From: Bacteroidota bacterium
GTDB taxonomy: Bacteria; Bacteroidota; Bacteroidia; Flavobacteriales; Flavobacteriaceae
Length of the DNA: 64,000 nt
Assembly: GCA_024279425.1 (NCBI GenBank)
Contig: JAJRRO010000051.1
Location: 1-64,000, forward strand
Direction of reading: 5' to 3'
The notes under the pieces are model-generated. The model made no database searches and had not been told where the DNA came from. It saw nothing but the letters and a program-made list of their open reading frames with translations. The position numbers and the translations under genes are program-made. Below are positions 1 to 64,000 of this stretch, piece by piece (position 1 is the first letter of the stretch; each line of letters starts with the position of its first letter).

Positions 1-767
1 GTACCATCAGCAGAAACTGTGGGGTGTAATGCGGAAGAGTACTTAGGACACACTTTGAGCTCTTTAATATCCTCCCATTTACCATTGATCTTGTTCGCTC
101 TATAAATTTTATGGATGGGTACCTTTTTGGAAAATATACCGTTCAAAGGCTTTACATAAACTGTTTGACTAAAAAAAGCGGTTTTCCCGTCGGCCGTTAA
201 GGCTATTGGAGTTTCATAGGAGTTTTCATGACTGAATTTTTCAAGATTTTCAAGTTGTTTGTCATCGTAGGCCATGGGCTGATTGTCTAAATTCTCATCA
301 CCATTGAGGTAAGGATCCAAGGATTTATAGTTACCTACCAGTTCATTGGTCGATAAATTCATGCCTCTCTCATGGATTTCGTAGTCCTTTTTAATTAAAG
401 CCAACCAATCTTTATCCGATGAGGCTATAGTTTTTGATGAACTTGTTTTCTTCAAGGCAAACGAATAACGCTCTTGATAACGACTATCAAGAGCCCCACC
501 TTCATTAAGACTACTTAATTTGTCATACCAAAACAAGGCTGTTTCATAGTTCTCAGCCAAGAAATTGGCATTCCCTAAATCCTCAAAGATTTCCTTTTCC
601 GCATAGCCCGATTTTTGGAGTTCCATATAGTTGTCAACCCTTTTATGGGCTTCTTGAACATCAGGATTATCGGAGTTTGAAATCTTGGTTTTCTGAGCGG
701 ACAGTGAATTGGAAAATAAAATAAGCATACATCCAAAGGCCACATTGTAGGTTATAGCATTTTTCAT
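1..767 (-). CDS. TPR/PD40 OmpA-type outer membrane protein, N-terminal part
   Basis: The reading frame starts at the ATG at 767-765 and stays open to the window edge, so the C-terminus is missing. The first 24 residues form a Sec signal peptide ending near SLSA-QK. A helical stretch follows (about residues 40-115, with phrases such as NANFLAENYETALFWYDKL) that reads as a TPR repeat. The last visible residues, LHPTVSADG, are the start of a PD40/WD40-like beta-propeller blade. This order is typical of Bacteroidota PorE-like OmpA family proteins (TPR, PD40, CarboxypepD, OmpA), which bind peptidoglycan at the outer membrane. The OmpA domain itself is not visible. It is transcribed away from the rest of the island and probably does not belong to it. 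Confidence 0.75.
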   Translation of the reverse strand, partial: MKNAITYNVAFGCMLILFSNSLSAQKTKISNSDNPDVQEAHKRVDNYMELQKSGYAEKEIFEDLGNANFLAENYETALFWYDKLSSLNEGGALDSRYQERYSFALKKTSSSKTIASSDKDWLALIKKDYEIHERGMNLSTNELVGNYKSLDPYLNGDENLDNQPMAYDDKQLENLEKFSHENSYETPIALTADGKTAFFSQTVYVKPLNGIFSKKVPIHKIYRANKINGKWEDIKELKVCPKYSSALHPTVSADG

Positions 768-986
768 AATAGTAAGATATTGGGTTGTTACTGCAACCAA
801 AGGTCCACAAATGTTTTGGACATTATGCTAGCAAAAATTCATAGGTTTTAAAATAAGCCTAGTTAATTCAAATAGGTTCCTTGTTGTAAATAATCGATAG
901 CGTAGCACAAACACGCCGCCAATTCCAGAATTGGAGCACGTCAAATCATTAAAATTCGGCCCAGTATTATTATATTTAGGAATCGA

Positions 987-1001
987 TCCTGATTGTCAGG
1001 A
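987..1001. repeat. small hairpin upstream of the SGNH hydrolase
   Basis: TCCTGA-TTG-TCAGGA forms a perfect six-base-pair hairpin with a three-base loop in the 277-bp gap before the next gene. A second small palindrome, CCAATTC-CA-GAATTGG, lies just upstream, near 930-945. Either could be a decayed intergenic repeat or part of a leader. No promoter of the TAnnTTTG type was recognised here. Confidence 0.3.
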
Positions 1002-1044
1002 CTAGTATAATGATATATCCACATTTTTTTTTAAAGAAAGACCC

Positions 1045-2352
1045 ATGTATAGACGAAATTTCATCAAATCGAATACACTCGCTGCCATGGCAGTAAGTGG
1101 CGCATCCCTGCTTCCCAATTTTCTTCAAGGCAGTTCATTTAAGGATGGGAAAAAATCCTATAAGGCATACCTTAGGAATAGTGCCGTACCTAAAGAAGAA
1201 CTGGATATTTTTCTCAATAAAAATTCTTGGGCGCAATTTGATCCCGAAGTGGGTTATACACTGGGCAATTACATGCCACATGACGGAATTGACAATAGCT
1301 TCACCTTATCAACAGCGATGAAAGAGGGTAAAAGAACCAATACAATATATGCAGATAAACCGTGTCGAATAAATACCTACGGTAATAGTTTTACACATTG
1401 CCATCAAGTAAGTGATGCCGAGACTTGGCAGGAGTATCTCGCGGGCCACCTTGGAGAACCAGTTCAAAATTTTGGTATGGGGGGGTTTGGTATCTATCAG
1501 GCCTATAGGAGACTTATTAGAAGGGAAAAAGTTGATAAAGACTCGAAATATGTAATCCTCTATATGTGGGGCGATGATTATATGAGAAGTGTTTTTAGAT
1601 GTCGTTATGCCACTTATTATACGCGCTGGAATGATTATGGCGGGTATATGTTCCATGGCAATTTCTGGTCTAATATTGAAATGGATACCAATACCGGGAA
1701 ATTGGTTGAAATGGAGAATAGAATAGCTTCCAAGGAAGATCTATATAAAATGTCCGACCCGGATTTTATGTATGATAACCTGAAGGATGATCTAATGGTA
1801 CAACTTCATTTACTGAGTTATAATATGGTAAATACCGATGTTGACACAAAAGGTCTAAAAAAACTGGCTGACATCTTAGAACTTCCAGAGATGGATTTTT
1901 CCAGTCCTGAAAAAATGATAAAGACGGCCACCACCTTAAAAAATAAATATGCTTTTGAGGCTACTAAGCATATTTTAAAAAAAACCGATGAGTTTTGTAG
2001 AGATTATGGCAAAGAGCTTCTGCTCGTGCATTTTGATCCTAATGGCGTGTTTCAATCAATGGTCAAGGGCGAATCACGATATGACCAAGAGATGGTTGAC
2101 TTTATTGAGTCCAAGGGGTATCGGTATTTTGATATGAATAAGATCCATTTGGAAGACTTTAAAAAATTCAACATAAACTTAGATGAATATATGGGCCGAT
2201 ACTTTAACGGTCATTATACCCCAGCAGGCAATCACTTTTTCGCTTATGCGCTCAAAGATACATTAGTGAACTGGTTGAACCCCAAACCTATAACCTATCA
2301 GCAAGACGGTAGTAAGTTGATACAATTTGAAGGATATTTGCCTAAACACTAG
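1045..2352 (+). CDS. Tat-exported SGNH/GDSL-type hydrolase
   Basis: The 435-residue protein begins MYRRNFIKSN, a twin-arginine signal followed by a hydrophobic stretch (residues 11-27), so it is probably exported folded. Residues 113-119 (GNSFTHC) match SGNH block I with Ser as nucleophile. Residues 143-149 (FGMGGFG) resemble block II with its oxyanion Gly, and GHYTPAGNH near 389-397 supplies the His of block V. The family removes acyl or acetyl groups from sugars or lipids; the substrate here is unknown. It is followed by an FAD oxidoreductase on the same strand. The fold assignment rests on motif reading and is moderately secure. Confidence 0.65.
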   Translation: MYRRNFIKSNTLAAMAVSGASLLPNFLQGSSFKDGKKSYKAYLRNSAVPKEELDIFLNKNSWAQFDPEVGYTLGNYMPHDGIDNSFTLSTAMKEGKRTNTIYADKPCRINTYGNSFTHCHQVSDAETWQEYLAGHLGEPVQNFGMGGFGIYQAYRRLIRREKVDKDSKYVILYMWGDDYMRSVFRCRYATYYTRWNDYGGYMFHGNFWSNIEMDTNTGKLVEMENRIASKEDLYKMSDPDFMYDNLKDDLMVQLHLLSYNMVNTDVDTKGLKKLADILELPEMDFSSPEKMIKTATTLKNKYAFEATKHILKKTDEFCRDYGKELLLVHFDPNGVFQSMVKGESRYDQEMVDFIESKGYRYFDMNKIHLEDFKKFNINLDEYMGRYFNGHYTPAGNHFFAYALKDTLVNWLNPKPITYQQDGSKLIQFEGYLPKH

Positions 2353-2486
2353 CCTGTGGTGGCGAATGGATTAAAAACCATACTATAAACCGTCTTTGAT
2401 GAAAACGAATGACATTCAAAAAATGGGTATATTACACTATCGTCCTTGAAACGACAAAGCCTTTTAATAATCATAACACTCAATGT

Positions 2487-3953
2487 ATGAGCCATCTAAA
2501 AAGAAGAACCTTTATGAAAAACGTGGTCACCGCGGGAGTTGGGGCCACAGTATTACCCGTTAATCCATTAGCCGCGAAGGAGGTACAAGAGGAGTTTGTC
2601 ATCAAATCAAAACCTTCAGGGGCCTCAAAAAAAATTATCGTAGGTGGCGCAGGGATTGGTGGGCTATGCAGCGCTTATGAATTAATGAAAAAAGGGCATG
2701 AAGTTGTTGTATTGGAAGCCTCCGGGCGCCACGGAGGACACGTGTATACGACAAGAGATGAGCTTTCTGATGGTCTATATGGGGATTTTGGCCAGGAGCA
2801 TATCGTAAAACCCGGCTATGAGAGATATTGGGAATACCTAAAGGAGTTTAACATAACGGCACTTCCATACCCCAGAAGGAAAAACCTAAAACGGAAAATA
2901 AATGGGAAATTCTACACGGAACAAATGCTCAAAGACCCTTCCGTTTTGAAGACCTTTGGGTTTAATAAAAGAGAAATAGATTATTTAACTATGAATCCTT
3001 GGCCAGATTTAAGGTCACTTTATACCAAACCATACTTAGATGCCTTTAAAGATGAATATCAGCCTTTCGGTGTTGGCTATGACGCTTTGGATACTATTCC
3101 AATGTCGGATATTTATAAAAAAGAAGGAGCTTCGGAGTCAGCCCTAAAGTTCTTGGGAGGAGATAATTCCTCTGCGCTTTATGAACTATGGTATGCCGCA
3201 ATTTTAAAAATGAGGGGAGTTGCTACGAACCCTACAGGAGTTTTCAGATTGAAAGGAGGAAACCAAATGTTACCCAATGCCTTTGCTAAAAGATTAGGAC
3301 CAAGGGTTTGGTTGAATTGCCCCATTACTTCGATAAAAAATGGGGAAACCAGTGTAACGGTAACCTACAAACAGCAAGGTGAAATAAAGGAAATGACCGC
3401 TGATTATTTCGTGAATTGCATTCCGCTTCCTACCTTCAAAAACATACCCATACAGCCTGCTTTGCCAAAGGAAAAGCAATATATCAACGAAAACATCACT
3501 TATGATTCGTACCAACGTTTTGTATTTCAGGCGAGTTCCAAGTTTTGGGAAAAAGATGGTTATAAAGACATTAATATGAGTTTGGGGCATCCTGATCTGT
3601 GGGGAGTTTGGCAATCCGCCGAAGAGGTAGACACCCACCGGGTGATTGTTCTGGGAACGGGACCAGGCGGTGTATCCCCAAAAAGGGCATTGGCCGCATT
3701 TCGCGAGTCTTATCCCGGAAATGGTGATTCGATTGAGTTGGCTGTTAGTCGGGACTGGACCAAACAAAAATATTCATCAAATTGTGAAAGAACAGCGTTC
3801 CCTATCGGGGAACTTCATAAATTTTGGCCCCATATAATACAGCCCCATGGGCGAATGCATTTTGCAGGTGCCTATGCAGATAATCTCAATTGGGGTACCG
3901 AAGCTGCTACACGGTCAGGCAACAGGGTAGCGGAAACCATTGACAAGCTTTGA
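2487..3953 (+). CDS. Tat-exported FAD-dependent amine-oxidase-type oxidoreductase
   Basis: The ATG at 2487 is chosen because it places a twin-arginine leader (HLKRRTFMKN, then VVTAGVGATVLP) at the N-terminus. An ATG 78 bases upstream would add an uncharacteristic extension. The protein is 488 residues. Residues 52-59 (VGGAGIGG) form the Rossmann GxGxxG FAD-binding loop, followed by VVVLEASGRHGGH, the usual amine-oxidase flavin signature. The C-terminal FAGAYADNLNWGTEAATRSG is the second flavin contact seen in monoamine oxidase and phytoene desaturase relatives. The substrate is unknown. The next gene encodes a cytochrome c module, a possible electron acceptor; that link is inference. Confidence 0.8.
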   Translation: MSHLKRRTFMKNVVTAGVGATVLPVNPLAAKEVQEEFVIKSKPSGASKKIIVGGAGIGGLCSAYELMKKGHEVVVLEASGRHGGHVYTTRDELSDGLYGDFGQEHIVKPGYERYWEYLKEFNITALPYPRRKNLKRKINGKFYTEQMLKDPSVLKTFGFNKREIDYLTMNPWPDLRSLYTKPYLDAFKDEYQPFGVGYDALDTIPMSDIYKKEGASESALKFLGGDNSSALYELWYAAILKMRGVATNPTGVFRLKGGNQMLPNAFAKRLGPRVWLNCPITSIKNGETSVTVTYKQQGEIKEMTADYFVNCIPLPTFKNIPIQPALPKEKQYINENITYDSYQRFVFQASSKFWEKDGYKDINMSLGHPDLWGVWQSAEEVDTHRVIVLGTGPGGVSPKRALAAFRESYPGNGDSIELAVSRDWTKQKYSSNCERTAFPIGELHKFWPHIIQPHGRMHFAGAYADNLNWGTEAATRSGNRVAETIDKL

Positions 3954-3964
3954 TTTCTTTATAC

Positions 3965-4123
3965 GAGCCTGTTTTGAAATATGTGATTAGAATTATCATA
4001 GGTGATTTTTGCGTGAAACGAGGCGAAATTTTTGAGCATAGCGTGGCTACGGTTCAAAATTTTAACAAAGTTGTGCGTAAAAAGAGACATAATAAAATAA
4101 TTGACATATTTCAAAACAGGCTC
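3965..4123. repeat. 159-bp palindromic element with perfect 20-bp terminal inverted repeats
   Basis: GAGCCTGTTTTGAAATATGT at 3965-3984 is exactly the reverse complement of 4104-4123. The sequence between is itself an imperfect palindrome: the left half runs through TTTTTGCGTG and GAAATTTTTGAGC, and the right half mirrors it through TTCAAAATTTTAAC and GTGCGTAAAAA. The whole unit could fold into one long hairpin. It contains no reading frame. It ends four bases before the ATG of the cytochrome gene, so it forms that gene's leader. It looks like a MITE- or REP-type non-autonomous repeat. No clear target-site duplication was seen. Confidence 0.8.
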
Positions 4124-4127
4124 TAAG

Positions 4128-4856
4128 ATGCAACGATTTTCTATCCTAGGGGTTGTGCTTTTTGTGTTCTTCTATTTTACCATTGGTTTTTCCCAATTTC
4201 AAATACAGGAAAATAGACCTCCACTAGTTAAGATAGTTGCTCCAAAAGACTTTAGCACATTTAGTTGGAACTCTATAATACGGTATACCATCCATGTTTC
4301 GGATCATGAGGATGGAAATTCGGAATATGACGAAATCAATCCAACCGAAGTTCTTTTGGTCGTGAAGTATTTGAAAGATTCTTCAGAGATCAAATCTTAT
4401 TTGATCAACGAGTCTAACACCGATTACAGTCCGTTGGTCCAGATGAGCAGTTCTACCTGTTTTAACTGCCACAGAGCCAAAGGAACATTGATTGGCCCAT
4501 CATTTGAACGCATTGCAGAAAAATATCAAAAGGATCCAAAGGCCGTACAAACTCTAACCGAAAAAATAATTGCCGGGGACACTTCTATCTGGGGCGATGA
4601 AAAAATGCCTCCCCATCCAGATTTGAAGGTTGCCCAGGTCAAGGAAATGGTACGTTGGATTTTGGAAAATAATTCCGATACCGATAAAAATTATTTAACC
4701 GGAATTGAAGGAACTATCAAAATAAAAGAGCAACCTGTAGCAGTTTCTGAAAAAGGTATTCTGGTAATGACGGCAAGCTATACGGATCATGGTTCAAATA
4801 ATCAACGACAAAATAGCAGACAAGGTGGTGAAACCATTGTCCTTAAAAGCCACTAG
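4128..4856 (+). CDS. secreted cytochrome c module protein (stand-alone C-terminal module of sorbosone-dehydrogenase fusions)
   Basis: The ATG at 4128 gives a good Sec signal peptide (LGVVLFVFFYFTIGFSQ); an ATG 27 bases upstream lies inside the palindromic element. The 242-residue product has a beta-sandwich-like domain (about 30-85, PPLVKIVAPKD to NPTEVLLVVKY) and a cytochrome c domain with haem motif CFNCH (111-115) and probable distal Met at M160 (DEKMPPHP). The N-terminal half aligns by eye with the end of the ThuA/sorbosone-dehydrogenase/PKD protein at the right edge of the window (NDPPGIKVEIDPEGS, NPKDVKVTFDY). It thus looks like the C-terminal module of that family encoded alone. The frame may be interrupted near its 3' end (see findings). 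Confidence 0.75.
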   Translation: MQRFSILGVVLFVFFYFTIGFSQFQIQENRPPLVKIVAPKDFSTFSWNSIIRYTIHVSDHEDGNSEYDEINPTEVLLVVKYLKDSSEIKSYLINESNTDYSPLVQMSSSTCFNCHRAKGTLIGPSFERIAEKYQKDPKAVQTLTEKIIAGDTSIWGDEKMPPHPDLKVAQVKEMVRWILENNSDTDKNYLTGIEGTIKIKEQPVAVSEKGILVMTASYTDHGSNNQRQNSRQGGETIVLKSH

Positions 4857-5004
4857 GTTCTCGCTTGGAGAGATCGTACATGTGAACTTCGAAAAGAAAA
4901 AGAACTACAAAACCAATACCTACAATCTTGGGTCAACCATATTTATTCAGCAGGTGAAATAAGTACCTTGTTTCTATCCCAATAGCTTTAGAAATACATT
5001 GTAA

Positions 5005-6603
5005 TCAAACAATCTTTCTTTGAATGTGATCCCACTCTACCTTCCTATTTTCAACATAGGATTTATGTACCATTAAAACGGCAACAGTATCTTCAAAAGC
5101 CTTTTCAATATTGCACCCTGTCGTTCCCCCATTACGGATAACATCTACCCACTCCTTCATATGCAAATGGGTAATATCCATACTTTTCCCCTGTACCTTG
5201 GTATCAATCAGTCCACGCTCGGCATAGTACTTTTCAGTTGCCGAAGATATCCCGTCTATTTCCACTGGGTTAGTGGGATAGGTGTAAAACGGAACATTGG
5301 TATCTATTAGGCCATTTTTGATCTTACTTCTGTATTGGGTTGAGTCACCATTAGCAATAACTTCCAATCCACTACCCACTATCATACTGGCGTCGTGTCC
5401 CATAAAAACCCTTCCCCGAGAACGACTATTGGCCAGTGATGCAGTATAAAGCATGGTAAATTCCCTATCCGGAAACTCGAGCACCGACTGAAAAGTGTCG
5501 GGCATATCCCGGTCTTCCTTATAAAAATAAACACCTCCTGATGATGTCGCTGATTTGGGAATTCCGAAGCCCATAACCTGGTTCAGGGCATCAATCTCAT
5601 GCGAAAACAATTGTCCTGCGAGTCCGGTGTCATAGGCAAACCATCTGGGCCATCCGTAATAGCGCTCCAAATCAAAGGGTACCTTCGGCGTACTGCCAAG
5701 CCATTGTTCCCAATCAATAGAATCTGGAGTCCCTGGCTTTGGATTTCCGTTACCATCTAAATGTCTGATCCAAGCACCGCTTTTTGAGTTTCTATTGGTC
5801 GACGTTTCGATCAATGTTACTTTTCCAAGAATATTCTTATCAATAATCTCCTTGGCCCTCTTAAAGGTTTCATTCTTGCTGTTTTGATGGCCTAATTGAA
5901 AAACCACTCCGCTTTTCTTAACGGCTTGGTATACATTATTCAATTCTTCCTCGGTCATGGTCATCGCTTTTTCGCAATACACATGCTTTCCGGAATTTAC
6001 CGCATCAATGGTCATTTGCGCATGATGAAAGTCGGGAGTGGCAATTATTACGGCATCGATATCAGGATTGGCCAATAGGTCTTGATATCGGCGATAACGC
6101 TTAACATTTTTATTGTCAACAGCTTCACCATTGGGCTGAATTCCGTTGGATGCAATCTGAATACCCTTTTCGGCCCGTGCATCAAATACATCACAAATTC
6201 CAACTACCTGAACATTCAGTACGTATTGATTATAATAGGTTTCCAATTTGGATTTGGCTCTTTTATCATCATTATTCGAATCATCAAAAAGCTCTTTGTA
6301 GACTTCGGCCTGCATAAAACCGGCCGCTTTGAGCAAAGCAGTTCCTCTTGCCCCTACACCGATTATACCGATCCTAACCAATTTTCCCGAGCTCCCCAAT
6401 GAAGTGCTGGGAAGTACGGACGGAGCATCGGAAGTTAACCCAAGGTCTAATTGTGTGATTTTTCTCTTGGCCTTTTCCAAGGTTTTCCTTCTCCAAAAAT
6501 CATACGAAAACACTCCTAATAAGGGTACGGCCGCCAAGCCTTTAAAGACCTCCCTACGCGAAATTTGATTTTTTTGACCCTCCTTTGATTCCTTATCTGC
6601 CAT
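5005..6603 (-). CDS. Gfo/Idh/MocA family oxidoreductase, Tat leader
   Basis: This 532-residue protein carries SRREVFKG (15-22), a twin-arginine leader. The Rossmann loop is GIIGVGARG (79-87). In the family's EKP motif this copy reads EKA (211-213), with the Lys retained. FSHEID (His about 335) matches the conserved His of the substrate pocket. The family oxidises or epimerises sugars with tightly held NAD(P), and exported members occur in Bacteroidota glycan loci. The downstream minus-strand neighbour is the cytochrome gene on the opposite strand; the upstream one is a sugar-isomerase-type TIM barrel. Together these suggest extracytoplasmic sugar oxidation. Substrate unknown. Confidence 0.88.
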   Translation of the reverse strand: MADKESKEGQKNQISRREVFKGLAAVPLLGVFSYDFWRRKTLEKAKRKITQLDLGLTSDAPSVLPSTSLGSSGKLVRIGIIGVGARGTALLKAAGFMQAEVYKELFDDSNNDDKRAKSKLETYYNQYVLNVQVVGICDVFDARAEKGIQIASNGIQPNGEAVDNKNVKRYRRYQDLLANPDIDAVIIATPDFHHAQMTIDAVNSGKHVYCEKAMTMTEEELNNVYQAVKKSGVVFQLGHQNSKNETFKRAKEIIDKNILGKVTLIETSTNRNSKSGAWIRHLDGNGNPKPGTPDSIDWEQWLGSTPKVPFDLERYYGWPRWFAYDTGLAGQLFSHEIDALNQVMGFGIPKSATSSGGVYFYKEDRDMPDTFQSVLEFPDREFTMLYTASLANSRSRGRVFMGHDASMIVGSGLEVIANGDSTQYRSKIKNGLIDTNVPFYTYPTNPVEIDGISSATEKYYAERGLIDTKVQGKSMDITHLHMKEWVDVIRNGGTTGCNIEKAFEDTVAVLMVHKSYVENRKVEWDHIQRKIV

Positions 6604-6648
6604 TGTTTTGTTCTTTCTACGTTACAATTGATTATCTAAACCGAACTC

Positions 6649-6720
6649 AGAGACTGTTTTGAATTTTATGATTGGTCCCGATAACTATCGGGACCAATCA
6701 TAAAATTCAAAACAGTCTCT
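6649..6720. repeat. 72-bp perfect palindrome, short relative of the 159-bp element
   Basis: Two 35-base arms are exact reverse complements around a two-base centre (AC). The outer ends read AGAGACTGTTTTGAA and the inner part TCCCGATA-AC-TATCGGGA. The outer 14 bases match the terminal repeat of the element at 3965-4123 apart from one base (GAGaCTGTTTTGAA versus GAGcCTGTTTTGAA). It sits between two minus-strand genes and would form a very stable hairpin downstream of the 6760-7647 gene, so it may act as a terminator or 3' mRNA stabiliser. It is most simply a minimal member of a dispersed repeat family. Confidence 0.85.
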
Positions 6721-6759
6721 TATAAATAATCATGCACTTCGTTTTCTTGGTATTGACCT

Positions 6760-7647
6760 CTATGTAGCTTTCTCTATGGTTGCATCGAACATTCTTTTTT
6801 GTTCGGCCATTGCTTTAATTATATCTTCGGGTTTTGTCGAACATTCCAATAGAAGCCAACCTCCATAATTCATTGCTATCAAGGATTCCATTAATTTATC
6901 ATATGGATAATCGGTACTGTTCAATTCGCGAATGTGCACCGTATTCCCGAACCTTTCTTTCAAAAGATTGAAATTATGATCAAATCCTTTTCCTTCAAGA
7001 TCTTGCGTATTGCAATTCCAACAAACGCCCACATTAGGATGGTCAGCAACATCCATGATTCTCTTCATAATCTCAGGTTGCTGTGTGCCACGCCCGTGTA
7101 CTTCAACACGAATCTCTTGGCCATAGTCCGCACCATAGACAGCAACTTCATTGAGTGCCTTGCCTATCTGCTCTATGGTCTGCTCCTCCGGTACATCGGG
7201 ATGTAAATGGTTTGGCCTGACTTTAACACCCGATCCGCCAACATCATGGCTTAACTTGATGAATGCCTTGGTATTTTCAATAGACCGCTTTAACAATGCA
7301 GGATCCTTTTGATCATACTCCTCTGCACTTCCTAGGCCTACAAGTTCTACCTTACTATTATTAAATAGTTTTTTTACTTCCTCCCTTTCCTTTGTACTAA
7401 GTGAAACCTCAACGCCATGTGCGTGGGTAGAACGAAGTTCCACACCCTGTATACCCGACTTTTCACAATTTGTCAATATTTCTGGAATCATCCAATTTTT
7501 GGCCCATAGATAGGTAACCAAGCCCAGTTTCATTTGATTACCACCACCTAAGACATTTGCACAATTGTACAAAGGCAAACTTGCCAAGACGATACCGGAT
7601 GATAATGTTCCCTTGATAAAATCCCTTCTTTGCATTTGATCTTTCAT
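6760..7647 (-). CDS. sugar phosphate isomerase/epimerase-type TIM barrel, exported lipoprotein
   Basis: The 295-residue product starts with a Tat-like leader (QRRDFIKGTLSSG) followed by LPLYNC, a lipobox, so it is likely a Tat-exported lipoprotein. The rest is an AP-endonuclease-2/xylose-isomerase-like barrel with metal-ligand-type residues in RVEVHGRG, GVCWNCN, VHIRELN and WLLLECS. In Bacteroides thetaiotaomicron a family member next to Gfo/Idh and DUF1080 genes acts on 3-keto-glycosides. The similar neighbourhood here suggests, but does not prove, the same chemistry. Its ATG overlaps the stop of the upstream DoxX gene by one base (TAATG), indicating translational coupling. Confidence 0.82.
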   Translation of the reverse strand: MKDQMQRRDFIKGTLSSGIVLASLPLYNCANVLGGGNQMKLGLVTYLWAKNWMIPEILTNCEKSGIQGVELRSTHAHGVEVSLSTKEREEVKKLFNNSKVELVGLGSAEEYDQKDPALLKRSIENTKAFIKLSHDVGGSGVKVRPNHLHPDVPEEQTIEQIGKALNEVAVYGADYGQEIRVEVHGRGTQQPEIMKRIMDVADHPNVGVCWNCNTQDLEGKGFDHNFNLLKERFGNTVHIRELNSTDYPYDKLMESLIAMNYGGWLLLECSTKPEDIIKAMAEQKRMFDATIEKAT

Positions 7648-8108
7648 TATGATTTTTGTTTTTTAGTTGCATTGATCAAAAGGTCGATTCCGATAATTCG
7701 GCTTGAAGGAAAAACCGCCAACACCAATAAAGCAAATAATTCGAATAGGTTCTTGTCAATAAAGGTAAAACCATCAACAAATGGTGGAATCGCAACATAA
7801 TAGAGGAAAATCAATAGTGCTCCCGCCCAGGCTGCCCAGATAGAAAATAATCCCAGGATCAATCCAACACCAATTAAGATTTGACCCCAAATATTAATAA
7901 AGTCAACTACTGTTAAAAGTGATGGGCTATCCGCAATAAAGTGAAACATATCGGAGAACAACCAGTTGGCCTGTGCTAAAAATCCAGCTGATGTCCAGTT
8001 GGGACTCAATAATTTATCCACTCCCTCATACAGGAAATGATAGCCAATAACCAATCGCAAAAGTATGAGGACAATGGTTTGAATTTTGATGTATTTCTCT
8101 GATTTCAT
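7647..8108 (-). CDS. DoxX family membrane protein
   Basis: The 153-residue protein has about four hydrophobic segments and the DoxX-type opening LLRLVIGYHFLYEGVDKL, followed by WTSAGFLAQANWLF and INIWGQILIGVGLILGLF. DoxX proteins are inner-membrane subunits linked to quinone or thiosulfate redox chemistry in some organisms; many are uncharacterised. Here it lies between two exported sugar enzymes and shares a one-base TAATG overlap with the isomerase gene. A role in disposing of electrons from sugar oxidation is inference. Confidence 0.85.
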   Translation of the reverse strand: MKSEKYIKIQTIVLILLRLVIGYHFLYEGVDKLLSPNWTSAGFLAQANWLFSDMFHFIADSPSLLTVVDFINIWGQILIGVGLILGLFSIWAAWAGALLIFLYYVAIPPFVDGFTFIDKNLFELFALLVLAVFPSSRIIGIDLLINATKKQKS

Positions 8109-8189
8109 CTTTGTATAGCGTGATACATATTATTGAACCGTTTTTTGGGCTATCTACAGACCTCGACTTGATGATAAGCCTAACATGCT

Positions 8190-9272
8190 TTAGTCATTAA
8201 TAAAATGTTGGTATTCTGTTTCAGTCTGCTCTTTACTTTTCTTACCGTCCAATATGGCGATTCTATATTTAAAAGTGACCGAAGCATCTGGTTTTAAAGA
8301 GAAATCCAGTTCTTCCTTTCCTTCACTAAATGTTCTTTGTCCAAGGGCGTTTGCTGCGAACAGCCCATACCCCCTAGCATGCCAATAGGTTGGGTAGCCG
8401 ACATTATTTGGCTCATCCATGATGACTATGGTAACGTCCTTGTTGTTCAAATTTCCAGAAAGGGCAACCCATTTCGCCCTTTTCCCCCATACATCTGTAC
8501 CTTCAAAACCTTCACTGCTAAGATAATGACCGTTTACTCCCGTATTATCCAAAACTGGTACATCGGTAGTATTGCCATTGGCATCACTTAATGTAACGGG
8601 GTCGTCGCTAGGATGTTCCAATGCCCTAGCAGTTCGTATGGCCAACATTCCTTCTTTTGTATCTTTGAATATGACGGGTTCGTCCAATGCTGTCAAAGTA
8701 ACGATTCTATCAATGATTCTTTTGCCATTTTCAGCGTGAAAAACAAATTGGGTTTTCTCATGCAACAATACATTCCCATTAGGCTTTAGCCAATTTGCCG
8801 TTACCTTTAATTCCGCTCTTTTAGTACCCTCTTGAAGTGCCACGATTTTCTCATGCCTAATTGTCCCCATCCGATTCCGATGCTCTTTTGGAGTGGCATC
8901 AGAATGGCCCCAATAGTCCAAACCATTTACATCGCCATAATTGAACCAGGCCCCAATATGGTGTGGGTGATCCGTACGTTCATTGGGTCGCGGATCCATT
9001 GGGAACCCACGCGTAATTACTTCGCCGTTTGCCGCAACAATAGGATAAAGAGTCGTCTTTTTAAGAACCGATATATTGCTAGCGTACAAATAGGATGTAA
9101 ATAATTTCCCATCTACCAATACATCAACCTTTTGGTCATTTTTGTTATCTATTAAAGTGATTTCATTTTTCAATGACTTTTCACTTACACCATCACTTTT
9201 CTTATTTTCCTTACAGCCATTGTAAATCAAGCCCAGAAGTGAGATTGCAAAGAGTGTCTTTATTTTTTTCAT
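8190..9272 (-). CDS. PmoA-like (DUF6807) lipoprotein
   Basis: The 360-residue protein begins with a lipoprotein signal (LLGLIYNGCKENKK). The core contains DPRPNERTDHPHHIGAWF and NGLDYWGHS, the His-rich signature of the PmoA-like/DUF6807 family common in Bacteroidota and Planctomycetota sugar loci. The C-terminal half is beta-rich and ends in a typical SVTFKYRIAILDG. No enzymatic activity is firmly established for this family, although the clustered His residues suggest a metal or sugar site. It lies in a minus-strand row with DoxX, the isomerase and two Gfo/Idh genes, so it is probably part of the same process. Confidence 0.8.
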   Translation of the reverse strand: MKKIKTLFAISLLGLIYNGCKENKKSDGVSEKSLKNEITLIDNKNDQKVDVLVDGKLFTSYLYASNISVLKKTTLYPIVAANGEVITRGFPMDPRPNERTDHPHHIGAWFNYGDVNGLDYWGHSDATPKEHRNRMGTIRHEKIVALQEGTKRAELKVTANWLKPNGNVLLHEKTQFVFHAENGKRIIDRIVTLTALDEPVIFKDTKEGMLAIRTARALEHPSDDPVTLSDANGNTTDVPVLDNTGVNGHYLSSEGFEGTDVWGKRAKWVALSGNLNNKDVTIVIMDEPNNVGYPTYWHARGYGLFAANALGQRTFSEGKEELDFSLKPDASVTFKYRIAILDGKKSKEQTETEYQHFIND

Positions 9273-9386
9273 TTATGTTTGATTTTTACACTTGATCTTA
9301 GTAAACTCGCTTAAACTTTTTGGATTGGCTAAAAAATTTAAATGAGTTCAGTGATCGTACATTCGTTGTCCAATGAATATTGAATT

Positions 9387-9442
9387 AAAAAAAGGCAAGT
9401 TTTTACCGATATCTAATCAATAAAAAGCAAAACCTGCCTTTT
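9387..9442 (-). terminator. strong terminator after the second Gfo/Idh gene
   Basis: Arms AAAAGGCAAGTTTT (9390-9403) and AAAACCTGCCTTTT (9429-9442) pair over 14 positions with one G-U wobble. On the minus strand the hairpin is followed by a run of seven T, so it fits rho-independent termination of the gene ending at 9451. It separates that gene from the DUF6807-DoxX-isomerase row, which therefore probably has its own promoter in 9273-9386. Confidence 0.75.
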
Positions 9443-9450
9443 GTATACCA

Positions 9451-10935
9451 CTAAATCTTATCAGGAACCGTATACCCTTTTCTATAATCCCGTGTAAGTA
9501 ATTTATTTGCTTCCTTATCCTTGATAAAGCTTTCCTCTTTGCCGTCAAGTCTTAGTTCCCTTCCCACCCTATGGGCAACATTGGCTATTAATGGAAGTAC
9601 CGTTGACATATGACCTGTTTCAATATCACAGGTTAATTCTGACCGATCATTGTTACGAATGGCTGAAATGAAGTTGCCAAAAATAGCACTTCCACCACCT
9701 CCAGTAAGGTCCGATGGGTCATATGAATCATCTTGTTCTCCTGAGGTTGGTCCGGCTTCATTTTTTCTACCAAAGAAAGTTTGCCAATTTCCTCCAGAAT
9801 CAATTTGCATCCACCCTTCTGTTCCAAGAACAATAGTTCCTATTTTTACAGGTTTCGCCTTAGTGGTTGCAGAAATAGTACCATTACCCGTCACGTTGAT
9901 GTCCGGCAAAAGAACGCCTTCAGGACTGGTCAATAATCCGCGGGTTCCAAATTCCAAGATCTTTCCATCTGCATACTCAAACAGCGAAGTTTGTGTATTA
10001 GGTGTTTCCTGTGCTGAATTTTTATACCCATAGTATCCTCCCATAGAATTTACGCGAACAGGCAATTCATCTTTACCCAGTGCCCAACGTGCCACATCAA
10101 ATTGGTGTGGTCCTTGGTTACCTGTATCTCCGTTACCATAGTCCCAGTGCCAGTGCCAATTATAGTGGAATCTATTTCTGTTGAAAGGTCTTTCAGGTGC
10201 AGGGCCTAACCACATATCGTAATGTACGTTTTTAAGATAAGCCTCGGTGTACGGGGTTTCATAACTACCGGACTCCAAATTCATTCTAAACTTTTCACCG
10301 GCTTTCATGGCTCCATCCGGGTATTTGCCAATATCCGCTCTTGGTTTAAAACATAACCCACGTGTCATATAAACTTCACCAAGTTTTCCATCTTGAATAA
10401 ACTTAATCGCTCTGTTGGTGTTTAATATAGAACGGTTCTGAAAACCTACCTGGACCATTACATTGTATTTCCTCGCGGCCTCAATCATTTTCCTCCCCTC
10501 AAAAACATTATGTGATGAAGGTTTTTCAACATATACATGTTTACCTGCCTGGGCACCCCAAATGGTAGAAAGGGCATGCCAATGATTGGGAGTAGCAACC
10601 GAAACGGCATCAATTTCCTTATCATCAAAAACCTTTCGCATATCCCATTCTGTTTGGGGCCTATAGCCTACTGATTCCTCCAGACCATCCAATCTCTTTT
10701 TGAATAAGTTCTCATCAATATCCACCAGATATTTTAGTCGTACATTTTTCATTTTCGAAAAATTCCCAATATGGCTGCCTCCCCTTCCACGAATACCAAT
10801 AACGGCCATTTGAATAGTGTCATTAGATCCAAGGATTCTTCCATAAGAAAGGGCGCTTGTAGAAAGCATTGCCGTACCCGCCAAGCCCGCAGAGCCCTTT
10901 TTAATAAATTTTCTTCTTGAGATTTTTTTCTTCAT
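9451..10935 (-). CDS. Gfo/Idh/MocA family oxidoreductase, Tat leader
   Basis: The 494-residue protein opens KKKISRRKFIKKGSAGLAG, a clear twin-arginine signal. The dinucleotide-binding loop is GIRGRGG (47-53), the catalytic EKP motif is intact (137-139, YVEKPSSHN), and GPHQFDVARWALG gives the conserved His. This is the type found widely in Bacteroidota with WHWHWDYGNGDTGNQGP in the middle. It probably oxidises a sugar or glycoside hydroxyl outside the cytoplasm with bound NAD(P). It differs clearly from the other Gfo/Idh gene at 5-6.6 kb (EKP versus EKA, different length), so the two may act on different positions or substrates. It is followed by a strong terminator. Confidence 0.9.
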   Translation of the reverse strand: MKKKISRRKFIKKGSAGLAGTAMLSTSALSYGRILGSNDTIQMAVIGIRGRGGSHIGNFSKMKNVRLKYLVDIDENLFKKRLDGLEESVGYRPQTEWDMRKVFDDKEIDAVSVATPNHWHALSTIWGAQAGKHVYVEKPSSHNVFEGRKMIEAARKYNVMVQVGFQNRSILNTNRAIKFIQDGKLGEVYMTRGLCFKPRADIGKYPDGAMKAGEKFRMNLESGSYETPYTEAYLKNVHYDMWLGPAPERPFNRNRFHYNWHWHWDYGNGDTGNQGPHQFDVARWALGKDELPVRVNSMGGYYGYKNSAQETPNTQTSLFEYADGKILEFGTRGLLTSPEGVLLPDINVTGNGTISATTKAKPVKIGTIVLGTEGWMQIDSGGNWQTFFGRKNEAGPTSGEQDDSYDPSDLTGGGGSAIFGNFISAIRNNDRSELTCDIETGHMSTVLPLIANVAHRVGRELRLDGKEESFIKDKEANKLLTRDYRKGYTVPDKI

Positions 10936-11311
10936 AATAGGTGCTTTTAGAGTTCAGTGTATTCAATTTTATTACTATTGCATTTTAATCAAAAAGGCTT
11001 TTCTGTTATTTTTACAATATACGCCGGTTGTTAACAAAGAAATACGAAATAAAGGTACAATGCTTCAACTATTCTGCTGTATTTGCATTAACATTTAACT
11101 TTTTACTCACCAAGGGATCTAATCGTATTTTCTAAGGAATTATTTCAAATTTAATACATAGTGGACAGACAGTTCCTCTAAACCCCATCTTTATTTTAAC
11201 ATAAAGATGCTTTTTAGTTAAAAAAATATTTAAAAAAGAGAATATTCTATTTCCAAATCTAACGGCAATATTGTTTCTTTGGTCAATTTGGTAAAAGTTA
11301 GTTTAATACTT
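10936..11311. promoter_or_regulatory. divergent promoter region with a 9-bp hairpin
   Basis: This 376-base gap separates the minus-strand Gfo/Idh gene from the plus-strand symporter and must hold promoters for both. CATCTTTAT (11186-11194) and ATAAAGATG (11201-11209) form a perfect nine-base-pair stem with a six-base loop, followed by CTTTTT. It could be an operator or a weak terminator. CAAATTTA (11146-11153) matches a minus-strand -7 box, but no correctly spaced -33 TTG was found. No gene is seen. Confidence 0.4.
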
Positions 11312-12988
11312 ATGAACGAATTCAATTGGTTGGACATCCTTGTGATTGTTCTTTATTTTGTGGGAATTATTGGATATGGGTTGTGGCTTTCCAGTAAAAT
11401 AAAAAGCAGCGATAGCTATTTTCGCGGTGAAAGAAAATTTAGTTGGTGGATTATGATGGGCCAAGCCTTCGGAACCGGAACCCATGCAGAGAACTTTGTT
11501 GCCCAGACGGGAGCCAGTTTTCAACTTGGATTTGCGGCCATTTGGTATCAATGGAAGAATATGATCATTACGCCTTTCTATTGGTTGATAGCACCTTGGT
11601 ATAGAAGAAGTGAAAGAACAACGGTAGGTGAGATAATCGAAGATCGATATGGCAACACAATGGGTCTTTTCTACTCCATTTTTGCCATTTTATTTTTTGT
11701 TTTTGCACAAGGGGTAATGTTAAAGGGAGGCGGGAAAGTAATAGCCATAGCCACAGGGGATATGCTTTCGGTCAACGCTGTTATCATCGGTATGACCATA
11801 GCATTTGTCCTCTATAGTTTTTTTGGGGGAATGGTAGCCTCGGCCTATGCCAATTTTATACAGGCCTTGATGATTATTGTGTTGTCTTTTTTATTGATTC
11901 CTACGGGATTGAGCGCAGTTGGTGGATTTGAAGGCATGCGTGCCTCGCTCCCCGAAGAATTCTTCACTCTTTTTAGTGACAAACTGGGAATCGGTGCGTT
12001 TACTATTGTAATGCTGGCACTTAACGGGGTGGTCGGAATCACTGCACAGCCCCATATGATCTCAATGTGTGCAACAGGTGATACCGAACGAGCAGGCCGT
12101 ATTGGCCAAACCTACGGTTCATTCATCAAAAGATTCGTTACCATTGGGTGGGCCCTTACCGGCCTTATCGTTGCAGCCTTATTAGTACAGAACGGGCAAG
12201 ATTTGGATGATCCTGAATTGGCCTTCGGATATGCAACACGTGTACTTCTTCTCCCTGGCTTAACCGGACTGATGGTTGCATCAGTCTTAGCGGCAAATAT
12301 GTCCTCAGCTTCTAATTTTATGGTCAACACGGGGGCCCTTTTCACACATAATGTTTATAAGAAATATATCAATCAAAATACAAATGACAAGCAGTTATTG
12401 TCGATGGGGCGAATATCGGGTGTAGTGATAACCATGTTGGGTGTACTATTTGCCTTGTATATTGAAAATGTTTTACAAGGATTTCTATTTATTGAAACCA
12501 TCGCCGCATTTATGGGAATAATGGTTTTCGGTGGAAATCTTTGGAAGCGGGCCAACAGGCATGGGGCCATTTCAAGCGTGATCGTATCCTTTTCACTGTA
12601 TTACTATCTCAATTATTTAAATATAGGGAGTTGGCAGATGGTTTATACATGGGAACCAGAAACATTTGGATGGGCCATGTTGGCCGGGTTTATTGCCTTG
12701 ATAGTAGTCAGCATATTTACCAAAGCAGAGGACCCATCACGATTAAACAACTATTTTGACAATTTAAATCGATTGTCCGATTCGAAAATAACCGATGCTC
12801 AAGGAAAAAAACCTTTGGCAAAGGAACACGGGCAAGATTTGATTTTGTTGGATATCGTTGGTTGGTTCAAGAAGGAACGTTGGGAAAATTTTGGTTCCAG
12901 ATATAAAGAAGATTGGCTCGGGTTTATTTTAGCCTGGGTTTTTGTTATCCTTTTAATAGGTATAGCATGGCTGGTCATTCAGCTATAA
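11312..12988 (+). CDS. sodium:solute symporter (SSS family)
   Basis: The ATG at 11312 is preferred because it puts the first membrane helix (WLDILVIVLYFVGIIGYGLW) at the N-terminus; the upstream alternative is TTG. The 558-residue protein has about 13-14 hydrophobic segments and the SSS opening (SSKIKSSDSYFRGERKFSWW, GQAFGTGTHAENFVAQ). It should import a small solute with sodium. It directly precedes nagA and nagB on the same strand, so an amino sugar such as N-acetylglucosamine or N-acetylmannosamine is the likely cargo by context. The C-terminus ends in another helix, and the next gene starts 14 bases beyond the stop. Confidence 0.9.
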   Translation: MNEFNWLDILVIVLYFVGIIGYGLWLSSKIKSSDSYFRGERKFSWWIMMGQAFGTGTHAENFVAQTGASFQLGFAAIWYQWKNMIITPFYWLIAPWYRRSERTTVGEIIEDRYGNTMGLFYSIFAILFFVFAQGVMLKGGGKVIAIATGDMLSVNAVIIGMTIAFVLYSFFGGMVASAYANFIQALMIIVLSFLLIPTGLSAVGGFEGMRASLPEEFFTLFSDKLGIGAFTIVMLALNGVVGITAQPHMISMCATGDTERAGRIGQTYGSFIKRFVTIGWALTGLIVAALLVQNGQDLDDPELAFGYATRVLLLPGLTGLMVASVLAANMSSASNFMVNTGALFTHNVYKKYINQNTNDKQLLSMGRISGVVITMLGVLFALYIENVLQGFLFIETIAAFMGIMVFGGNLWKRANRHGAISSVIVSFSLYYYLNYLNIGSWQMVYTWEPETFGWAMLAGFIALIVVSIFTKAEDPSRLNNYFDNLNRLSDSKITDAQGKKPLAKEHGQDLILLDIVGWFKKERWENFGSRYKEDWLGFILAWVFVILLIGIAWLVIQL

Positions 12989-13002
12989 GACAAACAAAGG
13001 GC

Positions 13003-13917
13003 ATGAGGAATGATTTTTTTGACATTCAGGTAAACGGTTACGCCGGTGTGGATTTTAATCGGAATGGCCTGAATCTGCAAGATCTTGAAAAAGCTTGTAT
13101 GAAACTTAAGGATGACGAGGTCAAAGGTATATTCGCCACCATAATCACCGCCAGTTTCGAAGACATGATTTCTAGGCTAAAGCGACTGGTCTCGCTTCGG
13201 GAACGGAGTACCATTGTTCATGAAACCATAAAGGGATTTCATATTGAAGGACCATTTCTCAATGGTACCGAAGGGTACAGTGGAGCACATCCAAAAGAGC
13301 ATATCCTTGATTCGGACGTTGAAAAAATGAAAATTTTGCTGGATGCCGCCAACGGCCTGACAAGAATCGTAACCCTGGCGCCTGAAGTTGATAAAGACAA
13401 TCAGGTAACCAAGTATCTATATAATCAAGGAATTACGGTTTCTGCGGGGCATTGTAATCCTGAATTGAATGCGTTAAAATCTGCCATCGATGCTGGATTA
13501 AGCATGTTCACGCACCTAGGCAATGGCTGTCCACAAGATTTACCAAGACACGACAATATAATCCAGAAGGCGCTTTCCCTTAAAAACGATTTGAAACTCT
13601 GTTTCATCGCAGACGGAATTCACGTTCCGTTTTATGCACTAAAGAATTATATACAACTTGCCGGGGCAGAAAACTGTATTGTCACCACTGATGCCATGGC
13701 TGCCGCTGGGGCAAGAGCTGGACGATATTCTTTATCCCATATCGAATTGGAAGTTGGGGAAGATAGAATTGTACGAGAGCCTGGCAAACCAAATTTTGCA
13801 GGTTCCGCGATAGATATGAAATCGAGCGCCCTGAACCTGAAAACCGAAATTGGGCTTTCCGCTGAAGAAATTACCCTTCTTACATATACAAACCCATCCA
13901 AATTACTTAAAGCGTAA
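13003..13917 (+). CDS. nagA: N-acetylglucosamine-6-phosphate deacetylase
   Basis: The ATG at 13003 starts the protein just before DIQVNGYAGVDFN, the usual beginning of the barrel; a second ATG at 12967 would overlap the symporter gene and add 12 residues. At 304 residues it is shorter than E. coli NagA (382) because the flanking beta domain is reduced. Family motifs are present: HIEGPFL (metal Glu), VSAGHCN and MFTHLGNG (His ligands), and VTTDAMAAAG (catalytic Asp). It hydrolyses GlcNAc-6-phosphate to glucosamine-6-phosphate and acetate in the cytoplasm. It sits four bases from nagB and 14 bases from the symporter, an evident operon. No GlcNAc kinase is in the window. Confidence 0.93.
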   Translation: MRNDFFDIQVNGYAGVDFNRNGLNLQDLEKACMKLKDDEVKGIFATIITASFEDMISRLKRLVSLRERSTIVHETIKGFHIEGPFLNGTEGYSGAHPKEHILDSDVEKMKILLDAANGLTRIVTLAPEVDKDNQVTKYLYNQGITVSAGHCNPELNALKSAIDAGLSMFTHLGNGCPQDLPRHDNIIQKALSLKNDLKLCFIADGIHVPFYALKNYIQLAGAENCIVTTDAMAAAGARAGRYSLSHIELEVGEDRIVREPGKPNFAGSAIDMKSSALNLKTEIGLSAEEITLLTYTNPSKLLKA

Positions 13918-13921
13918 CTAA

Positions 13922-14656
13922 ATGAATATCACAGTATCCCAAACAAAAATAGAATTAGGGCAGGTAGCCGCTCAAAAGGGGGCAAAGCTAATTCAAGAAT
14001 CCATTCAGAAAAATGGGGAAGCAACTATTATCGTTGCTACAGGAGCCTCTCAATTTGAAATGCTGGAAGAATTGGTTCTACAGGATATAGATTGGTCCAA
14101 AGTAACCTGTTTTCATTTGGATGAATATATTGGAATGCCTTCTACTCATCCTGCATCATTTAGAAAGTACCTTAAGGAACGATTTGTTGATAAAATAAAT
14201 CTCAAGGAATTTAACTACATCAATGCTGAGTCTGACCCTGAAAAAGAATGTGAGCGATTAAAGAATAGAATTGCCCAACGTGTTATTGATGTGGCCTTTA
14301 TTGGGATTGGAGAAAACGGACATCTGGCATTCAATGACCCTCCGGCAGATTTTACCACCGAAGAACCTTATATCATTGTTAATTTGGACAAGGCCTGTAG
14401 AGCGCAACAAATGGGAGAGGGTTGGTTCAAAACACTTGACGAAGTACCACAGCAAGCTATAAGCATGTCTGTTCAACAGATATTAAAATCCAAATCGATT
14501 ATTTGCTCGGTACCCGATTTGCGTAAAGCAAATGCCATAAAAAGTGCTGTTGAGGGAGGAGTTACTCCTCTGGTTCCATCATCAATATTACAAGACCATC
14601 AGGCGACTTGGCTCTATTTGGACGAAGATTCAGCTTCCTTACTCCAAAAGGGGTAA
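13922..14656 (+). CDS. nagB: glucosamine-6-phosphate deaminase
   Basis: The 244-residue protein has the NagB/RpiA/SOL fold with [16 protein letters not shown] (phosphate loop), [10 protein letters not shown] (catalytic Asp), and [16 protein letters not shown], the signature containing the ring-opening His and base. It converts glucosamine-6-phosphate to fructose-6-phosphate and ammonia, finishing the NagA branch. Slightly shorter than the 266-residue E. coli enzyme, it lacks much of the allosteric C-terminal tail, as in other Bacteroidota forms. The gene ends convergently with the symporter on the minus strand; the 142 bases between contain no obvious terminator. Confidence 0.95.
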
Positions 14657-14798
14657 GAGAAAAACCTCACCCCGCAAAATAATGAGCTCCTGAAGGACCC
14701 TAATTCCAATAAAAATGCATCGGATATCGCTTCGAAACGACTTCTATAGCGCTATTTTATACGTATAACACTATCCGAAAAACAGCTTCCCTTTCGTT

Positions 14799-16286
14799 TT
14801 ATGAAGTGGCCATATTGCCTTTCTGCTTGTTAATTACAACAAAGGTAAGCGCCAAAGCAACTAACCCGGCGGTACCCGCTGCGCCAACAATAATTGGATC
14901 TATAGTACATTCCAACCATGAATAATTTGCAGATAGGTCTCTCAAAAAGGTGCCCCAAATAATAATCAAAAGACTGAATATAACAGAAATAACCCCTTGA
15001 GTACGGCTTATTTTAACATTGAAAATTGCTAGAAGGAACAAACCTAGAATACCCCCACCAAAGATTCCTGAAATCTGCCACCACGTGTCCAAGGCACTCT
15101 GGGCATTGATCAATAAAAGGGCGAAGACAATTCCCATAACACCCCAGACGATAGTAGATAACCGCAAAAAGCCCATGCTGTCTTTTTCGGATGGATTACG
15201 TTTAAAATATTTGCGATAGTAATCTTCATAAAGTACGGTCGCAGAGCAATTTAAAGCAGAGTCAATGGTACTCATAGATGCTGCCAAAATTGCGGCAATA
15301 ATCAATCCTTTTACTCCAACAGGTAGTTCGGTCGCTATAAAATATGGAAATACCTGATCACCCTTTACAATAGACGGGTCAATGGGATGGCCCGCATAAA
15401 ATGCAAAAAGAGCTGTGCCTATATATAAAAAAATAGCGGTTAATGGTAAATAGATAAGCATCGCAAACCAAACTGATTTTTTGGCTTTTTTCTCTGTCGG
15501 GACCGAAGCATATTTTTGTGTATAGTTTTGATCGGCCATTAAATTTCGAATATTCTCTGTGATACCGTAAATTATCATTACCCAAACTGTTCTGCTACTC
15601 AGTGAAAATGATGTGTCTCCCAGACTAAACTTATTTTCGTCAAAGGCCTTTTGAATTAAAAACTCGGGCTCGGAAAATATTTCTTTCGTCAAAAGATACC
15701 CTACGAACAATACCCCCCCTATCATTACAATAGACTGCATAACATCAGTCCAAATTACAGCTTCCATTCCACCCATTAGTGTGTAAATTATGGTTATGAC
15801 CCCAATTATCACAATCAACATCTGAATATCGATATCGATAAATGATATGAGCAAAAGTGAAGAAAGATATAATATAATGGCCGTGCGACCTACCATGAAT
15901 AACAGAAATGAAAATGACGCATATACCCTACCCCAATCGCCAATCTTATCCTCTAAATATTTGTATACCGAAATAATATTATTCTTTCTATAATGCGGAA
16001 TAACATATTTAGTTACAAACCAAGTTACTGGAAGTGCCGTTAAAGCAAATATCAATGGATGCCAATTAGAATCGAAGGCCTTTCCTGGAATGGCTATATA
16101 GGAAATACTACTGGTATAAGCACTCATAACGGCAATTCCTGCCGCCCACGACGGAATACTCCTGCCAGCCACCATGAACTCCTCGGAAGTCTTTGTTTTC
16201 CGAAAGAAATATACTCCCATTCCAACCAAAATAAGTCCGTAAAGTATTAGAATGGCCGTGTCTATTGTTCCCAGTTGATAATCCAT
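14799..16286 (-). CDS. sodium:solute symporter (SSS family), possible NanT-type
   Basis: The 495-residue protein has about 13 membrane helices and SSS signatures (KTKTSEEFMVAGRSIPSWAAG near the N-terminus, ASMSTIDSALNCSATVLYEDYYRKYF later). It starts four bases downstream of the DapA/NanA-type lyase gene, so both are cotranscribed. In several Bacteroidota an SSS protein beside N-acetylneuraminate lyase is the sialic acid importer. That function is inferred from position only. It differs markedly from the symporter at 11.3-13.0 kb, suggesting a different cargo. Confidence 0.85.
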   Translation of the reverse strand: MDYQLGTIDTAILILYGLILVGMGVYFFRKTKTSEEFMVAGRSIPSWAAGIAVMSAYTSSISYIAIPGKAFDSNWHPLIFALTALPVTWFVTKYVIPHYRKNNIISVYKYLEDKIGDWGRVYASFSFLLFMVGRTAIILYLSSLLLISFIDIDIQMLIVIIGVITIIYTLMGGMEAVIWTDVMQSIVMIGGVLFVGYLLTKEIFSEPEFLIQKAFDENKFSLGDTSFSLSSRTVWVMIIYGITENIRNLMADQNYTQKYASVPTEKKAKKSVWFAMLIYLPLTAIFLYIGTALFAFYAGHPIDPSIVKGDQVFPYFIATELPVGVKGLIIAAILAASMSTIDSALNCSATVLYEDYYRKYFKRNPSEKDSMGFLRLSTIVWGVMGIVFALLLINAQSALDTWWQISGIFGGGILGLFLLAIFNVKISRTQGVISVIFSLLIIIWGTFLRDLSANYSWLECTIDPIIVGAAGTAGLVALALTFVVINKQKGNMATS

Positions 16287-16290
16287 TGTT

Positions 16291-17211
16291 TCAAATAATT
16301 TGTACTACATTAATTTTATCAAATTCCGCGATATAATTTTCAATCTTTTCTCTTTCTTTCGAACCAAATTTTCGCAAAGGAAGTGCCATATGATCATCAC
16401 AAATACCCATCACCGACAGGGCGCATTTTGTACCCTTTGCATATCTAGAAGGATACTTACCGACACTATAAATCGTATCATACAATTTTTTCACTATTTC
16501 ATGAAGTACGGTAATTTTATCCAAATTGCCTGCTACCGATGCATTGTAAAGCTCCACAAACAATTCTGGAAAAAAATTGGCTCCTCCGGCAACGGCACCG
16601 TGTCCGCCATGTTTTATGGTTTCCGGCAAAAACGACTCCGTCCCTACAATGATAGAAAATTCGGGCGAGTTTCTAAATTTTTCAAGAAGCTCATGTAAAT
16701 AAGTCATATCACCCGAACTGTCTTTAATACCGATAGCCCCCAATTCTTTGGCTCTTTGTACGGTTTTCAAAGAAAGTTGCAACTTGGTACAACTGGGCAT
16801 ATTATACATCATAAAAGGCAATGGTAATTCAGGTACCAGACTTTCAAGATAATCTATCATTTCATCTTGGGAAATTGGGAAATAATAAGGTGGGGCAATG
16901 ACAACCGCATCTGCACCAGCTTCTTTGGAATGCACTGCAATGTCTATAGACCCTTCAAACGAAGTATCGGTAATACCGACTAGTACGGGAACTCTACCCT
17001 CTATATAATTACATGCCTTTGTAATGAGTTCTTTACGCAAAGCATAAGTCAAACTGGGGCCTTCCCCATTTGACCCAAGCAAAAAAATACCATGTACACC
17101 CCCCGAAATCAAATGTTCTATCAGTCGTTGCAAACCTTGATCATCCAATTCGCCATTCTCCTTCAGTGGAGTAACCATTGGAGGGATAATCCCTTTTAAT
17201 TGTAAACTCAT
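16291..17211 (-). CDS. DapA/NanA family lyase (possible N-acetylneuraminate lyase), copy 1
   Basis: The ATG at 17211 is chosen because it gives MSLQLKGIIPPMVTPL, the usual family start; an upstream ATG at 17265 would add 18 unusual residues. The 306-residue protein shows GSNGEGPSLT (substrate carboxylate loop), YNMPSCTK (catalytic Tyr) and IGIKDSSGD (Schiff-base Lys). The family includes N-acetylneuraminate lyase, dihydrodipicolinate synthase and keto-deoxy-sugar aldolases. The symporter four bases downstream and the divergent AraC regulator argue for a catabolic aldolase rather than lysine synthesis. Near-identical phrasing links it to copy 2 at 27.5-28.4 kb. Confidence 0.88.
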   Translation of the reverse strand: MSLQLKGIIPPMVTPLKENGELDDQGLQRLIEHLISGGVHGIFLLGSNGEGPSLTYALRKELITKACNYIEGRVPVLVGITDTSFEGSIDIAVHSKEAGADAVVIAPPYYFPISQDEMIDYLESLVPELPLPFMMYNMPSCTKLQLSLKTVQRAKELGAIGIKDSSGDMTYLHELLEKFRNSPEFSIIVGTESFLPETIKHGGHGAVAGGANFFPELFVELYNASVAGNLDKITVLHEIVKKLYDTIYSVGKYPSRYAKGTKCALSVMGICDDHMALPLRKFGSKEREKIENYIAEFDKINVVQII

Positions 17212-17319
17212 ATATATTCTTTGGTCAATAGCAAAGAAAGCCCAAATGAAACCAACCAACCACAACTATATTATTCATCTTACATAATATATTACCCCTT
17301 ATATCAAAAAAAATACGTA

Positions 17320-17332
17320 ATATTGGCAATAT
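17320..17332. promoter_or_regulatory. candidate operator between lyase and AraC genes
   Basis: ATATTG-G-CAATAT is a perfect 13-base palindrome within the 139-base gap between the divergent lyase and AraC genes, 18 bases before the AraC ATG. TAATATATTA near 17286-17295 is another AT-rich palindrome. Either could bind a regulator. An AATATTGG half occurs again in the gap upstream of lyase copy 2 near 28498-28505. The evidence is position and symmetry only. Confidence 0.3.
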
Positions 17333-17350
17333 GAGTTAAAATACTAAACT

Positions 17351-18199
17351 ATGGAATTTGTTTTTGAAAAGATTTTCGTCCCAAACAATCATTCCTTTGT
17401 TTCGAGGAAATTGCCATTGTCATCCAATGCCCGCATACATTCCCACAAAAATTTTGAATTAAATTATATCACCTCGGGAACCGGTCGAAGGATTGTTGGA
17501 GACAATATTTCTGGTTTTGAATCTGGAGACTTGGTACTTTTAGGCCCTAATTTGCCACATTGCTGGGAAGTACTTGACCAAGAAAAAGACCAAGACCCAA
17601 CATGTATCGTAACTCATTTTTCAGAGAATATCATCAATTCTGACTTTTTTAAAATGCCCGAACTTGGGAAGGTGGTAGATATACTGAAACAGGCTAACCG
17701 AGGTATCCGATTTAAGGTTAAAAGCGACAAGGAGATCAGGCAACTTTTAGAAGAAATGTCTGAATGTGAAGGCTTGGAATATTATATAGGACTCCTCAGG
17801 GTATTCAACTATTTAATAAAAATTGAGGATAGGGACAAACTATCCAATCCTATTGATCAGTCTTCGGTCTTTTCAAAAAATATTGAAAAAATCAATAAGG
17901 TCTACGAATACGTTTTTCAGAACATCCAAGAGGGTATTAGGTTAGAAGAAGCCTCTGCGGTATTGAATATGGCACCCAGTTCATTTTGCCGTTTTTTCAA
18001 GAAGAAGACCAACTTGACATTTATGGAATACGTCAAAAATGTCCGTGTCGGAATCGCCGCAAAACTATTGGCTGAAACTGATAAACAAATAACCCATATT
18101 TGTTTTGAAAGCGGGTATAACAACCTTGCCAATTTCAATCATTATTTTAAGGCAAGTATGGGGAAAACGCCTTCTGATTATCGCAAAAATTTCAGATAA
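17351..18199 (+). CDS. AraC family transcriptional regulator
   Basis: The 282-residue protein has an N-terminal cupin-like sensor (HSHKNFELNYITSGTGRRIVGD, GDLVLLGPNLPHCW) and a C-terminal double helix-turn-helix from about residue 185 (LEEASAVLNMAPSSFCRFFK, ITHICFESGYNNLANFNHYF, KTPSDYRK). It is cytoplasmic and should bind a sugar or metabolite. It is divergent from the lyase-symporter operon, so these genes are its most likely targets. It is the only recognisable DNA-binding regulator in the window, and the SusC/SusD locus has none of its own. A GDPD gene follows 19 bases downstream. Confidence 0.92.
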   Translation: MEFVFEKIFVPNNHSFVSRKLPLSSNARIHSHKNFELNYITSGTGRRIVGDNISGFESGDLVLLGPNLPHCWEVLDQEKDQDPTCIVTHFSENIINSDFFKMPELGKVVDILKQANRGIRFKVKSDKEIRQLLEEMSECEGLEYYIGLLRVFNYLIKIEDRDKLSNPIDQSSVFSKNIEKINKVYEYVFQNIQEGIRLEEASAVLNMAPSSFCRFFKKKTNLTFMEYVKNVRVGIAAKLLAETDKQITHICFESGYNNLANFNHYFKASMGKTPSDYRKNFR

Positions 18200-18218
18200 T
18201 AGCGTTTTACATAAGCCC

Positions 18219-19046
18219 ATGAAATTCACTCGAAAATTCATCATATTATTGGTTTTTTTACCAATTACATCCGTCTTTTCCCAAAATTATACTAAATATA
18301 ACCTGCCTAAAAGGGGAGTCTGTGCACATCGGGGAGCCAATGAAACACATCCCGAAAACACCATTGCGGCATTTGAAGAAGCGGTACGGTTAGGTGCCCA
18401 AATGGTCGAATTTGATGTGAGGATGACCAAAGACGACCAACTAGTCGTTATTCATGATGAATCTGTGGATCGCACGACAAACGGCACTGGGTTGGTTAAG
18501 GATCTAAAATGGGAAAAAATCAGGAAACTAGATGCGGGATCATGGAAATCCAAGGAATTCGAAGGTGAAGAAATACCTCTATTGAAAAAGGTACTCGTTT
18601 CATTGCCAAAAAATATTTGGCTCAATGTTCATTTAAAAGGTGATAAAAAATTGGGAAGGGCCGTAGCAAAAACCATTTTGGCCAAAAACAGGGAACATCA
18701 GGTAATAATAGCTTGCAATAAGAAAAGTGCCAAAGGTGTTAGAAAGGTTGACCAGAACATTAGGCTTTGTAATATGGAAAGAAAAGGGAATCGCCAAGTG
18801 TATATCGAGGAAACTACTAAAAAGAACTTTTCGGCCATTCAGCTTTTAAAAAAACGGGGTGATAGCGCTATGGCCACTGATATTAGGGAGCTAAAAAAAC
18901 ATCAGGTCTTGATAAACTATTTTTATAGCAATACACCTATTGAAGGGATGAAATTATTTGATATGGGCATTGATTTTATATTGACAGACCAATTATCGAC
19001 AATGTTAAAAGCCGCAGAAACTGTCGGAATACCACGATCTTTGTGA
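18219..19046 (+). CDS. glycerophosphodiester phosphodiesterase family protein, secreted (copy 1)
   Basis: The ATG at 18219 places a Sec signal peptide (KFIILLVFLPITSVFSQ) at the N-terminus; the open frame continues upstream but only inside the AraC gene. The 275-residue protein has the GDPD core CAHRGANETHPENTIAAFEEA (catalytic His, metal Glu), FDVRMTKDDQLVVIHDESVDRTT, and a C-terminal DFILTDQ. GDPDs cleave glycerophosphodiesters to glycerol-3-phosphate and alcohol; secreted Bacteroidota forms may act on lipid- or GPI-like headgroups. The middle of the barrel diverges from usual GDPDs. It probably shares a transcript with the AraC gene. Another GDPD lies at 59.0-59.9 kb. Confidence 0.88.
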   Translation: MKFTRKFIILLVFLPITSVFSQNYTKYNLPKRGVCAHRGANETHPENTIAAFEEAVRLGAQMVEFDVRMTKDDQLVVIHDESVDRTTNGTGLVKDLKWEKIRKLDAGSWKSKEFEGEEIPLLKKVLVSLPKNIWLNVHLKGDKKLGRAVAKTILAKNREHQVIIACNKKSAKGVRKVDQNIRLCNMERKGNRQVYIEETTKKNFSAIQLLKKRGDSAMATDIRELKKHQVLINYFYSNTPIEGMKLFDMGIDFILTDQLSTMLKAAETVGIPRSL

Positions 19047-19088
19047 TAAACAGTGCCTTATGAGTATGCCTTTTTTGAATGCCTTAAA

Positions 19089-19736
19089 TTACTTCCTCCC
19101 CATTAAATTGATCAAGAATCCCGTACAGAAAATTATAAATGAAATTAGGCTGATGGGCGGTAATCCTCCAGGCCAGGTATCAAATTTCGTCCAACCGGTA
19201 TACCCTAAAAAAAACAAATGAATTCCAATAAAAAATAGGATATACATAATGCTCTTTTTGGAAGTTATCCGCACAATGATTTTGTTATCCAAATTTAGAT
19301 TTGACTTAAAACTTTTATAGTAAATCCATAAAAAGACAAAACTTACCACCCCTCCGAGTAAGCATAAACCGCCTCTTGCAGATAATGTGCCTCCCTCTGT
19401 AAAAAAAGCTGGGTAATAGGACGGTATCAATATGGCTAAACTCATAATCAAATGGGCAAATGCATAGGCAAATCCCGTGATTCCCAAGGACTTTCTGGTG
19501 TCTAATAATTTCTTGGGAATCTGTATTCCCATATGCTCCAAAGGACTTAAAGAGTAATTAAGGGTCAATAAAAAAAAGGATGCCAGAGAAATGCCTTTGT
19601 TAAAAATAAATATGGGTAAATCTGCCCAAGGAACAGTCCCAAATACATTATATCTCAACACGGCATAACCAAAAGCCAGCACTGTGGTAATTAGAATTAT
19701 TCTTACCGAATAACGCTTTAAGGATATCTCGATCAT
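19089..19736 (-). CDS. ferric-reductase-like transmembrane protein
   Basis: This 215-residue protein has about six hydrophobic segments. DTRKSLGITGFAYAFAHLIMS and FFIGIHLFFLGYTGW carry the spaced His residues that hold b-haem in ferric-reductase-like/MsrQ-type membrane proteins. It starts two bases after the PHP hydrolase stop and is the last gene of the long minus-strand locus. An electron-transfer or methionine-sulfoxide-repair role is possible; no MsrP-like partner was seen. Confidence 0.65.
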   Translation of the reverse strand: MIEISLKRYSVRIILITTVLAFGYAVLRYNVFGTVPWADLPIFIFNKGISLASFFLLTLNYSLSPLEHMGIQIPKKLLDTRKSLGITGFAYAFAHLIMSLAILIPSYYPAFFTEGGTLSARGGLCLLGGVVSFVFLWIYYKSFKSNLNLDNKIIVRITSKKSIMYILFFIGIHLFFLGYTGWTKFDTWPGGLPPISLISFIIFCTGFLINLMGRK

Positions 19737-19738
19737 TT

Positions 19739-20824
19739 CTATTTATCTAATTTCAAAAAAATGGGTTGCGTCCACGCAAAAAATCGTTCACTTCCCGAAG
19801 GCAGGGCTCTAGAACAAGTTATCTTTGCCCTAACATATGTAGCTCCCTTAGGAATTCTAAATTTGGCCGAACTTCCTTTTGACTTTTGAAGAATCTTTCC
19901 GCGATCAGAAATAAATTCAATATGGAACCCCTCCTCCTCTTTTTCCGTTTTATATCCCACCAACAAAGGGCTTTCCAACGCTTTAAACGATTTTTCAATG
20001 TCAACCTCTATTTTATAAACCTTTTTGTTTTTTCTTATCTTTTTAAGCATAACACCGCTTGAAGAATAAAAGTCGCTATTTGCCATGGCATTCGTAATGG
20101 CATTGGGTGATAATTCATTACTTTGAACCATAACCCAACCACGACCAGGATTACTTTCATCAATGGCCCACTTTTTAAAAAAATGCACATCATCTGATGA
20201 TATGCCATATATCTTCCTCCCGGCTGTCAACAACGAATCCCACTTCTTTTCCATCGAGGCATGTTTTTTATTTCCCCAATTATAAACATCCGGGTGACCG
20301 TTGTACAGCTCTAACATATGCAATCGTTCAACTTTTTGAATATCTGCAGCAGATACGCCCGATTGCCAATTGGGGTGATTTAAAATCGGCATTCCGTTGG
20401 CACTTCGAATAGAATCAGTATGCTTTTGCATTAAATAGATCTTAAAGTTTTCGAAGCTATTGTCATCTACCGTAGACAGCTCGTTCGGATATTGTGGAAA
20501 AACTTCTCTGGTGATGTTCATCGCAGTGGTATGAATATGTTTATAATCAGATACCTCTTCTCCAGGAATCAAGATAAAATCCTTTCGTCTCTTTTTTGGA
20601 AGATTAACGCTTTTAGGATCTATAAATTGATTGTGTTCAGTAAGGATCAAGAAATTATAATCCCTTTGCAAATACCATAAGGCAACAGTATCAGGATGTG
20701 TATCTGCATGACCACTTAAGGTTGTATGTGAATGTGTATTTCCTTTAAACCATTTTAGCTTTTTTCCTTGGGATTGCATCTGCATTGCGGTTAAAAGCAG
20801 AATCAAGAAAACAATGTTTTTCAT
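19739..20824 (-). CDS. PHP-domain metallohydrolase, secreted (CehA/McbA-like)
   Basis: The 361-residue protein has a signal peptide (NIVFLILLLTAMQMQSQ) and a PHP core: KGNTHSHTTLSGHADTHP (first metal His pair), FLILTEHNQFI (third His), LILNHPNWQ, and ISSDDVHFFK. PHP hydrolases of the CehA/McbA group are trinuclear metal phosphoesterases or ester hydrolases. The C-terminal 100 residues look like a small beta domain ending in SGSERFFAWTQPIFL, commonly attached in this group. It is an internal member of the minus-strand locus, and the locus contains a second PHP protein fused to membrane helices at 26-27.5 kb. Confidence 0.82.
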   Translation of the reverse strand: MKNIVFLILLLTAMQMQSQGKKLKWFKGNTHSHTTLSGHADTHPDTVALWYLQRDYNFLILTEHNQFIDPKSVNLPKKRRKDFILIPGEEVSDYKHIHTTAMNITREVFPQYPNELSTVDDNSFENFKIYLMQKHTDSIRSANGMPILNHPNWQSGVSAADIQKVERLHMLELYNGHPDVYNWGNKKHASMEKKWDSLLTAGRKIYGISSDDVHFFKKWAIDESNPGRGWVMVQSNELSPNAITNAMANSDFYSSSGVMLKKIRKNKKVYKIEVDIEKSFKALESPLLVGYKTEKEEEGFHIEFISDRGKILQKSKGSSAKFRIPKGATYVRAKITCSRALPSGSERFFAWTQPIFLKLDK

Positions 20825-20860
20825 ATCAATTTAAATTTATCCATTTGGCGTGGTTGATCT

Positions 20861-22555
20861 CTACTTTATTTTATACCCATAGATGACAGAACTGGAATCG
20901 GCTCCCCAGTTTCCTGAATTGTAGTGGCCGCTTGACCCTTCTACACCCACGGCAATATCAATTATTTTTCCAATCTGCATCAAACGGTTTCCTTCTACAT
21001 CTTTAAGAAATCCTTCCATTTCAGCCCTTACCTCAACTTCTGAACCATCCGGTGAGAGGGCAATGATAATATCATCACTGGTTCCTTCGGTATAATCCTC
21101 CATCGTATATCTTGAACCATTTCTATGAACGTACTCCATTTTATAGTGGTCTCTTTTGTTCCCATTTTTATCGGTGTGGGAGTAATAGGATGGTCCTAGT
21201 TTTAAGTTTCCGCTCAAGACCTCTTTTTCAGCTCCAACACCTGTAAATCCGAAAAATGTTTTCACAAACTTATTTCCAATAAACTCAAATTGAGCCTCAC
21301 TATCATCCCCTATGGGAATTCCGAAATAACAATTATCGTCGCGAGTCGGTGGGTACCCTGTTAAGGGATTGGAATCAACATCGATATAGGTATACCAATA
21401 ATATCTTCCTTTACTCCCGGTTCTACCATGGGCTCCTGAGACCCTAGTGTAAAAATAAATATATGTACTATCGTTGGTAACCTTGAATTCCAAGAGGTCC
21501 GTATCGGGGTTTTCAAAAAGATACGAAATATAGTCCTCCTTTATGTCACCAACGCCCTTAATGTTTCTCCAATCCCGAAAGTTTCCATCAATTGTAACCT
21601 CATTCGATTTTTGAGTGGTCTGTGAGGTTTTATTTTTCATATCTATGAAAATATCACTTCCGTCCAGACTGATTTCATTTGAATAACTCCCTTTAAATGT
21701 CAAGGAAAGCATTTTGCCTTCTCCCTGTTGACTCGCCCCTGAAATCAAATCGGGTCGAAAGGCCTCTCTAGTACTTATTATTTCCGATTTTTGAATATTA
21801 CATCTTGCTATTTCAAGCTTTTTATCATTTATATAGGCATACAATATCAATAATGAACTGGCGTGCTGATGCTCAATTTCGAATTGGACGTCGTTTAATA
21901 GACCTCCATTTTTAGCACTTAAATCCAGTGGAAGGAAAAGTTGTTCCTTCTTGGTTTGAACAGTTTCAGAGCACGGGTCAAGTTGAAATAATGTTCTCTT
22001 GAAAGGGTCAAAATGAATCTTGTCAAACGGTATTTGTAATAAGGGAAAATCGGCAGAATCCCATGGGCCCGAAGGAACAAATTTTTCATTTTCATCAAAA
22101 AACCCTACCGGTTTCTCATTAAGTTTTGAAGAATAGGCGCCGACGACGATCCTATTGTTTTCTTCATATACTCTTCCGTCCCATATGGGTATGGCCTTGT
22201 TACTTGAGGTATAGGTACTATTTTTTTCTACATAGAAATCTAAATTATACAGCTTATCCGATTTTGTTAATTGAATGTTTCCATTGGTATTTGTAACCGC
22301 ATCTTTTGGAACGCTAATCGTGAAATAAGGAACTGAGCCTATCATTTCATTATAAGGGTATACGCCGAACGTCTTTTGAAAAACTTCATGGGAGGGGTCA
22401 CCATTAGCATCCAAATACTTGGATTGGATAACCTCCATAGTGTTTTTTTGAAATACCCTAGATTCGTTCAATACACCAATCAAAGTATTTTCTTGTGCAA
22501 TTACATGGCTAATGACAAAAAACAATTGACAATAGAGAAATATTTTTTTTTGCAT
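20861..22555 (-). CDS. secreted protein of unknown function with CBM9-like beta domain
   Basis: This 564-residue protein was not recognised. It has a signal peptide (FFVISHVIAQE). Residues from about 325 (EVTIDGNFRDWRNIKGVGD) through IDVDSNPLTGYP resemble the DOMON/CBM9-like beta-sandwich used for carbohydrate or haem binding. The N-terminal part (IPIWDGRVYEENNRIVVG, FDPFKRTLFQLDPCSE) is beta-rich with no known motif. Position inside the glycan locus suggests surface glycan handling. That is inference. Confidence 0.55.
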   Translation of the reverse strand: MQKKIFLYCQLFFVISHVIAQENTLIGVLNESRVFQKNTMEVIQSKYLDANGDPSHEVFQKTFGVYPYNEMIGSVPYFTISVPKDAVTNTNGNIQLTKSDKLYNLDFYVEKNSTYTSSNKAIPIWDGRVYEENNRIVVGAYSSKLNEKPVGFFDENEKFVPSGPWDSADFPLLQIPFDKIHFDPFKRTLFQLDPCSETVQTKKEQLFLPLDLSAKNGGLLNDVQFEIEHQHASSLLILYAYINDKKLEIARCNIQKSEIISTREAFRPDLISGASQQGEGKMLSLTFKGSYSNEISLDGSDIFIDMKNKTSQTTQKSNEVTIDGNFRDWRNIKGVGDIKEDYISYLFENPDTDLLEFKVTNDSTYIYFYTRVSGAHGRTGSKGRYYWYTYIDVDSNPLTGYPPTRDDNCYFGIPIGDDSEAQFEFIGNKFVKTFFGFTGVGAEKEVLSGNLKLGPSYYSHTDKNGNKRDHYKMEYVHRNGSRYTMEDYTEGTSDDIIIALSPDGSEVEVRAEMEGFLKDVEGNRLMQIGKIIDIAVGVEGSSGHYNSGNWGADSSSVIYGYKIK

Positions 22556-22628
22556 TTATTTTTTTGATTTTCACTACAATTAAACCTCTTTTATACTCAT
22601 CCAGAAACCCTATCCATTCAAAACTCGA

Positions 22629-23894
22629 CTAAAATCTATTTCGGTCTCCCAGCAATTCTCCGTGCGTATTTATTGCAATTAACGCAAGTAAGGCTATAAC
22701 TATGAGAATAGCCAAAAGATATACAAACCATTTTTTGGTATCTATCTTGCCAGAGGTTGTTGCGGCCTCATAAAATTTTCCTTTTTTAAATAGTACAAAA
22801 ATCAAAATAATATTCAATAGATATAAATGATGATTTATGACCATTTTCCCAGCGAAGAACCCTGTTACAACATAACTCATTACTATGTATGAACTTAAAT
22901 AAACAAATAAGAATAGGGCAATGTCCTTCTTTTTGTAGGCACCATCCCTTAATTTCCAAAAAAGTAATATTGCCACAATCAGTAATATCACGGCTACGGT
23001 CGTAGTACTGATAAATGCCACTGATTCTATATTTGAAATTTCACCCAAACGTTTCAGAAGATGCTCATATGCCAGAGTTTCGCGATATACGATCAAGGGA
23101 ATAAAAACAGCAATGACGAATAGAGCAATCCTATTGACCCATGTCTTTGGTTTCGTCTCATCAATAGGCCACTTTGAACTATATACTCCGTAGGCCATTC
23201 CTGAACCGCCAAAAAAGCCGATACTGTATTCCATGACATTCCACATGTTAAAGGGTATTTCCATTACATTGCCCACTACTTGTAAAAAATTACCAAAGGC
23301 AAAGCCAAATCCACCACCAAGTGCTGAATAGATAGCAACTCGGATTGCGGAGTTTCTTTTTTGGCGTGCCATATACAATAGCATGGCCAAACCAGCACCC
23401 AAGATTATCGCCCAGGCCTCTGACCGTGGGGGTGTCATTTTGAATCTAATTTGTTCTATAAGGAAGAAATAGGCAATCAATCCGCCAGCGACCATCTCCG
23501 CTATTAGCGTCCCCCATTTTACTTTGTTCTTTTGAGTTGAATCTAGTACAAGACCCACTAGTCCCCCGCCTAATAATCCAAATAGAGCACCGATGACAAA
23601 AAGCATACTTAAGCCATAAAAGGCATTGATAAAATTATTAGCATGGCCATAACCCACTACCTTGCCATAACTTATCATACCTCCGGCTCCCCAACCTATG
23701 GCCGATGCCAAGGCTACCAAAACCATTTTATTATACCAATCTTTTCTTTGTGAAACCATGACCAATGCCAACCCTCCTATCGCACCAGCCCATGCCGCAC
23801 CTTGTTCATGTCCAAATTGACCGCGAATTGCCCACGCCGTAGCCAATGACATAGCAACTACCAAAATTCCAATGCCTTGCTTTTTAATATTCAT
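22629..23894 (-). CDS. polytopic inner-membrane protein of unknown function
   Basis: The 421-residue protein has about 11 hydrophobic helices. The N-terminus contains ATAWAIRGQFGHEQGAAWAG, with Gly-rich helices such as IGALFGLLGGGLVGLVL. No transporter signature was recognised. Conserved-looking polar residues inside helices (R, H, E near residues 24-31) suggest a channel, transporter or membrane enzyme. It lies between the GH31 and the CBM9-like gene on the same strand and could move a product of the locus across the inner membrane. The cargo is unknown. Confidence 0.6.
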   Translation of the reverse strand: MNIKKQGIGILVVAMSLATAWAIRGQFGHEQGAAWAGAIGGLALVMVSQRKDWYNKMVLVALASAIGWGAGGMISYGKVVGYGHANNFINAFYGLSMLFVIGALFGLLGGGLVGLVLDSTQKNKVKWGTLIAEMVAGGLIAYFFLIEQIRFKMTPPRSEAWAIILGAGLAMLLYMARQKRNSAIRVAIYSALGGGFGFAFGNFLQVVGNVMEIPFNMWNVMEYSIGFFGGSGMAYGVYSSKWPIDETKPKTWVNRIALFVIAVFIPLIVYRETLAYEHLLKRLGEISNIESVAFISTTTVAVILLIVAILLFWKLRDGAYKKKDIALFLFVYLSSYIVMSYVVTGFFAGKMVINHHLYLLNIILIFVLFKKGKFYEAATTSGKIDTKKWFVYLLAILIVIALLALIAINTHGELLGDRNRF

Positions 23895-24278
23895 TTCATC
23901 TTTACGTTTTAGTTAAAAATATCTCGGTTAGTCCATTTATAATCTCCAACGATACTTAGCCGAAACATTCTATTATTCGATTTGAAAGGAGCCCCCATTT
24001 CACATATGCCTTGTATATTCCTTTGTACACTTGGAAACACTCAAAACTAAACTATTATGAAGTATTGGATTTCGTGAATCTTACCTGAAATGCATGAATA
24101 GTTTTCTATTTGATTAGGAATGAAAGCTTCCCTACACTTCGCCTTATAGTCAACCGTTGCCCATGAAGCTATCGATGATACGTTGATGGGGTCAAATGAC
24201 CTTCTTTGAATATCTTTAAAATTCTTCAGATAACAAATTTGGTATCGGCTGTAATTTTTACTGGATAAGACTATTCTT
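23895..24278. other. 384-base gap without a recognisable gene
   Basis: Between the GH31 stop and the polytopic membrane protein start there is no convincing coding sequence on either strand. A minus-strand frame of about 60 codons after the GH31 stop lacks a start codon and shows no family resemblance. The gap is long for this otherwise tight locus, so a promoter for the distal four genes may lie here. A small inverted repeat CCCAT...ATGGG is seen near 24160-24190. No -33/-7 pair was recognised. Confidence 0.45.
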
Positions 24279-26051
24279 TTAGAACGAGATTAGGTAAGTG
24301 CCTTTTTTATAATCATCCTTGGTTTTGATTATTATTTTTTCCTTCTTTCCATCGTAGGTCCAAGATGTGGAGACGAGTTTTTGACCATCTAAAATGATTT
24401 CCTTTGGAGGTATCGCGGAATGGATTCTCAGAATATGGGGTATTTTTGTCCCTTCGAGGGTTATCCTTAACTCTTGAGCATTCTTTTGGTAGGCAATTGT
24501 GGTCCCTTCTTTGGTATCTGGTTTATAGTATTTAAAACTGTTGTTCTTGTTCGGGTACACTAAAATGGTGGTAAATCCGTCTGAAGTCCTATCTCCCAGG
24601 CTTGTATAATTTCGTTTTATATCCGTTGGTACAATGGCCCCTTCCCTTATATATACCGGGAATTCTTCCAATGAAAACTCCCTTTCAAATGCTATAGGGC
24701 CTTTGAGCACATCCTTATCGTCGAAGAAATAACGCCATTTCCCTTCAGGGAGTGAAATTTTCCGAGTCTTGGTATCTTTATAGATTGGTGCAATGAGAAA
24801 ATCATCCCCGAACATATAATGGTATTTGCCTTCCTTCAAAGGAGTCTGCAATCTTCGCCCTCCCTCATGGGCAGTTACTACATAATGATACATGTAGGGC
24901 ACCAGTTCGGTATGCAACCAAGCATATTTTCGTATGAGATCTAATTCTTCTTTGGTTCTTTTCCAAAGGCGCCTTTCTCCATGTCCGCCGTTGAGGAAAA
25001 GGCCACAAAAGGTCGAGAATTGTGTCCAACGTATGTATAATCTGGGGGGAATGGTCTTTCCGGAAAACCCGGCGATATCCGAACCGATAATATTATAGCC
25101 CAATTCTGCACTTTCCAAAATATTGTCTATAGCCGATTCAAAGCCTTGAATTCCATCTAGTGCTATATCCTTTTTTGCCCCCTCGCCCCGTCCTATCATT
25201 TCGTCAGTGACCCACTTGTGCTCTTGATCTCCCACCCAATTTACTGGTGAGGCATCTATGGGTGCAAAACCTTCAGGGTGAAAGCCGCGATCTATTGAGC
25301 GCGAAAGAGTCACAAATTCGAGGTTTTGAGTCAGTCCATATTGGTATTCCTCTCGATAATAATGATCCATATAAGTCCTTGCAGACATTAACCCATTTGC
25401 TGTCCTCTTGTAAAAGAACGGTACTTTACCCACTTGATGCCAAAAAAGAGTCGCCGTACCATCCATTTTCCAACCATCTATTCCCAGGTCAAATACGCGT
25501 TGCTGAAGGCCATGCCACCATTGCATAGCATCGGGATTTGAATAATCGATAAATCCACCCCTGCCTTTCCACCATGTATTCGGTTCGCTTGATTGTGCTA
25601 AAAACCTCTTTTCCATGGCATCGTTATACCAGGCCTCATCATCTTTGATTTTGGTGTCCTTGCTAAAACTATTAACCATTGAAGTCATCCATAACACCAC
25701 TCGATAGTCGTTGTCTTCCAATTTTTTGAACCAAACATCCGGTTGTTTATAGCGACTGGTGTCTATAGCAAAATCATTGTATCTCAATGACCAAGGGCTA
25801 TCCAATAAAATAGTGCGTACTGGGATATCATATTCTTTATATCCGGCCAATAGCTCATCTACATATTCGGAAGTATTCACATCATCTTCCCACAACCAAC
25901 ACTCCAACGCCCAAGCTGGTGTAAGTGGAGGATTGCCGTGTCGTTGCGAATTAAAAGGGATACCCCAGAAGGGCAGCAACCAACAGAAATAAGTGATTAT
26001 CGATACTATTGCCAATGACCAAAGTGTAATCTTAAGCGCTCTTTTTTTCAT
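24279..26051 (-). CDS. GH31 family alpha-glycosidase, membrane-anchored
   Basis: The 590-residue protein opens with one hydrophobic segment (LWSLAIVSIITYFCWLL), a signal anchor. GIDGWKMDGT has the GH31 nucleophile Asp (197), VNWVGDQEHKW the likely acid/base Asp (275), and NIIGSDIAGFSG (321-331) and YIRWTQFSTFCGLFLNGGHGERRLW are typical subsite blocks. The family acts on alpha-glucosides, xylosides, galactosides or sulfoquinovosides. The N-terminal beta-sandwich of many members is much reduced. Its start overlaps the stop of the PHP membrane protein by four bases (ATGA), so the two are coupled. Substrate not predictable from motifs seen. Confidence 0.88.
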   Translation of the reverse strand: MKKRALKITLWSLAIVSIITYFCWLLPFWGIPFNSQRHGNPPLTPAWALECWLWEDDVNTSEYVDELLAGYKEYDIPVRTILLDSPWSLRYNDFAIDTSRYKQPDVWFKKLEDNDYRVVLWMTSMVNSFSKDTKIKDDEAWYNDAMEKRFLAQSSEPNTWWKGRGGFIDYSNPDAMQWWHGLQQRVFDLGIDGWKMDGTATLFWHQVGKVPFFYKRTANGLMSARTYMDHYYREEYQYGLTQNLEFVTLSRSIDRGFHPEGFAPIDASPVNWVGDQEHKWVTDEMIGRGEGAKKDIALDGIQGFESAIDNILESAELGYNIIGSDIAGFSGKTIPPRLYIRWTQFSTFCGLFLNGGHGERRLWKRTKEELDLIRKYAWLHTELVPYMYHYVVTAHEGGRRLQTPLKEGKYHYMFGDDFLIAPIYKDTKTRKISLPEGKWRYFFDDKDVLKGPIAFEREFSLEEFPVYIREGAIVPTDIKRNYTSLGDRTSDGFTTILVYPNKNNSFKYYKPDTKEGTTIAYQKNAQELRITLEGTKIPHILRIHSAIPPKEIILDGQKLVSTSWTYDGKKEKIIIKTKDDYKKGTYLISF

Positions 26052-27493
26052 GATGGAGATATTGCTTTTTTCTGCTTGAAAAATCTAAAATATGATATGA
26101 TCAAAACATACAAAAGAAACACAAATCCTATTGGCCACAAAAGTGAGGAATATTCAGCATATACCTCGCTATACCCTTTGACCCTCTCACCACTTACATA
26201 ATATACAAGCGCCAATACAATCATGAACAATGCGCTCCCTACTGCACATAGTGGAAGTATTATTTTCCTCCCCCCGGCTACTCCCTTTTTCCTATTCCAG
26301 ATATATTGAAAAAGCGAGAGCCAAAAAACCCAAGACAGCACCTGAAACACATTCAGTGTTCTAAAATACTGAATAACCGTCCAAGAGGGCCGTATCCATA
26401 GATGATTATCGCTATAAAAAGGGCGGTCTTTGTACATCAGAACTTTTATTTTTTCTTGAGGGCCATTTTTTATGATGTCCAGAATCGCCAACTCCTTGGA
26501 AATAGAATTCATTGTGTTCCAATCGGGTATTTCTAAAGCATTATAGAGCGAACAAACCCTGCCGTATCCATGAAAATCAAGCCCCCCAATCATCACGAGG
26601 CTGTTATCCTTGCAGAATTTCTTCAGCTCTTCAAAGGCTTTCCGATCATAATAGAGATCCTTACCTGCATTTTCTATTTCAAAGCCATCGACTCCCAACA
26701 TTGTATAGAATTCCTTCTCTTTTCCTTTACCATCGAACCAATGGTTAATAATTACAGCTCCTTGATGCTTGTGTACCGAATCAATTACCGCTTTATCTGC
26801 CATTCCCTTTGTCTCAAATTTGCCATTGAGACCCAACAAGCTCATATGGTTACTGCCGGAATGTTCTTGCCCTACCATAATCAATGGGGCAGTAGGGAAT
26901 TTTCCTTGTCTTTGTTTTTGAGCAAACTCCAAGCTTTTTTTATAATTGGCATGGTCGGTAATAAAAAAAGCATCAAAACCATTTCCCCTGTGCCATTTCC
27001 ACATATTTTCTTGGGAGATCAGCCCATCATGACTGAATTCAGTATGGGCATGGGTTGTAACTAAAACACCATCACTTGAATTGTTTACAATGGTGTTGTT
27101 GGGCAAGGGAACGAATAAAATCAGTACAAAGAAGGCAAAGCAGATACCAATCAATAAAGGTAAGTTGGCTATTTTATTCAAAACCCTTTTTTTTCTATCC
27201 ACCCTCCCCCTGAAGATTTCGACCCAACCAAAAACGCAGTAAAAAGCCAAGATCCAGAACAGTGCCAAGGGTAATTCCCGCAAAGCGTAAATAGATCGAT
27301 TAAAAAATAGCAAGGGCCCTAAAATTGGTTCAAAAACTATTCGCCACACCGATATTTTCAAACCAAAATCCGTTGCTGGTCGAAGTGTTAGAGCGTCTTC
27401 AAAATATATTTGAAATGGAAAAAGTGCGGCTAATAGAACAATAGAAAGAATGGGAACAACAACGCAAAATTTTTGTATACCTCCTTTGTTCAT
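26048..27493 (-). CDS. membrane protein with embedded PHP metallohydrolase domain
   Basis: The 481-residue protein has about three N-terminal helices (LSIVLLAALFPFQIYF, PLALFWILAFYCVFGW, LLIGICFAFFVLILFV), then a PHP domain (about 145-330: TTHAHTEFSHDGLIS, FFITDHANYK, GAVIINHWFDG, LVMIGGLDFHGYG), then three more helices (FQVLSWVFWLSLFQYIW, IILPLCAVGSALFMIVLALVYYV, LLWPIGFVFLLYVLIISYF). The His/Asp ligands for a metal cluster are visible. The catalytic domain probably faces the periplasm. The arrangement suggests hydrolysis of a phosphoester or lipid-linked substrate at the membrane. The gene overlaps GH31 by four bases and lies 23 bases after lyase copy 2. Confidence 0.75.
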   Translation of the reverse strand: MNKGGIQKFCVVVPILSIVLLAALFPFQIYFEDALTLRPATDFGLKISVWRIVFEPILGPLLFFNRSIYALRELPLALFWILAFYCVFGWVEIFRGRVDRKKRVLNKIANLPLLIGICFAFFVLILFVPLPNNTIVNNSSDGVLVTTHAHTEFSHDGLISQENMWKWHRGNGFDAFFITDHANYKKSLEFAQKQRQGKFPTAPLIMVGQEHSGSNHMSLLGLNGKFETKGMADKAVIDSVHKHQGAVIINHWFDGKGKEKEFYTMLGVDGFEIENAGKDLYYDRKAFEELKKFCKDNSLVMIGGLDFHGYGRVCSLYNALEIPDWNTMNSISKELAILDIIKNGPQEKIKVLMYKDRPFYSDNHLWIRPSWTVIQYFRTLNVFQVLSWVFWLSLFQYIWNRKKGVAGGRKIILPLCAVGSALFMIVLALVYYVSGERVKGYSEVYAEYSSLLWPIGFVFLLYVLIISYFRFFKQKKAISPS

Positions 27494-27516
27494 TTAAATG
27501 ATTTATCTGATTTAAT

Positions 27517-28440
27517 TTATAAAATGGAATTATAATCCCTACTATATTCAAACTGATTTAAATAACGTTTGACCTCATTGCGTTTCGATTCATCAAACTT
27601 ATGAAGCGGTTGGGCCATATGGTCAGAACAAATACCCATAATAGACAAGGCACATTTTATAGCCTTTATACTCTTCGTGGCCGAATCGCCAACATTGTAA
27701 ATGGTAGTATGCATTTTCAACAAACTATTGCGTAGTATTGCTATTCTTTCCAAATCTTTGGACATAGAGGCTTCATATAAATCAACAAACAATCTAGGGA
27801 AAAAGTTTGCCCCTCCAGCAACTGCTCCTTGGCCACCTTTCGTAATTGTTTCCGATAAGTAAAGTTCCGCTCCCACGATTATCGAAAAGTCTGGAGAATC
27901 CTTAAATTCCTCTATAAGCGCATATACCTGTGAAATATCATCTGAACTTTCCTTAACCCCGATTGCACCCAAATCCTTGGCTTTTCTAGCCATTTTGACC
28001 GATAAATTTAGTTTGGTACAGCTGGGAATATTGTACAAAAGGAATGGTAAAGTCAACTTTGGCACTAAATTCTCTAGATAATCCATCATTTCCTGTTCTG
28101 AGATCGGAAAATAATATGGAGGTGCAATAACAAGGGCGTCAGCTCCTGCTTTTTTTGAATAGTCGGCTATTTCCAATGTAGCTTCTAAGGAGGTGTCCGT
28201 AATGCCCACAAGTACCGGAACTCTATGATTCACTATTTCGCAAGCTTCTTTTATCAACTGTTTTCTTAAAGGATAACTCAAACTTGGCCCTTCACCATTG
28301 GTTCCCACTAGAAATACACCATGAACACCACCCTCCAAAACATGCTCAATCAGATTCTTCAGTCCATGACTATCTAATTCTTTATTTTCCAACAGTGGGG
28401 TAACTAGGGGAGGTATAATACCTCTAAGGGGTAATTTCAT
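27517..28440 (-). CDS. DapA/NanA family lyase, copy 2
   Basis: The 307-residue protein shows GTNGEGPSLS, YNIPSCTKLN (Tyr) and IGVKESSDD (Schiff-base Lys), so the catalytic machinery is intact. It resembles copy 1 throughout (for example SVLVGITDTSLEA versus PVLVGITDTSFEG in the same register). This copy is embedded in the SusC/SusD locus, directly downstream of the BNR sialidase-like gene, whereas copy 1 is with a symporter. That neighbourhood favours a nonulosonic or other keto-acid sugar aldolase. The 195-base gap before it may hold a separate promoter. Confidence 0.88.
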   Translation of the reverse strand: MKLPLRGIIPPLVTPLLENKELDSHGLKNLIEHVLEGGVHGVFLVGTNGEGPSLSYPLRKQLIKEACEIVNHRVPVLVGITDTSLEATLEIADYSKKAGADALVIAPPYYFPISEQEMMDYLENLVPKLTLPFLLYNIPSCTKLNLSVKMARKAKDLGAIGVKESSDDISQVYALIEEFKDSPDFSIIVGAELYLSETITKGGQGAVAGGANFFPRLFVDLYEASMSKDLERIAILRNSLLKMHTTIYNVGDSATKSIKAIKCALSIMGICSDHMAQPLHKFDESKRNEVKRYLNQFEYSRDYNSIL

Positions 28441-28635
28441 ATGTACAATTTTATATTTACGTCAAAATAAAGTCAAATTCAATCATCACACCACCAAAAT
28501 ATTGGTTCAAACACATCATATTTTAACCCTAAAAAGCCTGGGCATCTCAAAAAGTTTTAAGACCTCTAGCACTTTGAAGAGCGATAAAATGCGACCCAAA
28601 TACAATTGCTCGATACCTGTCTGAAAAAAATCCTA

Positions 28636-29859
28636 TTACATTTTTTTACGATTACTCGCCTTAATCCACTTCGAAGGAAAAGCTACATGCTTTATGGTCT
28701 TACTTTTCTTAATATGATGCGAATACGTAATATGTATCTGCCCGTCATTAGATTGGATCATTGAAGGATAAGAAAATGAACCTATTTTGGTCTCGTCTTT
28801 TTCCAAATATCTTTTCCAAGGCCAAGTCTTACCTTCATCTTCTGAAAGGTTTACCGCCAAATTATGCCGACCTTCCTCAGTATCGTTATAGACCATGATC
28901 CAATCTCCATTTTTAAGTTTAATGGTCTCGATACTGGCACCAGGATTGGGGATTTCCATTTTTTCCGATGTGCTCCAACTATAGCCCATGTCCTTTGATG
29001 TACTTACCAAAACCCTTCCCGGGGCATCACCATTGTCCCGCATAAATGCCACGAGTGAACCATCTTCTTTTTGAACGATACTGGGCTGTATATTTCCGTA
29101 GCCAACTATGGGTAAACTGGGTGACCAAGTTTTACCTTGGTCGTCTGAAATACCAACTAATGACATATTGAACCCGTCAGAATATAAAGGCAGTATAATT
29201 CGGCCATTCGACAACACCGTTGGGTGTATTCGGGTCATCCAGCCGGTCTCTTTCTTTTTCGGTTCCTTGGCAGACTCCCATATCATTTTTTCGTAGCGGG
29301 GTGCATATTCTGCCCAAGCCAAGTTACGCGGCGACATTGATTCAAATTTTTCTTTGATGGTATTCTCAAATTTAGAATCGGGTTTTAGCAAGATTATTTC
29401 CTGCCAATCCCAGTTCGGGGCATCATCTTCCAAGTAATCAGAGGACGTCCTATATTTTAGAATGGAACTTTCCCATCTGGCCGCCTGGACCACAATCCAA
29501 TACAGATATAGTTTCTGATTGACGTCTATAAACAACACAGGATTACAATCTGGGTGATTGGGAGTGTCGGCGAGTACAAAGGTTTCGCTCCAATTTGATT
29601 CTCCTTTTTTGAGTCTGGTGCCCCTTATGAGTACATCGTTTGCTGTGCGTTCCCCTGACCCCTGGAACCAGCAGGCCAATAAGTCTCCATTAGGTAGCTC
29701 TACAATAGAACTACCATGTACGTGTTGTCCTTGGGGAGGGAAGATATGTTCCGAGTTCACACCTACTTTTTGCCCTGATAACGGCGTGCAAAAAAAACAA
29801 TATAGCACCAGAATTACAAATTTCTTCACATACGTCTTTATCATGCTAATTCTCTTCAT
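28636..29859 (-). CDS. BNR-repeat sialidase-like secreted protein (BNR_2), copy 1
   Basis: The 407-residue protein has a signal peptide (FVILVLYCFFCTPLSGQ) after either of two Met starts. It is a six-bladed-propeller-type protein with Asp-boxes SDDQGKTWSPS and SEDEGKTW, and the BNR_2 opening HVHGSSIVELPNGDLLACWFQGSGE plus HPDCNPVLF. These proteins are usually annotated exo-alpha-sialidase. However, no FRIP motif of GH33 is visible, so another glycosidase specificity is possible. It is cotranscribed with susCD across an attenuator-like hairpin. Confidence 0.78.
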   Translation of the reverse strand: MKRISMIKTYVKKFVILVLYCFFCTPLSGQKVGVNSEHIFPPQGQHVHGSSIVELPNGDLLACWFQGSGERTANDVLIRGTRLKKGESNWSETFVLADTPNHPDCNPVLFIDVNQKLYLYWIVVQAARWESSILKYRTSSDYLEDDAPNWDWQEIILLKPDSKFENTIKEKFESMSPRNLAWAEYAPRYEKMIWESAKEPKKKETGWMTRIHPTVLSNGRIILPLYSDGFNMSLVGISDDQGKTWSPSLPIVGYGNIQPSIVQKEDGSLVAFMRDNGDAPGRVLVSTSKDMGYSWSTSEKMEIPNPGASIETIKLKNGDWIMVYNDTEEGRHNLAVNLSEDEGKTWPWKRYLEKDETKIGSFSYPSMIQSNDGQIHITYSHHIKKSKTIKHVAFPSKWIKASNRKKM

Positions 29860-29879
29860 TTATATGCAAACCAGATATA

Positions 29880-29908
29880 AAAATAGCTTTCATAATGAAA
29901 GCTATTTT
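29880..29908 (-). terminator. attenuator-type hairpin between susD and the BNR gene
   Basis: AAAATAGCTTTCAT (29880-29893) and ATGAAAGCTATTTT (29895-29908) are perfect 14-base arms around a single base. On the minus strand the hairpin is followed by TTTTATATC. Being inside the locus just after susD, it can partly terminate transcription or stabilise the susCD message, keeping the binding/import pair more abundant than the enzymes downstream. Confidence 0.8.
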
Positions 29909-29929
29909 ATTCTTCAACTATACTCTTTT

Positions 29930-31591
29930 TTAGTACGGCTTTCCAGTTCCCTGCAACACCCACATTTTCGACCATGCGCTATTATTACTGGTGTCATTTC
30001 CTTTAAACTCTGTAGGTTGCAACTTTTCAATTGCTGCCCCGGCATTTTCTGGATTTAACGATATTTCACTGTCGAAGTGGTAGTAAAATCGAAGTGGTAG
30101 GGCTTGCCTTTTTCCTGACTCCCCTGTTTGTAGATCAGGTAAACCGGTTCTTCTGTAATCAAACCAAGATTCCGCAGCAGCTGACCAACTGGCTATCCAT
30201 TTTTGTTCTATGATACTCTCTAAACCTGTATATGGTGCGCCACCAATATAATCACCAAAATCATCACCAACTCCCCATGTATTGAAGGATTGCTGTATTC
30301 CATCGGCATAATGATCTTCGGCATTTCCCAGTGCCCAACCCTTCAATGCAGCTTCGGACAAAATAAAATGGACTTCGGCAGCAGACATGATTCTCATTAA
30401 CAATAAATCTCCTGAAGACTCTTTGTATATATCATTTAATTGAGAGGCATGAGGGTTAAATACCCCTTGATCTAAATTGGGGTTTAAATTGTACTGGGAC
30501 GCCGCAAAAACTGATGGAGGAATACCCACATACTCGGGGTCAAAGTCTACCCCCACGGACCAACTGTCCATATAGTCATCAACAATATCCTGGGAAATTT
30601 TTCGTACACCATTTACGATTTCATCTACTCCCGTACCTGCTGTCAGCTCTAAGGGCGTTTCAATTTTATTCGCCCAAACGCCCAATCTGGGATCATTCAA
30701 TCCCTTAAGAACATTTACCAGTGTTGCACACATTTTAATTCTCATGTAACCACCGCTGGGACTTTTATCAAAAACTGTATTATTAGGCCATGAATCTGAA
30801 GGTGAATTGCCAACATAACTTATATTAGCATCATCTGAAGTATCCAAAATCAACGGATAATTACTTGGGTTAGCTGTAATTTTACCTATTCCCGCTCCTG
30901 CTATTGTTGGATCCTTTTCTGATAATCGCATATAATAGCGAAGTGCCAAGGAATTGGCAAACTTTCTCCATTTAGAAGCGTCTCCATTATATAGAACATC
31001 TTGGGCCGTAACAATATTTTCGTAAGAACCATTGTCTTTGGATAATAGCGAATTGGCCGTTTCCAAATCAGCAAGAATCCCCATATAAATATTTTCCTGA
31101 CTATCATATACGGGCTTAAAATATTCCAAACCAGATTCTGCCTTTAAAGCCTGTGAATAAGGAGCATCTCCCCAAAGATCCGTAATCAAACCAAAGGTAT
31201 AGGCTTTCAAGACCAAGGCAACACCTTGATGGAATTCAAGTCCTTCATCCAATGCTTTTTGATAGAAAGCATCATTAGTTCTTAAAATACCATAATAATT
31301 GGACCAACTATTGGAGGTATTGTCCCAGTCGTAGTCATTATGCCCGCTAGACCAACCATCTTTTTGGGTATGTTGCATAACACCCGCAATATTACCGAAA
31401 CCTAAGCTTACTACCGTCTGGCCGATACCCGTTTCTATTGTTGGTAATAATAAATTAAGGTCTGCAGTTTGAGGGTCAACGCCATTCGGATTGATATTTA
31501 TTTCATCCAAATCTTCGCAAGAAGTAACCAAAGCAAATACCGCGGCTAAAAAAATTATAAAACTATTTTTTCTTTTGCACATAATCTTCAT
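29930..31591 (-). CDS. SusD/RagB family outer-membrane lipoprotein
   Basis: The 553-residue protein carries a lipobox (VFALVTSCEDLDEIN) and the SusD-like_2 opening NINPNGVDPQTADLNLLLPTIE, then TPR-type helices (SALVLKAYTFGLITDLWGDAPYSQAL) and a C-terminal WFDYRRTGLPDL block. It binds glycan at the cell surface as the lid of the SusC channel. It starts three bases after the SusC stop and is followed by a hairpin. Substrate cannot be read from SusD sequence alone. Confidence 0.95.
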   Translation of the reverse strand: MKIMCKRKNSFIIFLAAVFALVTSCEDLDEININPNGVDPQTADLNLLLPTIETGIGQTVVSLGFGNIAGVMQHTQKDGWSSGHNDYDWDNTSNSWSNYYGILRTNDAFYQKALDEGLEFHQGVALVLKAYTFGLITDLWGDAPYSQALKAESGLEYFKPVYDSQENIYMGILADLETANSLLSKDNGSYENIVTAQDVLYNGDASKWRKFANSLALRYYMRLSEKDPTIAGAGIGKITANPSNYPLILDTSDDANISYVGNSPSDSWPNNTVFDKSPSGGYMRIKMCATLVNVLKGLNDPRLGVWANKIETPLELTAGTGVDEIVNGVRKISQDIVDDYMDSWSVGVDFDPEYVGIPPSVFAASQYNLNPNLDQGVFNPHASQLNDIYKESSGDLLLMRIMSAAEVHFILSEAALKGWALGNAEDHYADGIQQSFNTWGVGDDFGDYIGGAPYTGLESIIEQKWIASWSAAAESWFDYRRTGLPDLQTGESGKRQALPLRFYYHFDSEISLNPENAGAAIEKLQPTEFKGNDTSNNSAWSKMWVLQGTGKPY

Positions 31592-31594
31592 TTT

Positions 31595-34500
31595 TTAAAA
31601 AGTAAATCCTATTTTAAATCCAATTGGAACGACCCATGGATTTACGTTATATCTTTCGACTCCTTGAGAGAACCCTCCATTGCTCTCTGCCTGGAATGCT
31701 CGTTCAGGATCCACACCAAAACTGGAATCCTTGGTCCATACCATAATATTGCGGCTGTAGATAGAGAAATTAACTTCATCGACACCAATTGTTTTGCAAA
31801 AATTATCAGAAGCTCTATAGTTCAGTGCTATTTCCCTTAATTTAATATAATCTGCATCAAATAAATTGGCACCACCAATATCCCATGGATAACTTACTAT
31901 ATACGGTAAAAAGGTAGTTCCCTCATTACCCAGGTTCTCTCGATCCAAGATGAAATTTCCATTAGCATCATGTTCTCCCGTCACACCCGGTGCAAACGTA
32001 CCATCAAAAACCGTGACACCACTAAAACCTTCAGGAAACCCACCATATTCCGGTGTTGGCCCCCCAACGGGTCTCAAACGATCCCCCAACAATAACTCGT
32101 CTGCATTTTCAACTACCCAATCGCGAAGTTCCTGGCTCGGAGCACCGCCCAAATCACCCGGATGAACCAATTCATCTAACCAAGTCTGGGTATTTGCACC
32201 CTCGGTCTGATAGCGATAGGTCTGTGATACATATTGGCCACCAGACCGCCAGTCAAAGGTCATGTTCAATGAAAAATTCTTATACGAAATCGAAGATTGT
32301 AAACCCATGATAAAATCAGGATTGTAATTTCCAACCTTAGAATATTCCTCTTCACCTTCCCATTCCGCATCTAAACCAGAACCAAGTATTGGGTATCCAA
32401 AATAAGGAGAGCTTTCATCAGTCACTCTTCTTATTTTTCGTGAATACAGGTTACCCACTATTCCATCATGTCCCTGAGCACTATTTTTCACATACCCTAT
32501 AGATTTAACCCTGGCACTATCCCAAAATTGAATAAAATCGACCTCTTCAGCCAAATCTAATATTACGGTTTCATTTTTGGTGAAATTCACATTCAGATCC
32601 CAATTCCAGTTCTTTGTCCTTATTGGGGTTACTCCCAGTGAAAGTTCCAAACCTTCACTTTGAAGCAATCCGGTATTAACATTTATCCTGCTAAAACCCG
32701 ATGAAATTGCTAATGGAACAGCCAGTATTTGATTTTTATTATCTACCTTATAGTAGGTTCCTTCAAAACGGAATCTATTGGAAAATAATTTAAGATCAAT
32801 TCCAAACTCGGTTGAAGTTGCTTTTTCAGATTCAAGATTAGATGTCAACAAATTACTGGATACTCCTAATCTAGTGGCATCGTCCCATTGCCCTGCATCT
32901 TGATATGCCGCATTCAGTTGATATGGATCGGTATCGTTCCCGACTTGTGCCCAACCACCCCGGAATTTCAGCATATTGACATTTTCACCCATATTAAACA
33001 GTTCATTTACCAAAATACTCAGTGATGCAGACGGATAAAAATAGGATCGATTTGCTCCTGGTAAAGTACTGGACCAATCATTTCTGGCAGTGATATCTAA
33101 ATACAGCATATCCTTATATCCTAGGTTAGCCAATCCATATGCACTATATATGACTTTTTCATTTCGCCCATTTCGGTAATCCAGTGCCCCGGAATTTATA
33201 TTTTGTACCGTGAATAAATTTGGCACCACCAATCCTGAACCTGTTTTAGATGAATTGCTAATAAATGAACCTATACTTTTTAAAGCATTTCCACCAACAG
33301 AAGTTGTTAGAGTAAAATCTGTCCAATCCTTTGAGTAGGTTGCAAGAACATCAAAATTACGTTCAGATCCTGCACTACTTATAATTCCGTAAGCCCCATT
33401 GTTTGGTTCCCTAGTATATCCTGGCGCTATTTTTGATTCCCTGATTTCATCAGTTTTGTTCAAGGTATAGCGGCCCATAACATTAAATGATGGTGACAAT
33501 TCTAAATTGGCAACTAGGTTACCATAGATTCGATATCTATTAAAACTATTATTTATCCCGTGAGCTATAAAATATGGGTTCTCATAGTTTTCAGAAATTC
33601 TAAGAACCCCATTAGGTGTATCATAATCCTTGAGTTTCAGTATATCCACATTTGTCGGACTTGTAATCGCGTGTTGTAGCGGATTTGCACCCCTATTTGA
33701 GGCCGGTCTGTTATCGGCCCCTGAATTCGCAAAATTGATATTTGTACTTACCGTTAACTTATCCGATACTTTGGAAGAGGCAGCCAATGAAATACTGTTT
33801 TTATGCAAATCAGAATTTGGTATTAAACCTGAGTGGCTTGTATTGGAATAGCCTAGCCTGTAGTTTACAATATCTGTACTGCTTGAAATAGCTGCATTGT
33901 ACGTTGTTGTTAAAGCATAGTCATTTAAAAAGTTATTGACATTGTCGGGATAAGAAACAACCTCAGTAGGAATTTTTCGGCCATTGGCATCCAATGGCGC
34001 ATCCCATTGTACTGCCCAATATCCTTTATCATTTTCAGGTCCACTCCCAGCAGGTTCAGATCCTGTGATATCAGGTAGAACACCACCTCCAACATCCTCA
34101 GGTCTAAAAGAGAAGAATCCGCTTGAAAACTTGGTTTGAGTATTTACAAATTTGGATGGAATATCATAAACCGAATTGGTTGAAAAGGAAACTTTCATGC
34201 CTTCATTCTCCTTAGCTTTTTTCGTAGTAATCAACACTACTCCATTACCGGCCCTTGTTCCATACAAGGCAGCTGCACTTGGACCCTTTAATATAACGAC
34301 ATCTTCTATACTTTCCGGATCGAGGTCAGAAATGGCATTTCCATAATCCACCCTATTGTCACTTCCAAAACCACCTATGTTATTAACCGTACTTATTATA
34401 GGTACACCATCAACTACAAATAACGGTTGATTATCTGTACTTAGCGATGTAGCTCCCCTAATGACCATATTGACCGATGATCCAGTTCCTCCAGTAGAAC

Positions 34501-34996
34501 TAATGGTAACCCCGGAAACTTTACCGGCCATCGAGTTCAAAACATTTTCATTGACCACCCGAGTGAGTTCTTCACCACCAACCTTTGCCACGGAATAACC
34601 TAAAGACTTTTCTTCCCTTCGTATTCCCAAAGCTGTAACCACTACTTCATCCAGCGCCTGGGCACTAGTAGCCAACGAAACATTTATTATCGATTGCCCA
34701 TTAACAGCAACCTCTTTAGTCTCAAATCCGATATACGAAAATACCAATACCCCCTCATCAGGCACATTAATACTATAGTTGCCATCGAAATCGGCACTGA
34801 CCCCCTGTGTTGTTCCTTTTAGTATAATACTTACCCCTGGCAAAGGCACACCATCTTCCGATGAGGTAACTGTTCCAGATACCAGTACTTTGTTGTTCTG
34901 GGCAAGTACAGTAGAACTGACCAATAGTAACATCATAAAAAGGAGGGTAGCTAAGGATTGCCCTATTTTATTTTTAATACAATAATTCGTATTCAT
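31595..34996 (-). CDS. SusC/RagA family TonB-dependent outer-membrane receptor
   Basis: The 1133-residue protein has a signal peptide (LATLLFMMLLLVSSTVLAQ), a CarboxypepD_reg-like domain (VSGTVTSSEDGVPLPGVSIILKGT), a TonB-box region (DEVVVTALGIRREEKSLGYSV), a plug with the SusC signature (VNENVLNSMAGKVSGVTI, PLFVVDGVPI) and a long beta barrel ending in the aromatic FKIGFTF. It imports oligosaccharides with TonB energy. There is no N-terminal STN domain, so it does not belong to the ECF-sigma/anti-sigma signalling class. susC and susD are three bases apart; the PKD lipoprotein gene precedes it. Confidence 0.97.
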   Translation of the reverse strand: MNTNYCIKNKIGQSLATLLFMMLLLVSSTVLAQNNKVLVSGTVTSSEDGVPLPGVSIILKGTTQGVSADFDGNYSINVPDEGVLVFSYIGFETKEVAVNGQSIINVSLATSAQALDEVVVTALGIRREEKSLGYSVAKVGGEELTRVVNENVLNSMAGKVSGVTISSTGGTGSSVNMVIRGATSLSTDNQPLFVVDGVPIISTVNNIGGFGSDNRVDYGNAISDLDPESIEDVVILKGPSAAALYGTRAGNGVVLITTKKAKENEGMKVSFSTNSVYDIPSKFVNTQTKFSSGFFSFRPEDVGGGVLPDITGSEPAGSGPENDKGYWAVQWDAPLDANGRKIPTEVVSYPDNVNNFLNDYALTTTYNAAISSSTDIVNYRLGYSNTSHSGLIPNSDLHKNSISLAASSKVSDKLTVSTNINFANSGADNRPASNRGANPLQHAITSPTNVDILKLKDYDTPNGVLRISENYENPYFIAHGINNSFNRYRIYGNLVANLELSPSFNVMGRYTLNKTDEIRESKIAPGYTREPNNGAYGIISSAGSERNFDVLATYSKDWTDFTLTTSVGGNALKSIGSFISNSSKTGSGLVVPNLFTVQNINSGALDYRNGRNEKVIYSAYGLANLGYKDMLYLDITARNDWSSTLPGANRSYFYPSASLSILVNELFNMGENVNMLKFRGGWAQVGNDTDPYQLNAAYQDAGQWDDATRLGVSSNLLTSNLESEKATSTEFGIDLKLFSNRFRFEGTYYKVDNKNQILAVPLAISSGFSRINVNTGLLQSEGLELSLGVTPIRTKNWNWDLNVNFTKNETVILDLAEEVDFIQFWDSARVKSIGYVKNSAQGHDGIVGNLYSRKIRRVTDESSPYFGYPILGSGLDAEWEGEEEYSKVGNYNPDFIMGLQSSISYKNFSLNMTFDWRSGGQYVSQTYRYQTEGANTQTWLDELVHPGDLGGAPSQELRDWVVENADELLLGDRLRPVGGPTPEYGGFPEGFSGVTVFDGTFAPGVTGEHDANGNFILDRENLGNEGTTFLPYIVSYPWDIGGANLFDADYIKLREIALNYRASDNFCKTIGVDEVNFSIYSRNIMVWTKDSSFGVDPERAFQAESNGGFSQGVERYNVNPWVVPIGFKIGFTF

Positions 34997-35049
34997 ATTA
35001 ATATTTTAAGTTGGTTATCATTTTTTGATTGAGCATTTTACGACGGCAT

Positions 35050-36003
35050 TTACTTAACCACTTCGAATGTAAGTATCAAAGCATGGGTATTTATCCCGAT
35101 TATCGAGGCGTCCTGCCCTGCTGCCATAAACATCGCAATTCTCATGGAATCATCATTGATCTCTTGGACTATGACTTTACTTTGAAAGTCTAAAAAGCCA
35201 ACAAATTCAGTACCTGAAAAATCAAGCGTGGTGACATCATTAAACGTTAGTGCTCCTCCAGGGCCGTAAACTGAAGACGTTGTGAAATCTTCATTCTCGA
35301 CATAGGTAAACGTAGCATTTGCCTCAGGGGAATACAGTCCGGTACAAAGTCCAAAATCTATACCGTTACTATTTACGATTCCTGCTCCTCCAGTAGTGAC
35401 AAACTGATAAACTATCCCTCCGAAGGCCGCTCCATCCGCCTTTACGTCATGTCCATAGCTTCCGTCAAAATGAAACGTATATTCATCATCATAAACCTCT
35501 CCCATACCCAAACCTGCTCCAAATATACCCGCAGGTAATGGAACCGGAGTACCTGGAGATACAGAAAGCTCAGCATCCGCATTAGCGAAATAATCAAAAT
35601 CGGAATGATTACCTGAAAGCTTCCAGGTCTTCCCATTTACAGCAGTAGGCCCGCCAGTTAACAATACGTAGGGTGTAAGTGCAATTGCCAATTCAGTTTC
35701 TGATGTAACAATTGCCCCGCTGGGACCAGTTGCAGTTAAGGTAGCGCTATAGTACCCCCCATCCGTATAATTATGTACTGGATTTTGTTCGTTACTTGTT
35801 TGTCCATCCCCAAAATCCCAAGACCAACTTACAGCACTATGTGTCAAGCCCTGAAAGGCAACCTTCTTGTCATCAACACTATGGGAAATAACCGCCGAAA
35901 GTGGGGAAATCTCTTTATCAATCTCATCTGAACTACAAGATGACAATATCAGCAGCAAGGAAAACATCATTCCTGAAAATATTTTTACGTTTATTTTATC
36001 CAT
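35050..36003 (-). CDS. PKD-domain surface lipoprotein, probable glycan-binding protein
   Basis: The 317-residue protein has a lipoprotein signal (LLLILSSCSSDEIDKE) followed by a PKD domain (about 35-110: WSWDFGDGQTSNEQNPVHNYTDGGYYSATLT). The rest is beta-rich with no recognised motif (TWKLSGNHSDFDYF, DEYTFHFDGSYGHDV), resembling surface glycan-binding proteins that precede or follow SusCD. It is the first gene of the minus-strand locus, 53 bases before susC, unlike the usual SusE/F position after susD. Assignment as SusE-like is inference. Confidence 0.72.
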   Translation of the reverse strand: MDKINVKIFSGMMFSLLLILSSCSSDEIDKEISPLSAVISHSVDDKKVAFQGLTHSAVSWSWDFGDGQTSNEQNPVHNYTDGGYYSATLTATGPSGAIVTSETELAIALTPYVLLTGGPTAVNGKTWKLSGNHSDFDYFANADAELSVSPGTPVPLPAGIFGAGLGMGEVYDDEYTFHFDGSYGHDVKADGAAFGGIVYQFVTTGGAGIVNSNGIDFGLCTGLYSPEANATFTYVENEDFTTSSVYGPGGALTFNDVTTLDFSGTEFVGFLDFQSKVIVQEINDDSMRIAMFMAAGQDASIIGINTHALILTFEVVK

Positions 36004-36257
36004 AAGACTTTTTTTATTGCGGTGTAAAACTGAATCTATTTCGAGATATGCGTCTAAACAAATGTTATATAAATGTTAAATCACATTGTATTTTTCCCAA
36101 AATTATACTTAAATCAACCCATTTTATAAAGGTATTTTATTAAAAATACATTAAATATTACCCCAAGGTTTAATATTTTACATTTATTTTTACCAAAAGA
36201 GCGAATATTCTTATCTCATAAGATTAAGTCCGATGATTCATTTTTCAACATATTTTC
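36004..36257. promoter_or_regulatory. divergent intergenic region between SusCD locus and hydrolase run
   Basis: This AT-rich 254-base gap separates two long opposite transcription units. On the minus strand TAATTTTG (36098-36105) matches the flavobacterial -7 consensus TAnnTTTG and would leave a leader of about 90 bases to the PKD-lipoprotein ATG. A -33 TTG at the usual 17-23 spacing was not found. No convincing plus-strand promoter was seen. Confidence 0.35.
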
Positions 36258-37556
36258 ATGAAACATAATTTTTCCCCAATAAGTATTTCCAAAATGGCAG
36301 TTGCATTGATTACCATGTTCTTGTTTATTGGCACTTACTCTAATGCTCAAGAATTAAAGGTTGGATCCGCCAAACGAATTATCACCCCGAATCCCTTAAT
36401 TGCGGTTTCGGGTGGAGTGGGAACGCCAAATCCTGCCCATATTAAAAAAGGAGATTTGTTCGTAAGGGCAATGGTACTTGCTAAAGGTGTTGAAAAAATC
36501 GCCATTGTAAATATTGACAATATTGGTTGGCCGGCTGCGCTAGGTGACCGATCAAGACAATTAATAAAGGGTATTCCTCCCGAGAACGTTCTTATTGGTG
36601 CCACCCATACCCATAGCGCACCCGACGCCTACGCATTTCCGAATGCAACGGGAGGTCACAGTGCCGATCTTGACTATTTAGATCGATGTGTTACTTTAGT
36701 GGCAGATGCCGTGAACGAAGCCATTCGAAATTTAGAACCAGCCGATCTCAAAATTGAGGTCGGAAAGGCGGAAGGTAAAATAGCATACAATTACTACGCC
36801 CCGAAACTGTACGACTCCCGTTGTGGTGTAATACAGGCTATTGGGACCAAGGGAAAGAATAAAGGCAAGGCCATAGTTACCCTGGTCAACTACGCAATAC
36901 ATCCCGAGGTGATTGGTAACAGTCGTGATATTTTGACTCCAGATTTAATTGGGCCCCTCTATGACCGAATAGAGGCTAAAACAGGTGGTATGGCTGTTTT
37001 TATGAATGGTGCCCAAGGGGGTATGGTTACGGCAGACAACCGCTTGGAAGATGGTAAAGAGGTTGCTGATTGGGAAGAATGCAAACGCATAGGTAATCTA
37101 TTGGCTGATGAGGCTCTTCGCATTATCTCCACAGCCCAGGTACAACAAAATCCAGATATCTTTTGTGCAAACAAAACCGTTACTTTCCCGATTGAATCAG
37201 CAATGCTAAAATATATTCTTCAAAATTCCCCTTTAAACTATTCCGGTGGAAATGGCGACTCCATTAGTACTACTTTAAATTTATTGAATATAGGCTCTGC
37301 ACAGATATTGACCATTCCCGGAGAGGCCCTTCCCAACATCGGATATTATTTAAAACGAAAGATGCCCACGGAACACCCCTTCTTGTTTGGGTTGACCAAC
37401 GATGCTTTTGGTTATATTCTAACCAAGGAAGACTTCAACAGTTTTGAACGTTATGAGTATGTAAGCAGAACAAGTTTGGGAGAAAAAACAGGAGAAATAT
37501 TGATTTCCGAATTATTGGGTATGGTTGACAAAAGTCCTCAACCACAAAAAAAATAA
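36258..37556 (+). CDS. neutral/alkaline ceramidase-fold secreted protein, copy 1
   Basis: The 432-residue protein has a signal peptide (ALITMFLFIGTYSNAQE). Its core matches the N-terminal domain of neutral non-lysosomal ceramidases: LKVGSAKRIITP, IGATHTHSAPDA (zinc His pair) and NYAIHPEVIG (third zinc His). The GDVSPN motif carrying the nucleophile Ser of true ceramidases is replaced by MNGAQGGMVTADN. It also lacks the C-terminal domain. It is therefore probably a zinc hydrolase of unknown amide or ester substrate. It heads the plus-strand run and is the first of three such copies. Confidence 0.8.
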   Translation: MKHNFSPISISKMAVALITMFLFIGTYSNAQELKVGSAKRIITPNPLIAVSGGVGTPNPAHIKKGDLFVRAMVLAKGVEKIAIVNIDNIGWPAALGDRSRQLIKGIPPENVLIGATHTHSAPDAYAFPNATGGHSADLDYLDRCVTLVADAVNEAIRNLEPADLKIEVGKAEGKIAYNYYAPKLYDSRCGVIQAIGTKGKNKGKAIVTLVNYAIHPEVIGNSRDILTPDLIGPLYDRIEAKTGGMAVFMNGAQGGMVTADNRLEDGKEVADWEECKRIGNLLADEALRIISTAQVQQNPDIFCANKTVTFPIESAMLKYILQNSPLNYSGGNGDSISTTLNLLNIGSAQILTIPGEALPNIGYYLKRKMPTEHPFLFGLTNDAFGYILTKEDFNSFERYEYVSRTSLGEKTGEILISELLGMVDKSPQPQKK

Positions 37557-37581
37557 ACTATATAAATATTCCATTTCCATT

Positions 37582-38979
37582 ATGAAAAGAGTTCTATCAA
37601 TTTTGCTGGTCCCCATTCTATTTTTATCCTCTTGTAAAAATAATTCTAAAGCCACGGCCGAGGCACAAGGTATAAATGAAATCGAAGTTGAGGCTAAAGT
37701 CACCCCTGAAACAGCCTTGGAAAGTTATCTTAAAATAGAAGACAATGCCTACGCGTGGGAATTAAAAGACACTTATGAAGTCGACAATGTGACGGCCTAT
37801 GATTTGTTGTTGACCTCCCAAAAATGGCGGGAACATACTTGGAAGCACCAATTAACCATATTGGTGCCGAAGGATATCGCGCATGATGGTTCATTATTGT
37901 TTATAACCGGAGGAAGTGTAGAAGATGGTATGCCGCGATGGAAATCAAAGGGAGATTACGACGATACGGCTCCAATGGCCAATATTGCCGAAAAGAACAA
38001 AGCCATAGTAGCCATACTACGCCAAGTACCTATGCAACCTTTATATGATGGAGATTTGGTTGAGGACCAGCTGATTTCCTTTACATTGCACAATTATAAA
38101 AATGACAAGGACCTTACTTGGCCCTTACTCTTTCCCATGGTAAAAAGTGCCGTTCGTGGAATGGACGCCGTACAAGAGTTTTCAAAGGAGAAATTACAAA
38201 AAGAAATTTCCCGGTTTACGGTTACCGGTGCTTCCAAACGTGGCTGGACAACTTGGTTGACCGGAGCAAGCGACAAACGCGTCGAAGCGATTGGCCCTAT
38301 GGTTATTGATGTGCTGAATATGCCTGTAAGTTTGGATTATCATCTAACGGCTTGGAGTGAATACAGTGAACAAATCAACGATTACATTAAGTTGGAAATT
38401 CCTCAGACCGTAAATACAGAAGACGGAAATGCACTTACCCAAATGATCGACCCCTATTCCTATCGAGATAAACTTACTATGCCCAAAATTATATTCATCG
38501 GCACCAATGACGAGTACTGGCCTGTTGACGCGGTCAAGAATTATATTAAAGATATTCCTGGTGAGAATTACATTCACTATACCCCAAATGCTGGGCATAA
38601 TCTTGACGGAGGGGAAAAAGCCTTAAAGGCGTTGAGTGCTTTTTGGGGCAGAACTTTGGATAAAAAACCATATGCCGACCTTAGCTATGAGTTAAGCTCC
38701 GACAAAACCACGGCCATGCTTTCTATAACATCGAATTCCGAGGATCTCAAATCCATTTATCTATGGTCTGCAGATTCTGAAGACCGAGATTTTAGGGATG
38801 AAACTTGGAGTTCGGACAAAATAAATCCAGCCAAGGACAAAACAACTATTCAAAAAATCACCTTTCCAAAAAGCGGGTTCAAGGCATTTTATATGGATTT
38901 GGAATATGAAGACCCCAATGGAGGAACGTACACTAAGAGTACTCGAATGTACCTAGCGGATGACGATGAGATTCTCTAA
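37582..38979 (+). CDS. PhoPQ-activated pathogenicity-related (PqaA-like) lipoprotein
   Basis: The ATG at 37582 gives a lipoprotein signal (LLVPILFLSSCKNNSK); an ATG 57 bases upstream adds residues overlapping the previous gene. The 465-residue product matches the PqaA family: YAWELKDTYEV, SQKWREHTWKHQLTILVP, QVPMQPLYDGDLVEDQLISFT, and FTVTGASKRGWTTWL, an alpha/beta-hydrolase nucleophile elbow (GASKRG). In Salmonella the family is PhoPQ-induced with unclear function. Here it lies 25 bases after the ceramidase-fold gene and overlaps the next hydrolase by 20 bases. Confidence 0.9.
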   Translation: MKRVLSILLVPILFLSSCKNNSKATAEAQGINEIEVEAKVTPETALESYLKIEDNAYAWELKDTYEVDNVTAYDLLLTSQKWREHTWKHQLTILVPKDIAHDGSLLFITGGSVEDGMPRWKSKGDYDDTAPMANIAEKNKAIVAILRQVPMQPLYDGDLVEDQLISFTLHNYKNDKDLTWPLLFPMVKSAVRGMDAVQEFSKEKLQKEISRFTVTGASKRGWTTWLTGASDKRVEAIGPMVIDVLNMPVSLDYHLTAWSEYSEQINDYIKLEIPQTVNTEDGNALTQMIDPYSYRDKLTMPKIIFIGTNDEYWPVDAVKNYIKDIPGENYIHYTPNAGHNLDGGEKALKALSAFWGRTLDKKPYADLSYELSSDKTTAMLSITSNSEDLKSIYLWSADSEDRDFRDETWSSDKINPAKDKTTIQKITFPKSGFKAFYMDLEYEDPNGGTYTKSTRMYLADDDEIL

Positions 38980-39883
38980 AAAAATCAGGAATTGGTTATT
39001 TAGCATTGCTACGATTATCCTATTGATATTTGTTGCATTCAAGCTTGTGGAAACAAAGAGCGACAACTTTCCAGTTTCCAAATACTATGGTTATGATACT
39101 TCAATTCCATTAAGGGATTCTGTTCATATTGCTATTGACACTACAGGTTTCACAACGCTTGCCTTTACGTACAATAGCGTTCACAATAAAAAAGTATCAG
39201 GGCTTTTGAGCCTTCCAAAAAATAGCACACACCCCCTACCCGTAATCATCCTTATGCATGGCTTGGGAGATCATAAAGCCGTGGACTATGTTCAATACGG
39301 GAATGATTTTTTCTTAAAAAATGGTTTTGCCGTACTGCGGATAGACATTAGTGACCACGGTGATCGAAAAGAGGAAGTTTACGAATTCGATTTGACGGGA
39401 ACCTACAAATATTGGTCACGTAATGTCATAACTCAAACTGTTTTTGACCTTCGCCGGGCCACTGATTTTATTGAAACACGGGAAGAGCTGGATTCCAAGA
39501 GAATTGGTTATTATGGCATTAGTCTAGGGGGGATTATAGGCGCGGTTTTTTGCGGTGTGGAAGATCGGATAAAAGTTCCGGTGATAGCCTTGGCAGGCGG
39601 ACAATTGAATTTATTGTACGAAGAAAAGGCCCTCTCCGAGGAAGCCAAGGATTTTGTAAGTATCATTGAACCATTGAATTTCGTTGAGCAAATATCCCCA
39701 CGCCCATTTTTAACGTTGAATGCCAAAAACGACGAAATAGTACCCCCAATGATGAGTAAACTACTTTATAAAGAAGCCAAGGATCCCAAAAATATTATTT
39801 GGTACAATGCAAAACATCGAGATATACCTTTGGATAAGGTCTATCAAGATGGGCTTAACTGGTACAACACCTATTTAAAATAA
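38960..39883 (+). CDS. exported alpha/beta hydrolase (acetyl-xylan-esterase-like)
   Basis: The 307-residue protein has an N-terminal anchor (WLFSIATIILLIFVAF). Oxyanion and core strands IILMHGLGDHKAVD, nucleophile elbow YYGISLGGIIG (Ser), and Asp/His candidates in LTLNAKNDEIVPP and NAKHRDIPL make a complete catalytic triad plausible. It probably removes ester groups from glycans or lipids. Two in-frame ATGs (38960, 38966) are equally plausible starts. Its 20-base overlap with the PqaA-like gene implies coupled translation. Confidence 0.82.
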   Translation: MTMRFSKKIRNWLFSIATIILLIFVAFKLVETKSDNFPVSKYYGYDTSIPLRDSVHIAIDTTGFTTLAFTYNSVHNKKVSGLLSLPKNSTHPLPVIILMHGLGDHKAVDYVQYGNDFFLKNGFAVLRIDISDHGDRKEEVYEFDLTGTYKYWSRNVITQTVFDLRRATDFIETREELDSKRIGYYGISLGGIIGAVFCGVEDRIKVPVIALAGGQLNLLYEEKALSEEAKDFVSIIEPLNFVEQISPRPFLTLNAKNDEIVPPMMSKLLYKEAKDPKNIIWYNAKHRDIPLDKVYQDGLNWYNTYLK

Positions 39884-39903
39884 ACCTTTTAAATTCCTTT
39901 TCA

Positions 39904-40935
39904 ATGAAAACAAATAATATACACCGCCCTCTTTTACGCTATACACTTCTTTGTCTATGCCTTTCCCTTTCTTTGGGAAGCTGCAAGGAAAAAAACAAGC
40001 AAGAGGATAAAAGCAATAATCAAGAAACTTCAGAAGTGGTAGCCTCCAATTGGGCGGAAAAATTAGGTTGGCCAGCCGGCAAAAGAGTGGTAGTGTTACA
40101 TGCCGATGATATTGGCATGTGCCCTGAAGCTAATATCGCAGCAGAAAAACAGCTGGTCGACGGTGTCATACAATCGGCGGCTGTGATGATTCCCTGCCCA
40201 AATGCGAAGGAATTCATTACATGGGCCAAAAACAATCCAAAAATGGATGTTGGTCTGCACCTTACCCTGACCAGCGAATGGAAAAAATACAGGTGGGGAA
40301 CGGTAACCGATGGTTCTGAGGTACCCGGTTTGCTAGATGAGGATGAAAAAATGTGGCATACGGTCTTGCAGGTTGTTCAGAGCGCCTCCGCTGAAGAAGT
40401 TGAAAAAGAGATTCGGGCCCAGATTGAACAATCCATTGCTTGGGGGCATCGTCCAGATCATATTGACACACATATGGGTACATTATTCGGACATCCATCA
40501 TATGTTCAGGCGTATATGAAAGTTGCCATGGAATATGGTATTCCTGCAAATATTATTGACTTGTCAAACAAAGCGGTATTGACCGAATTTAGGAAAAAAG
40601 GCTACCCCATGGATGACAATGTGGTTAAAATGACGGAAAATTATACCCTTCCCAAATTGGATTATTTCTCGAGTGCACCCAATGCAGATACCTATGAAGA
40701 AAAACTGGCGAATTTCAAGGAATTGATCAATTCTTTGGAACCCGGTCTCACCGAAATTATTTTTCATCCATCCATTTTAACGGATAACTTGAAAGGCATT
40801 ACAAATTCATGGCAACAGCGTTCTTGGGAAGCACAAATGTTTTCCGATCCTGAGCTTATCAAATTTTTTGAAGATGAAGGTATCATCTTTACCAACTGGC
40901 AAGAGATTATGGAAAGATTCAACAAAATAAAATAA
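39904..40935 (+). CDS. ChbG/YdjC family deacetylase, lipoprotein
   Basis: The 343-residue protein has a lipoprotein signal (LCLCLSLSLGSCKEKNK). The YdjC fold is clear: VVVLHADDIGMCPEANIA (metal Asp pair), VGLHLTLTSEW (His), RPDHIDTHMGTLFGHP (His) and EIIFHPSI. ChbG removes an acetyl group from chito-oligosaccharides in the cytoplasm; this copy is exported and lipid-anchored, so it would act outside or on the surface. It is 20 bases after the alpha/beta hydrolase in the plus-strand run. Substrate with an N-acetyl-hexosamine is expected by family. Confidence 0.87.
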   Translation: MKTNNIHRPLLRYTLLCLCLSLSLGSCKEKNKQEDKSNNQETSEVVASNWAEKLGWPAGKRVVVLHADDIGMCPEANIAAEKQLVDGVIQSAAVMIPCPNAKEFITWAKNNPKMDVGLHLTLTSEWKKYRWGTVTDGSEVPGLLDEDEKMWHTVLQVVQSASAEEVEKEIRAQIEQSIAWGHRPDHIDTHMGTLFGHPSYVQAYMKVAMEYGIPANIIDLSNKAVLTEFRKKGYPMDDNVVKMTENYTLPKLDYFSSAPNADTYEEKLANFKELINSLEPGLTEIIFHPSILTDNLKGITNSWQQRSWEAQMFSDPELIKFFEDEGIIFTNWQEIMERFNKIK

Positions 40936-41087
40936 CCGGAAGGTAGATTCAATTATCTTAACTCCTTTTATTTCATTTTTTAAAAAATCCATTATTAATG
41001 TCAAAATTTAACGTATATCAAAGAAAATATAACTAGCTCCGAATATGTTAAAAGGGTTTATTTGAATACCAACCAAAATTACGCAAC

Positions 41088-41963
41088 ATGGATTCTACTT
41101 CAGGCATAATACTAGCGGCTTCACTGATCATTATTATGTTCGGAATGGGGTTGTCATTGACCTTGGCCGATTTTAAAAGGGTTTTTAGCTTTCCCAAGGC
41201 TATATGTATTGGGCTACTTTGTCAAATCATCCTATTGCCTGCAATTGGTTATGCTTTGGCCATATCATTGGAATTGTCTCCAACCACAGCAATTGGAGTG
41301 ATGCTCTTGGCGGCTTGCCCCGGTGGGCCGACATCCAATATGCTCACTTATTTGGCTAAAGGCGATCTGGCCCTCTCCGTTTCATTGACGGCCGTGGCAA
41401 GTATTTTGACCATCCTTACGATTCCGATAATAGTACAATTTGCCATAAAATCCTTTTCCAACACCGGTCAGGTTGTAGCAGTGGATGCACTTACAATGAT
41501 AAAACAACTGCTTATAATAGTCATTGTACCCATTTGCATTGGAATGTTGGTAAAGCGTAAATTCTCGGCATTTTCCGCCAAAATGGAAAAGCCTGTAAAA
41601 ATAGCTTCGGCCCTGATCTTTATTTTAGTGGTTGTGGGTATTATAATCAGCATTAGGGATGTTTTTATGAGTTACCTGAACGAAGCCGGGCTACCTGCCA
41701 TATTGTTGAATGTGAGTACCATGACTCTAGGATTTCTATTGGCCGTTTTGTTTAAATTAAATAGGCCCCAAGCAATAAGTATTTCGATTGAGACCGGAAT
41801 CCAGAATGGAACCTTGGCCATAACCTTGGCCACAATTGCATTGAACAATGTCGAATACTCGATAGTACCTGCCATCTATGGTTTATTAATGTTTGGGACC
41901 GCCACGATTATTATTCTCTTTAGGAAACCCTTGGGTGGAAAAGATGAAATATCCATAACGTAG
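41088..41963 (+). CDS. bile-acid:sodium symporter (BASS) family transporter
   Basis: The 291-residue protein has about nine hydrophobic helices and the family core (MGLSLTLADFKRV, AACPGGPTSNMLTYLAKGD LALSVSLT, SIETGIQNGTLAITL). Members import organic acids such as bile acids, pyruvate or pantothenate with sodium. A 152-base gap precedes it, so it may have its own promoter. Its place amid exported esterases and amidases suggests uptake of a released carboxylic acid or acyl product; that is inference. Confidence 0.9.
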   Translation: MDSTSGIILAASLIIIMFGMGLSLTLADFKRVFSFPKAICIGLLCQIILLPAIGYALAISLELSPTTAIGVMLLAACPGGPTSNMLTYLAKGDLALSVSLTAVASILTILTIPIIVQFAIKSFSNTGQVVAVDALTMIKQLLIIVIVPICIGMLVKRKFSAFSAKMEKPVKIASALIFILVVVGIIISIRDVFMSYLNEAGLPAILLNVSTMTLGFLLAVLFKLNRPQAISISIETGIQNGTLAITLATIALNNVEYSIVPAIYGLLMFGTATIIILFRKPLGGKDEISIT

Positions 41964-42034
41964 AGATTATGGTGCTATTGCCATATCAAAGAACATGGCG
42001 TTTTAAAAGAATATACATCAAGATAAGCCAAGAA

Positions 42035-42985
42035 ATGAAAAAGAATTTGTTTGTTTTTTTGTTAGTGGCCTTTGCTAATTTAGGATGCAAAAGTGAACAA
42101 CATGTTTCCATAGCTCCCAAGGGTTATACAAATAACACTACTCTTAAGTTGGCTTATGTTACTGGTGCCCTAAAATTAATCGAAACCGATTTCCCTATTC
42201 CCGAATCTATAAAGGAGCATAAGGATCTAACATATAAGAAGGTAGATTCAATAGCCTTGAAATTGGATATTTATCACGCCAAAACCATTAAAGATACTGC
42301 CCCTCTTATAATTTATATACATGGAGGTGCTTGGAAAAAGGGAGACAAACACGATTATTTGCCCTACCTGATCAGCTACGCTGAAAAAGGCTATGTTACG
42401 GCTACCGTACAATATAGATTTACAGGGGTTGCCAAGTATCCTGCTCAACTATTAGATGTAGAATCCGCTGTAAGATGGTTAAAGCAGCATGCGGATAGTT
42501 ATCACATTAATCCTGGAAAAGTAGCCATAGTCGGTGGCTCGGCCGGCGGTCACTTGGCCCTGATGAATGCGTATTCTAATAACAGTTCAACAACAGACGA
42601 AAACGGATTTTCATCCCAAGTACAGGCTTTGGTCAATTTTTATGGCCCCTCGGATTTGGCTCACCAAGAAGCTAGGAATAAAGAAGTTGTTGAGAATTTA
42701 ATAGGCAAAACTTTTAAAGAGGCTCCAGAGCTATATAAAAGAGCTTCCCCCATAAATTTTATTACTAAAAACGCCCCACCTACCCTAACTTTTCATGGCA
42801 CGTTGGACGAGCTGGTTCCTTTTGAACAATCAGACCGTCTTCATGCAAAGCTTCAGGAGATAGGTGTTCCTTCCTATTATCATAAATTAAAAGGTTGGCC
42901 GCATACCATGGATGTATCGGCAAAAGTAAACGCCTTCTGTCAATATCATATGGATGTGTTTTTTGACAAATACATTCCAAAATAA
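42035..42985 (+). CDS. alpha/beta hydrolase (carboxylesterase-like) lipoprotein
   Basis: The ATG at 42035 is used because it starts a lipoprotein signal (LFVFLLVAFANLGCKSE); 22 additional upstream codons look non-coding. The 316-residue product has the HGG oxyanion motif (IYIHGGAWKKGD), nucleophile elbow VGGSAGGHLAL (Ser), FHGTLDELVP (Asp) and GWPHTMD (His). It belongs to the BD-FAE/hormone-sensitive-lipase group that deacylates glycans or small esters. It follows the BASS transporter by 71 bases and precedes the GH92 gene by 14 bases. Confidence 0.87.
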   Translation: MKKNLFVFLLVAFANLGCKSEQHVSIAPKGYTNNTTLKLAYVTGALKLIETDFPIPESIKEHKDLTYKKVDSIALKLDIYHAKTIKDTAPLIIYIHGGAWKKGDKHDYLPYLISYAEKGYVTATVQYRFTGVAKYPAQLLDVESAVRWLKQHADSYHINPGKVAIVGGSAGGHLALMNAYSNNSSTTDENGFSSQVQALVNFYGPSDLAHQEARNKEVVENLIGKTFKEAPELYKRASPINFITKNAPPTLTFHGTLDELVPFEQSDRLHAKLQEIGVPSYYHKLKGWPHTMDVSAKVNAFCQYHMDVFFDKYIPK

Positions 42986-42999
42986 ACTGCGGTAAGCCT

Positions 43000-45336
43000 A
43001 TGTGGCAAAGGTTAAAGAAAATATTCAAAACCATTTCCTATATACTGATCACCCTGATCATGGTGGCAATCTTGGGTATTAGTCTGGCAAGTTTCAAGTA
43101 TCACAGCATTGTAGATTCAACGCCACGAAATAGTTCCATACAAGCACAACCAGGGGCATTGGGTCAATTTGTCAATACATTCATAGGCACTGGCGGATTT
43201 CCTTATTGGGTATGTGGTTTTAATTTTCCAGGGGCGACCGTACCTTTCGGAATGGTTCGTTTGAGTCCCGAAACCATGTCGATCTTCAAGGACACCAAGG
43301 ACTTCAGTACAGCAGGCTATTATTATGCCGATACTAAAATATTAGGATTTAGCCATACCCGATTGGCTGGGACAGGCGCTACCGAAGGTGGACACTTTCT
43401 TTTTACGCCTACCACATCCTCCATCAAAAAAATTGATTTCTCGCAGGACTATTTCCATCGTTTTTCGCATGCAGATGAAACTGCTTTTCCAGGTTACTAC
43501 AGCGTAAGCCTAAAGGATGAAAATATCTTATCTGAATTTACCAGCACGGAACGTACAGGTGTACACCGCTATACTTTTCCTAAAACATCGAAAAAGCATT
43601 TGCTAATTAACATTACCAATACCATAGGGAAATATAAGGCCGGGGAAGGATGGGTACAATTGCTCCCCAAAGCCAATGAAATAGAGGGGTCGACCCGCAC
43701 ATATGGGGCATTTGCAAGCAGGTTTGGAGGCATAAAAGTTTATTTTGTGGCACGGTTCAATCAAAGCTTTAAAGCGTATGGCATTTGGGATGGGACCGAC
43801 TATCATGAGGAGCTAACGCAATTAACAAGCGATAGTCTTAAAGTAGCCGTGCGTTTTGCAAATGAAAATGTCGGCGTAAAGGTGGGACTATCTTATGTAA
43901 GTCTGGAGAATGCCCGTCTAAATTTGGAAACTGAAGTTGGTCATACCTCCTTCGACACCACCTTGGATGGGGCAAAGACCAAATGGGAAGAAAAACTTTC
44001 ATTGATACAAATCGATGGCGGCACGGAAGAAGAAAAAAAAGTGTTTTATAGCAGCCTGTATCGTAGCTTTCAAATGCCTACTACATTTGACGATGTGAAT
44101 GGCGATTACATTGGTTTTGACAATACCATCCATAAAACAACGGACTATACCTACTATACCGATTTATCTTTATGGGATACCTTTCGAACCGTACACCCTT
44201 TGTTTAATCTTATTGCCCCAAATGAGCAACGCGACATGTTGGTTTCGCTGGTCAAAATGGCTGAGCAAGGTGGCAGTCTACCCCGATGGCCCATGGGTCA
44301 CGGATATACAAACTCTATGTTAGGTTCGCCAGCCGATATGGTCATAGCGGAGTCTTATTTAAAAGGCATACAAGATTTTGATGTGGAACTTGCCTATAGC
44401 TACATGAAAAAAGTGGCACTTGAACCCCTTCCCAAAGCTGACCATGCTACGGGAAGGGAAGAGATTGAAGAGTATATAAAATATGGTTTTTGTCCAACAG
44501 AATTTGGAGAGGAGGCCATTGGCAAGACCTTGGAATATGCCTGGGCCGATCATTCCATAGGTCTTTTGGCCAAAGCATTGCATAAACCTGATGATCAGGC
44601 TGTATTCGAAAAACATTCCAAATTCTACAAAAATGTTTGGAATCCGGAAACTCAATATTTTCAATCAAAACATAAAGACGGACGTTTTGTTGAATTGTTC
44701 GACCCATTAAAGCTCACCTATTTTGATGAAGATCAAATATACACCAAGGATTATGTCGAAGGTAGTGCACTGCAATGGCGATGGGCCGTACCTTTTGACC
44801 CCAATGGGCTCATCTCACTTTTTAAAGACAAGGATTACTTTATTAATGAGTTGAATGATTTTTTTGAATTGTCAGACCCACAAAAAGCCACTTGGACACC
44901 TGGTTCTTATTACTGGCATGGAAACGAACCCGATATTCATGCCGCCTACCTATTTAATTCTGTGGGACGGCCCGATCTTACACAAAAATGGGTGCGATGG
45001 ATATTAGACAACAAATATGACAATAGCTATGTAGGCATTGATGGCAATGACGATGCTGGCACCTTGTCGGCTTGGTATATTTTTAATTCGCTTGGTTTTT
45101 ATCCTATAGCCGGGACCGACATTTATCAGCTTGATGCTCCTCTTTTTAAAAGTGTAAGCCTTAATTTAGGGGAGAATATTCTAAGCATCCGAACTAAAAA
45201 TTATGCTCCTGAAAACAAATATGCACATCACGTTTTTCTGAATGACACCCTATTGGATAGAACTTGGTTAAAACACGCTGAAATCGCCAAGGGCGGTGTA
45301 ATAACATATGTAATGGGCAAAACGCCCTTAAAATAA
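43000..45336 (+). CDS. GH92 family alpha-mannosidase, membrane-anchored
   Basis: The 778-residue protein begins with an N-terminal anchor (ISYILITLIMVAILGISLAS). GH92 blocks are all present: FIGTGGFPYWVCGFNFPGA, GFSHTRLAGTGATEGG, TDLSLWDTFRTVHPLF, GKTLEYAWADHSI, GNEPDIHAAYLFNSVG and GIDGNDDAGTLSAWYIFNSLGFYP. GH92 enzymes are calcium-dependent exo-alpha-mannosidases active on N-glycan, yeast-mannan or phosphomannose linkages. The unusual GIDGNDD (often GLPGNDD) is a minor variation. It implies that mannose-containing glycoconjugates are among the targets of this island. Confidence 0.96.
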   Translation: MWQRLKKIFKTISYILITLIMVAILGISLASFKYHSIVDSTPRNSSIQAQPGALGQFVNTFIGTGGFPYWVCGFNFPGATVPFGMVRLSPETMSIFKDTKDFSTAGYYYADTKILGFSHTRLAGTGATEGGHFLFTPTTSSIKKIDFSQDYFHRFSHADETAFPGYYSVSLKDENILSEFTSTERTGVHRYTFPKTSKKHLLINITNTIGKYKAGEGWVQLLPKANEIEGSTRTYGAFASRFGGIKVYFVARFNQSFKAYGIWDGTDYHEELTQLTSDSLKVAVRFANENVGVKVGLSYVSLENARLNLETEVGHTSFDTTLDGAKTKWEEKLSLIQIDGGTEEEKKVFYSSLYRSFQMPTTFDDVNGDYIGFDNTIHKTTDYTYYTDLSLWDTFRTVHPLFNLIAPNEQRDMLVSLVKMAEQGGSLPRWPMGHGYTNSMLGSPADMVIAESYLKGIQDFDVELAYSYMKKVALEPLPKADHATGREEIEEYIKYGFCPTEFGEEAIGKTLEYAWADHSIGLLAKALHKPDDQAVFEKHSKFYKNVWNPETQYFQSKHKDGRFVELFDPLKLTYFDEDQIYTKDYVEGSALQWRWAVPFDPNGLISLFKDKDYFINELNDFFELSDPQKATWTPGSYYWHGNEPDIHAAYLFNSVGRPDLTQKWVRWILDNKYDNSYVGIDGNDDAGTLSAWYIFNSLGFYPIAGTDIYQLDAPLFKSVSLNLGENILSIRTKNYAPENKYAHHVFLNDTLLDRTWLKHAEIAKGGVITYVMGKTPLK

Positions 45337-45359
45337 TATAAACCTAAAAACACAAATCT

Positions 45360-46442
45360 ATGAAATATCTTTTTTTATGCCTTACTGCAGCACTTGTATT
45401 CTCCTGCAAGGAAAAACCTGAAAAATCAACTGAAGAAATGGAAATTAATGATTCGGCCATAGTCACAGAAGAATTTATTTATGAAATCAAAGATGCGTTG
45501 ACCCCAGAATGCCATGCCTCCACTGTGGAAGTGAGTAATGGTATAGTAGTCGCTTCTTGGTTTGGCGGTACTGAGGAAAAAAATGACGATGTCGGTATCT
45601 GGGTATCCCGAAAAGTTAATGGGTCGTGGTCCACCCCTATCGAGGTGGTAAATGGTGTCCAGGATGAAAACACCCGATACCCTTGCTGGAACCCTGTTTT
45701 ATTCAAACCCAAAGGACAACCTTTGCAACTGTACTACAAGGTGGGTCCTAGTCCGCAAGAATGGTGGGGCTTGTACATGACCTCTGAAGACGATGGCAAA
45801 ACTTGGTCCGAGCCTATCCACCTCCCAAAAAATATTTTGGGGCCTATAAAAAATCAACCTGTGCAATTAGCCAATGGTGATATACTTTCCCCATCAAGTA
45901 CCGAAAGCCTATCTGGAGATTGGAAAATACATTTAGAAACAAGTAGCGATATGGGTAAAACCTGGACCAAATCCGAATCTCTAAATAATCCCAATGAATT
46001 TGGGGCTATTCAACCGGTTGTATTGAACTATGGAGAGGGAAAGTTGCAATTATTGAGCCGTACCAAAAATGAGGTAGTTACCCAAAATTGGTCCGAGGAC
46101 AATGGTAAGACCTGGGGCAAAATGACGGCCACCTCACTTCCCAATCCCAATTCCGGAATTGATGGAGTTACACTAAAAGATGGTCGCCAATTTTTGGTCT
46201 ATAATCCCACCGACAAAAATTGGGGTGACAGGGTACCTCTTAGCGTAGGCCTTTCTACCGATGGAAAAAATTGGAAGAGGGTACTTGATTTAGAACCATT
46301 GACCGAAACAACCGATAAGGAAGGTGAAGAGTATTCATACCCTACAGTGATTCAAGCTGAAGATGGCAAAATTCACTTGGTATACACTTGGAACCGTAAG
46401 ACCGTTAAATATGTTGTTTTAGATCCTAGTAAACTAAAATAA
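45360..46442 (+). CDS. BNR-repeat sialidase-like lipoprotein (BNR_2), copy 2
   Basis: The 360-residue protein has a lipobox (LTAALVFSCKEKPEKS). It matches the BNR_2 family: ECHASTVEVSNGIVVASWFGG, YPCWNPVLFKP, Asp-boxes SEDDGKTWSEP, SSDMGKTWTKS and SEDNGKTWGK, and NILGPIKNQPVQL. Relatives occur in plants and bacteria under the name neuraminidase-like but their activity is largely untested, and no FRIP motif is seen. It is closer to that plant-type group than is copy 1. The gene touches the downstream ceramidase-fold gene (zero spacing). Confidence 0.8.
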   Translation: MKYLFLCLTAALVFSCKEKPEKSTEEMEINDSAIVTEEFIYEIKDALTPECHASTVEVSNGIVVASWFGGTEEKNDDVGIWVSRKVNGSWSTPIEVVNGVQDENTRYPCWNPVLFKPKGQPLQLYYKVGPSPQEWWGLYMTSEDDGKTWSEPIHLPKNILGPIKNQPVQLANGDILSPSSTESLSGDWKIHLETSSDMGKTWTKSESLNNPNEFGAIQPVVLNYGEGKLQLLSRTKNEVVTQNWSEDNGKTWGKMTATSLPNPNSGIDGVTLKDGRQFLVYNPTDKNWGDRVPLSVGLSTDGKNWKRVLDLEPLTETTDKEGEEYSYPTVIQAEDGKIHLVYTWNRKTVKYVVLDPSKLK

Positions 46443-47849
46443 ATGAAAACAAAAAAATGGCAGAGAAGGTCCTTACGAGTTTTAGGAGGATTGCTTTTGC
46501 TTTTATTTGCTGTATTCTTTTTCAGTACCCAAACCGTTGATACTACTCCGTACTTTGAGACCGAATACTATAAGAAAACCATAGCAAATATGGATGCTGC
46601 GGTCAAGGACATGGCCGAGGTCAAGGGGAAACTATTGGCCGGTTTTGCCAGAACCAACATTACCCCCAGTATTGTTGATGGTACCCCAGATGCTTCAAAA
46701 GGTGAGTTCAACACCATAAAAATGGCCGGTTTTGGAGGTGGAAAAATAGCGGTGGGCGTACACGATTCCATTTTTGCCAAAGCCATAGCCGTTGAGGTCA
46801 ATGGAGAGGAGGTTGTGTTTATAAGTGCCGATATGGTTTTGATTCCTGAATTGGTAGTGCTTGAAGTCGCCGAGAATCTTAAAAACGAGATTTCAAGAAA
46901 ACAGCTCTTTTTTGGAGCTACACATACACATTCCAGTATTGGAAATTGTATTCCGGGTTTCGTGGGGAAAAGTTTTGGAGGTGAATTTCAGCCCGAAGTG
47001 GTTAAATGGCTTAGTGCCAAGTTCACAGAATTGATCATCGATGCACGTAAAGATAAACAATACGCGAAATTTTCCTCAGGAAATATCAGGACACCCAACT
47101 TGGTACGTAATCGAATCATTGGAGAGACTGGCAGGTTAAATGATAGATTAAACCTAGTATCTTTTGCCCAGGACAATGGCAAGAAGGCGGTTATTGGCAT
47201 TTTTGCAGCGCATGCCACTACAATAAGCACGTGGAATGACAAATATAGCGGGGATTATCCCGGTTATTTTCAAAGAAGCCTTGAGGCTGATGATATAGAC
47301 ATGGCACTGTTCTTTGCAGGAACGGTCGGCAGCCATACCAATAAAGGCCAGGGCGAAAAATATGAAAAGGCAAAATATGTGGGTGAAACATTGGCAGATT
47401 CTGCCAGGGTGCTCATCAACAGAATGGAATATGATTCTGTTATGACCATGGCATCGGCAACTACCGAGCTTGAGATTCCTAGGCTTCAGGCTTTTTACAT
47501 TTCCGATAGGCGCAGACTTTCTCCTTTCATGGGTAGCAAATTAATGCCCGAACTGAAATCCATGTATGTACAGGGACTAAAATTGAATGATTTCATTTGG
47601 CTGACATTTCCTTACGAACTTAGCGGGGAGTATGGTATCGACCTTAAAAATGCGCTGGAACTGGAAGGTTATAATTCAGCCCTTACTAGTTTTAATGGAC
47701 AGTATTTGGGTTATATTGTACCCCAAAAATATTACTATTATGACACCTACGAGGCGCGCTTGATGGGCTGGTACGGTCCCAGTATGGGTGACTATCTCAT
47801 GGAACTGAACTATAGGTTGACAAATGCACTTATTGACGCTAAGTTATGA
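46443..47849 (+). CDS. neutral/alkaline ceramidase-fold membrane-anchored protein, copy 2
   Basis: The 468-residue protein has an N-terminal anchor (LRVLGGLLLLLFAVFFFST). The zinc site is visible in FGATHTHSSIGN and GIFAAHATTIS. At the position of the ceramidase GDVSPN nucleophile motif it reads FAGTVGSHTNKGQGE, with a possible Ser of its own. NITPSIVDGTPDA at the start corresponds to the family's N-terminal block. It overlaps copy 3 by four bases (ATGA) and directly follows the second BNR gene, so these three genes are one operon. Confidence 0.78.
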   Translation: MKTKKWQRRSLRVLGGLLLLLFAVFFFSTQTVDTTPYFETEYYKKTIANMDAAVKDMAEVKGKLLAGFARTNITPSIVDGTPDASKGEFNTIKMAGFGGGKIAVGVHDSIFAKAIAVEVNGEEVVFISADMVLIPELVVLEVAENLKNEISRKQLFFGATHTHSSIGNCIPGFVGKSFGGEFQPEVVKWLSAKFTELIIDARKDKQYAKFSSGNIRTPNLVRNRIIGETGRLNDRLNLVSFAQDNGKKAVIGIFAAHATTISTWNDKYSGDYPGYFQRSLEADDIDMALFFAGTVGSHTNKGQGEKYEKAKYVGETLADSARVLINRMEYDSVMTMASATTELEIPRLQAFYISDRRRLSPFMGSKLMPELKSMYVQGLKLNDFIWLTFPYELSGEYGIDLKNALELEGYNSALTSFNGQYLGYIVPQKYYYYDTYEARLMGWYGPSMGDYLMELNYRLTNALIDAKL

Positions 47850-49411
47850 AGAAAATAAAAAATATTTTTAAGGGTTTGGGAATTTTGATGCTGCTTTTGG
47901 TCATAGTCATCGGCTGCATTTTCATGTACAACTGGCGGGATAGGAACCCTGGATATGCCATTGATATCGCGCTAGAGAACAAAAATCCGCAAACGATCAA
48001 GGCCGGGTTTTCAAAAAAAGCCATTACGCCCACCATCGTTGATACTTGGAACGATGTCAATGGCGACAACAAATACAATGAAGATGATGGGGATACCTTT
48101 AATGATATTAATAACAATGGAGCCTTTGATGCGTTCTGGATTGCAGGCATGAGCAATGCCAAACCGGCACAAGGCATACATGATGATGTTTGGTCCCGGG
48201 TCATGGTCATTGATGATGGTCAGAGTCGTATTGCCATGATTTCGATGGATGCCATTGGATTTTTACACGGTGACGTAATCGACATTAGAGAGCGTATTCC
48301 TAAGGATTTGGGCATTGATTATACACTCCTTTCTTCAACCCACACCCATGAAAGTATTGACTTGGTGGGTATTTGGGGTGAAAACATATTCAACTCAGGT
48401 GTAAATCCTGAAACCTTGGAATATGTAAAAGAACAGACCGTCGCTGCCATAATTGAGGCGGCCAAAAACTTACGGCCGGCTAAATTGGTATTTGCGGAAG
48501 ACCTTTCCGGCAATGATGCCGCTTTGATCAAGGACACTAGAAAACCCATTGTAAAGGCCACAGGCATTCATTTAATGCAGGTGCTGGATGCTGAAAACAA
48601 TAAAACGCTAGGAACAATTATCAATTGGTCCAATCATCCAGAAACCTTGTGGAGCCAGAATTTGTTGATCAGTTCGGATTTTCCCCATTATGTTCGTGAA
48701 GCTATTGAAAAAGGGGTTTATAATGGCAATGAACTAATACACGAAGGATTGGGAGGTGTGGCCATTTATTTCTCAGGAGTTATTGGTGGATTAATGGCAC
48801 CCCATCCATCAATTTCAATTAAAGACCCTTTTACCGATGAGTCCTATTCGGAACCCACCTTTGAAAAGACCAAAGCGGTGGGAGACCATATTGCCATAAT
48901 GTCTTTACAGGCTTTACAAAAGCAAGGGGACACCCTTAATACTGCCGGTATTTCGGTGCGGGCGAAAACGGTGATGGCCCCTTTAGACAATACTACCTTT
49001 AAAATAGCCAGTGGTATTGGATTGATTAAAATGGGCATGCCAGAGTATTTTGAAACACGGACAGAGGTAGGTGCCATTCGTATCGGGCCAGCAATGTTTT
49101 TAAGTATTCCTGGAGAAATATACCCCGAAATTGTTTTTGGGGGTATTGAGGCTCCAGAGGGGAGAGAATTCGACATCCAACCGATTGAAACTCCCCCTTT
49201 ACAGGATTTTATAAAGGATAAGTACAAATTTTATTTAGGGCTCTCCAATGATGAAATCGGCTATATTATTCCAAAGAGTGAATGGGATACTGGAAAACCA
49301 TATCTATACAATGATGAACGGGACACCTACGGCGAAGAAAATTCCCTTGGGCCCGAAACAGGACCGCTTATTTATAAATCACTTATAGAGATGATCGAAG
49401 ATTTGCAATAA
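47846..49411 (+). CDS. ceramidase-fold protein with calcium-loop insertion, copy 3
   Basis: The 521-residue protein has an N-terminal anchor (FKGLGILMLLLVIVIGCIFMY). Family blocks are KKAITPTIVD, STHTHESIDLVG and INWSNHPETLWS; FSGVIGGLMAPHPS replaces the GDVSPN nucleophile motif. Near residues 70-95 it has two EF-hand/dockerin-like loops, DVNGDNKYNEDD and DINNNGAFD, a likely structural calcium site. The C-terminus includes the family's LSNDEIGYIIP. It ends 10 bases before a convergent HAD gene. Confidence 0.8.
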   Translation: MKKIKNIFKGLGILMLLLVIVIGCIFMYNWRDRNPGYAIDIALENKNPQTIKAGFSKKAITPTIVDTWNDVNGDNKYNEDDGDTFNDINNNGAFDAFWIAGMSNAKPAQGIHDDVWSRVMVIDDGQSRIAMISMDAIGFLHGDVIDIRERIPKDLGIDYTLLSSTHTHESIDLVGIWGENIFNSGVNPETLEYVKEQTVAAIIEAAKNLRPAKLVFAEDLSGNDAALIKDTRKPIVKATGIHLMQVLDAENNKTLGTIINWSNHPETLWSQNLLISSDFPHYVREAIEKGVYNGNELIHEGLGGVAIYFSGVIGGLMAPHPSISIKDPFTDESYSEPTFEKTKAVGDHIAIMSLQALQKQGDTLNTAGISVRAKTVMAPLDNTTFKIASGIGLIKMGMPEYFETRTEVGAIRIGPAMFLSIPGEIYPEIVFGGIEAPEGREFDIQPIETPPLQDFIKDKYKFYLGLSNDEIGYIIPKSEWDTGKPYLYNDERDTYGEENSLGPETGPLIYKSLIEMIEDLQ

Positions 49412-49421
49412 ATTTTGTGAT

Positions 49422-50084
49422 TTATATTGATCCTATTTTTTGAATAAGGTCATCCGTAATTTCAGAGTAATCTTCAATGATCCAATCTGCAAGTCCTAAT
49501 TTATCAGGAGTTTCGGTATTACTGATAGCAAGACATTTCATCCCAGCGGATTTTGCGGATTTCACACCATTCTCGGAATCTTCGATCACGAGGCAATTAT
49601 AGGATGGCACATTTAGTTTTTCTGCCGTCAACAGATAGGGTTCCGGATGGGGCTTACCATGCACTACATCCCGTGAAGTGATCAAAACCTCAAATAGATT
49701 GCCGATATGCAATTCATCCATAACGGTTTGTACTTCCTCAAAGGTAGAACTAGAGGTAAGTGCCAATGGATATTTCTGATGAAGATTATTGATCAACTTA
49801 AGTATACCAGGATAAGTTTTCAAGTTTCCTGCAATCAACCGCTGATATTGAATGGATTTTGCTTCAATCAAGTCTCCCAGATTTTGATCCTTGATCCCAA
49901 ATTGTTCCAAGATATCCTTAAAGGCCGCCACATCAGTTCTTCCCAAACAAAATTCCCGATAAATTTCCGGGGTCACATCAAACCCTATAGTACCGAATAT
50001 CCGCTGGGTGGCCAATTCGTGGATTTCCTCGTCGTCGGTTATTACACCGTTCATATCAAAAATTATTGTTGTAATCATATCCAA
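49422..50084 (-). CDS. HAD family sugar phosphatase/phosphoglucomutase-like
   Basis: The 220-residue protein has HAD motif II SSSTFEEV, motif III GKPHPEPYLL (Lys) and motif IV VIEDSENGVKSAKSAG, with a beta-phosphoglucomutase-like cap. Motif I reads FDMNGVITDDE: the first Asp (10) is kept but the second (residue 12), usually the general acid/base Asp in DxD, is Asn. It probably acts on a sugar phosphate in the cytoplasm. A second ATG (50078) would remove two residues. It lies convergent to the hydrolase run and 45 bases from the decayed DapA gene. Confidence 0.85.
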   Translation of the reverse strand: MDMITTIIFDMNGVITDDEEIHELATQRIFGTIGFDVTPEIYREFCLGRTDVAAFKDILEQFGIKDQNLGDLIEAKSIQYQRLIAGNLKTYPGILKLINNLHQKYPLALTSSSTFEEVQTVMDELHIGNLFEVLITSRDVVHGKPHPEPYLLTAEKLNVPSYNCLVIEDSENGVKSAKSAGMKCLAISNTETPDKLGLADWIIEDYSEITDDLIQKIGSI

Positions 50085-50128
50085 GGTTGATTAAAGTATA
50101 CGGTTTTAGAAAGAACCCTACCACTTTC

Positions 50129-50493
50129 CTATCCCTTTATCTCATTTTCAAGCTGTATGATCCGCTCAATATGCTTATCCGCAATCTCCCGATGCAATTG
50201 ATCAAAAGGCAAAATGGGTTCGCGAACATCCAAGGTCGGGTAAATTCCTTGTCGGAACAACAGTCGCTTGAAAAAATGGATGGAGATGTCCAAGTGCTGG
50301 TTGGAAAATGCAAGAATAGGGACAATTTGTAAACTTCAGAAGCCATCGCAGGAACCAAAAATCCTGCAACGCCAGCTTTTAAAGCCTCATTGACATCGCA
50401 TTTCAAAGCCTTAAGGTCAATAGTTCCGTCCTTGGCAAATGGAGTGTTAAGTACAGTAACTATACCTTTAAGAGGGAATAACTTTTTTTCCAA
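50129..50493 (-). pseudogene. decayed DapA-family gene with internal deletion and frameshift
   Basis: Reading from 50493 the frame encodes LFPLKGIVTVLNTPFAKDG, then FLVPAMASEVYKL, an N-terminal DapA-type barrel start. Just after this, near 50330, the frame shifts and a different frame encodes VREPILPFDQLHREIADKH and IIQLENEIKG-stop (50131-50129), a typical C-terminus of the same family. About 180 middle residues, including the Tyr and Schiff-base Lys, are missing. No ATG is seen; the first usable codon is TTG. It belongs to a different subfamily from lyase copies 1 and 2. Confidence 0.82.
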
Positions 50494-50548
50494 GACTCTT
50501 GAATTAACTACTCTAAGGACAATATTGTAGTAGGGTTATTTTGATTGT

Positions 50549-52840
50549 TTATTTATGTTTCATTTCAAAACTGTCCATAACCCCACCGTCACTACCATCG
50601 CCATTCATTTTACGCGCAGTAAGTTTTAAGTGTTTCCCATCTATTTCAAAAACCACATAGTGGTATTCGTAATATTTTCCTTCATCCAGCTCATCATTGT
50701 CCTTTACGGCCTTATGATCGGGAAAATCAATTTGGTCCCATTCAAAGTACTTATGATTATCGAGATTGGATCCTCCACCCCCTGTGATAATATAGGCTGC
50801 ATTGTTTCCTTTACCCGTTGCGGGGTCATAAGGTGGATGCGGCAGCCCTCTTTCATAATCATGGGTATGGCCACTTAAGACCACATCCACATTATTCGCT
50901 TCCATTATGGGTACAATATACTTCCGTAAAGGCGGTTCCCCATCGTAAGGACCCCCTGACCAAGCTTCTGAATAAGGGGGTTGGTGCATCAATGCAAATA
51001 TCCACTCACTATTTTTACCCGCTTCCTTCAAATCGTTGACGAACCAATTGTATTGTTGGCTATTTATCGCTACGCCCTCCCCTTCCTCAAAATTACCCTT
51101 GTTAGGGTCAAGAAATATAAAATGGGAATTCCCATAATCCATAGAATAAAAATACTCCGTACTGCCCGGGGAATTCAAAGGATTATCCACATATTTTTCA
51201 AAAGGTGGAACCACACGGGTACCTCCATACCCTCCATATTCGTGATTTCCAATGGCAATATAGGTAGGTATCGAAGCGCTAACATAACGCAATGGATAAA
51301 AATACTCATCAATCCACCCGGTCAAATTGGTTCCTTTTGAAACCACATCACCCACATTTAAAATAATATCCGCATTTTCCTTGGCCATCATTTTTACCAG
51401 GTTATCATGTACCTTGGGGTAGGATCTATTATCCCCATAAACGATAATCTTAATGGGTGCATCTTTGGATTTCTTTGTACTGAAGGTTTGTTCCATGCTG
51501 CTAATGTCGGCACATTCCACCCTATAGTTGTATACTTCATTGGCTTGTAGTCCCACTAAGGTAATTTCATGCATGGTATTGGGTACTTCATTTTCATAAG
51601 CCACTAGGTCCAACTTACCGTTTTTACCATATAATACCTTACCAAAGGTAGGATATGCAGTTTCCCACATCATCGTAATGGCATTTTCCTGTAAATTTTG
51701 CAAATAAGGCAAGATTAAAAAGGCAGGGTGGTCCTTTAGCTCTATTTTGGCACTTTCTACAGCACTTCTTACAAGTGCAAATCTCGTGGCTAAATCTAAA
51801 CTCCCAGTCTCCTCCAAGACTTTTGAAACGGTATTGACAATGGTCATGTTGGGTTTGGGATGCCTTTCACAGTACCTGTCCAGACGATTCAAGGAAATAT
51901 TAATAGCCTCCAAGTCTCTTTTAAGCTGTAAGGCCTCCTCTGTTATCAATTTTACCGATCGTAAATCGCCAGAACCCCATTCATTGATAATCTTTATAGC
52001 TACCGACATTGAGGTTCCCGCCATCGCTGTATGGTCAAGCACTATATTTCCTTCTCCTTCCCTAAATTTTTGGTAGAGTTTTCCATCGACCCAAATTTCA
52101 CCCTTATCATTGGCACTGACTAGCAATCGAATAGGCTTATCGGCAACCTGAAACCCATCAATGGTTTTAGGAATTTCTATCTGGGTTCTGTACCAAGCAT
52201 GCTGATATTCTCCCCTCCAACTTGTAGCCGTTTCTCTTTTTTCCCAGCTTCCATCCTCGAACACCACTTGGGAAGCTTCATCACTGGCTTTAAATTTATA
52301 CTTCCAATCCGTAATTCCCATACCTTCCTTGGGCCTAGGGAAATTCATAGCGTTTAAAAAACGACCATAACCTACTGGCATACCCACCAAACGGGCATTA
52401 TAAAAACGGCTGTTATATCCACCGTTCTTGCTTTTGATTTGAATATTATATTTTTTCCCTGCCTTGGCTGATAGGGATAAAGCACCTTTGCCGGAATAGC
52501 CACTGGCAGTAAATAGTTCTTTACCCTCCACATATATTGTTGCTTGTGGACTGACATTGATGTGCAATACCACATCAAGACCCTCCAGATGCTTAGGGAT
52601 AGTTATGCTCTGCTTAAACCATTTAATTCCATTCTTTTTCCAGAAGGGTCTATTCAATTCTTCTACTTCCCATAGGTCAGGGTTGTGTTCCATAACCTTT
52701 TTCAAGGGCAGATCCCCCTCATGCGCATACCATTCGTTTATTTCAAAATAGGGATGCGATTCCAGTGGCTGTACTATGGGTTCTTCCTGCGCGACGGAAT
52801 AGTTTACAAGAAGCAGGGCAATAAATGCAATATATTTCAT
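50549..52840 (-). CDS. secreted metallophosphoesterase with N-terminal sugar-binding-like and FN3 domains
   Basis: The 763-residue protein has a short signal ([15 protein letters not shown]). The first 300 residues contain two beta-jelly-roll-like stretches ([38 protein letters not shown]) resembling GH2-type sugar-binding domains. An FN3-like purple acid phosphatase domain follows ([17 protein letters not shown]), then the catalytic core: [39 protein letters not shown] and [12 protein letters not shown], supplying the dimetal ligands. It should hydrolyse phosphoesters outside the cell. The substrate is unknown. Another such gene lies 45 bases upstream. Confidence 0.9.
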
Positions 52841-52885
52841 TTTACAAATATGATTTTAAGTGGTCTTTCAAAGCATCCGGGAATT

Positions 52886-54019
52886 CTACTCGGTCTTCCT
52901 TCTTTGAACTTCAATCGTATCGAACTCCTTACCGTCAATATCGATTACATGCAAAACTGCATTGTCCTTATTCACCTCAACGTTGACGAAGTGCTCTATT
53001 TTCCTGGAGTTAACTGTTTCTGGCTGTATGGCATCAATATCATATAAAGGGGCACCAGCACCAGCCGCGGTAATAAAGTGTGTTCCTTTATCCAAAGCAT
53101 GGTGGTAGTGGTGATCATGGCCGTTTAGAAAGACCTGCACACCATGTCGCTCAAAAATATCACCCCAGAATTTACGGGCCGCCTTTGATTCTTCAACACG
53201 ACTTTTCTTTACACTATATAGTGGAAGGTGTTGAAATACAAAAACGAATCCGGCTTCTTTGTGCAGATTCAGTACCTTTTCAAACCATTCTTTTTGGGTA
53301 TTGAGATACTCGATTCCCGAATCGTGCCAGAACTGATCTTCCGCACCATCCGTGGTATACGCTGGAACCGTTGCCCGCAACCCTTCACTGTCTAGCACCA
53401 CGAACAGAGCATCGCCTACCGTAAAGTAATAGTAACGCTCATTATTCGGCAAATCAAAGAAATCGTAATAATAAGGTGAGTCCTTTTCATGATTCCCCAA
53501 TACCGGATAGTAGGGTGTATTTCTCATGAAATCATGGTTGACCTCAAAAAAGGATTCCCAATCGCTCATTGATCTACCATTGGCAACCAAATCCCCTGAA
53601 TTAACAATAAACCTGGGGTTCTTTTTCATAACCTGATTTATTATTTTTTTATGGATATCATGTCGGTTTCGCGTATCACCAATCGCAACAAAATTAAAAG
53701 GAACAATACTATCAGGAAAAGTAGTCAGTGTCCCCTTGCCTTCATTGGTCCCATCATTAAGCACATCATAGCTATACTTTGTGTCCGGCTTCAAATTTGC
53801 CAAATGTATTTTATGTTGTTTGTATTTTCGGATCGTATCCGTTTTTCCCTCGGGATCACTAATCGTTAATTCTGCATCGAAGGTAGACCAACATACAGTG
53901 GCATCCTTGGTGGTCATTTGCTGTATATAAGGACCAAATGCAATTTTTGTGTCCTCCTGTGCCTGTACTTGGATAAGGAAAAAGGAGAAAATGAAAAGAA
54001 TCTTTACCGCTTTTTTCAT
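52886..54019 (-). CDS. secreted purple-acid-phosphatase-like metallophosphoesterase
   Basis: The 377-residue protein has a signal peptide (ILFIFSFFLIQVQAQE), a short FN3-like domain (YIQQMTTKDATVCWSTF, YSYDVLNDG) and a calcineurin-type core: VAIGDTRNRHD, IVNSGDLVANG, PVLGNHEKDS, VFQHLPLYS and FLNGHDHHYHHA. It is compact compared with its downstream neighbour, from which it differs by lacking the jelly-roll region. The two genes are on one strand with 45 bases between, so they are likely cotranscribed. It is divergent from the kinase-fucose isomerase genes. Confidence 0.9.
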   Translation of the reverse strand: MKKAVKILFIFSFFLIQVQAQEDTKIAFGPYIQQMTTKDATVCWSTFDAELTISDPEGKTDTIRKYKQHKIHLANLKPDTKYSYDVLNDGTNEGKGTLTTFPDSIVPFNFVAIGDTRNRHDIHKKIINQVMKKNPRFIVNSGDLVANGRSMSDWESFFEVNHDFMRNTPYYPVLGNHEKDSPYYYDFFDLPNNERYYYFTVGDALFVVLDSEGLRATVPAYTTDGAEDQFWHDSGIEYLNTQKEWFEKVLNLHKEAGFVFVFQHLPLYSVKKSRVEESKAARKFWGDIFERHGVQVFLNGHDHHYHHALDKGTHFITAAGAGAPLYDIDAIQPETVNSRKIEHFVNVEVNKDNAVLHVIDIDGKEFDTIEVQRRKTE

Positions 54020-54158
54020 TTGAATATAGTTTTGATAAATGGTTAATTTAAGTAGAAATTAGAAAGAAAAATATACGAAAACGGATGCTAACAAATATAA
54101 TTCCTTTCAACACTAAGTTATTAAGATATTTTATTCAAAACACATATTATCTTACCCT

Positions 54159-54186
54159 TTGATTTATTTATTTAAAGCTAGTTTTG
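54159..54186 (+). promoter_or_regulatory. flavobacterial promoter upstream of the kinase gene
   Basis: TTG (54159-54161) is followed by exactly 17 bases and TAGTTTTG (54179-54186), matching the Bacteroidota sigma consensus TTG-N17-23-TAnnTTTG. Transcription would begin near 54191-54194, giving a leader of about 55 bases to the ATG at 54249. It is the best promoter match in the window and would drive the kinase and fucI genes. Confidence 0.65.
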
Positions 54187-54248
54187 TTATATAAGTTAAA
54201 ATTCCAATACTTCTGTGTTTTTTGAAAATACATTAAATCTTAGGGCAA

Positions 54249-55919
54249 ATGGTGCAAAATAAAATAGTATTAGGAATAGACTTTGGCTCAACAACAGTCA
54301 GGATACTTTCCATGGAATTAAAAACGGGAAAGGTATTGAACGCTATTGAACAAGCATACGAGCTAGGTGAGAATGGTGTATTTCTTTCAAGTTCAGATAA
54401 CCTTTTGGCGCGGCAAGATGCTGCTGACTACGTAGGTTCAATGAGAAAGGCCCTGGAAAAGTCCAAAATCGAAAATGCAGCTCAGGGCATTCAAATGTCC
54501 GCCGTTTCTGGAATAGGAATAGATGCCACCGGATCTACCCCATTGCCGGTAACTAAGGATGTGATTCCGTTATCGTCCGTTGATAAATTCTCGAAGAACC
54601 TAAATGCCTATGCTTGGATGTGGAAGGATCATACCTCACATAGCGAGGCCGATTATATTACCAAGACAAGTGCTGAGAAAAGGCCCCATTATTTGGATAA
54701 AATCGGTGGTGCTTATTCCTCGGAATGGTTTTGGGCAAAAATCCTGCATTGTAAAAATGTGGATAAAGAAGTCTTTGATGCTGCATACACTTGGTTGGAA
54801 CTTAGTGATTACATTCCTGCTGTATTAGCGGGCATAACCGATGCAGATCAGGTAAAACGGAATGTTTGTGCGGCTGGCCATAAAGGCCTGTACAATGATA
54901 CGTGGAATGGGTTTCCCGATCGCGAATTTATCGAAGCTTTGGATCCAGACCTTTTAAGGGTTCTAAACACCCTGCCAAAAACAGTATTTTCTATAGAACA
55001 TAACAGCGGAACGTTGTCAAAACAATGGGCCGATGACTTTGGGATGCCAGAAGGAACTCCTATAGTTATGGGAATTTTGGACGCACATGCCGGGGCTGTT
55101 GGTTCGGGAATAAAAGAAGGTAGTCTGGTAAAGATTATTGGAACCTCGACATGTGATCTTGTTTTGGGAAATCTGCATTCAGGAAATTCAAATATCGAAG
55201 GTGTTGCGAGCGTCGCAACGGAATCGGTTCTGCCTAACTATTATGGCATAGAAGCTGGCCAAAGCGCTGTTGGGGATACCTTGGATTGGTATATCACCAA
55301 CGTACTCAAGAACAGCAAATCACATAGCGAACTGACAGAGGAAGCACAAAAATTAAAAGTAGGTTCGAGCGGATTGATTGCTTTGGACTGGAACAATGGC
55401 AATCGATGTATTTTGTCCGATGCGATGCTCTCAGGTTTGCTTGTGGGACAAAGTCTTCAGACAAAGGATTTTGAAATTTACAGGGCCTTAATAGAAGGTA
55501 CCGCTTTTGGTGCAAGGACCATAATCGAAGACATGGAACGACAGGGGGTGGTAATCAATGAGATTGTCAACTGTGGTGGAATTACCCATAAGAATCCCTT
55601 GTTCATGCAAATCTATGCGGACATTATCAACAAACCCATGAAAATAGCGGCCATAGACGAAACGGTTGCCCTCGGGGCCGCATTAATGGGTGCCCATGCC
55701 GCTTATATGGATGAAGGTAAAAAGGTTTCATACAATTCATTACAAGAAAGAAGCTGTGAAGTTTTGGATAAGGTATACTACCCAAATCCCGAAAATGTCA
55801 AAACCTATACTAAACTGTACACCCTTTATAAAAAATTACATGATGCTTTTGGTGTAAAAGGTACCCAAATAGAAATGTATCCTATCATGAAAGATTTGAT
55901 TCGGATAAAAGGCAATTAA
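54249..55919 (+). CDS. FGGY family kinase, ribulokinase (AraB)-like
   Basis: The 556-residue protein starts VLGIDFGSTTVRILSME, the phosphate-1 loop of FGGY kinases, then GIGIDATGSTPLPV, WMWKDHTSHSEA, GILDAHAGAVGSG, KIIGTSTCDLVL and VNCGGITHKNPLFMQIYAD. Length and the WKDHT motif are those of ribulokinase AraB, not of FucK (about 470-480). Because L-fucose isomerase is the next intact gene, the substrate may be L-fuculose or D-ribulose. No matching aldolase was found in the window. Transcription is from a good promoter 63-90 bases upstream. Confidence 0.85.
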   Translation: MVQNKIVLGIDFGSTTVRILSMELKTGKVLNAIEQAYELGENGVFLSSSDNLLARQDAADYVGSMRKALEKSKIENAAQGIQMSAVSGIGIDATGSTPLPVTKDVIPLSSVDKFSKNLNAYAWMWKDHTSHSEADYITKTSAEKRPHYLDKIGGAYSSEWFWAKILHCKNVDKEVFDAAYTWLELSDYIPAVLAGITDADQVKRNVCAAGHKGLYNDTWNGFPDREFIEALDPDLLRVLNTLPKTVFSIEHNSGTLSKQWADDFGMPEGTPIVMGILDAHAGAVGSGIKEGSLVKIIGTSTCDLVLGNLHSGNSNIEGVASVATESVLPNYYGIEAGQSAVGDTLDWYITNVLKNSKSHSELTEEAQKLKVGSSGLIALDWNNGNRCILSDAMLSGLLVGQSLQTKDFEIYRALIEGTAFGARTIIEDMERQGVVINEIVNCGGITHKNPLFMQIYADIINKPMKIAAIDETVALGAALMGAHAAYMDEGKKVSYNSLQERSCEVLDKVYYPNPENVKTYTKLYTLYKKLHDAFGVKGTQIEMYPIMKDLIRIKGN

Positions 55920-55955
55920 TGGTGCAATGTGGGAATGATTGAATGCACCATTAAT
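55915..55955. repeat. 12-bp inverted repeat across the kinase stop codon
   Basis: ATTAATGGTGCA (55915-55926) and TGCACCATTAAT (55944-55955) are perfect inverted repeats around 17 bases. The left arm includes the kinase stop codon (TAA, 55917-55919), and the right arm ends 17 bases before the four-helix-bundle ATG. It can form a hairpin, but no T-run follows, so it is unlikely to be a simple terminator. Confidence 0.75.
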
Positions 55956-55972
55956 GTTTATAAATAAAAGAT

Positions 55973-56344
55973 ATGGCGGAAAAGGAAATGTTCATTCAAA
56001 ATATGAAAGAAAGAACAAAGAAATTTGCCGTTGATGTGATTTTGTTTTGCAATACGTTAAAAACCAATAAAGCCACCCCGGTTATAACCTACTAATTGAT
56101 TAAATCGGCAACGTCAACCGGAGCGAATTATAGGGTAGCGTGTAGGGCAAGATCCAAAAAAGAATTTTTTAGCAAAATTTGTATTGTGGTTGAGGAAATT
56201 GATGAATCAGAATATTGGTTGGAGGTAATTAAGGAGGTTGATCTACACAAGGAAAACAAGGTGTTGGAAGAATTACTCATCGAATCAAATGAATTAACCA
56301 AAATCATGTCAAAAGCGAAAAATTCGACCTATAATAGCAAATAG
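55973..56344 (+). pseudogene. four-helix-bundle (S23-type) protein gene with in-frame TAA
   Basis: A single frame from the ATG at 55973 to the stop at 56342-56344 encodes a 123-residue S23/four-helix-bundle protein, with an in-frame TAA at codon 41 (56093-56095). The residues around it, VITY-stop-LIKSATSTGANYRVACRARSK, show that the stop replaces what is almost certainly CAA for Gln in the family (TYQLIKSATS-type). The second part (SATSTGANYRVACRA, FFSKICIVVEEIDESEYWLEV) is highly typical. Family members are known from rRNA intervening sequences and as free genes with unknown function. Loss by a C-to-T change is likely. Confidence 0.85.
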
Positions 56345-56352
56345 GACATAAT

Positions 56353-56414
56353 ATCATTCACATTAAATCATTCACACAGTATATCATTCATACAGTAAAT
56401 CACTCAAGCATTAA
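56353..56414 (+). repeat. short degenerate tandem repeat upstream of fucI
   Basis: Four tandem copies of a 14-16 base unit are visible: ATCATTCACATTAA, ATCATTCACACAGTAT, ATCATTCATACAGTAA and ATCACTCAAGCATTAA. They end 18 bases before the fucI ATG, so they form its leader and could affect translation or bind a protein. The units are too few, short and unspaced for CRISPR. Confidence 0.7.
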
Positions 56415-56431
56415 ATAAAACATATCAAAAA

Positions 56432-58219
56432 ATGAGCAATAGATTAATAGGTAGATTACCCAAAGTAGGAATTAGGCCCGTAATTGATGGACGGGAAAGA
56501 GGTGTACGGGAATCTCTTGAAGAGCAATGTATGGTCATGGCAAGAAATGCCGCCAAACTTATTGAAGATAACCTTAGATTTCCCAGTGGTGAAAAAGTAG
56601 CATGTGTTATTGCCGACACTAATATTGGTGGTGTTGCCGAAGCTGCACTATGTGCTGATAAATTTGAAAGGGAGGGAGTTACAGTCTCCTTGACCGTTAC
56701 ACCCGCCTGGTGTTATGGTACCGAAGTCATGGATGCCGACCCCAATACCATAAAGGCCATTTGGGGTTTTAATGGAACCGAACGCCCCGGGGCCGTTTAT
56801 CTTGCGGCTGCATTGGCAGGCTATGGACAAAAGGGATTACCCACTTTTAGTATTTATGGTCGGGAGGTTCAAGATACAGGAGACACCGAAATTCATGAGG
56901 ACGTAAAGGAAAAAATTCTTCGTTTTGTTAAGGCCGGCTTGGCCGTTGCCCAAATGAAAGGAAAATCATATCTGTCTTTGGGCTATTCTTCTATGGGGAT
57001 TGTTGGTTCTATGGTCGATCAAAATTTCTTTCACGATTATCTCGGTATGCGCACAGAATTTGTTGATCAAATCGAAATTACGCGTAGACTTGAAGAAGAA
57101 ATCTATGATAGGGACGAATATAAAAAAGCGTTGCAATGGACACTTGAAAATTGTAAAGAAGGAAAAGATTACAATATAGATGCACTAAAAGGAGATAAAA
57201 AAAGAAAAGATTGGGAATGGGAGACCGTTGTGAAGATGACCTTGATCATGAGGGATCTTATGGTCGGCAATCCCAAATTAAAGGAAATGGGTTATGGGGA
57301 GGAAGCTTTTGGAAGGAATGCGATTGCTGCAGGTTTTCAAGGCCAACGTCAATGGACAGACCATATGCCCAATGGAGATTTCCCCGAAGCCATTTTAAAT
57401 TCCTCTTTTGACTGGAACGGCGTACGACAAGCCTATATGATGGCCACTGAAAATGATAGTTTGAATGGTGTATCCATGCTTTTTGGCCACCTGCTGACCA
57501 ATACTGCCCAAATCTTCTCCGATGTTCGAACGTATTGGAGTCCCGCATCCGTGAAAAGAGTTACTGGAAAGGAACTAAAAGGGAAAGCGAAAGACGGAAT
57601 CATACATTTGATCAATTCGGGATCCACCACTTTGGATGCTACGGCCCAACAGCGAAATGAGGGGGGTGAACCTGCCATGAAACCCTACTGGGAAATAACG
57701 GATGAAGAAGCCCAAAAATGCTTGGATGCCACCAAATGGCCACAAGCTGTAAAGGAATATTTTAGAGGTGGAGGCTATTCTTCCCAATTTAAAACCGACG
57801 GGGAAATGCCTGTGACCATGTGCCGAATTAATTTGGTCAAAGGTATTGGACCCGTTTTACAGATTTCCGAAGGATGGACAGTAGTTCTAGAGGATGAAGT
57901 TCATGAAATACTTGATGAAAGAACCAACCCAACATGGCCCACTACTTGGTTTGCACCAATAACAACGGGCAAGGGCGCATTTAAGGATGTGTATACCGTA
58001 ATGGCCAATTGGGGTGCCAATCATGGAGCGATAAGCTACGGCCATATTGGAGCTGATTTGATTTCCTTGGCCGCTATGCTTAGAATACCTGTGAACATGC
58101 ATAACGTGGATGAACAGGATGTTTTTAGACCTGCTTTATGGACATCGTTTGGCACGGACAAGGAAGGGCAGGATTACAGGGCATGTGAAGCCTATGGCCC
58201 ACTATATGGGATAAAATAA
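56432..58219 (+). CDS. fucI: L-fucose isomerase
   Basis: The 595-residue protein matches the length and sequence of FucI throughout: [15 protein letters not shown] at the start, [40 protein letters not shown] (metal Glu340), [10 protein letters not shown] (metal Asp364) and [13 protein letters not shown] (metal His near 531). These correspond to E337, D361 and H528 of E. coli FucI. The enzyme interconverts L-fucose and L-fuculose (and D-arabinose/D-ribulose) with manganese in the cytoplasm. It lies downstream of the AraB-type kinase and ends at a strong terminator. Confidence 0.97.
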
Positions 58220-58239
58220 CGCTTTCCCAGAAATATAAT

Positions 58240-58275
58240 AAAAAGGAGATTTCTACAGTTGAAGTCTCCTTTTTT
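58240..58275 (+). terminator. rho-independent terminator of the fucI transcript
   Basis: AAAAAGGAGATTTC pairs with GAAGTCTCCTTTTT around a short loop (one G-U pair), and six T follow CTCC. It begins 21 bases after the fucI stop. Confidence 0.85.
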
Positions 58276-58340
58276 ATGCCCTTAATTCACTTTAAAACTT
58301 AGGGTATATTTGAATTTAGGACTACACCCTAGAAAGAAAT

Positions 58341-58937
58341 TTATTTACTCAAATCTTTGTAGAACAAATCTTTAGCTTCGATGGTCATTCCTGCGTTGTG
58401 GCATTGAATGGCAAAAAAACCTTTCTTGTATTCCTTATCCTCGTAGCTCATTACAAGCTCGTTATTCACCCAAATATTGATTTTAGGTCCTACGGCCTTT
58501 ACCCGCATTTTAAACCACTGATCGTCCTTTGTGATTAATTTGCTGGCTCTACCTGTTGGTGCGCCTGGTTTCCATAACCATCCGGTATGTGCGTCTTGAT
58601 TGTGGCATATCTGGGCTTCATACCCTCTTGGATAACTATTTGGGTTATCTTCCGGCGGATTACTTCGAAAGTATAGCCCACTGTTACTTCCACCACCTTG
58701 ATCACTCACCCTAAAGGTGCCTTTTACCTCAAGGTCCGTCAATTCTGGAGAAGCATAAATATGACCATTTTTACCTTTACCAATCAAAACTCCATCGTCA
58801 ACCTTCCATTTGGCTTTTCCACGAACGGTCCAACCCTTAAGGTCTTTTCCATTGAACATCGATTTCCATTCACATTCTTGACTAAAAGTAAGAAGGGGAA
58901 GAAAAAGGATAAACACTATTATTAATTGCTTTTTCAT
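58341..58937 (-). CDS. DUF1080 (3-keto-disaccharide hydrolase) secreted protein
   Basis: The 198-residue protein has a signal peptide (LIIVFILFLPLLTFSQE) and the DUF1080 jelly-roll: WKSMFNGKDLKGWTVRGKAKW, GLYFRSNPPEDNP, GYEAQICHNQD and FFAIQCHNAGMTIEAKDLFYKDL. Family members hydrolyse or hydrate 3-keto-glycosides produced by Gfo/Idh-type oxidation; a B. thetaiotaomicron homologue functions with Gfo/Idh and AP-endonuclease-2-type enzymes. Such partner genes lie at 5-11 kb in this window. It is convergent to fucI. Confidence 0.9.
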   Translation of the reverse strand: MKKQLIIVFILFLPLLTFSQECEWKSMFNGKDLKGWTVRGKAKWKVDDGVLIGKGKNGHIYASPELTDLEVKGTFRVSDQGGGSNSGLYFRSNPPEDNPNSYPRGYEAQICHNQDAHTGWLWKPGAPTGRASKLITKDDQWFKMRVKAVGPKINIWVNNELVMSYEDKEYKKGFFAIQCHNAGMTIEAKDLFYKDLSK

Positions 58938-59004
58938 ATTTCTCAGTGTTAGGTTATATTATGTATTAAGATTTAAACTAAAGTTCCAATTCTTTTAATG
59001 ATGC

Positions 59005-59862
59005 TTAATCATGAAGGCCCTTATGCCTCAACAATTGCAATAACATTTCCGGCTCGTCTGTCTGAATCATGTTGGCCCCATATTTCAGTAATTCGGCCAA
59101 GGTCCTTTCCCCTTGTCCGTATCGTATTCGACCATCTGCCTCTCCCAAAGTGTTAATCCAAATCCGTGCATTATTTTTTTTGAGCATAGCAGTCAATTCC
59201 TTGGTATAAAAACTGGGGTCAATGTGCACAACAGGCGGAGAAAACCGAACCAGGGCAGAATCGGCCATATGTTGTGAGTACGCCCTCGGCATTATTTGGG
59301 CCGAAGGATCTATTTCCTTGATTCGATCCAATTGGTCATAATCATTGTCAAAATAAAATACATCCAGGGTCGTACCTGTCTTTTTCACCATCTCCACTAT
59401 ACCCCTATAATTGTCCGTTTTAATATCGAGGTCCACCATGATTTTCCCTTTGGCCACTTTCAAGAATGCTTCAAACGTTGGGACAGATTCTTTACTTATT
59501 CTACCATAAGGTGCCCTCAATCGATACGACTTTATTTCGGCCAAAGTCAAATCGGCAACTTTTCCCTTCCCTGTCGTGGTACGGTCGATGGTTCCATCAT
59601 GCATTAAGATAAGATGACCGTCCTTGGTAGTCCGTACATCTACCTCAATAATATCCACACCAAGTGTAATGGCTTGTTTTGTTGATGCTATGGAGTTTTC
59701 AAAATTGCCCATATGGGCTCCCCGATGTGCCGCGACCAAAACGGTATTGGAGGCTGCATTATGAAATTCGTTAAAAGTCCTTGTGATATCCGTAGGGGGC
59801 CTTGTACTCGAACAAGACAGGAAAAGGCATGCCAATAAAAGGCTTGTATGCTTATATTTCAT
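59005..59862 (-). CDS. glycerophosphodiester phosphodiesterase family lipoprotein (copy 2)
   Basis: The 285-residue protein has a lipobox (LLLACLFLSCSSTRPPT) and the GDPD core VAAHRGAHMGNFENSIAS (His, Glu), IIEVDVRTTKDGHLILMHDGTIDRTT and NMIQTDEPEMLLQLL. It is a more regular GDPD than copy 1 at 18.2-19.0 kb. It lies 67 bases from the DUF1080 gene on the same strand, probably in one transcript. Its exported location suggests phosphodiesters of environmental lipids or teichoic-acid-like polymers as targets. Confidence 0.92.
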   Translation of the reverse strand: MKYKHTSLLLACLFLSCSSTRPPTDITRTFNEFHNAASNTVLVAAHRGAHMGNFENSIASTKQAITLGVDIIEVDVRTTKDGHLILMHDGTIDRTTTGKGKVADLTLAEIKSYRLRAPYGRISKESVPTFEAFLKVAKGKIMVDLDIKTDNYRGIVEMVKKTGTTLDVFYFDNDYDQLDRIKEIDPSAQIMPRAYSQHMADSALVRFSPPVVHIDPSFYTKELTAMLKKNNARIWINTLGEADGRIRYGQGERTLAELLKYGANMIQTDEPEMLLQLLRHKGLHD

Positions 59863-60024
59863 GATATTTCAATTAAGGTTTAAAAGTAAACCTTCAAAAG
59901 TGGATCGAATTCAAATTTTTTAACCAATTCACATTAAATCTTAGCCTTTCATTTAGTTTGATTATTATAAGTTTGTGAGGTTAGTCCATATTCTGTAAGA
60001 AGAGCACTCGCCATATCCTGATTT

Positions 60025-60058
60025 CCGCTAAAAATAACACAGGGTTATTTGATGGCGG
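60025..60058. promoter_or_regulatory. hairpin upstream of the HupE/UreJ gene
   Basis: CCGC...GCGG brackets AAATAAC-ACAGG-GTTATTT, together forming an interrupted hairpin 41 bases before the HupE/UreJ ATG. It may be a leader element; the start upstream also contains TAAGTTTG (near 59968-59975), which matches the -7 consensus but lacks a well-placed TTG. Confidence 0.35.
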
Positions 60059-60098
60059 ATGAGATACATTTCAATATGAAACAGTCAAACCAAAAGCA

Positions 60099-60788
60099 AT
60101 GCACCTAAAAAAAATAGTAACGCCCTTTGTTTTTCTACTGTTATGTCTTGTTTCGGCAACAGCATATGGCCATGGCGTGGATGATGAAACACAATCCTTT
60201 TTAATGGGAAATAAGGGAGTGGCCTTTGGACCATTTCTCTACATTGGGGCAAAACATATGATTACAGGCTATGACCATCTGTTATTTCTGGTCGGTGTGA
60301 TTTTCTTTCTATACCGTACCCGGGAAATAGTGTTGTATGTGAGTTTCTTCACCATTGGCCACAGTGCAACCTTACTGTTTGGTATAATGGCAGATATTAA
60401 TGTAAATGCCTATTTAATCGATGCCATTATTGCCCTTTCTATTGTATATAAAGGCTTTGACAATCTTGGTGGCTTTGTCCGTTTTTTTGGAAAGCAACCC
60501 AACACCAAGGCCGCCGTATTGATTTTTGGTCTATTTCATGGTTTTGGTCTGGCCACAAAATTGCAAGAATTCAAGTTCGACAAAGAAGGTCTTTTTACAA
60601 ATTTGCTCGGTTTCAACCTTGGGGTGGAAATCGGACAATTCTTGGCCCTGGGATTGGTCTTATTGGTCATTGGTGTTTGGAGAAGATATAACAGTTTTAT
60701 TAAATTTTCAAACCTGACCAATATGCTCCTTATGGCGGCAGGTTTCCTACTGCTGGGATTTCAATTAACCGGATATTTCACTAATTAA
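60099..60788 (+). CDS. HupE/UreJ family membrane protein
   Basis: The 229-residue protein has a signal-like N-terminus (FVFLLLCLVSATAYGHGVDD) and about six helices, with the family core GAKHMITGYDHLLFLVGVIFFLY, FTIGHSATLLFG and IFGLFHGFGLATKLQE. His residues in GYDH, GHSAT and FHGFG are the presumed metal path. HupE and UreJ proteins are nickel/cobalt permeases; this branch is of uncertain metal. It is 9 bases from a membrane-anchor protein with which it is probably cotranscribed. Confidence 0.88.
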   Translation: MHLKKIVTPFVFLLLCLVSATAYGHGVDDETQSFLMGNKGVAFGPFLYIGAKHMITGYDHLLFLVGVIFFLYRTREIVLYVSFFTIGHSATLLFGIMADINVNAYLIDAIIALSIVYKGFDNLGGFVRFFGKQPNTKAAVLIFGLFHGFGLATKLQEFKFDKEGLFTNLLGFNLGVEIGQFLALGLVLLVIGVWRRYNSFIKFSNLTNMLLMAAGFLLLGFQLTGYFTN

Positions 60789-60797
60789 AAAAATAGT

Positions 60798-61433
60798 ATG
60801 ACAACAAATAATCAGCCTGTAATGGGCAAAAAACAATTGCTGAAATCAGTCTTATCGGCTCTTGTAATCGGGGGTATTGTTTTGGTGACGGCAGTGTTGC
60901 CCGCCGAATACAATATAGACCCCCTGGGGACAGGAAAACTATTCGGATTTAGTAGATTGTATATGGAATCGAGCGCTGAGGCGGGCACTTCGGAAATAAA
61001 CCAGCTGAATTTCAAAAAACTGAAGTTGGAAGAAATTGGGTCTGGATCTGAAATACCCGTTCCTGTGCAGGTGTACGACCCACCACCGGCAGAGCAGTTT
61101 GCCGAACGAGAAGACAGCATTACGGTCATAGTCCCTGCGGAAAAGGGTATCGAGTATAAATTCAAATCCCTAAAGTATGGGAGTACAAAATATGAGTGGT
61201 CTACCAACGGAAGTATTTTGTACAGCGATTTACATGGAGAGATTATCATGGAAAATCCACCAGAAAAGGAGTTTTATGAAAGTTATACGGAAGCCTATTC
61301 CAACAATATGACAGGAACTTTGACCGCTCCTTTTGAAGGGAAACATGGGTGGTATTTTAGAAATAAGACTAAAGAAGACGTCGCCGTAGCCATTCGATTA
61401 AAGGGACAATACCAATTGTTTAACACGAAATAA
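60798..61433 (+). CDS. membrane-anchored extracytoplasmic protein paired with HupE/UreJ
   Basis: The 211-residue protein has one N-terminal helix (VLSALVIGGIVLVTAVLPAEYN) and a periplasmic beta-rich region (EKGIEYKFKSLKYGSTKYEWST, FEGKHGWYFRNKTKEDVAVAIR). It resembles the so-called transmembrane anchor protein often found directly after HupE/UreJ genes in aquatic bacteria. Function is unknown; a metal delivery role with the permease is an inference from the pairing. Confidence 0.65.
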   Translation: MTTNNQPVMGKKQLLKSVLSALVIGGIVLVTAVLPAEYNIDPLGTGKLFGFSRLYMESSAEAGTSEINQLNFKKLKLEEIGSGSEIPVPVQVYDPPPAEQFAEREDSITVIVPAEKGIEYKFKSLKYGSTKYEWSTNGSILYSDLHGEIIMENPPEKEFYESYTEAYSNNMTGTLTAPFEGKHGWYFRNKTKEDVAVAIRLKGQYQLFNTK

Positions 61434-61476
61434 GATATCTTAGGTTAGTACCAAGAGGTATGCAAATAAAATCAAT

Positions 61477-64000
61477 ATGACCAAATTCACAAAGTTTGCT
61501 TTAAGTATATTAGTAATTGGCCTAATGGCATCTTGTACCCAAAAAGAGAAAAAAATACTGGTATTTAGTAAAACCACCGGATTCAGGCACAATTCCATAG
61601 AAACGGGTATTGAGACGATCCAAAAACTCGGTGTCGAAAATAGCTTCGAAGTTAATGCCACAGAGGATGCCAGTTTTTTTACCGAAGCGGTTTTAAAGCA
61701 ATATTCCGCCATACTTTTTTTGAATACGACCCAAGATATTTTGGATGAGGCCCAGCAGTCCGAAATGGAGCGGTACATTCAAGCCGGTGGCGGATTTGTC
61801 GGTATTCATGCCGCAACGGACACCGAATATGATTGGCCTTGGTACAATACGTTGGTGGGTGCCTACTTCAAGGGGCATCCCAGAGTTCAAGAAGGGACGC
61901 TTCGTGTACTTGATAAAGACCATGGATCCACTTCTTTTTTAGGAGACACTTGGTCTAGGGCAGACGAATGGTATAATTTGAAATCAATCAACCCAGATAT
62001 ACACGTACTGATCGATATTGATGAAAAGACCTATGAGGGTGGTACCAATGGCGAAGACCATCCCATATCCTGGTATCATGAATACGATGGTGGAAGAGCT
62101 TTTTATACCGTTATGGGCCATACGAAGGAGACCTTCTTGGAGCATGATTTCCAAGCCCACTTGTTGGGCGGAATACAATACGCCATTGGAAAAAACAATT
62201 TGGATTACCGCTTGGCAAAAACAGAACGGATTCCACCTGAAAACAGGTTCACCAAAGAAATATTGGATTTTAACCTGAACGAGCCTATGGAACTTGATGA
62301 ACTTCCGGGACAGGGAATCTTATTTGTGGAACGCCATGGCACTCTTAAGGTCTATGACTTCAAAGAAGGGAAGACCAAAATCATTGCGGAAATCGAGACT
62401 TTATATTTGAATGAAGACGGATTGTTGGGTCTTGCCGTAGACCCCAATTATCAGGAGAACCATTGGGTTTACCTCTTCTATTCGGCCAAGGGAGATATTG
62501 CCAAACAACGTGTTTCGCGCTTTACGCTCAAAGATGACCAATTGGATCTGGCCTCGGAAAAGATACTTCTGGAAATCCCTACGCTACGAAAATGTTGCCA
62601 TAGTGGTGGGGCTTTGGAATTCGGCCCGGAGGGTAATTTATTTATAACCCTGGGTGATAATACAAACCCTTTTGAATCATCGGGCTTTGCGCCCATTGAT
62701 GAACGCGAAGGCAGAGCTTCTTGGGATGCCCAAAAATCCGCAGCAAACGCCAATGATCTTAGGGGTAAAATACTGCGAATCAAACCAGCGGATGATGGAT
62801 CTTATACGATTCCCGAAGGCAATCTTTTTCTACCCGGAATCGAAGGTACCCGACCTGAAATATATGTGATGGGTACTCGTAATCCGTTTAGGCACTCCAT
62901 TGATAGTAAAACAGGGTATCTGTATTGGGGTGATGTAGGTCCCGATTCAGGGAATGACGATGCCCAAAGGGGACCCAAAGGTATGGGGGAATTCGATCAG
63001 GCCAGAAAAGCGGGCAATTATGGTTGGCCCTATACCCGCGGAAATAATCAGATATACAATGATTTTGATTTCACCACCGAAACATCAGGGGCAAAATTCG
63101 ACCCGAATAACCTCATCAATGATTCCCCCAACAATACGGGTATCAAAAACCTGCCTCCCGCCCAAGAATCAATGGTCTGGTTTTCCTATGGCCCATCTGA
63201 AGAATTTCCATGGTTAGGTGAAGGTGGGATCAACCCTATGGCGGGTCCCGTATTTCATGCGTCGGATCTTAACAGTAAAGAGACCTTCCCCCCCTATTTT
63301 GAGAATAAGCTCTTTGTATATGAGTGGATGCGCGATTGGATCTATGTGATCACCATGGATGAGAACCATAATTATGTAAAGGCCGATCCGTTTATGCCCA
63401 AAACGGAATTCTCCCATCCCATGGATATGCTTTTTGGGTCAGACGGATATTTATATGTCCTGGAATATGGCCAAAAATGGAACGCCCAAAACTTGGATGC
63501 CCGCCTAAGCAGAATTCGCTATGTAGCTGGTAATAGGGCGCCTGTTGCCAAAATCACCAAGGACAAAGAGGTAGGTTCCCATCCGTTGACCGTCCAGTTT
63601 TCAGGAACTGAATCTTTGGATCACGATCGGGACGCACTGAGTTATGCCTGGTCTTTTACCTCAGGTGAGGTGCAATCAACAGAAGAAAATCCGAGTTTTA
63701 CATTTACGGAGGCAGGTGATTATACCGTGCGATTAACCGTTACCGATGCCAATGGGGAAAGCTCGGAAACCAGTACAAAATTGAGGATAGGCAATGACCC
63801 GCCAGGAATAAAGGTCGAAATAGACCCTGAAGGATCAAACTTTTGGGTTAACAAGGAAGTCAGCTACAAAGTGACGGTCAGTGACAACCAAGACGGGACT
63901 ACTGCTGATAAAAGTCTAAATCCCAAAGATGTAAAGGTCACCTTTGATTATATTCCCTTAGGTGAGGATATCATACAGGCGACGGTAGGACACCAACAGA
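61477..64000 (+). CDS. ThuA/sorbosone dehydrogenase/PKD multidomain lipoprotein, 3'-truncated by the window
   Basis: The frame opens at ATG 61477 and runs to the window end, so at least 841 residues are encoded. A lipobox (IGLMASCTQKEK) is followed by a ThuA-like domain (about 28-245: VFSKTTGFRHNS, GGGFVGIHAATDTEYDW, GGRAFYTVMGHTKE), a glucose/sorbosone dehydrogenase propeller (about 265-680: GLLGLAVDPNYQENHWVY, CCHSGGALEFGPEGNLF, GTRNPFRHSID, ARKAGNYGWPY), and a PKD domain (ALSYAWSFTSGEV). The last visible domain (PPGIKVEIDPEGSNFWV) matches the start of the cytochrome module protein at 4.1-4.9 kb. A C-terminal cytochrome c domain beyond the window is expected. Confidence 0.92.
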   Translation, partial: MTKFTKFALSILVIGLMASCTQKEKKILVFSKTTGFRHNSIETGIETIQKLGVENSFEVNATEDASFFTEAVLKQYSAILFLNTTQDILDEAQQSEMERYIQAGGGFVGIHAATDTEYDWPWYNTLVGAYFKGHPRVQEGTLRVLDKDHGSTSFLGDTWSRADEWYNLKSINPDIHVLIDIDEKTYEGGTNGEDHPISWYHEYDGGRAFYTVMGHTKETFLEHDFQAHLLGGIQYAIGKNNLDYRLAKTERIPPENRFTKEILDFNLNEPMELDELPGQGILFVERHGTLKVYDFKEGKTKIIAEIETLYLNEDGLLGLAVDPNYQENHWVYLFYSAKGDIAKQRVSRFTLKDDQLDLASEKILLEIPTLRKCCHSGGALEFGPEGNLFITLGDNTNPFESSGFAPIDEREGRASWDAQKSAANANDLRGKILRIKPADDGSYTIPEGNLFLPGIEGTRPEIYVMGTRNPFRHSIDSKTGYLYWGDVGPDSGNDDAQRGPKGMGEFDQARKAGNYGWPYTRGNNQIYNDFDFTTETSGAKFDPNNLINDSPNNTGIKNLPPAQESMVWFSYGPSEEFPWLGEGGINPMAGPVFHASDLNSKETFPPYFENKLFVYEWMRDWIYVITMDENHNYVKADPFMPKTEFSHPMDMLFGSDGYLYVLEYGQKWNAQNLDARLSRIRYVAGNRAPVAKITKDKEVGSHPLTVQFSGTESLDHDRDALSYAWSFTSGEVQSTEENPSFTFTEAGDYTVRLTVTDANGESSETSTKLRIGNDPPGIKVEIDPEGSNFWVNKEVSYKVTVSDNQDGTTADKSLNPKDVKVTFDYIPLGEDIIQATVGHQQ

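Follow-up and report, generated by a model that had tools for sequence, protein, structure and literature searches.

Our comparisons support a coherent, conserved SusCD locus in an 11-gene run on the minus strand (19089-36003) of a Flavobacteriaceae contig. The run may be the core of a SusCD-type utilisation locus for a glycan rich in acidic, probably ulosonic (3-deoxy-2-keto), non-Neu5Ac sugars and also bearing phosphate and acyl or acetyl groups, a reading to which we assign a probability of about 0.4. The window is the whole stretch of 64,000 nucleotides that was analysed; 40 of its proteins, up to position 55919, were scanned with Pfam.

Extent and conservation of the SusCD locus

All of the genes named in the original prediction lie on the minus strand, each with an intact frame: the SusCD pair, a BNR_2 protein, a lyase-fold (DHDPS) protein, a GH31 glycosidase, two PHP hydrolases and a membrane protein of 421 residues. 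The limits first drawn were too narrow, since associated genes extend on one side to about 14799, with the SSF transporter, another DHDPS copy and an AraC regulator, and on the other to about 49411, with an operon of esterase, ceramidase-like, GH92 and second BNR_2 genes. The claim that no known locus has such a combination agrees with our literature searches, which returned no description of this one. A term search of the main texts of PMC11036162, PMC11345257 and PMC10877868 found no DHDPS, PHP, BNR, sialidase or ceramidase term; PMC11036162 mentions GH31 outside its PULs.

The SusCD unit begins with a PKD-domain lipoprotein (35050..36003, minus strand; PF18911, 48.7 bits), whose gene adjoins SusC in all 34 loci that hold both. 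It is followed by a SusC-like TonB-dependent porin (31595..34996, minus; PF07715 plug and PF13715 CarbopepD_reg_2) and an SusD-like_2 lipoprotein (29930..31591, minus; best family PF12771, 252.6 bits). The adjacency of susC and susD, which marks a SusCD locus, is kept in 51 of the 51 loci with both. A non-coding gap at 23895..24278, with no open frame, may hold the promoter of a second unit, and 92 bp of it are 74% identical to the stretch directly upstream of the membrane-protein gene in a related locus. A scan for promoters and terminators gave values within one standard deviation of shuffles.

Is the grouping more than coincidence? Linkage searches were seeded on the membrane protein (TM421) and also on GH31 and one of the PHP hydrolases (PHPtm); 93 relatives of TM421 were found and 80 kept, and 80 loci were compared. 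Named records of Kriegella, Zobellia and Maribacter are among those with a related locus. Because PHPtm and GH31 are adjacent in all 13 loci with both, and DHDPS1 and PHPtm in 16 of 17, we conclude that the genes are not grouped by chance. The operon-like order is conserved among related loci. An AraC orthologue (>250 bits) occurs in 36 of the 80 loci; these 36 contain SusC and SusD in 30 cases, DHDPS1, PHPtm and SSF in 22 each, GH31 in 13, the BNR_2 protein BNR407 in 5, a 564-residue protein in 3 and the second PHP hydrolase (PHP1) in 2. The enzyme content that had been called unusual is therefore in large part lineage-specific. In 8 of the 80 loci a gene of a metallophosphatase cluster stands between SusD and TM421 in place of BNR407, and in others nothing does.

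Among 198 other genomes of the source family, TM421 occurs in seven, PHPtm in five (four of them also with TM421) and GH31 in three, all with both of the former. The hypergeometric P values, for which E cut-offs differ and relatedness is uncorrected, are 2.8e-6 for PHPtm with TM421, 7.8e-6 for GH31 with PHPtm and 2.7e-5 for GH31 with TM421. A second family of the phylum (92 genomes) has homologues of BNR407 in five genomes and the DHDPS subfamily in eight, all five being shared (P 1.1e-6, with a centre genome chosen for having the locus); in the other three of the eight, no homologue of BNR407 was found at E 1e-40. The two genes are adjacent in four genomes (gaps of 123-360 bp) and 35.5 kb apart in the fifth. 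One locus of this family, L131, brings together SusD (41% identical), a purple acid phosphatase, DHDPS (47%), a fusion of BNR407 with the second BNR_2 protein, BNR360, and SSF (40%). At two further loci, L129 and L130, the BNR_2 protein beside DHDPS-SSF shares only 24-28% identity with BNR407 or BNR360. At another, L132, two of the three genes scanned encode transposases.

Sialidase-fold and DHDPS-fold proteins

BNR407 (28636..29859, minus; PF13088, 184 bits) is a BNR_2 propeller with the sialidase-type fold of GH33: its top solved matches are mostly GH33 sialidases, the best being a sialidase at E 4.2e-18, and its model has a pLDDT of 83. BNR360 (45360..46442, plus; PF13088, 292.1 bits) is related to the second half of the 830-residue fusion protein in L131, and in another locus (L058) the BNR407 homologue is fused to YdjC.

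Does the locus serve sialic acids? A sialidase and NanA acting on Neu5Ac or 2,7-anhydro-Neu5Ac would fit the fold of BNR407, the matches to NanA profiles below cut-off and the NagA and NagB-like genes nearby. However, BNR407 and BNR360 have no RIP motif, and a motif search found none in 28 homologues above 100 bits, some of them perhaps partial. The arginine that this motif contributes to the triad is absent in all 11 alignment rows that cover the position, as set by a three-sequence alignment, two of the 13 rows lacking it by truncation. The same genome also holds a separate probable sialic-acid operon (L103), with a RIP sialidase, a NanA-like protein, an AGE epimerase and a mutarotase-symporter fusion, and DHDPS1 is only 24% identical to that NanA-like protein. 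The two loci are alike in having a sialidase-fold protein, a DHDPS-fold protein and an SSS/SSF transporter; the locus studied here differs in lacking the RIP motif, in having no epimerase among the genes scanned and in its DHDPS subfamily. Given the separate operon and the missing motif, we consider sialic acid a highly improbable substrate, and neither a sialidase nor a NanA-type lyase is supported. The BNR407 group is apparently an uncharacterised group of sialidase-fold proteins.

DHDPS1 (27517..28440, minus; PF00701, 177 bits) resembles aldolases or dehydratases and is 60% identical to DHDPS2 (16291..17265, minus). Both fall below the equivalog cut-offs for NanA (TIGR00683; 81.7 and 91.9 bits against 382) and DapA (TIGR00674; 168.5 and 170.2 against 206.15), and the former is likewise missed by the NanA-like protein of L103 (98.6 bits). 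C occupies what we take to be the position of the DapA arginine in DHDPS1. The closest solved structure is 4xky, followed by YagE (157 bits), the closest named relative and a probable 2-keto-3-deoxy-aldonate aldolase; YagE has the same DHDPS fold, but DHDPS1 falls in a subfamily of its own whose genes lie with SusCD, BNR_2 and SSF. In nine locus-holding genomes, 16 of 17 copies with at least 56% identity lie at the locus, and all 14 distant copies (24-31%, at least one per genome) lie away from it, so that the subfamily is almost confined to the locus. The SSF sodium-solute symporter (14799..16286, minus; PF00474) adjoins DHDPS2 in 20 of the 20 loci with both. Beyond DHDPS2 lie the AraC-family regulator (17351..18199, plus; PF12833, 80 bits) and a GDPD phosphodiesterase (18105..19046, plus; PF03009, 125.6 bits), whose listed frame overlaps AraC and whose true start is probably later.

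Might the acids instead be uronates or aldonates? The BNR_2 protein would then attack uronic-acid chains as a lyase or glycosidase, the two DHDPS enzymes would cleave or dehydrate 2-keto-3-deoxy-aldonates, and a Gfo/Idh/MocA enzyme beside SSF in relatives would supply the aldonate. BNR propellers serve also as rhamnosidases or lyases. The relationship to YagE favours such a locus, as do a very weak match of BNR407 to the NF052497 rhamnosidase profile (20.8 bits against 700) and a gene cluster, c2, that often follows DHDPS2-SSF in relatives and whose single scanned member is a Gfo/Idh/MocA oxidoreductase. The best c2 match of the source genome is, however, on another contig; the 40 proteins scanned with Pfam include no PL, GH88 or GH105; and the solved folds nearest to BNR407 are mostly sialidases. 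We consider a uronate or aldonate glycan possible but less likely. The ulosonic-acid reading has its own difficulties. BNR407 is missing from most related loci (5 of 36 with an AraC orthologue have it) and from three DHDPS-bearing genomes of the second family, and the BNR_2 proteins of L129 and L130 are divergent. Aldolases, dehydratases and synthases alike have the DHDPS fold, and 2-keto-3-deoxy-aldonates of the YagE type need not come from ulosonic acids.

Putative phosphoesterases, GH31 and other hydrolases

PHPtm (26048..27493, minus), a CehA/McbA-like PHP hydrolase flanked on either side by hydrophobic segments, matches PF02811 at 28.2 bits (cut-off 26.4) and falls below the CehA/McbA cut-off of NF038032 (41.5 against 80); the ten PHP residues checked are the same in each of the 16 sequences aligned. 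The accessory PHP1 (19739..20824, minus) exceeds the NF038032 cut-off (93.4 against 80), has no Pfam match at E 0.01 and occurs in 2 of the 80 loci. No solved relative was found by sequence at E 0.001 for PHP1 or for the PHPtm profile. Purple acid phosphatase N-domains are modestly enriched nearby: of 33 matches, 6 (including the window's two) lie within 30 kb of the locus, where 0.48 would be expected. These residues, this enrichment and the phosphatase of L131 lend indirect support to the suggestion that the PHP hydrolases act on phosphoester-bearing glycans. Sulfatases are present in L129 and L130, so that phosphate may not be a feature of every such system.

According to PMC8115612, the PusCD phosphate utilisation systems of Flavobacterium join SusCD-like pairs with phosphatases. 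A locus of this kind would import organophosphates through SusCD and free phosphate with its PHP hydrolases, GDPD and phosphatases, leaving the sugar enzymes secondary. The likeness of a SusCD-like pair beside phosphoesterases, the invariant PHP residues and the purple acid phosphatase enrichment all favour it. Against it, DHDPS and SSF persist in one genome (G080) without GH31 and TM421, so carbon catabolism looks constant, but PHPtm is also retained there, with a purple acid phosphatase nearby. The locus here also has glycosidases and sugar-acid catabolism, and its SusD is of a different best family: PusD is described in PMC8115612 as pf07980 plus pf14322, whereas SusD here scores 252.6 bits with PF12771 and only 34 with PF14322. 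Phosphorus scavenging as the main role thus seems improbable.

The GH31 glycosidase (24279..26051, minus; PF01055, 136 bits) has a hydrophobic N-terminus and a catalytic domain in which D197 and D325, the nucleophile and acid/base aspartates on alignment to solved GH31 enzymes, are conserved without exception in the 11 sequences aligned. Sulfoquinovosidase activity was set aside, as YihQ matches are weaker than those to many other GH31 enzymes. TM421 (22629..23894, minus) matches no family over its cut-off; the 11 helices proposed become 13 of at least 17 residues in the AlphaFold model (pLDDT 90). It represents a conserved family of membrane proteins, for which no solved fold was matched at E 0.001. 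It adjoins TM215, a small membrane protein (19089..19736, minus) with a very weak MsrQ resemblance (NF003831, 16.2 bits against a cut-off of 130), in 21 of the 21 loci with both. The accessory 564-residue protein (20861..22555, minus) has no family match and occurs in 3 of the 80 loci.

The divergent plus-strand operon opens with ceramidase-like CER1 (36258..37556; PF04734, 24.9 bits, below the cut-off of 32.1; in 23 of 80 loci) and continues with a PhoPQ-related protein (37525..38979; PF10142, 358.7 bits), an alpha/beta hydrolase (38960..39883), a YdjC-like protein (39904..40935; PF04794, 193.3 bits), an SBF-type transporter (41088..41963; PF01758, 137.3 bits), a BD-FAE-like esterase (41969..42985; PF20434, 212 bits) and a GH92 glycosidase (43000..45336; PF07971, 500 bits). 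After BNR360 come the ceramidase-like CER2 and CER3 (46443..49411, plus; PF04734, 45.6 and 36.7 bits). Matches to PF04734 cluster strongly at the locus, with 17 of 27 in nine genomes lying within 30 kb and 0.39 expected. The serine motif of neutral ceramidases is of the GDxSPN type; a pattern search found none in CER1, CER2 or CER3, each of which has an HTH motif. A ceramide or glycosphingolipid substrate was rejected despite the clustering, and because the serine motif is missing we leave the three proteins simply as hydrolases.

A possible pathway and its meaning

Like other SusCD PULs, the locus combines a SusC-SusD pair and lipoprotein with glycosidases, a regulator and likely cytosolic catabolism; what sets it apart are its PHP hydrolases, its two DHDPS copies and TM421, which belongs to no known family. 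From these gene families we infer a substrate, a set of reactions, their places in the cell and their order. For an acidic, probably ulosonic glycan, SusCD and the PKD lipoprotein would bind and import fragments, from which the BNR_2 propellers, in the periplasm or membrane, would release the acidic sugar. Alpha-linked neutral sugars may be trimmed by GH31 and GH92, phosphate would be removed by the PHP hydrolases, by GDPD and by purple acid phosphatases encoded nearby, and acyl groups by YdjC together with the esterases and ceramidase-like proteins. The freed acid would enter the cytosol through the SSF symporter and be cleaved by the DHDPS-family enzymes, yielding pyruvate, with AraC as the putative regulator.

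Candidate sources of ulosonic acids are dead Gram-negative bacteria, with their lipid A region and phosphorylated inner core, and the keto-sugar-acid walls of some green algae. That several Bacteroidota families consume glycans of Kdo-type or other non-sialic ulosonic acids is speculative and rather unlikely. If the Kdo-type reading were true, the BNR_2 proteins without the RIP motif would form a new family of ketosidases, served by the DHDPS subfamily as aldolase and by SSF as importer of the acid sugar, and TM421 would represent a new fold of membrane protein that acts in transport or in membrane-bound processing. The tie, in two families, between a sialidase-fold group and a dedicated DHDPS-fold subfamily, a transporter and SusCD offers a testable pathway. 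Should the substrate be a ulosonic-acid glycan, it would represent an overlooked source of carbon and phosphorus.

Gene content and extent of the locus

The eleven intact minus-strand genes between 36003 and 19089 are real and present as the original prediction described them. In minus-strand order, they encode a PKD-domain lipoprotein, SusC, SusD-like_2, a BNR_2 propeller (BNR407, 28636..29859), a DHDPS (DHDPS1, 27517..28440), a PHP hydrolase with hydrophobic segments (PHPtm), a GH31, a 421-aa membrane protein (TM421), a 564-aa unknown protein (U564), a CehA/McbA-type PHP hydrolase (PHP1), and a 215-aa membrane protein (TM215). The gene run stands, but limits of 19089-36003 are too narrow, with associated genes on both sides: an AraC gene, a minus-strand pair of a second DHDPS (DHDPS2) and a sodium-solute symporter (SSF) at 14799-17265, a GDPD gene at 18105, and plus-strand divergent genes at 36258-49411 encoding ceramidase-like, PhoPQ-related, esterase, YdjC, SBF, GH92, a second BNR_2 (BNR360, 45360..46442), and two further ceramidase-like proteins. 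Because the 384-bp gap before TM421 is without an open frame, and 92 bp of it are 74% identical to a stretch upstream of TM421 in a related locus (L025), TM421 and TM215 may be transcribed as a unit of their own.

Two neighboring calcineurin-like/purple acid phosphatase-like genes lie at 50549-54019, just past the divergent operon. A plus-strand amino-sugar module of SSF, NagA-like, and NagB-like genes adjoins the locus at 11279-14656. Minus-strand genes for two Gfo/Idh/MocA oxidoreductases, a xylose-isomerase-like barrel, DoxX, and DUF6807 at 5005-10935 are perhaps a separate sugar-modifying cluster.

Conservation and linkage

Using TM421 as seed, the best 80 of 93 relatives were kept as loci, and their open frames of at least 100 aa were compared with 28 window proteins. 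With flanks that stop at 10 kb or the contig end, making absences near edges uncertain, SusC-like proteins were detected in 53, SusD in 51, and PKD in 34 of the 80 loci. AraC matches occur in 45, including weak ones of 32-38 bits; PHPtm in 24; ceramidase-like CER1 in 23; DHDPS1, DHDPS2 (best-hit labels that can swap), and SSF in 22 each; TM215 in 21; GDPD in 20; GH31 and BNR407 in 17 each; U564 in 3; and PHP1 in 2. A stricter subset of 36 loci, each with AraC scoring above 250 bits, contains SusC and SusD in 30 each, PKD in 27, DHDPS1, PHPtm, SSF, and CER1 in 22 each, GH31 in 13, and BNR407 in 5. Where both members occur, PHPtm-GH31 (13/13), DHDPS1-PHPtm (16/17), TM421-TM215 (21/21), and DHDPS2-SSF (20/20) are neighbors; SusD-DHDPS1 (12/21), GH31-TM421 (only 6/17), and SusD-BNR407 (4/11) are looser. 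Protein clusters c2, c0, c1, and c3 often come after DHDPS2-SSF in relatives. The single members scanned were a regulator propeller (c1), a Gfo/Idh/MocA enzyme (c2), and an FG-GAP protein (c3), while the c0 members scanned (3/49) were purple acid phosphatases.

Of 199 Flavobacteriaceae genomes, own genome included, 8 have TM421 (E 1e-10), 6 have PHPtm (E 1e-30), and 4 have GH31 (E 1e-60). With the own genome left out, TM421 accompanies PHPtm in four of five genomes and GH31 in three of three. The sole same-genus genome in the samples, G032, has neither TM421, PHPtm, nor GH31, nor DHDPS1 at E 1e-70. A smaller form in G080 comprises PhoPQ-related, PKD, SusC, SusD, DHDPS1, PHPtm, AraC, and SSF genes without GH31 or TM421. 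G129 has the set in two places: CER1-PKD-SusC-SusD-DHDPS1-PHPtm-GH31 is ~354 kb away from TM421, which has a second DHDPS gene close by, along with two ceramidase-like matches. The two modules apart in G129 are joined in the window.

DHDPS1 was detected at E 1e-70 in 10 of 395 genomes of a phylum sample, own included, and surroundings were compared for four of the nine others (L129-L132). DHDPS, SSF, and BNR_2 occur together in L129, L130, and L131; L132 contains transposases. L131 encodes an apparent SusC C-terminus (by eye), a SusD 41% identical to that of the window, a purple acid phosphatase, a c1-related protein (30% identity), a DHDPS 47% identical to DHDPS2, and an SSF (40%). Beside DHDPS and SSF lies an 830-aa relative of BNR407 (40%) and BNR360 (L131:4300-6792). 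L130 carries sulfatases, and its FG-GAP protein shares 46% identity with the one close to SSF in L017. With the window's BNR_2 proteins, those of L129 and L130 share only 24-28% identity. In a second family of the phylum (n=92 genomes), 5 genomes encode BNR407 homologs and 8 encode members of the DHDPS subfamily, every one of the 5 being among the 8. The two genes are spaced by 123-360 bp in four of these five; the center genome was chosen for having the locus, and the other four pairs were not so chosen. Of all the evidence, this pairing speaks most strongly for BNR407 and the DHDPS acting together.

Enzymes and the sialic-acid question

Is this a sialic-acid locus? The BNR407 model (mean pLDDT 83) is a propeller of the sialidase fold, and its listed solved-structure matches are mostly GH33 sialidases, although the top five also include a designed protein and a protein without known function. 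At the RIP position, all 11 alignment rows that reach it have HGS, HAS, or HSS, and no RIP turned up when 28 homologs above 100 bits, some perhaps partial, were searched for the motif. On another contig of the same genome (L103, C102:42000-58000) are a RIP sialidase, an AGE epimerase above cut-off (648 vs 600), a NanA-like protein below its own cut-off, and an 869-aa mutarotase and SSS symporter fusion, a probable sialic-acid operon apart from the window locus.

DHDPS1 and DHDPS2, 60% identical, both miss the NanA and DapA cut-offs. The closest solved chain to DHDPS1 is 4xky, a Bacteroides thetaiotaomicron protein labeled dihydrodipicolinate synthase, with YagE second. Nine genomes selected for carrying pieces of the locus have 17 DHDPS copies of at least 56% identity, 16 of them at the locus and one on another contig of G018; all 14 distant copies lie away from it. 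GH31 D197 and D325 are kept in 11/11 aligned sequences, as are ten PHPtm residues, picked from PHP motifs, in 16/16. The TM421 model is confident (pLDDT 90, pTM 0.91) and matches no solved chain at E 0.001, with listed TM-scores of at most 0.28; the lack of a match does not in itself establish a new fold.

Substrate and wider meaning

Some clues bear on the substrate. YdjC is fused to a BNR407 homolog in a 715-aa frame (L058:18433-20577; BNR407 part 59%, YdjC part 58%). At 12913-14656 are NagA-like and NagB-like genes, the former scoring below its equivalog cut-off (166 vs 226). In nine related genomes picked for holding the locus, window copies counted, 17 of 27 PF04734 (ceramidase family) matches fall within 30 kb of it, against 0.39 expected under uniform placement, as do 6 of 33 purple acid phosphatase N-domain matches (0.48 expected). 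Together, these suggest a putative acid-sugar glycan bearing acyl, N-acetyl, and phosphate groups; the proposed mechanism is a best fit, not a demonstration.

A published description of the gene set was not found in the literature searched, whose coverage mostly excludes subscription papers, making this weak evidence of novelty. PMC8115612 describes SusCD-like pairs with adjoining phosphatases; its passages on these do not show this gene set. The window locus is a real, conserved SusCD utilization system, apparently without earlier description. Its widest-linked parts are SusCD, DHDPS, SSF, and BNR_2, and PHP, GH31, and TM421 are typical of the window's lineage.
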